DNA of 26,419 nt from a virus. The notes under the pieces were generated by a model. That model saw only the letters and a program-made list of their open reading frames with translations. It ran no database searches and was not told the DNA's origin. This document shows positions 1 to 26,419 of the stretch, one piece after another. Made by a program: the position numbers and the translations under genes. The DNA lies in the IMG/VR virus record IMGVR_UViG_3300030118_004896, positions 1 to 26,419 of that record; one strand, given 5' to 3'. The number at the start of each line of letters is the position of its first letter. Position 1 is the first letter of the stretch.

Positions 1-195
1 GAGAGATATGAAAATGTCGATGTTTTGACTTTGAGAAATTTGGTCAGCGATTTTTCTTCAACAGAAAAACCAAACTTAAAAAAGGCAGAATCAGGAACTG
101 GTAGAACTACCTTACCTGAAAATCCTTTTAAAGCAATGGAACAAAAAGACCAAAGAAAAAACTGGAACGACATTTTAAACTCTTATAAAAAATAA
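1..195 (+). CDS. C-terminal end of a head-region protein (partial)
   Basis: Frame 1 is open from the left edge to a TAA at 193-195, giving the last 64 residues of a protein that starts outside the window. The tail is charged and hydrophilic, rich in Lys, Glu and Asn, and ends in NSYKK. It sits 32 bases upstream of the major capsid gene, where tailed phages usually encode a scaffold, a protease-scaffold fusion or another head-assembly protein. A scaffold is therefore the leading guess by position and composition only; no motif identifies it. Confidence 0.7.
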   Translation, partial: ERYENVDVLTLRNLVSDFSSTEKPNLKKAESGTGRTTLPENPFKAMEQKDQRKNWNDILNSYKK

Positions 196-227
196 TAATT
201 TAAAACATTTTTTAAGGAGATAAAAAA

Positions 228-1091
228 ATGGCAAATGTAACGGTATCAACCGCCGCAAATTTTATTCCTGAGATGTGGAGAGATGCAATTCTTGATTATG
301 CTGAAAGAAAATTTCAGTTAAGAAATCAAGTTACTGACTTCTCATCTATGGTTTCAGGCGGTGGGGATGTTTTAAATATCCCTAAAGTAGCAGAAGAAAC
401 TGCAGCTGCTAAATCAGCTGGAAGTGCAGTTACTTACTCAGCAAACACTGACGGAGTAAGACAATTAACTATTGACCAACATCACTACGAAGCAAAAAGA
501 ATCGAGGACATCGTAAGAGTTCAAGAATCTGCTGACCTATTTAATGCTTATGCAAAATCAATGGGTTATGCTTTGGCTAAGAAAGTAGAAAGCTTTCTTG
601 CAGCTACTATTCAAGGTAATACTGGTAATAATACAGATGTAGCAACAGACAACATCTTATTACCAGCTGAACTAAGAGGTGGTTTAGAGAAATTCTTAGA
701 CGCTAATCACGACTACACAGACGGAGAAACATACTTATATGTAAATCCTAAAGTGTATATGGGATTAATGGGTCAAGGCGACTTTACTGAATCTCAAAAA
801 AGAGGAGATGCAGTAAACCCTATCGTTTCAGGTTCAGTTATGGAGATTTACGGTATGCCCGTATATGCTTCTACAGACTGGAGCGAAAGTGGAACTGACG
901 GTACACAAATTGGAAGTGCTTTCAAAAAAGAAGCAGTTTACTTTGGGCAACAGATTGCTCCAAGAGTTCAGTCAGCTTATGACATTGACCACTTGGCAAC
1001 TTCTGTTGTAGCTGATGTTTTATTTGGAGCTGTGTTATCACATGCTGCAAATAGCACATCTGCTGGAATTGTTAATTTCTTAAATCCATAA
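228..1091 (+). CDS. Major capsid protein (HK97-fold type, predicted)
   Basis: 287 residues, the shell protein of the head. The N-terminal part (about 1-60) has the helical, charged look of a capsid arm (IPEMWRDAILDYAERKFQLR) followed by an FSSMVSGGGDVLNIP stretch, and the middle resembles P22/T7-like phage coat proteins in style. A strong AAGGAG lies 8 bases before the ATG, the gene follows a probable scaffold gene, and a hairpin terminator follows it, all fitting a highly expressed product. No signal peptide or catalytic motif is visible. The assignment rests on overall resemblance, size and context; another abundant head protein is the only real alternative. Confidence 0.82.
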   Translation: MANVTVSTAANFIPEMWRDAILDYAERKFQLRNQVTDFSSMVSGGGDVLNIPKVAEETAAAKSAGSAVTYSANTDGVRQLTIDQHHYEAKRIEDIVRVQESADLFNAYAKSMGYALAKKVESFLAATIQGNTGNNTDVATDNILLPAELRGGLEKFLDANHDYTDGETYLYVNPKVYMGLMGQGDFTESQKRGDAVNPIVSGSVMEIYGMPVYASTDWSESGTDGTQIGSAFKKEAVYFGQQIAPRVQSAYDIDHLATSVVADVLFGAVLSHAANSTSAGIVNFLNP

Positions 1092-1104
1092 CAGTAGATA
1101 ATTT

Positions 1105-1131
1105 GGGGAGTTGAAATATACTCCCCTTATT
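1105..1131 (+). terminator. Hairpin terminator after the capsid gene
   Basis: Perfect 7-bp stem GGGGAGT (1105-1111) / ACTCCCC (1120-1126) with an 8-base AT loop, followed by TTATT. The T tract is short, so read-through into the fibre genes is likely; this would lower fibre expression relative to capsid. Confidence 0.65.
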
Positions 1132-1145
1132 AAAGGGAGAAAAAA

Positions 1146-1385
1146 ATGGCAAATTATACATCAACGCATACAGGACAAGTTATAGATAGTGCAGTGACTA
1201 AGGTTAATGATATAACCGCTACTGCTTCAGAAGTAAATATAACAGATGGTTTAACTGTAACAACAGCTGAGTTAAATCAGTTGGATGATAAAACTGTAGG
1301 TGGAAGTAACAGCGATGACATTGTAGATGTAGGTTCAAGTCAATCTTTAGTAAATAAAACCCTTGAGGGTGGAACATATACATAA
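1146..1385 (+). CDS. Small fibre-like structural protein
   Basis: 79 residues. It carries two copies of the tail-fibre-type unit TA-x-E-V/L-N (ATASEVNITDG and VTTAELNQLDD), a repeat common in phage fibre stalks, and ends in VNKTLEGGTYT. The next gene ends in a very similar FNNTTFDGGTY, which suggests a shared terminal module or assembly signal. A GGGAG ribosome site precedes the ATG. It lies directly after the capsid gene and is the first of three consecutive fibre-type genes. It may be a short fibre, a connector between fibre segments, or a head-decoration protein; the sequence does not decide. Confidence 0.65.
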   Translation: MANYTSTHTGQVIDSAVTKVNDITATASEVNITDGLTVTTAELNQLDDKTVGGSNSDDIVDVGSSQSLVNKTLEGGTYT

Positions 1386-1398
1386 TTAGGAGAATAAA

Positions 1399-2430
1399 AT
1401 GTCGAATACAGTCCAGATAAAAAGACATAGTAGCAATACTAATTCATCAGCTCCAAGTAGTTTGGCGAATGGAGAATTAGCATTAAATCAAGCTAGTAAA
1501 AAATTATATGTCGGAAGGCATAACAATTCTAGTGTAGAAGTATTTCACTTACCTACACTACAAGACATTACTTATGGTAATGGTATAAGCGGAACAGTTG
1601 CTTCTGGCTCAGATGATAATTCATCAACATTAGCAGTAGATGTAACTGATTCTAATATTTTTGCAACAACAAGTGCTAAAGGTATTGCTTCTTTTTCAAG
1701 TGATAACTTTGCAGTAAGTAGTGGAGCAGTAACTATAAAAGATGGTGGAATTGTAACAGCTGAAATTGCAGCTGATGCTATAACCGCCGCTAAAATTGCT
1801 GACGATGCAATTGGCAGTGAACATATTGCCGATGATGCAGTAGTAGCAGCATCTATAGCAGATGGAGCAGTAAATACCGCTAGATTAGCGGCTGACGCTG
1901 TAACTGGAGCTAAACTAGCAGATGATGCGGTAGATAGCGAACATTTAGCTGATGGCTCTATTGATACAGCTCATATTGCAGATAATCAAGTTACTACAGC
2001 AAAATTAGCAGCAGATGCTGTTACTGGAGCACAAATAGCAGATGATGCTATAAATAGTGAACACTACACAGATGGTTCTATTGACACTGCACACATTGCT
2101 GACAATCAAGTCACAGCGGCTAAAATAGAAGATAATGTTGCCTTGCCAGGCAATTGTAGTTCTACTGGTAATTTTACAGTTGTTGGTAATTTAGTAGTTC
2201 AAGGAGATACTACTACTTTAAACACTGCTACATTAACAGTTGAAGATAAAGAGATTGTTATTGCTAGTGGAGCTGCCGATTCTGCAGCAGCAGATGGAGC
2301 TGGTATTAGAGTAGATGGAGCAAGTGCTACTATACTTTATGACCATACTGGAACGCAATGGGAATTTAACAAACCTATTGAAGCACAATCAGGTTTTAAC
2401 AACACTACATTTGACGGCGGAACATACTAA
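1399..2430 (+). CDS. Fibre protein with a twelve-fold decapeptide repeat
   Basis: 343 residues. An N-terminal module (about 1-45, NTVQIKR... GELALNQASKKLYVG) resembles the N-terminus of the next gene (NTIKIKA... RELAFDRSANKLYIR), so both probably dock to the same virion site. Residues 124-243 are twelve contiguous 10-residue units of the form (A)AD-x-A-V/I-x-x-x-x-I/L with no insertion or deletion, a pattern typical of trimeric beta or coiled fibre stalks. The C-terminal part (about 250-343) reads as a globular beta domain and ends in FNNTTFDGGTY. There are no enzyme motifs. A host-recognition or head-fibre role is inferred from architecture and neighbours. Confidence 0.75.
   Translation: MSNTVQIKRHSSNTNSSAPSSLANGELALNQASKKLYVGRHNNSSVEVFHLPTLQDITYGNGISGTVASGSDDNSSTLAVDVTDSNIFATTSAKGIASFSSDNFAVSSGAVTIKDGGIVTAEIAADAITAAKIADDAIGSEHIADDAVVAASIADGAVNTARLAADAVTGAKLADDAVDSEHLADGSIDTAHIADNQVTTAKLAADAVTGAQIADDAINSEHYTDGSIDTAHIADNQVTAAKIEDNVALPGNCSSTGNFTVVGNLVVQGDTTTLNTATLTVEDKEIVIASGAADSAAADGAGIRVDGASATILYDHTGTQWEFNKPIEAQSGFNNTTFDGGTY
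1768..2127 (+). repeat. Twelve in-frame 30-bp repeats (decapeptide array)
   Basis: Twelve units of exactly 30 bases encode ADDAVxxxxL-type decapeptides. Units 5-8 and 9-12 form a second-order 40-residue repeat (AVTGA, SEH, GSIDTAHI and NQVT recur in order), showing that duplication also happened in blocks of four. Confidence 0.85.
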
Positions 2431-2444
2431 ACTAGGAGAACATT

Positions 2445-5027
2445 ATGGCTAATACCATTAAAATTAAAGCTGGTACTGGCACTCCTGATACTAATGATAT
2501 TGTAGATAGAGAATTAGCATTTGATAGAAGTGCAAACAAACTTTACATTAGAGATAATGATGATATTGTAGATTTATCAGGCAGTGCATCTTTAGATACT
2601 GAAGCGGTCCAAGACATTGTTGGAGCTATGTTTTCTGGAAACACAGAAACAAGAATATCAGCTACATACCAAGACGGAGATGGAACTATAGACTTGGTTG
2701 TAGATGACATGACCGCCGACACTAATACACAACTTTCTACTGAGCAAGTACAAGATATAGTGGGAGCTATGTTTTCTGGAAATACAGAAACTAGGATTAC
2801 CGCAACTTATCAAGATTCAGATGGAACTATTGATTTAGTAGTGGATGATTTAGACACTGACACTCAACTTACTACAGAAAATGTTCAAGATATTGTTGGA
2901 GCTATGTTCACTTCAAACACTGAAACTCGTATTAGTGCAACCTATCAAGATGGGGATGGTACAATAGACTTAGTGGTTGATGATATGACTGCTGACACAA
3001 ACACTCAGCTTTCAACGGAACAAGTTCAGGATATTGTTGGAGCAATGTTTTCAGGAAATACCGAAACTCGTATTAGTGCCACATACCAAGATGGAGATGG
3101 CACTATTGACTTAGTGGTTGACGACATGACGGCTAATACGCAGTTATCAAACTCTCAAGTTAGGTCAGCTGTTGAAGCGGCTAGTGATTCAAATGTCTTT
3201 ACAGACGCTGACCATTCAAAACTAAATGGTATAGAAGCAAGTGCTACTGCAGACCAAACAGCTTCTGAAATACTAACCGCTATTAAAACAGTAGATGGAG
3301 GCGGTAGTGGTTTAGATGCAGATACATTAGACGGAATACAAAGCAGTAGCTTTTTAAGAAGTGATGCTGATGATACTACAAGTGGAACAATAACAGCTGG
3401 TGGATTTACTACAACAGGTACTGTTACAGCTGGAGCTTCCTCAAATCAAATTAGATTGAGAACAGTAAGTAATGCTAGTCCTATAGCTGATACTTTTTCT
3501 GGCAACACAGAACAATCATATATTGACTTTCTTGAAAGTACAAGCACGAATGACCCTGGTTATATTATGCACGAAACAAGAGATGAGGCAGAAACCAACG
3601 AAGGTGTTATTCACTTATGTCCGTCAGACGATAATGCAGACGGAGATTATGTTTCTATTCACGGAACAAATGACGCAGATACTTTAAAACTACATACATC
3701 TGGTAAGATAGAAGGTGTTACAACATTAGTTGCTACAACTTTAGATATAAGTGGAAATGCAGATATTGACGGAACATTAGAAACTGATGCACTTACTATT
3801 AATGGAACAACATCTGTTGCGTTTACAAGTTCTGACCATAGTAAATTAGACGGAATAGAAGCAAGTGCAGATGTAACTGACACTTCTAATGTTACTTCAG
3901 CCGGAGCATTAATGGATAGTGAGTGTACTAATCTATCAGCTGTTAAAGGAATAAACCAAGCATTAACTACAAGTTCTGATGTTACATTTTCTTCAGTTGA
4001 TGCAGATACTATTGATGTATCAGGAGATTTAACTCTTGACGCAGACGGAGCTGACATAATATTAAAAGACGGTGGTACAGAATATGGTAGATTAACAAAC
4101 TTTTTAGGTGGACTAACTTTGAAAACAGGTTCATCTGCTGCTAACGGTCTTATATTCTCAGCAGACGGAACTACTATGATTACTGGAGGTAGTATTCAGA
4201 TGTCAGGAGGTTTTGTTCTTGACGGTAATACTATTACAGGTGTAGATGACTCAGGAGAGTTTACTGATGATGATGCTCACATTATGACATCTGCTGCTGT
4301 CAATGACAGAATACAAAGTTTTGGTTATGTAACTTCAGATACAACTCTTTCTACAGAACAAGTCCAGGATATAGTAGGAGCTATGTTTAGTAGCAATACA
4401 GAAACAAGAATATCAGCTACTTATCAGGATGGCGACGGCACGATAGACCTTGTAGTAGATGATATGACTGCAAATGATAATACACAATTATCTAATGAAC
4501 AGGTTCAAGATATTGTCGGAGCAATGTTCTCAGGTAATACCGAAACTAGAATATCGGCTACCTATCAGGATGGAGATGGTACAATTGACTTAGTAGTAGA
4601 TGATTTTGTTTCAGCCGGAGATACAGTTGATTTTAATAATCTTACTTGCGACCAAATTGGTGTGAATGTATCTGCCAATGGAACTAATGGTAGAATTGAT
4701 GCTGGTAATGACATTGTTGCATTTTCATCATCAGACAAAAGATTAAAAGAAAATATTAAACCATTAGACAATGCACTTGATAAAGTTTCTAAAATTAATG
4801 GTATAGAGTTTGATTGGAAGCCATTAACAAAAGAAGAGAAAAAAACTATACATGGTAACGAAGGACATGATGTTGGTGTAATAGCACAAGAGATTGAAGA
4901 GGTATTACCAGAAGTAGTGCAAACAAGAGATACTGGATATAAAGCAGTCAAGTATGAAAAGATTGTACCACTATTAATTGAAGCAATTAAAGAACTAAAA
5001 ACAGAAATAGAGGAGTTAAAGAAATAA
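2445..5027 (+). CDS. Large tail/head fibre with C-terminal S74 intramolecular chaperone
   Basis: 860 residues. The N-terminal docking module (1-45) is shared with the preceding gene. Four tandem units of about 46 residues (QVQDIVGAMFSGNTETRISA then TYQDGDGTIDLVVDD) fill residues 52-233, and two more copies lie at about 637-720. Between them are HSKLDGIEASA-type stalk segments (about 255 and 465) and an LDADTLDGI motif. Residues 763-860 form a peptidase_S74/endosialidase-type chaperone: SSDKRLKENI at its start, then the GVIAQEIEEVLPEVV block and a helical coiled-coil end. In this family the domain drives trimerisation and cleaves itself off at the Ser of the SDxRLK motif. It is a receptor-binding or decorative trimeric fibre. 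Confidence 0.88.
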   Translation: MANTIKIKAGTGTPDTNDIVDRELAFDRSANKLYIRDNDDIVDLSGSASLDTEAVQDIVGAMFSGNTETRISATYQDGDGTIDLVVDDMTADTNTQLSTEQVQDIVGAMFSGNTETRITATYQDSDGTIDLVVDDLDTDTQLTTENVQDIVGAMFTSNTETRISATYQDGDGTIDLVVDDMTADTNTQLSTEQVQDIVGAMFSGNTETRISATYQDGDGTIDLVVDDMTANTQLSNSQVRSAVEAASDSNVFTDADHSKLNGIEASATADQTASEILTAIKTVDGGGSGLDADTLDGIQSSSFLRSDADDTTSGTITAGGFTTTGTVTAGASSNQIRLRTVSNASPIADTFSGNTEQSYIDFLESTSTNDPGYIMHETRDEAETNEGVIHLCPSDDNADGDYVSIHGTNDADTLKLHTSGKIEGVTTLVATTLDISGNADIDGTLETDALTINGTTSVAFTSSDHSKLDGIEASADVTDTSNVTSAGALMDSECTNLSAVKGINQALTTSSDVTFSSVDADTIDVSGDLTLDADGADIILKDGGTEYGRLTNFLGGLTLKTGSSAANGLIFSADGTTMITGGSIQMSGGFVLDGNTITGVDDSGEFTDDDAHIMTSAAVNDRIQSFGYVTSDTTLSTEQVQDIVGAMFSSNTETRISATYQDGDGTIDLVVDDMTANDNTQLSNEQVQDIVGAMFSGNTETRISATYQDGDGTIDLVVDDFVSAGDTVDFNNLTCDQIGVNVSANGTNGRIDAGNDIVAFSSSDKRLKENIKPLDNALDKVSKINGIEFDWKPLTKEEKKTIHGNEGHDVGVIAQEIEEVLPEVVQTRDTGYKAVKYEKIVPLLIEAIKELKTEIEELKK
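2598..3141 (+). repeat. Four tandem ~138-bp repeats in the S74 fibre gene
   Basis: Four units encode nearly the same 46 residues, but with extensive synonymous differences: for example, the DGDGTIDLVVDD segment is written differently in each unit. Two further units occur at 4353-4605. Confidence 0.85.
4353..4605 (+). repeat. Two further copies of the ~138-bp fibre repeat
   Basis: Units five and six of the VQDIVGAMFS...DLVVDD repeat, placed just before the S74 domain and separated from the first four by about 1.2 kb of other stalk sequence. They are almost identical to the first block in protein but again recoded in DNA. Confidence 0.85.
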
Positions 5028-5653
5028 TGGCTTTACCTTCATCTGGACAAATCTCTATGGGAGATATAAGAACTGAATTGGGAGATAGTGGCTCTATTTC
5101 TTTAAAAGAAGCATCTGACGGAACAATAGCAACAATTAATACTGGTAATGCAAGTGCAGATAGACCAGACGGTAATGCTCCACACGCTATAACAGAATTC
5201 TATAGCTATGACCACGATTTAGCAACTACTGCTTGGAGTAATGTTCCAGCAGACTTTAATCTTCACGCATTAGCAAGTAATTTTAGTGTAGATTCTGCGG
5301 TTTCTGGAGCTGAAAGCATTACTTTGACTGGTGGTAGTGGCACAACGAGCATAAATTGTCAGCAACCAAGTAATGGTAATATAGATTTAAAAGTAGCTTT
5401 TTCTTTAAGTGGCGACCCAGGTTTTGGTGGTACAAGTAATAGTGGTAGTGGTTTTCAAAACAATGCTCCAGTTATTAATACTACTACCAATGATACAATC
5501 TATTTAAGATTTAAATTGGTTGAGGTAAAGGCAAATTCTGGAAATTTAAGTGCAGAAAACAGAACAATAACTTTTACTAATAATAGTGTAAGCAATACAG
5601 ATTTACAGATTAATTGTCAGATTGCTGCTGGTGGTGGTGGAGGTGGAAGATGA
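5027..5653 (+). CDS. Virion structural protein with Gly-rich end
   Basis: 208 residues. It begins LPSSGQISMGDIRTELG, a signature seen at the start of many phage structural proteins encoded beside fibre genes, and ends in AAGGGGGGR. The middle (70-195) is Ser/Thr/Asn-rich and beta-prone. Its ATG overlaps the stop of the S74 fibre gene (TAATG), indicating translational coupling, and the next gene overlaps it by ATGA. A fibre tip, fibre adaptor or minor decoration role is likely; no enzymatic motif is visible. Confidence 0.7.
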   Translation: MALPSSGQISMGDIRTELGDSGSISLKEASDGTIATINTGNASADRPDGNAPHAITEFYSYDHDLATTAWSNVPADFNLHALASNFSVDSAVSGAESITLTGGSGTTSINCQQPSNGNIDLKVAFSLSGDPGFGGTSNSGSGFQNNAPVINTTTNDTIYLRFKLVEVKANSGNLSAENRTITFTNNSVSNTDLQINCQIAAGGGGGGR

Positions 5654-6318
5654 AGGGTTATGCATCTATGACTACATATACAATAAAAGATGATTGTATT
5701 ATAGATGAGTCTTCTGGTTGGGATGTAATGTCAACTTGGGAAACTCCTATTATGCAAAAACACGCTGATATAGTATGTGCTAATGGTGGACATATATTAG
5801 AATTTGGTTTTGGTATGGGAATTAGTGCTGGATTAATACAAAAGCACGATATTGAATCACACACGATTATAGAAATCAATGATGGAATATATGCCAATTT
5901 AGTAGAATGGGCTAAAGATAAGCCTAATGTTGTAGCAGTAAAAGGTGATTGGTATGATGATATACCTACAGATAAAAAGTATGATGGCATTTTTTATGAT
6001 GGATTTGGAGATATGTTGAATAAAAGATATTTTCCTACAAGAATTATGCAGCATTGTAAAGAAGGAACTATACTTACATGGTATAATAATCTCTTAAAAG
6101 AAGAAAGCCAATATAGTGGCGATGTAAAAACAATGAATAGATTTCATAATGGTAAAGCATTAGGAGATGTAGAGCAGTTTAAAAGTCCAGAAAGAATTAC
6201 TTACGAATCAGTAAGTTTAACAATACCAGATGAAGCTAGAGTAAAATGGTATTTAGAGGGAGATGGTAATATATACTATGCTCCACAATTATTAATAGAC
6301 AATAATGATTTAAATTAA
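5650..6318 (+). CDS. Guanidinoacetate methyltransferase-like class I SAM methyltransferase
   Basis: 222 residues when started at 5650, an ATGA overlap with the preceding stop preceded by a GGTGGAAG-type site; a longer 5614 start would run through the upstream Gly-rich coding region, and 5668 is an alternative. SAM motif I is ILEFGFGMG (49-57), the ribose-binding acidic residue is probably E75 in IIEIND, and D100 (VKGDW) and D117 (FYDGFGD) follow. The order WETPIM - GGHILEFGFGMG - HTIIEIND - VKGDW - YDGIFYD parallels animal GAMT, including the two acidic residues that hold the guanidino group (E31 in WETP, D117 in FYD). It probably N-methylates a guanidino compound or an arginine; the substrate is unknown. 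It sits between structural and lysis genes. Confidence 0.78.
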   Translation: MKGYASMTTYTIKDDCIIDESSGWDVMSTWETPIMQKHADIVCANGGHILEFGFGMGISAGLIQKHDIESHTIIEINDGIYANLVEWAKDKPNVVAVKGDWYDDIPTDKKYDGIFYDGFGDMLNKRYFPTRIMQHCKEGTILTWYNNLLKEESQYSGDVKTMNRFHNGKALGDVEQFKSPERITYESVSLTIPDEARVKWYLEGDGNIYYAPQLLIDNNDLN

Positions 6319-6335
6319 TATAAAAGGGAAATAAA

Positions 6336-6632
6336 ATGGAAATTGGTAAAGATAGCAAATTTACATTATCTATAGAAACAGCTGTAAGCATTTTAGTTAC
6401 TGTAGGTATGATTATTGGTATGTGGTATTCCTTACAAGCAGAAATAGAACTTGCAAAAGAATTACCAGAACCAGAAGTATCACGAATGGAATATGACCTA
6501 AAAGACCAAATGATTCGTGATTCAATATTAAACACGGAAGGTAAGGTAGATAAGCTCGAAGAAAAAGTAGATGATATTAAAGAAGATACAAGAGCTATCA
6601 CTGAAACACTTATCGATATGAACAACAAATGA
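6336..6632 (+). CDS. Small membrane protein with coiled-coil tail
   Basis: 98 residues. One transmembrane segment (about 14-34, VSILVTVGMIIGMWYSLQAE) is followed by a strongly charged heptad-like region (about 60-98, KVDKLEEKVDDIKEDTRAI) that should form a coiled coil. The TM-plus-coiled-coil design and position just ahead of the lysis genes recall XhlA-type holin partners or spanin-like proteins, but there is no diagnostic motif. A GGGA ribosome site lies upstream. Confidence 0.65.
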   Translation: MEIGKDSKFTLSIETAVSILVTVGMIIGMWYSLQAEIELAKELPEPEVSRMEYDLKDQMIRDSILNTEGKVDKLEEKVDDIKEDTRAITETLIDMNNK

Positions 6633-6644
6633 GGAAGCATTACG

Positions 6645-7031
6645 ATGAAAAAATATTACATTTTCTTTTTATCTGTCTTTGGATTTGTGTCGTTGCAGTC
6701 ATCATTGCACTCACAGTCAGTTAACTTAGACAGTTTTCAAGATATACAATTAATGAGCCAAGAGAATTGTGCTGTTGTACAAATCAACGCATCTTGGAAT
6801 TTTAAAAATAGAGTAGAGATTGAAAAATTAGCTAAACTTTGTTATGTTGGAGAAGTTGATTTATCCAACAAAGCAATTGGAGCAGTTATACAAAAAGAAT
6901 GGAACATAAAAGTTGTTCCAACTATTATAATTTTCAAAGATGGCTCAGAAGTTCAAAGATATGAGCCAGGAATTAGTATGCGTTTTGATGAAAGAGAAGT
7001 TTTTGAAAAAATAAAAAAGGAAATTAGATAA
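6645..7031 (+). CDS. Exported thioredoxin-fold protein lacking CxxC
   Basis: 128 residues. Residues 1-23 are a signal peptide (KKYY, hydrophobic core FFLSVFGFVSL, then SLHSQS), so the product should reach the periplasm or membrane. The remainder follows thioredoxin: a VVQINASW strand, a helix, VGEVDLSN, then WNIKVVPTIIIFKDG with the conserved cis-proline P92. The redox site is gone: W51-N-F-K-N55 stands where thioredoxins have WCxxC. The two remaining Cys (42, 66) are not placed as a redox pair. It is therefore probably a non-redox binding or chaperone version. It sits between a membrane protein and small basic proteins, upstream of the endolysin. Confidence 0.72.
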   Translation: MKKYYIFFLSVFGFVSLQSSLHSQSVNLDSFQDIQLMSQENCAVVQINASWNFKNRVEIEKLAKLCYVGEVDLSNKAIGAVIQKEWNIKVVPTIIIFKDGSEVQRYEPGISMRFDEREVFEKIKKEIR

Positions 7032-7213
7032 TGCGTAGAAAAGCAAAATCAAGAGTAAATGAAGCTGGTAATTATACAAAACCAACAATGAGAAAAAGAT
7101 TATTTCAAAAAATAAAAGCTGGTTCTAAAGGCGGTAGGCCAGGACAATGGTCGGCAAGAAAAGCACAAATGTTAGCCAAACAATATAAAGCTAAAGGCGG
7201 AGGCTACAGATAA
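7031..7213 (+). CDS. Small basic protein (KGGRPGQWSARKAQ type)
   Basis: 60 residues, very rich in Lys and Arg, with the motif KAGSKGGRPGQWSARKAQMLAKQYKAKGGGYR at its C-terminal half (described here by its key residues G-GRPGQWSARKAQ and GGGY). This type recurs in environmental phages and some bacteria without known function. Start and stop are both coupled by TAATG overlaps to neighbours, so it is translated from one polycistronic message. The charge suggests nucleic-acid or polyanion binding. Confidence 0.68.
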   Translation: MRRKAKSRVNEAGNYTKPTMRKRLFQKIKAGSKGGRPGQWSARKAQMLAKQYKAKGGGYR

Positions 7214-7452
7214 TGGCTATGAAAAAATCTCAAAAAAGTTTAGCTAGATGGACTAAGCAAAAATGGAGAACTAAATCAGGAAAACCTTCATCTCAAACTG
7301 GAGAAAGATATTTACCAGAAAGATTACTGAAGTCAATGACCAAATCTGAGTATGCCTACGAAACAAGAAAAAAAAGAAAGGCAACTAAAGCTGGTAAACA
7401 AAGAGCTAAATATTCAGCAAAAACCAGAAAGAAAATGAGAGGTTATTCATGA
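7213..7452 (+). CDS. Small basic protein resembling DUF5872
   Basis: 79 residues, highly basic. The segment LARWTKQKWRTKSGKPSSQ followed by TGERYLPE resembles the DUF5872-type domain seen in phages and large viruses, and the C-terminus is a Lys/Arg-rich tail (KRKATKAGKQRAKYSAKTRKK). The function is unknown; condensation or packaging of DNA, or binding to cell-wall polymers, would fit the charge. It is coupled to the genes on both sides by TAATG and ATGA overlaps. Confidence 0.65.
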   Translation: MAMKKSQKSLARWTKQKWRTKSGKPSSQTGERYLPERLLKSMTKSEYAYETRKKRKATKAGKQRAKYSAKTRKKMRGYS

Positions 7453-7607
7453 ATGTAACTAAAGATACAGCAAAAAATTTCATTCCAAAAAAATTATATG
7501 GAATGAGAAAAAGAAGTATAAAACAAAAATTGGCATCATTGCCAAAAGTGAAACTAGGAGATTATAATGAAAGACAAAATAAAAAAGGTATCAGACGCCG
7601 CAACTAA
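7449..7607 (+). CDS. Very small basic protein
   Basis: 52 residues in the gap after the DUF5872-like gene. The ATG overlaps the preceding stop (ATGA at 7449-7452) and the frame runs to a TAA at 7605-7607, overlapping the start of the next gene by 41 bases. The product is strongly basic (FIPKKLYGMRKRSIKQK near the start, KKGIRRRN at the end), like its two upstream neighbours, which favours a real third member of a cluster of small basic proteins. The overlap and the lack of a separate ribosome site keep confidence moderate. Confidence 0.5.
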   Translation: MNVTKDTAKNFIPKKLYGMRKRSIKQKLASLPKVKLGDYNERQNKKGIRRRN

Positions 7608-7749
7608 AAAGCTAGAAACGCTTGTTGACCAACATAATGAGTTGACTAAAGAAATACAATCTTTGCAAGGCAGACTATCAGAAATTCAAACTATGCTTGT
7701 AAGACAACAGGGATATATGGATTGCGTAAAAGATATTGAGGCAAAGTAG
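7567..7749 (+). CDS. Small coiled-coil protein
   Basis: 60 residues, predicted as nearly all helix with heptads (LETLVDQHNELTKEIQSLQG, LSEIQTML). Good AGGAG 8 bases before the ATG. There is no signal peptide and no membrane segment. It lies immediately before the endolysin; it could be a small regulatory or assembly protein, and the function is not recognisable. Confidence 0.6.
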   Translation: MKDKIKKVSDAATKKLETLVDQHNELTKEIQSLQGRLSEIQTMLVRQQGYMDCVKDIEAK

Positions 7750-7769
7750 TTTTATGTTTAACTTGGTAA

Positions 7770-8309
7770 ATGAAGCAATTTTTTATTGTTTTGTTTGCTA
7801 TTTTTTTATCAGGAGAAAGTATGCAAAAAGATGTTGATGCAATAATAGATAAAGTTATTCACAACGAGGGCGGATATAATAATGACGCTCTAGATATGGG
7901 AGGAGAAACTAAATACGGTATTACAAAAAGGTTTTACCCTCATATTAATATAGAATATTTAACTTTAGAAAAAGCAAAACAAATCTATTATGAAGATTAT
8001 TGGCTACCGGCTAAAGTTGACAAACTTCCTTATAACTTAAGATATGCATATTTTGATTGTGTAATCAACACAGGTCAGAAAAGGTCTGTGAAAATTCTCC
8101 AAGAAGCCATAAATTCACAAAGCGTTGTGCAGTTAAAAGTTGACGGAGTTATTGGTCCGAAAACATTAAAAGCGGCTAAAAGCTTAAGTCCAAAAAGATT
8201 TGCTGCATATAGAGTAGATTTTTATAGTAAATTAGTAGCACACAAACCTGAACAAAAAAGATTCTATTATGGTTGGTGGCTTAGAACACTGGAAACAATA
8301 AATGGCTGA
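7770..8309 (+). CDS. Endolysin, GH108 lysozyme with peptidoglycan-binding domain
   Basis: 179 residues. Residues 18-105 match the GH108 muramidase family: VIHNEGGYNND with the catalytic Glu (E33), then DMGGETKYGITKRFYP, and the conserved YYEDYWLPAKVDKLP and YFDCVINTGQ blocks. The C-terminal part (110-170, LKVDGVIGPKTLKAAK) is a PG_binding_3-type domain. Residues 1-17 (MKQFFIVLFAIFLSGES) look like an export signal, so this form could be secreted by the host Sec system. However, the ATG at 7770 has no clear ribosome site, whereas the internal ATG at 7821 (M18) follows AGGAG by 6 bases and would give a typical cytosolic GH108 of 162 residues. Confidence 0.9.
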   Translation: MKQFFIVLFAIFLSGESMQKDVDAIIDKVIHNEGGYNNDALDMGGETKYGITKRFYPHINIEYLTLEKAKQIYYEDYWLPAKVDKLPYNLRYAYFDCVINTGQKRSVKILQEAINSQSVVQLKVDGVIGPKTLKAAKSLSPKRFAAYRVDFYSKLVAHKPEQKRFYYGWWLRTLETING

Positions 8310-9273
8310 TTATATAACAACTAGAGATTTATACGACATATATCCTAACATTGATGAATATGACTCAAAAGCACAAATTCATGGTTGGGAAGTAGATTCA
8401 GGGTCAAGATATAAAGCAGAAAATAGTGGTTTAGTTACTGCTTTATTTGCTAATGGAAAAAATTTAGGCAGTGCTCAAGCTAATAGAGCGGCAGTAGATG
8501 CAAATAATGAATGGTATTATGATAGCTCAATTGACACTTGTTATTATTTTGACAGCTCAAACAATCCACAAACTTTATTAATGGAGGCTGGAGAGGATAA
8601 CGCTACATTCAAATCAAGAATGATTTCCAACGCTAGTGCATATTTTACATCTAAGGTAGATGCTACATTACCCAAAGAAATGTTTTTATTAAAAGATGGT
8701 AGCTACGATTACTTTATAAAAAGAACAGTTGGGCTGTTAGCGGTTGCTTTTATGATTAAAGCGTATGAACCTGATAGCGAGATAGCAATAGCTTTAGATG
8801 AAGAAGCAGAAAGAAATATTGAAGATTTAAATACCGGTAGAGTAAAATTAGGTTTTCAGTCATCCGGAGATATGTCGCAAGGCAATGTAGCAAAAGTTTC
8901 TGTAAGTGGAGCTTTAAATATTGTAGATACAAGAGGAGAATACACTGGCACATACGATAGAATTAAAGTTATTATTACAACTGGCGGAGCTATAGGAACT
9001 GCTAAGTTTTCTGTATTTGCTAAAGATGCTGAGGGATTAAAAAATCAACAAGTTATAACAGATGAGATTGTTAATGGAGATTATCAAAAATGCGTTAGCG
9101 GATTACAAATTAGATTTCAAGGTTCTGCAGATAATTCAGCTGCCACTCAAAATGATGAATGGGAGATAGAAGTTATGGGTAAACACGAACATACAGATAA
9201 TGCTGGTGTTAGAAGTGTTAAGTTGACTAGAACAAATAACAAGAGAGTTAGTTATAGCCTACCCTTCAAATAA
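8302..9273 (+). CDS. Structural protein, possibly head-tail connector
   Basis: 323 residues, overlapping the endolysin end by 8 bases. The N-terminus (DYITTRDLYDIYPNIDEYD) has the look of head-tail adaptor proteins, the middle (about 140-180) is helical, and residues 190-323 form a beta-rich, jelly-roll-like domain (GALNIVDTRGEYTGTYDRIKV ... WEIEVMGKHE). It is followed by two tail-completion-like genes and the tail tube gene, the usual place for connector proteins. The name is inferred from position and style only. Confidence 0.55.
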   Translation: MADYITTRDLYDIYPNIDEYDSKAQIHGWEVDSGSRYKAENSGLVTALFANGKNLGSAQANRAAVDANNEWYYDSSIDTCYYFDSSNNPQTLLMEAGEDNATFKSRMISNASAYFTSKVDATLPKEMFLLKDGSYDYFIKRTVGLLAVAFMIKAYEPDSEIAIALDEEAERNIEDLNTGRVKLGFQSSGDMSQGNVAKVSVSGALNIVDTRGEYTGTYDRIKVIITTGGAIGTAKFSVFAKDAEGLKNQQVITDEIVNGDYQKCVSGLQIRFQGSADNSAATQNDEWEIEVMGKHEHTDNAGVRSVKLTRTNNKRVSYSLPFK

Positions 9274-9716
9274 TGCCTACTTCATTTTCAACAATCTATA
9301 AAGACATCATAAACACTTTCGCTGAAAGTTTAAGAGGAGAGTTCGGAGGAGCGGCTAAAGTTTATATAGCGGAAGAATTTCAAAGGCAAGGTAATCAATC
9401 AATTCGATTAGAAAATATAGGTCAATCTTTTAATGAAATTAATGACGATAGATTTTTAAATAGCTATGAGCTTGAAATCAAGTTTTATAGTATTGTTAAT
9501 ATTAGAACCGATATAACATACAAAGATTTCTTTAGAACAGTTCATAGAATAGAACAATTTCTATTAGCCTCTCAAGAAACTTTTGAAGTCGGTAAAGAAT
9601 TATTAAATTTTAAGATAAGTTCTATTGCAATTAATGATTTAGTAGATGACGAAGTAAATGTAAATGGATTACAAGCCGCAACATTTAACTTACAATTCTC
9701 TCAATTAAAAGGATAA
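9273..9716 (+). CDS. Tail-completion/neck-like protein, paralogue 1
   Basis: 147 residues. It shares with the next gene an ordered set of motifs: F-LRGEFGGAAKVYIAEEF (about 18-36), a beta segment with LEIKFYSIVNI, RIEQFLL, and DLVDDEVN near the end. The size and the place just before the tail tube gene fit tail-terminator or tail-completion proteins, which cap the tail tube and join it to the head. Its ATG overlaps the preceding stop. Confidence 0.6.
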   Translation: MPTSFSTIYKDIINTFAESLRGEFGGAAKVYIAEEFQRQGNQSIRLENIGQSFNEINDDRFLNSYELEIKFYSIVNIRTDITYKDFFRTVHRIEQFLLASQETFEVGKELLNFKISSIAINDLVDDEVNVNGLQAATFNLQFSQLKG

Positions 9717-9717
9717 T

Positions 9718-10236
9718 ATGGCATATTCATCAACAAACTATACATACGAAAAAGTATTATCAAAGTTTCAGACTTTTTTAAGGGCTGAGTTTGGTGGAGC
9801 TTTGCCTGTTTATATCGGAGAAGAATATAAAAAGAATAAAAATTCACATTTAAGGTTGTTTGTAAATCAAATAACAGATATAGACTCTAAACATAAAATG
9901 ATTTTAAATCAAGTTGATATAGAAATATCTATTTATTTAAATATAAAATCTAACAAATCTATAGCATTAGATAAATTAACCGATATTACTAATAGAGTAG
10001 AGCAAGTTTTATACGAGAATAAAAGAGATGGCAGTAATTATTTTGACGGCCAATTAGCAGATATAGAGTTTAACATCAAGAATGACGAAGAAGAATTAGT
10101 TGATAATATGATGCTTTCTAGGATAAATTACAATGTTAAAATACCATTAGCGTATAAGCTATTTGGATTTTTTCTTGATAGCGATAGTAAAAATTTTATT
10201 ACTGCTAATAATAAAAAATTTGTAATTTCAAATTAA
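9718..10236 (+). CDS. Tail-completion/neck-like protein, paralogue 2
   Basis: 172 residues, one base after the stop of its paralogue. Matching blocks are LRAEFGGALPVYIGEEYKK, VDIEISIYLNI, RVEQVL and EELVDNMMLSRINYNVKIPL. It has an extra C-terminal segment of about 25 residues (LFGFFLDSDSK...). The two genes probably arose by tandem duplication and then specialised, for example into neck and tail-terminator roles. The functional call is inferred from position. Confidence 0.6.
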   Translation: MAYSSTNYTYEKVLSKFQTFLRAEFGGALPVYIGEEYKKNKNSHLRLFVNQITDIDSKHKMILNQVDIEISIYLNIKSNKSIALDKLTDITNRVEQVLYENKRDGSNYFDGQLADIEFNIKNDEEELVDNMMLSRINYNVKIPLAYKLFGFFLDSDSKNFITANNKKFVISN

Positions 10237-10245
10237 GGAAAAACT

Positions 10246-10428
10246 ATGAAATATAAACTTAAAAAAGACTATCCCGCACATAAGCTTAATACTCTTGACC
10301 TCAAGATGAAAAAAGATTTAATGGATGGAAAGGAAGTCGAACTAGAAAAATTACCAAGAGTTCTTATTGGTAAAGTATTAGAAGAAAAAAATGAACCCAA
10401 ACCAAAACTTAAAAAGGAGAATGACTAA
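10246..10428 (+). CDS. Small Lys-rich protein before the tail tube gene
   Basis: 60 residues, 40 percent Lys/Glu by eye (LKKDYPAHKLNTLDLKMKKDL; VLIGKVLEEKNEPKPKLKKEND). AAGGA precedes the ATG and the stop overlaps the tail tube ATG (TAATG). No family is recognised. Small head-tail or tail-assembly accessory proteins are common at this position. Confidence 0.55.
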   Translation: MKYKLKKDYPAHKLNTLDLKMKKDLMDGKEVELEKLPRVLIGKVLEEKNEPKPKLKKEND

Positions 10429-11465
10429 TGGCTATAAATACAGCAGCTCATAGTCCTAAAGAATTTCAGATTCTAGTTGCTCCAGAAGCCACAGTCGGAA
10501 CAGCTCCAGCGGGTAGTGCTTTTAAAGCAATAGAAGCAGATTCTATTAGTATGCCAACATATAACGACTTAAGGGTAATAGAACAAAGAGCAGGTTCTGT
10601 AGGTCGTGTAGTAAATACTGGAGATTTACTATCCCATGAAGAAGGAGCAGTGCATGAGTTTAGCGTAGCTGGAGTTATGACTGAAGAACTTTGGCCAATT
10701 TTAATCCCAGCAGCTTTAGGTGTAGCGGCATCATCAGATGCTTGTACACTTGCATCAAACTTTGAAGCAACATCTTATGTTTATGGAGCTACAAGTAGTG
10801 GAGCACATCAATCAGTATCATTCCATGTAAATGGATTAGCTAACGCAGATACTTCAGCAACTGGTAATTCTTATGCAATTCCAGGTTGTGTTGTAACAAG
10901 TTTAAAAATTACTGCAAACTCTCAAGAGAATGGCGGTAGATTAATGTTTGAACTAACAGCACAAACAAGAAATACATTAACAGCAGCTGGAGCGGCTAAG
11001 CTTTCAGGCTTTTCAGACTTTAGCACAAACTTTATGTATCTTGCTGATTATACTCAGGATAAAAAAATTGGTGGTCAGATAGTATCTTTAGATAGTCTAG
11101 ATTTAACTATTGAAAATCCAGTAGCATTTTTAGGAAACAAAACAGTTTCAGGTTTTGAAGGAACTCCTGAATCATTAATTAGAATGATTCCAGGTTTAGA
11201 TATTACATGTGCAGCAGTTGTTAAATATGACGACAATGTTGACCAGTTCTTTCAAATGCAAAAAGAACTTACTGCAATTACATCAGATGCATGTACTTTA
11301 GCAGATAATGGAACTTTTGCAAGTGCAAGTATTGGCGGAATTAGTATTCCAGCCGGTGTTATTACTGAATGTGCTTTTGACGAAGGAGATTATCTTAAAC
11401 TAGCATTTACTGTTAAGATGATTGATAACGGCTCAGGCAACTTGATTTCAGTAAGAGTAGCGTAA
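10428..11465 (+). CDS. Major tail tube protein
   Basis: 345 residues. The start (SPKEFQILVAPEATVGTAPAGSAFKAIEADSI) is typical of siphovirus tail-tube proteins, which read as two beta sandwich halves; here DACTLASN (about 105) and DACTLADN (about 288) mark repeated edges. It is followed in the conserved order by a tail chaperone with a frameshift and then the tape measure, which is strong support. AAGGAG lies upstream of the ATG. It polymerises around the tape measure to form the tail tube. Confidence 0.85.
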   Translation: MAINTAAHSPKEFQILVAPEATVGTAPAGSAFKAIEADSISMPTYNDLRVIEQRAGSVGRVVNTGDLLSHEEGAVHEFSVAGVMTEELWPILIPAALGVAASSDACTLASNFEATSYVYGATSSGAHQSVSFHVNGLANADTSATGNSYAIPGCVVTSLKITANSQENGGRLMFELTAQTRNTLTAAGAAKLSGFSDFSTNFMYLADYTQDKKIGGQIVSLDSLDLTIENPVAFLGNKTVSGFEGTPESLIRMIPGLDITCAAVVKYDDNVDQFFQMQKELTAITSDACTLADNGTFASASIGGISIPAGVITECAFDEGDYLKLAFTVKMIDNGSGNLISVRVA

Positions 11466-11478
11466 ATAAGGAGATAAA

Positions 11479-11748
11479 ATGAAAAAAGAGAAGTTCAAGT
11501 TGGCTTCAGGAAAAGAAGTACAACTATTAGAAATGTCTGTAGATGATATAGACTTTTGTAACGATGTTCCAATAGTCATGGCTAATGAGGATGGAAGTAG
11601 TTCCATTAGAAATATGTCAGCTGCTAGAACAGCTTGGATTAGACGAGGTGTTAAAGGAGCTGACGATAAATTTATTAAAAGTTTATCTGAAGATGATAAA
11701 AATGAATTAGCTGTAAAGATTAGGGAGCATCAAAGCTTGGGGGAGTAG
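11479..11748 (+). CDS. Tail assembly chaperone, short (G-like) form
   Basis: 89 residues, starting KKEKFKLASGKEVQLLEMSVDDIDFCND, with AAGGAG upstream. Size and place between tail tube and tape measure match lambda gpG-like chaperones, which coat the tape measure during tail assembly. The reading frame ends LGE-stop immediately after a run of five G (11739-11743). The -1 frame is open from 11724 through 12215, so ribosomes that slip back one base on the G run would make a 246-residue GT-type fusion. Confidence 0.75.
   Translation: MKKEKFKLASGKEVQLLEMSVDDIDFCNDVPIVMANEDGSSSIRNMSAARTAWIRRGVKGADDKFIKSLSEDDKNELAVKIREHQSLGE
11739..11744 (+). promoter_or_regulatory. Probable -1 ribosomal frameshift site (GGGGGA)
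   Basis: Zero-frame codons are TTG GGG GAG followed at once by TAG. A tRNA-Gly on GGG (11740-11742) can re-pair perfectly one base back (11739-11741), after which the -1 frame continues GGA-GTA-GAA. The adjacent stop codon would stall ribosomes at this point. It is not a classic X-XXY-YYZ heptamer, since A-site re-pairing would have a mismatch. Confidence 0.6.
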
Positions 11749-11771
11749 AAGCCTATACTCTTGAGTATAAT

Positions 11772-12218
11772 GTGTTACTTGCTTATCGCAGTCCAGAATG
11801 TATAGGTAATAACTGCAAATGTCAGTATAAGCAGTATCCATACGAGGCACAAATCCCCTTACAAGTTAATGGTAGATACCCAACATTAACTTTTGAAAAA
11901 GATGAAGATGTACAAAAGGTTATTGATGATTTAGTAGAAGAAGTAAAAGACATTAATAAAAAGAAAGGCAAGGACTTCAATATAGCAGAAGCTATTTTTG
12001 GACAACTGCCTTTTTTTGCTTGTAAAAGATTTTTATATTCTGATAGTGCACAACAAGATATAAATAGATATTCTTATTGTGATGCTTTTAATGTTCCGGC
12101 TTATAAAGGGCATTATGGTAGTCATCCAAAAAAATGGATTGACAAAAGTTTTTTTATGAGAAATATAATTAACAGACAACAGGAAAAAGATGGCGAGAAG
12201 CAAGGCATCAGCAAATAA
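11772..12218 (+). CDS. Tail assembly chaperone, T-like part (read by -1 frameshift)
   Basis: The coordinates mark the stand-alone frame from a GTG at 11772, but there is no ribosome site there, and the same frame is open upstream and encodes GVEAYTLEYNVLLAYRSPEC across the gap. This is best read as the second half of the chaperone, translated only after slippage at 11739-11744. The region has several Cys (CIGNNCKCQ, FFACKRF, YCDAF). It overlaps the tape measure start by 29 bases. In lambda-like phages the T part recruits the tail tube protein to the tape measure. Confidence 0.7.
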   Translation: MLLAYRSPECIGNNCKCQYKQYPYEAQIPLQVNGRYPTLTFEKDEDVQKVIDDLVEEVKDINKKKGKDFNIAEAIFGQLPFFACKRFLYSDSAQQDINRYSYCDAFNVPAYKGHYGSHPKKWIDKSFFMRNIINRQQEKDGEKQGISK

Positions 12219-14661
12219 CAATATTACTATTGAGTTTAAGGCTAAAGGCGAAAAACAGCTTATTGCCGCTATACAAGCTTTATCAGGCTCTACTTCTGCA
12301 TTAGCTGGAAGTCAAAAACAGTTAGGAGCTACCATTGGATTAACTGAAAAGGCTCAAAAAAAACAAATTGCAACTGGAGCACTTGCAATGAGAAATCAAA
12401 GGAATATGAATGCCGCTGTTAATGAAGGTAATTTTTCTTTATCTGTTTTTCGTTCTAGATTATTATTAGCCGCCTTTGCTGTTACATTATACGCCGCTTC
12501 TGTAGGTAGATTATTTAGAGCTTTTCAAGAACAAGAATCATCTGAAAGAAGATTGTCTGCCGCTGTAGCATCTACTGGAGGAGTAGCTGGAGTATCAGCA
12601 GAAAAAATTAAAGAAATGACTGCCGCACTAGAGGATACTGGTGTAGTAGGAGATGAAACAAACAACAAAGTAGCCGCATTATTATTAACATTTACCAATA
12701 TTCGCGGAGAAGCTTTCGAAAGAACTTTACAAGCAACTAACGATATGGCTATTGGTATTGCACAAGGTATTCCAAATTTTGAAGAATTAAGAAGCACAGC
12801 AATACAATTAGGTAAAGCATTACAAGACCCTATTGGACAGCTAGGAGCTTTAAGTCGTTCAGGTTTTACTTTTACAGACCAACAAAAAGAACAAATAAAA
12901 ATTCTTGCTAAGAGCGGTAAAATGTTTGAGGCTCAAACTATTATTTTAGATGCGGCTGAAACACAATTTGGCGGTTTAACAGAAGCTATGAGAGCAACAT
13001 CTGAAGGAGCTATGGCGGCATTAGGTAATGCTGTTGGTACAGTAGCTGAGGATTTTGGAGAGTTTTTTGCTCCTAGTATTGTAGCAACTGCAAATGCATT
13101 AGAAGATTTCTTCAAATCAATACATGAAAATAAAGAATTGTTATTCGCTTTCTTAAATACAACTAAACAGATAGCTATAGCATTTGGTGTTTATAAGGTT
13201 GTTTCCCTTGCAGTTATAAATAGAACTTTAGTAATGGCAAAAGCTTTTGCTATTGCAAGAGCAGCTTTACATCCTGTTACTGGATTATTGGTATTTTTAG
13301 GAACTGTTATGATGGCCGCAAACACTAGAACAGAACTATTAAAAGAACAAACAGAAGATTTAGATGATGTATTTAGCAGATTTGGTGTCAATACTGGAGA
13401 TGCGGCTGATGATGTAAGCAAGGCAATAGAAAAAATATCAGGTAAGTACAAAGAACTTGTTCTAGCTTCTGAGGGTAGATTAACTAGCATAAAACTAGAA
13501 AATGCCGCACAAAAAGGATTATCAGAAGAAGATGTCCGTGCCTTGCAAAAAAGACGAGAGCAAATAGAAGTTGAAAAAATATTATTAACGATTGATAAAG
13601 AAAAACGAGATGAAAGTAGAAGTGCTGTTACTTTGCTTGTTAGAAAAAGATTTGAATATGATTTAATGGTATCAACTCTTAAAAATAATATTAAGGCAGA
13701 AAAAGAGCTATTAGACTTACAAGTAAAAGCTGGAGAACTATTACAAAACTCTACAATTGACACGGTTACTGAACAAGCTAAAGTTAATGCATTGTTAGCA
13801 ACTACAACAGATGATGCACATGCCGCAGAAAAACTTAGAATAGACCAATTAGTAGAATATAACAACAAATTAAAAGAAGCTGGTTTAACACAGATTGATT
13901 TAGCTGGAGCGATAGAAACAGGAATGTCTGTAGATGACTTTATGCAACCAGCTATAGAAGGTGTATTTAACTTAAATAATGAATTTATAAAACTTATAAT
14001 ATCACTTGGTCTGTATAATGAAAAGCTTGAACAAAGCAAAACTAACACAGAAGAACTTACTGCCTTGCAAAAATTACAAGCTAACGAAACCTTCATTGCC
14101 TTGCAAAACGGATTAACCTCATTCCAAAATATGCAACAAGCAGTTAGTCAATCTGTAGATGCTAGAATGCAAAGAGAGCTGGAGGCATTAAAAGCTAGTA
14201 GAGAGTATGAACAAGCTACTATCGAAGAAAGAGAGATAATGCAAAATAGAGTTGAGCAAAAGTTTAAAGCTCAAAGAAAAAGAGCGTTTCGTATGGAAAA
14301 AGCGGCAAACCTTGCAACAGCCGCTATGCAAACAGCAGAAGCTATTTCTAAAGCAAATCCTAATCCAGCATTGATGGCTTTTGCAGCAGCAATGGGAGCA
14401 GCACAAATAGCCGCTATATCATCACAACCATCTCCTAAATTTGCTGTAGGTGGTAGTTTTACTACAAGCGGACCAAGAAATATTACTGTTGGAGAACAAG
14501 GAGCTGAGCAAGTTACTATTAGGCCTTTAGGCGGTCAGGCAAGAATGAATGCCGGAAATAATCAAACTATCAATATTAATGTTTCTGCTCCATTGGTTGA
14601 CGAAACAATTTTAGATGTAATCATACCAAAAATAGAAGAAGCCGCTGAACTAAACCTATGA
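12190..14661 (+). CDS. Tape measure protein
   Basis: 823 residues, the longest Ala/Lys/Glu-rich helical protein in the window. Hydrophobic segments lie at about 90-105 (RLLLAAFAVTLYAASV) and 360-378, long coiled-coil stretches fill 410-560, and the C-terminus has the usual FAVGGSF...GEQGAEQ motif followed by a NNQTININVSAP strand. It sets tail length; about 1.5 angstrom per helical residue would suggest a tail of roughly 120 nm. AGGA lies before the ATG. Four of the window's TGCCTTGC/GCAAGGCA octamers fall inside and one at its start; three of them encode the tripeptide Ala-Leu-Gln as GCC-TTG-CAA. Confidence 0.9.
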   Translation: MARSKASANNNITIEFKAKGEKQLIAAIQALSGSTSALAGSQKQLGATIGLTEKAQKKQIATGALAMRNQRNMNAAVNEGNFSLSVFRSRLLLAAFAVTLYAASVGRLFRAFQEQESSERRLSAAVASTGGVAGVSAEKIKEMTAALEDTGVVGDETNNKVAALLLTFTNIRGEAFERTLQATNDMAIGIAQGIPNFEELRSTAIQLGKALQDPIGQLGALSRSGFTFTDQQKEQIKILAKSGKMFEAQTIILDAAETQFGGLTEAMRATSEGAMAALGNAVGTVAEDFGEFFAPSIVATANALEDFFKSIHENKELLFAFLNTTKQIAIAFGVYKVVSLAVINRTLVMAKAFAIARAALHPVTGLLVFLGTVMMAANTRTELLKEQTEDLDDVFSRFGVNTGDAADDVSKAIEKISGKYKELVLASEGRLTSIKLENAAQKGLSEEDVRALQKRREQIEVEKILLTIDKEKRDESRSAVTLLVRKRFEYDLMVSTLKNNIKAEKELLDLQVKAGELLQNSTIDTVTEQAKVNALLATTTDDAHAAEKLRIDQLVEYNNKLKEAGLTQIDLAGAIETGMSVDDFMQPAIEGVFNLNNEFIKLIISLGLYNEKLEQSKTNTEELTALQKLQANETFIALQNGLTSFQNMQQAVSQSVDARMQRELEALKASREYEQATIEEREIMQNRVEQKFKAQRKRAFRMEKAANLATAAMQTAEAISKANPNPALMAFAAAMGAAQIAAISSQPSPKFAVGGSFTTSGPRNITVGEQGAEQVTIRPLGGQARMNAGNNQTININVSAPLVDETILDVIIPKIEEAAELNL

Positions 14662-17126
14662 TAAATTTACCATCAAATTATTCTTCTGCGTTAGGGCAAC
14701 ATATAAAAGAACATTACTTGTTTGAGTTTTATAATTCTTCGGGAAGTGTAGGCCAAAGGTTTTCTACGCATACAACAACAGTAAGTTCCCAAAGTTATTC
14801 AGGTAGTGTAACAAATGTTCCTTCTATTAGAGAGAACATAGATTTAATTAAATCGACTGGCAGTTTATCTAATGTTAGTATTTCGTTAGCATTAGATAGT
14901 AATTCTAGAAGTCTTTTATTAGGAACACAAACTTATTTAAATAGAGAGGTAAGAATTTATTCTCAAATAAATGATGCTGATAATTTGTCGAATTGTTTAT
15001 TAATCTTTAAAGGAATATTACGAGCAGTACAACAAACAGAAAATTTAGTAACATGTCAAATAAGTGCTAAAAGACCTTTTGAAAATATAACTATACCGAC
15101 GGAAGAAAGTTTGCAAGGCAATATAGTACCTGTTGTTTTTGGTAACTATCAATCACAAACCTTTGGAAGTTCTTTTTTAGGAACAACTATGCAAGAAGAA
15201 AGCTCTATTTGCCATCCAGTGCCAGTAGATAATATACAAAGCGGTAAAATATTTACTTTAGCTCCTGAGCAAGGCAGTCAGCAAAATACAGGATTTATAC
15301 ATGAATCAGAAGATAAGTTGTTTAGGAAAACTGGTTCTGAGAATATGTCAAAATGCGGTGGTACTTTATTAAACAATGAAACAGCGGCGGCTTTTACATC
15401 TAAATTTGGCAACACAATATATGGTAGAGCATCTCAACTAAATTTAAGGCGAGGTATGACAAGCTCAACTGGAGTTAGCGATATTGATTTTGGCGGTACT
15501 ACAGCTACATTAGATGAATCTACTGTATTAAGTGTTAACAGAACACAGACCAATCAGGGCAATACTAAAACCTATCAGTTCGCAATTGATAACATAGGTA
15601 GTGTGAAAGGCAGTCCTGAAGCAATACAATTAAAGTTGAAGTTTAGCAATGTTTTAATAGACATAGATAATTTTTCTACATATCAAGTCAAGTTTGATGT
15701 TTATTGGGGTAGCAGTAATACTGCCCATGTAAGTAATTATCAAACAGTAAGTAGAGCCGCTTCAGATGACCAAATACTTAGTATAGCAGATATTGATACT
15801 CATTTTGTTACTAATAGTGCTTTAAACGAAAACACAATAACCAACGACAGTGATAATACTGGAGGTTTGCCATCAAGAGTTGTCGTCAAATTTGTTTTTA
15901 ATAGTTCAAGCACTGGTCCGAATACTTACGATTTAGATTTTGATGTAGAGCCACAGTGGTTAATTACCACGCAGTTGGATGAATCGAGCTCCAGCCAACA
16001 AGACACTAATGACATAATCAACAGAATAAAGACGCTATATTCTGGTCAGGATGGACATTCTTTAAGTGGCTCTTTAATTAATAAACCAATAGAAGCTCAT
16101 AGATACTTATGTGAAACTTTTATGAGTAATAGTTTTAGTAGCGGCAGTAGGCCTGATTCTTTTACTGAATTGCAAACATACTTATTAGGCGATTTACACT
16201 ACTATATTACAAAGAAAGAAAAGCTAGAAGATGTTTTAAAAAAGCTACAGCATTTAGGTAGATTTATTATGAGATATAAAAATGATGGCACTTTTGACTA
16301 TACATCTCCTGGTTTTTTACCAAGTAGCACTACAGCATCAACAATAAAGCCATACTTAAAAAACATAGGAACATTGCAAACAAGTGGAGGCTCAGGTATA
16401 AACACTACAGATAGTTCTTTTGGAGTTGATTATACTGGTTCAGATACTTTAGTAAATGGAGATATAATTGCTTTAGCCGCTAGTGGCGGATACTATGAGT
16501 ATATTAAAGTATTTATAACAGACACAGCAATAACTGGAGCAGATGTTAGTTTAGCTAACTGCGAAAGAAATCTTTTTCCCTCTATAAATGCTTTTAGCCA
16601 CGATGAAGATGAAGCAGTTTTCAAAGTAATATTTCCTCATTCGAAACTAACAGACAACGATATAAGTAATTTGCAGTTTATGCATTTGCCTTTAGATAAA
16701 ATTGTTACAAGATTTAAAATAAATTATCACAAAGACCCAGCTTCAACTAACAAGTTTTTAGAAGTTAAAGAATTAAGCGACAGCACAGCGTCAACAACCT
16801 ACAATATACAGACAGAAAATGTTAAAGAAGTAAATAATGATATAGATGTTGAGGGCACTCTAAGCACAAACTATTTTAATTATTACAACCATTTACAAAA
16901 TGGCCCAAAAATTAAATTGTCGTTTGACATAGTAAATCCGGCTTTTTATGGTATAGAAGTAGGAGATTATATAAAATTTGACCCATCGTCAAATCAATCG
17001 CCTTTTGGATTAGCCTCTAAAGGTTTATCAAATCCCTCTAATTCTTTCGATAGATTATATTTTATAGTAACTTCTACATCAAGAACGCTAGGTAAATTAT
17101 CAATAACAGCATACGAAATTTTATAA
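14658..17126 (+). CDS. Tail tip / baseplate hub protein
   Basis: 822 residues, its ATG overlapping the tape measure stop (ATGA). The N-terminal region (1-150) reads as a distal-tail-like beta domain (FYNSSGSVGQRFSTHTTTV; SVSISLALDSNSR-type strands), and the rest is a mix of beta-rich insertions and a helical part (about 465-530, THRYLCETFM-like and KLEDVLKKLQHLGRF). The segment LQGNIVPVVFGNYQS recurs in phage tail tip proteins. Position after the tape measure matches Dit/Tal-type proteins that close the tail tip and carry receptor-binding parts. The exact homologue is not certain; it could be a Dit-Tal fusion. Confidence 0.68.
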   Translation: MINLPSNYSSALGQHIKEHYLFEFYNSSGSVGQRFSTHTTTVSSQSYSGSVTNVPSIRENIDLIKSTGSLSNVSISLALDSNSRSLLLGTQTYLNREVRIYSQINDADNLSNCLLIFKGILRAVQQTENLVTCQISAKRPFENITIPTEESLQGNIVPVVFGNYQSQTFGSSFLGTTMQEESSICHPVPVDNIQSGKIFTLAPEQGSQQNTGFIHESEDKLFRKTGSENMSKCGGTLLNNETAAAFTSKFGNTIYGRASQLNLRRGMTSSTGVSDIDFGGTTATLDESTVLSVNRTQTNQGNTKTYQFAIDNIGSVKGSPEAIQLKLKFSNVLIDIDNFSTYQVKFDVYWGSSNTAHVSNYQTVSRAASDDQILSIADIDTHFVTNSALNENTITNDSDNTGGLPSRVVVKFVFNSSSTGPNTYDLDFDVEPQWLITTQLDESSSSQQDTNDIINRIKTLYSGQDGHSLSGSLINKPIEAHRYLCETFMSNSFSSGSRPDSFTELQTYLLGDLHYYITKKEKLEDVLKKLQHLGRFIMRYKNDGTFDYTSPGFLPSSTTASTIKPYLKNIGTLQTSGGSGINTTDSSFGVDYTGSDTLVNGDIIALAASGGYYEYIKVFITDTAITGADVSLANCERNLFPSINAFSHDEDEAVFKVIFPHSKLTDNDISNLQFMHLPLDKIVTRFKINYHKDPASTNKFLEVKELSDSTASTTYNIQTENVKEVNNDIDVEGTLSTNYFNYYNHLQNGPKIKLSFDIVNPAFYGIEVGDYIKFDPSSNQSPFGLASKGLSNPSNSFDRLYFIVTSTSRTLGKLSITAYEIL

Positions 17127-17135
17127 GGACATATT

Positions 17136-17750
17136 ATGGCTTTGCAAGGCATTAGATTTAGATTAGACACAACTCCCGATACTAATAGCACATCAGAACT
17201 TGCTTCTGCGGTAAATGATTCTACAACCACAATACCGGTAGATGATGGAACAGATTTTGCTGTTGGAGAAAACATAAAGATTCAAAGCGAAGAAATGCAT
17301 ATTACCGCTATAGACGGAAATAATCTTACTGTTGTTAGAGCTGTAAATTCAACATCGGCTGCGGCTCACTCATCAACAAGTTTAGATGTATTTAAAGATG
17401 ATAGTGCAACTTATACTCCATCAAGAATGCCTGACATGGATGTTGTAGAAACAACTGCATATAAAGGTATATTACAAAATCAAGCGTATGGTGGTAAAAT
17501 TTATACTAATGAAAAATTTGGAAAACAATTAGAGTTCGAATTAAACTATACAAATTTATCTTCATCAGACAGGTCTAAATTAGAAGCATTGTTTAATGCA
17601 GTTAAAGGACAGAAAGAAACATTTCAGTTTTCTCCAGATGATGCCACTACCTTTCATACTGTAAGGTTTACAAAACCTGATTTAAAATTCACTCAAACAA
17701 CATACAATATATTTTCAGTAGGTATAGTTCTTAGGCAAGAAGTATCTTAA
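17136..17750 (+). CDS. Minor tail protein, last late gene
   Basis: 204 residues. Residues 20-85 match a small beta domain common in phage tail proteins: VNDSTTTIPVDDGTDFAVGENIKI, then E-MHITAIDGNNLTVVRAVNSTSAAAHSS. The second half (about 105-204) is another beta domain ending in TYNIFSVGIVLRQEVS. AAGGA precedes the ATG. It is the final gene of the rightward unit; 60 bases later the leftward unit ends. A tail-tip accessory or adaptor role is inferred. Confidence 0.65.
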   Translation: MALQGIRFRLDTTPDTNSTSELASAVNDSTTTIPVDDGTDFAVGENIKIQSEEMHITAIDGNNLTVVRAVNSTSAAAHSSTSLDVFKDDSATYTPSRMPDMDVVETTAYKGILQNQAYGGKIYTNEKFGKQLEFELNYTNLSSSDRSKLEALFNAVKGQKETFQFSPDDATTFHTVRFTKPDLKFTQTTYNIFSVGIVLRQEVS

Positions 17751-17810
17751 AACGCCTTAGAATAGCTCTAAAATCAACTTTTAATATAATTTTAAGTAAT
17801 TATACCAATA

Positions 17811-18068
17811 TTAAAAAGGAAGGTCATCTTCTTCGATTTTTTGACCTGGAGCTGCAGAATACTTTTTACTTTCAGCTGATGGTGTAAAAGTAAGAGATAA
17901 CATAGGGTCGCCTTTCTTAGTAAGCTTCTTCCAAAGACTTACCTTATAAAGCTTACCTTCAAGCTTAGCTTCTCCAGTAAAGTGCGGTTTATTATCTCCT
18001 TCTGTTTTGAAAGAGTTTTTAAATATAAAACCTCTTTGTTCATCCGGTTCAAATTTCTTTTTAGCCAT
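17811..18068 (-). CDS. Small SSB-like protein with acidic C-terminal tip
   Basis: 85 residues. The end EEDDLPF has the form of the acidic tip of bacterial single-stranded DNA-binding proteins (DDDIPF), which docks repair and replication enzymes. The body is one small beta-rich domain with FTGEAKLEGKLYKVSLWKKL and DPMLSLTFTP, in style like short OB-type or DUF736-like phage proteins. It is the last gene of the leftward unit, downstream of nuclease and replication genes, which fits a DNA-metabolism role. TAGGAG lies 6 bases before the ATG; a run of eight C lies just above that site. Confidence 0.6.
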   Translation of the reverse strand: MAKKKFEPDEQRGFIFKNSFKTEGDNKPHFTGEAKLEGKLYKVSLWKKLTKKGDPMLSLTFTPSAESKKYSAAPGQKIEEDDLPF

Positions 18069-18196
18069 TTTTTCTCCTAGTTATAGAGGGGGGGGATAGT
18101 AGCCAACCGATATATTTGCAAATTATATTATCAGGGGTAAGATACTCCTTTCTTAATTTAATTTGTTTATATAAAATCCCCCGCTCTCATTTATAA
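18069..18196. other. AT-rich gap with homopolymeric G8 tract
   Basis: 128 bases between two leftward genes with no convincing ORF. It carries G8 at 18088-18095 (C8 on the coding strand, directly above the ribosome site of the SSB-like gene), AGAAAGGAG without a following start codon, and TATAAT-like sequence at about 18125-18131 on the minus strand without a good -35. It may hold a promoter for the SSB-like gene. Confidence 0.4.
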
Positions 18197-19429
18197 TTAT
18201 ATTTTTATTACCTGGAAAATCACTTTGCCTTGCGATAATTTACTGCTTGACTTAGCATTATAACTTTCCAATTCTTTAGATATTTCATATCCTTTGTCGT
18301 CATAGGATTGTAAATCAATTTTTATTCCATCTCTATTGCCATCATTATAAAAAACATAAACATTTTGGGAGGCACGACTTTCTAGGTTTAACGCTTTTTC
18401 TGAATATGCGTTAGCTCCTACGAGTGATGCACTTCTTCCATAGGTATCTCCAATACGAGTAGAATGAATATGTCCGAATATAATATAATCCAATTTACAT
18501 CCTTGTGCTACATATCTACCCTTAACCTGTGCAACAGAAGATTCTATTTTGCCTTTCACGGAATGACCATGCATAAGCAAAACATTATGTCCGGCAATGT
18601 TAACAACAAGCTCTAAAGAGTTTTTCATCTCAATAAATTGTATATCAGACTTGTCTTTAAAAATATAATATAATATGTTATAGATTGTATTGTCATAATT
18701 GTCAGATGCAACTATCTCGCTCCATCCCAGTTCTTGACCAGCACGACTTTCATTACCACTAACACAGCCGATAGTCAACTCAAAATCTTTTCTTATATCC
18801 TCTATAACTTGTTTTAATATAGAAACTCCTAAGAATGTTGCGTTTGCTCGATTAGATGCCATAGATAATAATTCGTCTAATCGTCTATCTGAGTTCATCA
18901 AATCTCCAGTTATACCTAGAAATACTTTTTTACATCCCATCGCTGCCAAATAAATCTTTGCCTTGCGTATAAAAGTTCTCAATCTTTTTGACGCTATCTC
19001 GAAGTCATATTTATTACTATCCATATCAACAAGCTCGTTGAAGTGTGTATCAGATATTTGTATTAATCCAGTTCCGGTTGAGCCTTTTGTGTTTATCTTA
19101 TCAAACTTTGGCACTGGAGTTCTTTTGAATATATTTATAAGATGTTCGGAATACTCACAAAGTGCGTTATCTAACCTTGCATATTCTCTAAAAGATTTAT
19201 TGGCTATTCTATTTCTATCTTGTGCTTTTTGTGCTTTCTTACCAAGTTTAACATTTTCGACAATAATCTCTTTGTCTTGCATCATAGGTTCTATGGTAGA
19301 GTAGCCGCAATTATTACATTTATATCTTTGTTTACTTTCTCCGGACTTATTATGATGAAAGCCTTTCTTTTTTACATTGCTAGAATTACAAGCTGGACAA
19401 GTTATAATTTGACTTCCATACTCAATCAT
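18197..19429 (-). CDS. Metallophosphoesterase with N-terminal zinc ribbon
   Basis: 410 residues. Residues 11-41 form a zinc ribbon with C11-x2-C14 and C38-x2-C41 (CPAC...QRYKCNNCG), of the kind found in IS1-type InsA proteins. Residues 121-400 carry the calcineurin-like phosphoesterase motifs: ISDTHF (D127, H129), TGDLMNSD (D176), GNES (225-228, where many members have GNHE/D), MHGHS (287-290) and FGHIH (319-322). Such enzymes use two metals to hydrolyse phosphodiesters; in phages they include Mre11/SbcD-like nucleases. A nucleic-acid phosphodiesterase is the likely role, with the ribbon for DNA binding. The ribosome site AAAGGA could pair with CCTTT just upstream (19440-19460), a possible translational brake. 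Confidence 0.8.
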   Translation of the reverse strand: MIEYGSQIITCPACNSSNVKKKGFHHNKSGESKQRYKCNNCGYSTIEPMMQDKEIIVENVKLGKKAQKAQDRNRIANKSFREYARLDNALCEYSEHLINIFKRTPVPKFDKINTKGSTGTGLIQISDTHFNELVDMDSNKYDFEIASKRLRTFIRKAKIYLAAMGCKKVFLGITGDLMNSDRRLDELLSMASNRANATFLGVSILKQVIEDIRKDFELTIGCVSGNESRAGQELGWSEIVASDNYDNTIYNILYYIFKDKSDIQFIEMKNSLELVVNIAGHNVLLMHGHSVKGKIESSVAQVKGRYVAQGCKLDYIIFGHIHSTRIGDTYGRSASLVGANAYSEKALNLESRASQNVYVFYNDGNRDGIKIDLQSYDDKGYEISKELESYNAKSSSKLSQGKVIFQVIKI

Positions 19430-19488
19430 TTATTTTCCTTTCGGGAGGCAAAGGGTAACCGACGGCCAAGATTTTGCCTTGCATATAT

Positions 19489-19887
19489 CTATTTAGATAG
19501 CTGTTCTTGAAGTCCAATAATTTCATTCTCTTTATCTTTAACACATTCTTTTAGTTCTTGTATCTCGGAAAGTAAACTCAACCAATCTACAAATTCCATT
19601 GTCGAATAGAATTTAGCATTCATTTTAAATATATTAATAGGAATTTTTGAACCACAATCAGAATAAATTTGCTCCCACCACTTCGGAATCATAAGCTTTT
19701 TTTGGTCTTTTATCTCGAAATGATATTGAAAGGCAACTGAATCTGGGTCGATGTCAATTATGTCGCCTTTTATGGATAAACCGCCGGAAAGTGGCGTTCT
19801 CCTACAATTAGTGTTAAGATGCTTGTTTATAAGTTTGGCTACTTCTCTTTCTGCTCTTTTGCCTTTTTGTTGACTATTTATGGGCAT
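19489..19887 (-). CDS. PD-(D/E)XK nuclease, Holliday-junction-resolvase-like
   Basis: 132 residues. The start QKGKRAEREVAKLINKHL is the helix that carries the first acidic residue in this superfamily (E13 or E15), followed by RRTPLSGGLSIKGDI with D42 and the FEIK motif (E58-x-K60) needed for metal binding. The C-terminus (100-132) is a coiled coil. GGAGGAG precedes the ATG and the upstream gene overlaps it by 10 bases. It likely resolves or trims branched DNA during phage replication; a restriction-type nuclease is less likely without a methylase. Confidence 0.78.
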   Translation of the reverse strand: MPINSQQKGKRAEREVAKLINKHLNTNCRRTPLSGGLSIKGDIIDIDPDSVAFQYHFEIKDQKKLMIPKWWEQIYSDCGSKIPINIFKMNAKFYSTMEFVDWLSLLSEIQELKECVKDKENEIIGLQEQLSK

Positions 19888-20156
19888 AGCTCCTCCTTTT
19901 CAAAGTCTGTATGTTCTTTACAATCTCCACAATTACCAAAATGTTCTCCATCAAACTCATGGATATTGCCAAGTGGTTTGGCAGTGCAACATGTAGAATA
20001 TAACTCTCTATCCTCATGCCAACCGATTGACTTATTAACTTCATCCATGTCATTATAAATCTTAACATATTTACTATCTTTAAATATAATGTTATTAGGA
20101 TTTAAGTGTTTTTCGTGTTTGATTGACCATGCTTTATCTATTATGTCTTTTGTCAT
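19878..20156 (-). CDS. Small Cys-rich, probably zinc-binding protein
   Basis: 92 residues. The C-terminal half has C56-C57 (STCCTAKPLG) and C76-x2-C79 (GNCGDCKEH), with His residues between, a spacing that suits one zinc ion. The N-terminal half is helical. No family is recognised, but short zinc proteins of this look are frequent in phage replication regions. Its AAGGA ribosome site is separated from the ATG by a run of seven C, so slippage in that run would change the SD-to-start spacing. Confidence 0.6.
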   Translation of the reverse strand: MTKDIIDKAWSIKHEKHLNPNNIIFKDSKYVKIYNDMDEVNKSIGWHEDRELYSTCCTAKPLGNIHEFDGEHFGNCGDCKEHTDFEKEELCP

Positions 20157-20157
20157 A

Positions 20158-20164
20158 GGGGGGG
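20158..20164. repeat. G7 tract between ribosome site and start codon
   Basis: Seven G on the plus strand, read as seven C between AAGGA and the ATG of the leftward Cys-rich gene. Runs of this length are rare in this AT-rich sequence; two other G8 runs lie at 18088-18095 and 25323-25330. Confidence 0.7.
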
Positions 20165-20169
20165 TTTCC

Positions 20170-20898
20170 TTATATTGTTGGCTTCATTTGTTCTCCGCAA
20201 CTACACAACTTATACAAGTCTTTAAATTCAGATTGTATAGAGTCTTTGCAGATATCACATTTATAAATGTAAACTTTCTGTTCCTCAACTTCATTTCCTT
20301 CACTTGCCTTTCTTAGCCAATTGCGAAAGAATGCATTATAATTCTTATATCTCTTACCGCTAGATGCTAACCAATCTGCCATTCTATCAAATTCTAACTT
20401 TACATTAGCGTGAGGAAAGTCGTTTTGATACCTGACGAGGTTCTGCTGTATCCCTTGCAATTGCTCTTTTTGGGTAAGATTCTTTTCTTTCTTATCTTTC
20501 TTTTTCCTTATTTGATTGTTTTCGCGAGGCATTCGTTCCGCTTCGGCTACGGACTCGGCTTCGTGCCTCACATACTGGTAAGTGTCGTAGTTATTAATAC
20601 TTAGATGTGTCCATCTTTTTTCGTTTTTTAATACAATCATATTATCTTTTTCTAGCTTTTTTAAGAATCTTTTGACTTTAGATGATGACCACATTAGCTC
20701 TAACCCTAGTTTTTTAAGAGAAGATACAACTTCCCCTCTCCTAACTAATACAACTTCAGCTATCTTTTCGTTTGCAAGAGTTTTATAATCTTGATGGTTT
20801 GCCTTACAAAGTAATAGAATCCAAGCTTTAAAATAATCATCTCTTTGAAAAATCCAATGATGTTGTATTTCTCTATGTAGTTTAATCCAACCGCTCAT
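20170..20898 (-). CDS. Winged-helix replication initiator / helicase-loader-like protein
   Basis: 242 residues. The start SGWIKLHREIQHHWIF is typical of phage replication-initiation proteins, and residues 43-105 form a winged helix-turn-helix (RRGEVVSSLKKLG; SSSKVKRFLKKLEKDNMI). A charged linker (110-145) follows, then a helical FDRMADWLASSG...YKNYNAFFRNWLRKA block (170-198) like the C-terminal part of lambda O or helicase-loader proteins, and a short zinc knuckle (C214-x2-C217, C232-x-C234). It should bind origin DNA and recruit the host or phage helicase. The linker DNA is unusually GC-rich. GGAGA precedes the ATG. Confidence 0.75.
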   Translation of the reverse strand: MSGWIKLHREIQHHWIFQRDDYFKAWILLLCKANHQDYKTLANEKIAEVVLVRRGEVVSSLKKLGLELMWSSSKVKRFLKKLEKDNMIVLKNEKRWTHLSINNYDTYQYVRHEAESVAEAERMPRENNQIRKKKDKKEKNLTQKEQLQGIQQNLVRYQNDFPHANVKLEFDRMADWLASSGKRYKNYNAFFRNWLRKASEGNEVEEQKVYIYKCDICKDSIQSEFKDLYKLCSCGEQMKPTI

Positions 20899-20913
20899 TG
20901 CATCTCTCCAAAT

Positions 20914-20925
20914 ATCCCGCGGGAT
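20914..20925. promoter_or_regulatory. 12-bp GC-rich palindrome above the replication initiator
   Basis: ATCCCGCGGGAT, perfectly self-complementary, lies 16 bases upstream of the replication gene start and next to a TGCCTTGC octamer (20932-20939). It may be an operator for a dimeric regulator or a short RNA stem near the ribosome site. Confidence 0.45.
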
Positions 20926-20940
20926 TTTGTTTGCCTTGCA

Positions 20941-21264
20941 TTATGCATTAGCTATATCTGTTGGATTCATAAAGACTCCACTATTATCATCGATTTCTTT
21001 TTTAAATCTTGAAATCCATTTTAATCCAATGTTATCTATTTGTTCATCTGCGGTTGTCATTAAGAAACATAAAAAGAACATGATGTTAGAGAAAACTACC
21101 TTCGCGTCAGCCGCTTTGCCTTTCCACTCTTTATCTTTTTCTAAATCTCCAAGTAAAAGCCAATAGCTAACACAGCAATTTTTAAAATACTCATACCTTT
21201 CTTTTTCAGACTTCTGCCAAAATTTATCCGGTTCAGCCCAGTCAACTTCCAATTTTTCTATCAT
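20941..21264 (-). CDS. Hypothetical helical protein
   Basis: 107 residues, mostly helix. Notable are W-rich N-terminal segments (VDWAEPDKFWQKSEKERYEYF), a Cys pair (NCCVSYW), and a hydrophobic stretch at about 57-69 (FSNIMFFLCFLMTTA) that is short for a membrane segment. GAGGG precedes the ATG. It lies between the replication initiator and a possible annealing protein, which suggests a DNA-metabolism accessory role; no family is recognised. Confidence 0.6.
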   Translation of the reverse strand: MIEKLEVDWAEPDKFWQKSEKERYEYFKNCCVSYWLLLGDLEKDKEWKGKAADAKVVFSNIMFFLCFLMTTADEQIDNIGLKWISRFKKEIDDNSGVFMNPTDIANA

Positions 21265-21319
21265 ATATCCCTCGCATCTGATTTTTATAATCAGTAATTT
21301 TATTTATCTTGAACTTCAT
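21242..21319 (-). CDS. Possible 25-residue mini-gene or leader peptide
   Basis: A strong AAAGGAG 7 bases before an ATG at 21317-21319 starts a 25-codon frame (KFKINKITDYKNQMRG ... DRKIGS) that ends inside the next gene, overlapping its start by 23 bases. The ribosome site is better than that of many confirmed neighbours, so it may be translated, perhaps to couple translation of the downstream gene. The peptide itself shows no domain. Confidence 0.4.
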   Translation of the reverse strand: MKFKINKITDYKNQMRGIYDRKIGS

Positions 21320-21335
21320 TGTTCGCTCCTTTCAC

Positions 21336-21362
21336 AAATGCCTCTCTTTATGGGAGGCATTT
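21336..21362 (-). terminator. Hairpin after the possible annealing-protein gene
   Basis: 9-bp perfect stem AAATGCCTC / GAGGCATTT with a 9-base loop, overlapping the gene stop at 21361. Only TTT follows on the minus strand, so it could be a weak terminator, a processing site or a protein-binding site. Confidence 0.45.
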
Positions 21363-21762
21363 ATATATCAAAGTCAGCGTTATCTTGGATTCCTCCGGTA
21401 ATCTCCATTTCTACATCTGAGTAGAATCCATTATTACCTCCATAAAAACCAAGCAACTTCATACACACTCTAGCCTTGCCTCTCTTTTCGGCCATTGCCC
21501 ATTTATAATCTATGTAGCAATTAGAACTATTAGCCTCTCCAAAACTCCAACATGTGCGGTTATCCATTGTTCCAATTATAAGCAAAGCTACTTCTCCATC
21601 TTGGTTGGAATGATTTCGTGTAGGTGTTTCAAATTGTATATCATGATGGTCAATCATAATCTCGATTGCCTCGAAAGATATAATATCTTTTCCGGTTTGC
21701 TTGTGTTTCCAAAAGTGTGATGTATCTAATCCATACTTTTGTATAATCTCTTGTTTATTCAT
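21361..21762 (-). CDS. Hypothetical protein, possible single-strand annealing or recombination role
   Basis: 133 residues when started at the ATG at 21762, which follows AGAGGG by 6 bases; a GTG at 21780 would add six residues. Residues 60-110 read VALLIIGTMDNRTCWSFGEANSSNC then AMAEKRGKARVCMKLLGFYG. The AEKRGKxRVxxKLLG helix recalls the AETRAxGRAL helix of Rad52/ERF-like annealing proteins, and the SDVE segment that follows is also seen in such phage proteins. The resemblance is weak and the function remains a guess. It lies in the replication block and ends in a hairpin. Confidence 0.6.
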   Translation of the reverse strand: MNKQEIIQKYGLDTSHFWKHKQTGKDIISFEAIEIMIDHHDIQFETPTRNHSNQDGEVALLIIGTMDNRTCWSFGEANSSNCYIDYKWAMAEKRGKARVCMKLLGFYGGNNGFYSDVEMEITGGIQDNADFDI

Positions 21763-21797
21763 TTTTGCCCTCTTTCCCACTTTTTTGTGGATTTATC

Positions 21798-21824
21798 AAA
21801 AAAACGAGGCCTTAGAATAGGCCT
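21798..21824 (-). terminator. Rho-independent terminator after the RHH gene
   Basis: On the minus strand, AGGCCT-ATTCTA-AGGCCT folds into a 6-bp stem and is followed by CG and a run of seven T. It ends the long chain of leftward early genes. Confidence 0.65.
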
Positions 21825-21871
21825 ACATCGCGTTAAAATAAATTTTTCGATATAACCTATGCCTCGTTTTT
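21800..21871. repeat. 11-bp inverted repeat with nested hairpins
   Basis: AAAAACGAGGC (21800-21810) pairs with GCCTCGTTTTT (21861-21871) across 50 bases. The left arm overlaps the AGGCCT stem (21807-21824), so the long stem and the short terminator stem exclude each other. A small ATCG/CGAT pairing lies inside. Confidence 0.6.
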
Positions 21872-21872
21872 C

Positions 21873-22043
21873 TTACTTTTTACTGATTAAAACATAACCT
21901 TTGTCTGCAAGATATTCGTTTAAAACCTTGCGAACAAGTGAGGTTATAGTTCTGTATTGCTTTCCACTTTCTAATCTCAGTGAATCGTATGTATTCTTGT
22001 CGATTTGAATACCGACCTTTTTCTTTTGTTCAACTACTTTCAT
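21873..22043 (-). CDS. Ribbon-helix-helix DNA-binding protein
   Basis: 56 residues. The layout is that of CopG/Arc/MetJ-type repressors: a basic start, a beta strand KVGIQID, then helix KNTYDSLRLESGKQ, turn YRTITSL, helix VRKVLNEYLADKG. Such proteins bind DNA as dimers of dimers on palindromic sites. TAGGAG precedes the ATG by 9 bases. It is the last gene before a terminator in the leftward unit and is the only recognisable small transcription-factor-like protein in the window apart from an HTH protein at 22748-23032. It could regulate early or late transcription; a site is not proven. Confidence 0.75.
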   Translation of the reverse strand: MKVVEQKKKVGIQIDKNTYDSLRLESGKQYRTITSLVRKVLNEYLADKGYVLISKK

Positions 22044-22136
22044 CTTGATTTTCTCCTATAATTAAATTTTTGCCTTTCAAACATAATATGATAACATAGA
22101 GGGTATGAGGTTTGGTAAGATTGTAAGAAAGGCAAA

Positions 22137-22316
22137 TTAATATCTTTTTTCTAAACTTTCTTTGATAACTTGCAAATTACCGATTATGCTGTTAATCTTA
22201 ATTCGATTAACATTTTGTATGTAAGATGGTAATTCTTTTAACCCAACTATCAAGAGTTCGCACTCCTCTTTATCACTCAACTTTAAGACCATTGGTTTTT
22301 TTACTATTTTTTCCAT
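22137..22316 (-). CDS. Small hypothetical protein
   Basis: 59 residues (start EKIVKKPMVLKLSDKEECE, end VIKESLEKRY), mostly helix. The ATG lies inside the last codons of the preceding gene (13-base overlap) with no ribosome site of its own, so it is probably translated by coupling. The acidic/basic helical pattern is protein-like and codon use matches its neighbours. No family is recognised. Confidence 0.55.
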   Translation of the reverse strand: MEKIVKKPMVLKLSDKEECELLIVGLKELPSYIQNVNRIKINSIIGNLQVIKESLEKRY

Positions 22317-22678
22317 AGGTTTTTTATAAAATTAAGTATATTATTCATAACTTTGCAAGGCATTTTTAGCACAGGCTGCCGCTTCTCAGGTTTTACCCCT
22401 CCCATTATCCAATCTTTATGCCAATGATTATCTAAAGCTAAGTCAATTATTTGTTGCCTTGTGAACATTTTCCCACTTATGTAGTCATAAAATCTCTTGC
22501 GAGTATTTGAATTGTGCAACCCAATATAATAAAACTCAGCTATTCTATGAACTCTCAAAAACAAAATCATATTGTTTAGTTCTTTGTGATTGACTTTTTT
22601 CATACAGACTTTCCTTCCTTGCCTTTCATCTAATGCATCGCCTAATTGATTATATAGCCAGTTATAAGGATGTTTCAT
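22304..22678 (-). CDS. Hypothetical protein of the leftward early unit
   Basis: 124 residues, basic (MKHPYNWLYNQLGDALDERQG; C-terminal KNLWKK), with aromatic-rich helices (HRIAEFYYIGLHN) and FTRQQIIDLALDNHWH. The ATG overlaps a small upstream membrane-protein frame. No family or motif is recognised; a nucleic-acid-binding role would suit the charge. Confidence 0.62.
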   Translation of the reverse strand: MKHPYNWLYNQLGDALDERQGRKVCMKKVNHKELNNMILFLRVHRIAEFYYIGLHNSNTRKRFYDYISGKMFTRQQIIDLALDNHWHKDWIMGGVKPEKRQPVLKMPCKVMNNILNFIKNLWKK

Positions 22679-22751
22679 TAAACAATTCCCTAAAACCAGC
22701 TATAATAATCAATACAAAGCTCACAATTATATACCACTCATCAAATGTCAT
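22662..22751 (-). CDS. 29-residue single-span membrane protein
   Basis: The ATG overlaps the upstream stop (ATGA at 22748-22751) and the frame runs over the start of the next gene. The product has a clear transmembrane helix (WYIIVSFVLIIIAGF) flanked by acidic and basic residues. The tight overlaps at both ends fill what would otherwise be the only gap in this part of the operon. Phage early mini-membrane proteins are common, often acting on host membrane functions. Confidence 0.5.
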   Translation of the reverse strand: MTFDEWYIIVSFVLIIIAGFRELFNETSL

Positions 22752-23032
22752 GCTGGATATGAATTGAGGTAATATCTTGTGAACTTTACTCCATGTTCCG
22801 AAACTTTATCATCTGAGTCGATGTTAAAGCCTTGCAACCTTAAGTTAAAAATTATAGCGGATAATCTTGTAGCCCGATATAACTTTATTGCCTCCCAAGT
22901 CGTGATACTGCGATGAGTCTTAAGATGTTCTATGACTTTCTGAGTCTTAGTATTACCCATCCTTTTTCTCCCAGTAATCAAGGTCTTGGTATTGATTGCT
23001 CTTTTTCTACCAGTAGCCAATGTCTTAGCCAT
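22748..23032 (-). CDS. Small helix-turn-helix protein
   Basis: 94 residues when started at 23032, where GGAGGAG lies 5 bases upstream; an upstream start at 23119 would run through the preceding gene. Residues 29-85 (TQKVIEHLKTHRSITTWEAI; LSAIIFNLRLQGFNIDSD; KFTRYYL) match the short helix-turn-helix domain found in many phage and bacterial proteins, with a beta wing at the end. Residues 4-30 hold two copies of a 13-residue basic motif (TGRKRxxNTKT). It should bind DNA; its targets are unknown. Confidence 0.68.
   Translation of the reverse strand: MAKTLATGRKRAINTKTLITGRKRMGNTKTQKVIEHLKTHRSITTWEAIKLYRATRLSAIIFNLRLQGFNIDSDDKVSEHGVKFTRYYLNSYPA
22944..23021. repeat. Two tandem 39-bp repeats in the HTH gene
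   Basis: Copies at 22944-22982 and 22983-23021 are similar but not identical and encode a doubled 13-residue basic arm (TGRKR...NTKT). The in-frame duplication lengthens the Lys/Arg-rich N-terminus. Confidence 0.65.
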
Positions 23033-23252
23033 TGTTCTCCTCCTTTGCGATTTGCCTTTCAAGCCAACTATCATCCTCTTTTGCGTGAGTCCAACTTTCA
23101 TCCCATACAACTGAAACATAATATGTTAGCTCGTTTTTAATCTCGTGAGGTTTTTTATCCTTTGTAATAAGCTCTACAAACTTGTCTAGCTTATTATTCC
23201 TCGCGGTTCTTTTCGCATGTTCCATTTCATATTTATTATACCTTTTCGCCAT
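23025..23252 (-). CDS. Small hypothetical charged protein
   Basis: 75 residues (start AKRYNKYEMEHAKRTARNNK, end WLERQIAKEENNG), helical and very charged, with two Trp in VVWDESWTHA. AGGAGG precedes the ATG by 8 bases, and it overlaps genes on both sides by a few bases. No family is recognised. Confidence 0.6.
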   Translation of the reverse strand: MAKRYNKYEMEHAKRTARNNKLDKFVELITKDKKPHEIKNELTYYVSVVWDESWTHAKEDDSWLERQIAKEENNG

Positions 23253-23400
23253 TGTGAACCTCCTTAACTATGTCATCGACGATTTCTCTAAACTCATCTT
23301 GTGAGTATCGTTTTATACTAATCTCTTTTATAAGTTCAATTGCCTTATTCCATTTGGCATTCAACTTAAATATCTCTTGAGCTTGTCCAAGTAAACTCAT
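23236..23400 (-). CDS. Small hypothetical protein (54 residues)
   Basis: The frame begins with an ATG overlapping the upstream stop (ATGA at 23397-23400) and ends 17 bases inside the next gene, closing what would be a 145-base gap in the operon. The product is helical and amphipathic (SLLGQAQEIFKLNAKWNKAI; REIVDDIVKEVH). Its last codons carry the AGGAGG ribosome site of the next gene, a normal arrangement for coupled genes. Confidence 0.6.
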   Translation of the reverse strand: MSLLGQAQEIFKLNAKWNKAIELIKEISIKRYSQDEFREIVDDIVKEVHNGEKV

Positions 23401-23714
23401 TGCGAATCCCTTGCATAATCTCTTTGCTTGTCATTCCAGCCATCAACTATATTTTCGTTGTCAGACTCAATGCCTTTCAAAGCATGATTGAACTGCTCTT
23501 GAATATCCTCTATATCAGCAACCGGAGCTTGTTCCTCATCGTCTAGTCTTGGGATAGTTATAATTATAACATCCTCCCCAACTATACTATGAGCTTGATA
23601 GCCATCACTATCCATGATTGCCTTACATGCTCTTTCGCACAGCTCTATTTTGTTTTTAGAAATAGCCTCCTCCATTTGCCTATCATAAACATTACTTGGT
23701 TTTATCTTGAACAT
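23397..23714 (-). CDS. Hypothetical acidic protein
   Basis: 105 residues from the ATG at 23714, which has AGGAGG 6 bases before it; a GTG at 23720 would leave only 2 bases to the site. The N-terminal half is helical with Cys (ELCERACKAIMD) and a short beta segment (GEDVIIITIP); the C-terminal half is strongly acidic (DDEEQAPVADIEDIQEQF). Acidic early phage proteins sometimes mimic DNA, but nothing specific supports that here. Confidence 0.6.
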   Translation of the reverse strand: MFKIKPSNVYDRQMEEAISKNKIELCERACKAIMDSDGYQAHSIVGEDVIIITIPRLDDEEQAPVADIEDIQEQFNHALKGIESDNENIVDGWNDKQRDYARDSQ

Positions 23715-24012
23715 CCACAACCTCCTTTAAAGCCTCTTTCACTGCCTCAGCTTTTTGCCCTTTAGTTTGCAAGGCAACTTGATTGTTGATAATTTCTTCA
23801 AGTTTGGAAATTGACTCCACACACTTTTTGGAATCTCGCATAATTATCACAACCATATACATGCCTCTCAAGACTCCAGCCATATAAGTATTCATGGCAT
23901 CTAGAGGATTGACAGATACTTTGCCATCTACAAAGCCTAGCATCTTGTCATCAGCCTCTTTGACTTTCTCAAGAGCCTCGTTTAATGATACTCCATTTAC
24001 ATCTATGAACAT
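23692..24012 (-). CDS. Hypothetical helical protein
   Basis: 106 residues (start FIDVNGVSLNEALEKVKEAD), with a hydrophobic helix at about 45-59 (VLRGMYMVVIIMRDS) and a charged C-terminal helix rich in Lys and Glu. The hydrophobic stretch is too short and too interrupted for a confident membrane span. GGGAGGGAG lies directly before the ATG. No family is recognised. Confidence 0.6.
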   Translation of the reverse strand: MFIDVNGVSLNEALEKVKEADDKMLGFVDGKVSVNPLDAMNTYMAGVLRGMYMVVIIMRDSKKCVESISKLEEIINNQVALQTKGQKAEAVKEALKEVVDVQDKTK

Positions 24013-24305
24013 ACTCCCTCCCTTAAATAAAGTTTGTTCTGAAACTTTATTTTGTTTATTGTTTCGTAATTGACTATTCGATAGTCATCTTTTTGCATAT
24101 CAAACACCAGAATGTAGGGTTTATTCCCTTGCATTGCGGTAGATGGTTTGTCCGGATTTATAGCTCTAGACTTTACATCTAAGCGGCAAACCATATCCCT
24201 TGCCTCTCCATTTTTCTTAATAAAAGAAACTGAGAATATCTTACCATTAGTATCTAATAATATTTTCTTTAAAGCTTTCGTGTCTAAGTTATTTATTGTA
24301 ATCAT
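24003..24305 (-). CDS. SH3-beta-barrel-fold protein of phage type
   Basis: 100 residues. The sequence NGKIFSVSFIKKNGEARDMVCRL, then KPYILVFDMQKDDYRIVNYETI, fits the small SH3-like barrel proteins common in phage early regions (conserved order F-V-F-I-K-x-[ND]G, R-x-M-x-C/A-R-L, V-x-D-x-x-K-x-x-Y-R). The biochemical role of that family is not known. AAGGA precedes the ATG and it overlaps both neighbours by a few bases. Confidence 0.72.
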   Translation of the reverse strand: MITINNLDTKALKKILLDTNGKIFSVSFIKKNGEARDMVCRLDVKSRAINPDKPSTAMQGNKPYILVFDMQKDDYRIVNYETINKIKFQNKLYLREGVCS

Positions 24306-24537
24306 AGTTCTTATCCTTGCTAATCATTAATATTCTTTGTTGTATAACAACATTGTCATTGCAAAACTTACAGCATCTGCCATCGTTTATTGGCCTTGCA
24401 TTATGACCCTCATCCCACCAAATGATAGTTCCATCCATGTGAATACCTATCATTTCCCTTGCAATAGGTTCTTGGCAAATACTACATGGTTTTCCATCTT
24501 TGTTTGGAACGACTTTACCCATAGGAATAGCACTCAT
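24289..24537 (-). CDS. Small zinc-binding protein (HNA-GRCC-CN type)
   Basis: 82 residues with C18-x2-C21 (CSICQEPI), then WDEGHNARPINDGRCCKFCN, giving H45 and C55/C56-x2-C59. This arrangement is a known small phage zinc-ribbon layout, distantly like HNH-type metal knuckles but without a nuclease His-Asn-His set. The ATG overlaps the upstream stop (ATGA). A nucleic-acid-binding role is plausible; the function is unproven. Confidence 0.65.
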   Translation of the reverse strand: MSAIPMGKVVPNKDGKPCSICQEPIAREMIGIHMDGTIIWWDEGHNARPINDGRCCKFCNDNVVIQQRILMISKDKNYDYNK

Positions 24538-24749
24538 TTCTCCCCCTTGTAATCTAAATCATACATAACCACATCTAAACAACCATTAGCAAAAGCATTG
24601 TTATTTTTTTTAACAAATGCCTCCCATTCTTTGTTAGACATATCCTCATCCACATGTTCTTTATCATAATATGAATGTAATACACATGCCTTATCTAGCA
24701 AGGTATGTAATTGTTTGGTTTCTTTTTCAGTTAAATATCCTACCCTCAT
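24534..24749 (-). CDS. Hypothetical acidic protein
   Basis: 71 residues from the ATG at 24749, which overlaps the upstream stop (ATGA) and has GGAGGAG 6 bases before it; the ATG at 24764 lies upstream of that site and is unlikely. The protein is helical and acidic (TEKETKQLHTLLDKACVLHSY; DVVMYDLDYKGEK). No family is recognised. Confidence 0.62.
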   Translation of the reverse strand: MRVGYLTEKETKQLHTLLDKACVLHSYYDKEHVDEDMSNKEWEAFVKKNNNAFANGCLDVVMYDLDYKGEK

Positions 24750-24964
24750 TTCTTTCTCCTCCATACTTTGACATCATCTTTATTCCAAGCGGTATGCCAA
24801 CCCAAGTCATCTAATTGTCCAATGGTTTTAGCTTTAGGTTCGCCATACCAAAAGTTCTCTTGCCTTGCTTTTTTTCTTAGCAAGTAAACTTCTTTATTAT
24901 ATACTTGTTCATTCTCACTTGTGATAATAAGCTTGATGCCTTTTGGTTTTTTACCCCACTTCAT
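24746..24964 (-). CDS. Small basic hypothetical protein
   Basis: 72 residues, basic, with beta-type start (KKPKGIKLIITSENEQVYNKE) and W-rich end (LGWHTAWNKDDVKVWRRKK). The ATG overlaps the upstream stop by 4 bases. One TGCCTTGC octamer (24861-24868) is inside it. No family is recognised. Confidence 0.6.
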   Translation of the reverse strand: MKWGKKPKGIKLIITSENEQVYNKEVYLLRKKARQENFWYGEPKAKTIGQLDDLGWHTAWNKDDVKVWRRKK

Positions 24965-25203
24965 GATTCCTCCCTTTCAAATGTGAAAGGAGTATCATCT
25001 CTTAGATATCCCTCTTTATAGGTCTTTTTAACTTGATTAAGTTTGTTCTCGATAGCTCCAAGAGCTTTGTTAGCATTATCTATATCAAATGAATAATTGC
25101 TTTTGTTAGAAAGGTTTTCTATTAACCTTAATTGATGTAGAACTCTATTAGTTCTCTTTTCCATTAATTGTAGCCATTTGTTTATTCTAATTTCTCTACT
25201 CAT
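24961..25203 (-). CDS. First gene of the leftward early unit, coiled-coil protein
   Basis: 80 residues, helical (INKWLQLMEKRTNRVLHQLR; NKALGAIENKLNQVKKTY). AGAGGAG lies 7 bases before the ATG, and a possible leftward promoter and an inverted-repeat leader lie in the 130 bases above it, so it heads the early transcript. No family is recognised. Confidence 0.62.
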   Translation of the reverse strand: MSREIRINKWLQLMEKRTNRVLHQLRLIENLSNKSNYSFDIDNANKALGAIENKLNQVKKTYKEGYLRDDTPFTFEREES

Positions 25204-25222
25204 ATTATCTCCTCTTGGAACA

Positions 25223-25274
25223 CCGGATAGTCATGAGCTGAGTCAATAGGACGCAATAAAGGAGAGCTATCCGG
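25223..25274 (-). repeat. Inverted repeat in the early-operon leader
   Basis: CCGGATAG (25223-25230) and CTATCCGG (25267-25274), 8 bp each, are 36 bases apart, between the promoter candidate and the first leftward gene. In RNA it would form a stem ending about 20 bases before the start codon; in DNA it could be a split operator. Confidence 0.5.
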
Positions 25275-25299
25275 CATTCCTGAATTAGTTTTTAAAGTT

Positions 25300-25308
25300 A
25301 TCATACCA
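25300..25308 (-). promoter_or_regulatory. Extended -10 promoter candidate for the early unit
   Basis: Minus strand reads TGGTATGAT, a TGn extended -10 element; no recognisable -35 is present, and the C8 run (25323-25330) lies about 18 bases upstream instead. The position, about 100 bases before the first early gene, is suitable. Confidence 0.35.
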
Positions 25309-25504
25309 TGAATTTGGGGATAGGGGGGGGTATAAGTCAAGTAAAATCTATAACTTTTTTAATTATTTATACCGATAATAGTATGTTTTATCTCTATAAA
25401 TCACTAAAAAAAAATATAGGATATCAATATAACCAAAAGCAAAAACAAATCGATTTCGCGGACTTTTGGTAGCAAAAAAAAGCTTTTCTTTCCCTTGCTT
25501 TTTG

Positions 25505-25541
25505 TTTGTCGTCATAGAATCAAAAAATCCTCGACGACAAA
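25505..25541. repeat. 9-bp inverted repeat in the control region
   Basis: TTTGTCGTC (25505-25513) and GACGACAAA (25533-25541) flank a 19-base loop. No T tract follows on either strand, so a DNA-structure or protein-binding role is more likely than termination. Confidence 0.45.
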
Positions 25542-25571
25542 AAAGGCTCACAAATTTTTTTTTTGAAAAAA

Positions 25572-25589
25572 ACCGACTGAGTAGTCGGT
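25572..25589 (-). repeat. 18-bp palindrome, copy 1 (also a leftward hairpin-T terminator)
   Basis: ACCGACTGAGTAGTCGGT has 7-bp arms and a 4-base centre. On the minus strand the hairpin is followed by a run of T, so this copy could also end leftward transcripts. The identical 18-mer recurs at 25670-25687. Confidence 0.65.
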
Positions 25590-25639
25590 CGCTCCTCTAA
25601 AAAACTCTATAAGTTAAGATATTGCTAGGGTTGCGGAAA

Positions 25640-25648
25640 TGTGGATAA
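25640..25648. promoter_or_regulatory. Consensus DnaA box
   Basis: TGTGGATAA, the exact complement of the TTATCCACA consensus bound by bacterial DnaA, midway between the two 18-bp palindromes. A single 9-mer can occur by chance; its setting makes it worth noting. Confidence 0.45.
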
Positions 25649-25669
25649 CTTTTGGTCAACTTTTCGAAA

Positions 25670-25687
25670 ACCGACTGAGTAGTCGGT
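25670..25687. repeat. 18-bp palindrome, copy 2
   Basis: Identical to copy 1, 98 bases away, here with one more pairing base on each side and without a good T tract. The surrounding TTTCGAAAACC...CGGTTCAATTTTG recurs in degenerate form at 25717-25744 (TTTCGAAACC...CGGTTTAATTTTG), giving a partial third unit. The element resembles operators of TetR-type dimers in symmetry. Confidence 0.6.
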
Positions 25688-25742
25688 TCAATTTTGATGC
25701 AAAAATGAAAGCGAAATTTCGAAACCTCAGCCGGTTTAATTT

Positions 25743-25755
25743 TGCCTTGCCTTGC
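25743..25755. repeat. Two overlapping copies of the dispersed TGCCTTGC octamer
   Basis: TGCCTTGCCTTGC holds the octamer at 25743 and 25748. Other copies, either strand, begin at 2139, 7665, 8877, 12200, 13418, 13539, 14061, 14097, 15113, 15269, 17144, 18226, 18959, 19475, 20932, 22355, 23769, 24861 and 26123. Confidence 0.8.
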
Positions 25756-25971
25756 AATTTTGAAATCGCATTCTGAATCCAAAATCAAGCAATAAAAGCG
25801 ATTAAATCTTTACGCATGTTATCTATTGCCTTTCCTCAGTAAATCGATTTTAATGCCATCCTAGAGCTGAGAATATGCATTGCGGCTACTAGCTAGAATC
25901 AATTTTAAGGCATCAAATCAAGCTCTCATGGAGTTTTTGTTTAAGATTGGATAAAAGGTATGAAAAGACAC

Positions 25972-26004
25972 AAAAAAGGCCGGAAATCAACGAAATCCGG
26001 CCTT
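25972..26004 (-). terminator. Strong leftward terminator
   Basis: 9-bp stem AAGGCCGGA / TCCGGCCTT (25976-25984, 25996-26004) with an 11-base loop, followed on the minus strand by a T run. It ends the gene at 26031-26399 and shields the control region from its transcription. Confidence 0.75.
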
Positions 26005-26030
26005 ATTTGCGGTTTTAAGAGGAGAAAATG

Positions 26031-26399
26031 CTATCTCAACTTAAATTCCTCCTCTAGAGCATCCCATTCGGCATCCTCTTTTGCCCATTTATCCTCAAGC
26101 GAATCAACATCTTGATTGGATTGCAAGGCATTTGAGAAACTGAAAACGCGATGCCTTAAAGGGCAATGATTTCTATTGGAGAACCAATTGCCCTTTTCCC
26201 ATGAACCAAAAGATTCATTCATGATTTCATATTCTCCTTTTGAATCAAGGAAAATTAGTTTTGAATGGCCTATCTTTTTCTCAATCAGTTTTCTGATTGC
26301 CTTGTTGCCTAGCTTGAATTTGAAAGGCAAGGCTCTTAGATATTCGCGATTGAATAATCTAGTATCTGAAACCAATTTTGAAAATGGCATGTCAATCAT
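26031..26399 (-). CDS. Hypothetical protein at the right edge, possibly partial
   Basis: 122 residues from an ATG at 26399, but there is no clear ribosome site and the frame stays open to the window edge, so the true start may lie outside. The protein is basic in the first half (LPFKFKLGNKAIRKLIEKKI) and acidic at the end (WAKEDAEWDALEEEF). It contains GHSKLIFLDSKGEYEIM and one GCAAGGCA octamer (26123-26130), and is followed by a strong terminator. No family is recognised. Confidence 0.6.
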   Translation of the reverse strand: MIDMPFSKLVSDTRLFNREYLRALPFKFKLGNKAIRKLIEKKIGHSKLIFLDSKGEYEIMNESFGSWEKGNWFSNRNHCPLRHRVFSFSNALQSNQDVDSLEDKWAKEDAEWDALEEEFKLR

Positions 26400-26419
26400 T
26401 CCATTGTGAACAAAACATA

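Follow-up and report, generated by a model that had tools for sequence, protein, structure and literature searches.

The octamer GCAAGGCA, together with its reverse complement TGCCTTGC, is a lineage-specific recognition signal of the density type that is spread over the whole genome in a small group of uncultured marine phages. Occurring about once per kb, and being present or absent among syntenic relatives, it makes up a natural experiment telling us that a component of the infection reads the word. For every reading considered here the step from the signal to a reader is one that we infer. The density belongs to the lineage and is switched on or off between near relatives, and some protein that is met during infection is therefore the reader. 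Our preference, which is tentative, is for a Chi-like nuclease/recombination enzyme of the host.

The stretch of DNA that was analysed, here called the window, is 26,419 nucleotides long, has a GC content of 34.3%, and is part of a phage genome record of 34,599 b (G000), which is probably complete because its first 77 bases recur at the right end. The first-pass annotation had reported 21 exact copies between 2139 and 26123, ten as GCAAGGCA and eleven as TGCCTTGC, and all of them were recovered; another 11 lie beyond the window, which gives 32 copies in G000, or about 0.9 per kb. Their spacing is irregular (the gaps have a CV of 1.1 in G000), and the pattern read backwards, taken as a control, has 0 copies there. 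For the window an order-2 Markov model expects 0.69 copies, and for all of G000 it expects 1.0, so that the proposed enrichment of tens of fold is real and amounts to about 30-fold. When all octamers are ranked, GCAAGGCA/TGCCTTGC is by far the most over-represented, and the only near rivals are shifted forms of GCAAGGCA and the two words GAAAGGCA and GCAAGGGA, each one base away from it. A higher-order background had been named as a check on this, and models of order 4-5 do predict 5.5-20 copies, but only because they hold the octamer's own sub-words; the observation stands, and the valid controls are a codon shuffle and the relatives. Chance or base composition as the source of the octamer is ruled out by the order-2 model and the codon shuffle. 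The copies in the window are as follows.

2139 to 2146, minus strand: octamer copy (GCAAGGCA on the minus strand), antisense GCC-TTG
7665 to 7672, plus strand: octamer copy in gene 7567-7749, as TTG-CAA-GGC-A
8877 to 8884, plus strand: octamer copy, kept in the relative G016
12200 to 12207, plus strand: octamer copy, exact match
13418 to 13425, plus strand: octamer copy in the tape-measure gene
13539 to 13546, minus strand: octamer copy, Ala-Leu-Gln as GCC-TTG-CAA
14061 to 14068, minus strand: octamer copy, Ala-Leu-Gln
14097 to 14104, minus strand: octamer copy, Ala-Leu-Gln
15113 to 15120, plus strand: octamer copy, kept in G021
15269 to 15276, plus strand: octamer copy, kept in G016 and G021
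17144 to 17151, plus strand: octamer copy, kept in L003
18226 to 18233, minus strand: octamer copy, kept in L003 and G016
18959 to 18966, minus strand: octamer copy, kept in L003, G016, G020 and G021
19475 to 19482, minus strand: octamer copy, intergenic, kept in L003 despite differing adjacent bases
20932 to 20939, minus strand: octamer copy, intergenic
22355 to 22362, plus strand: octamer copy, exact match
23769 to 23776, plus strand: octamer copy, Ala-Leu-Gln of a minus-strand gene
24861 to 24868, minus strand: octamer copy, exact match
25743 to 25750, minus strand: octamer copy, non-coding, overlaps the next
25748 to 25755, minus strand: octamer copy, non-coding, overlaps the previous
26123 to 26130, plus strand: octamer copy, kept in G020

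As had been described, copies are found in genes on both strands and also between genes: 25 of the 32 in G000 lie within curated genes and 7 outside, and the non-coding DNA, which is 8% of the genome, carries 22% of the copies (p=0.012). Within genes the word is spelled xxG-CAA-GGC-A (Gln-Gly), xGC-AAG-GCA (Lys-Ala) or, antisense, GCC-TTG-Cxx (Ala-Leu), and the three sites in the tape-measure gene where Ala-Leu-Gln was said to be written GCC-TTG-CAA are real. A genome-wide synonymous codon shuffle gave a mean of 1.3 in-gene copies and never more than 6 in 1000 rounds, where 26 are observed (one copy falls in two overlapping genes and is counted twice here). It is therefore the DNA, rather than the encoded peptide, that is under selection, as the tape-measure sites had led the annotation to suggest. 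It could be argued that codon usage, repeated peptides or a mutational bias produced the word as a side effect, since most of the in-gene copies fall on the recurring peptides Gln-Gly and Ala-Leu-Gln, but this is effectively refuted by the shuffle expectation, by the spacers, which are dense as well, and by the syntenic relatives, where the permissive positions are left unrealised. Of the positions that are permissive for the octamer at the protein level, 26 of 57 carry it in G000 and 24 of 38 in the octamer-rich relative G016, compared with 0 of 23 and 0 of 30 in the octamer-free G017 and G002.

The same count settles the matter of orientation. When G000 and G016 are taken together, 36 of 69 permissive positions are realised in sense and 14 of 26 in antisense (p=1), and the function is therefore independent of strand relative to transcription; the strand neutrality noted earlier thus holds once protein permissiveness is taken into account. 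A signal at the RNA level, with the word selected in mRNA for an RNA-binding protein or nuclease of phage or host, could draw on the fact that 17 of the 25 in-gene copies have GCAAGGCA on the coding strand, but this bias is gone among the permissive positions (52% realised in sense, 54% in antisense) and 7 of 32 copies are non-coding in a genome with 8% such DNA, which makes this reading very improbable. The scarcity of copies in the first 7.6 kb, with the capsid and fibre genes, was also seen, but we reject this desert as biology, since the proteins of those genes and of their neighbours offer few codon positions where the word could be written.

The relatives were found with one gene of the window as anchor.

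18197 to 19429, minus strand: calcineurin-like exonuclease with an N-terminal zinc ribbon (PHROG 284, E 1e-55)

The octamer-rich phages form three lineages that are about 70% identical in DNA: G000 with L003 (88% identical to G000), G016 with 31 octamers in 37.1 kb, and the G020 group, in which G020, G021, G022 and L360 were counted as one, the contigs being 99.6-100% identical where they overlap. The octamer density over the three lineages is 835-1345 per Mb. The syntenic relatives G002 (40 kb), G017 (36 kb), G018 and G019 have 0 copies and G023-G028 have 0 to 2. The divergence of the octamer-free syntenic relatives is similar to that between the octamer-rich lineages, and no substitute word of like strength was found in them. 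Conservation at aligned sites in relatives, on which the earlier proposal had been made to depend, is clear: L003 keeps 4 of 4 sites and G016 (73% identical) keeps 7 of 11, against 11% (0.109) for composition-matched octamers (p=4e-5). In a codon alignment of genes spanning 24 kb, G000 and G016 have 6 sites in common and 12 that are private to each, and the density is maintained while single sites come and go. In a small tree of replication genes a single split, modestly supported (78), separates octamer-rich from octamer-free phages, but in a tree of structural genes with G003 included, G016 groups with the octamer-free pair, and because of this conflict gain and loss of the octamer are indistinguishable.

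The shape of the motif differs from what was first proposed. The four octamer-rich records that were compared have 86 copies, and five octamer-poor ones have 1; over the 86 the flanks are near background, with a slight preference for T to the left and for A to the right, and the core is exactly 8 bp and asymmetric, the reverse complement of GCAAGGCA being a different word. An extension of most copies toward TTGCAAGGCAA is not what we see, as only 4 of 21 have it, and with such flanks and such a core the interrupted palindrome TTGC-N3-GCAA falls too. Two variants accompany the octamer.

7376 to 26324 of the window: one-base variants GAAAGGCA and GCAAGGGA, enriched in G000

They number 20 and 12 in the genome of G000, respectively, above the codon-shuffle expectation, and the G020 group has many copies of GCAAGGGA where G016 has none, which suggests a looser or shifting motif, as if there were dialects.

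A host enzyme for DNA-end processing and recombination, of the RecBCD/AddAB type, may read GCAAGGCA like Chi. Dense copies in both orientations would then let the phage survive attack on its DNA ends, octamer-aided recombination would yield concatemers that can be packaged, a phage lacking any recombinase or inhibitor of nucleases that can be recognised would rely on the host enzyme, and the octamer-free relatives would infect hosts whose enzyme reads another word. No recombinase, polymerase, integrase or Gam-like protein was seen among the scanned proteins, many of which have no assigned function. That the octamer is exact and asymmetric, that its dispersion is strand-neutral and that the scanned proteins include no recognisable recombinase, polymerase or inhibitor would tentatively favour such an enzyme, and so might the on/off pattern between near relatives, which is what a change of host could leave behind. 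Chi (GCTGGTGG in E. coli) is likewise an exact, asymmetric, dispersed octamer in phages that apparently depend on the host for recombination, and the 8-bp core found here is just such a short word; Chi is over-represented in enterobacterial phages without recombinases, at an observed/expected ratio of about 2.5, with 0.2 per kb in recombinase-less phages (PMC3784561). On the other side, the enrichment here (about 30-fold) exceeds the published one for Chi in phages (about 2.5-fold) by an order of magnitude, the density is 0.9 per kb compared with 0.2 per kb in recombinase-less phages, none of 1,246 searched genomes has a clear octamer excess, and GAAAGGCA and GCAAGGGA are enriched too, with the latter absent from G016.

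The reader could instead be encoded by the phage, for which two DNA-binding proteins and some small proteins come into consideration.

21873 to 22043, minus strand: ribbon-helix-helix (RHH, Arc-like) protein, weak candidate reader (PHROG Arc-like, E 0.005)
22748 to 23119, minus strand: winged-helix HTH_39 protein, weak candidate reader (Pfam HTH_39, E 7e-13)

Such a protein, be it the RHH, the HTH_39 or a small one, would coat, silence, condense or mark the genome at about 30 dispersed sites, which we regard as somewhat doubtful. The RHH protein is 76-80% identical among octamer-rich phages and 37-48% identical to that of octamer-free ones, a scan of viral contigs based on it gave octamer-rich phages only, and GAAAGGCA/AAAAGGCA lies directly upstream of its start in three of three octamer-rich lineages and in none of the octamer-free phages, with AAAGGCA near the start in the octamer-rich ones. 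The small genes at 23397-23720 and 24289-24537 are also present in octamer-rich phages and missing from the octamer-free ones compared, the second of them coding for a zinc-finger protein; their proteins show no likeness to known DNA-binding regulators. It also speaks for a phage reader that none of the 80 loci listed in a two-octamer scan is an unrelated viral contig of similar dispersed density. Mild enrichment was seen, among the matches listed, in L241 and L301 only, the latter with 7 octamers in 12.5 kb; L241 (IMGVR_UViG_3300018083_001080) is viral, has 51% GC, and holds 8 dispersed GCAAGGCA in 13.9 kb where about 1 is expected. But the predicted contact residues of both proteins are essentially the same in octamer-free G017 and G002: the predicted DNA-contacting strand of the RHH, K-V-G-[I/V]-Q-I, is shared by most octamer-free relatives, and the recognition-helix region of HTH_39 is nearly the same in G017. 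The RHH, put forward earlier as one possible reader, thus has its own version in the octamer-rich clade, but a contact strand that is common property. The octamer-free relatives also have no substitute word, unlike repressor systems with one version per phage, and the copies show no association with promoters, no regular spacing and no strand preference. That a phage protein would read the octamer to protect, organise or identify its own DNA, with the word written into genes at the expense of codon and amino-acid choice, is to us an unlikely form of genome-wide marking.

Upstream of the RHH gene, in the spacer at 22044-22136 of the window (minus strand), there is a long imperfect hairpin, the stem of which is kept with compensatory changes in differing sequence in G000, G016, G020, G017, G002 and G018. 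It has no Rfam match and is possibly a structured RNA leader or an operator. Autoregulation of the RHH gene through the octamer was rejected, as the hairpin structure is also present in octamer-free phages and its stem is not the octamer.

The endolysin, with GH108 and PG_binding_3 domains, indicates a bacterial host, and small proteins of the phage are similar to proteins of SAR11, SAR116 and Roseobacter phages. Aligning the terminase to genome contigs in search of prophages gave no match at the sensitivity used, and no relevant paper with the octamer as a whole word was found in the literature. We counted the octamer in 1,246 genomes (369 Gamma-, 385 Alpha-, 345 Bacteroidia and 147 of one alphaproteobacterial order of small genomes, the assignment of which we infer from genome size), and the maximum was about 150 per Mb, under a fifth of the phage density. 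In small pieces that were checked, the densest of these genomes have 1.1-2.5 times the octamers expected from composition, which is compatible with Chi because Chi is in excess by no more than about 2.3-fold in E. coli (PMC3784561). A lake Euryarchaeote that came up in a three-octamer scan, among the matches listed, was rejected as host, since its copies form clustered tandem and inverted arrays in GC-rich DNA and the endolysin is bacterial. This MAG, VGTL01 (G029), is GC-rich and has about 1,230 GCAAGGCA copies, largely in tandem or inverted clusters (loci L113, L123, L152, L153, L181, L184 and L188), which are a separate repeat phenomenon.

These counts also bear on whether the octamer is a DNA-uptake sequence of a naturally competent host. 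Uptake sequences (USS/DUS) have a core of 9-12 bp with extended flanks, whereas the octamer has a core of 8 bp and flanks near background. A host should hold hundreds of copies per Mb, and with the maximum of about 150 per Mb an uptake host in the sampled groups is disfavoured, although the true host may be missing from the sample. The uptake sequences in Pasteurellaceae phages reach several hundred per Mb, occur in both orientations and are patchy among phages, and both the density and the dispersion here match USS-rich Pasteurellaceae phages (Hin-USS about 750 per Mb) (PMC6776037). The two orientations, the presence in genes and spacers and the sharp presence or absence between related phages, which fits a change of host, would all agree with it, but accumulation has been reported for prophages, and in this phage, which is not recognisably temperate, no integrase was seen. 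We consider accumulation of the kind seen in Pasteurellaceae prophages quite improbable.

Two other systems are similar only in part. The stoperators of cluster A mycobacteriophages are also asymmetric and dispersed, with 20-30 copies per genome, but they are 13-14 bp, follow the direction of transcription and sit mostly in short intergenic spaces (PMC6550527, PMC9283540), while the octamer is 8 bp, strand-neutral (36 of 69 sense, 14 of 26 antisense), mostly inside genes (25 of 32) and without a counterpart in relatives; stoperators are bound by an immunity repressor of the phage, and no clear repressor or integrase was found here, the RHH and HTH proteins being the only candidates. HIP1 (GCGATCGC) of cyanobacteria is a highly iterated octamer across the genome as well, but it is palindromic and tied to orphan methyltransferases (PMC4390886), and GCAAGGCA is not palindromic, with TTGCAAGGCAA in only 4 of 21 copies.

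If a host enzyme does read the octamer like Chi, the word would be the recombination signal of a marine bacterium and a handle for host prediction, Chi being known for few species (PMC8022716), and selection on such signals would be far stronger than reported for enterobacterial phages. If the reader is encoded by the phage, it would be a new genome-marking system.

Two other genes deserve mention. Beyond the window, after a gap of 10 bases given as N (26420-26429 of G000), a 584-aa protein at 26734-28488 looks amidoligase-like by eye (no Pfam match) and has six octamers inside; it adjoins a glutamine-amidotransferase-like ORF and is very divergent even among close relatives. Within the window, a 234-aa protein at 5614-6318, next to the fibre genes, has no Pfam or PHROG match, is methyltransferase-like by eye and absent from all relatives compared, and looks like a recent acquisition.
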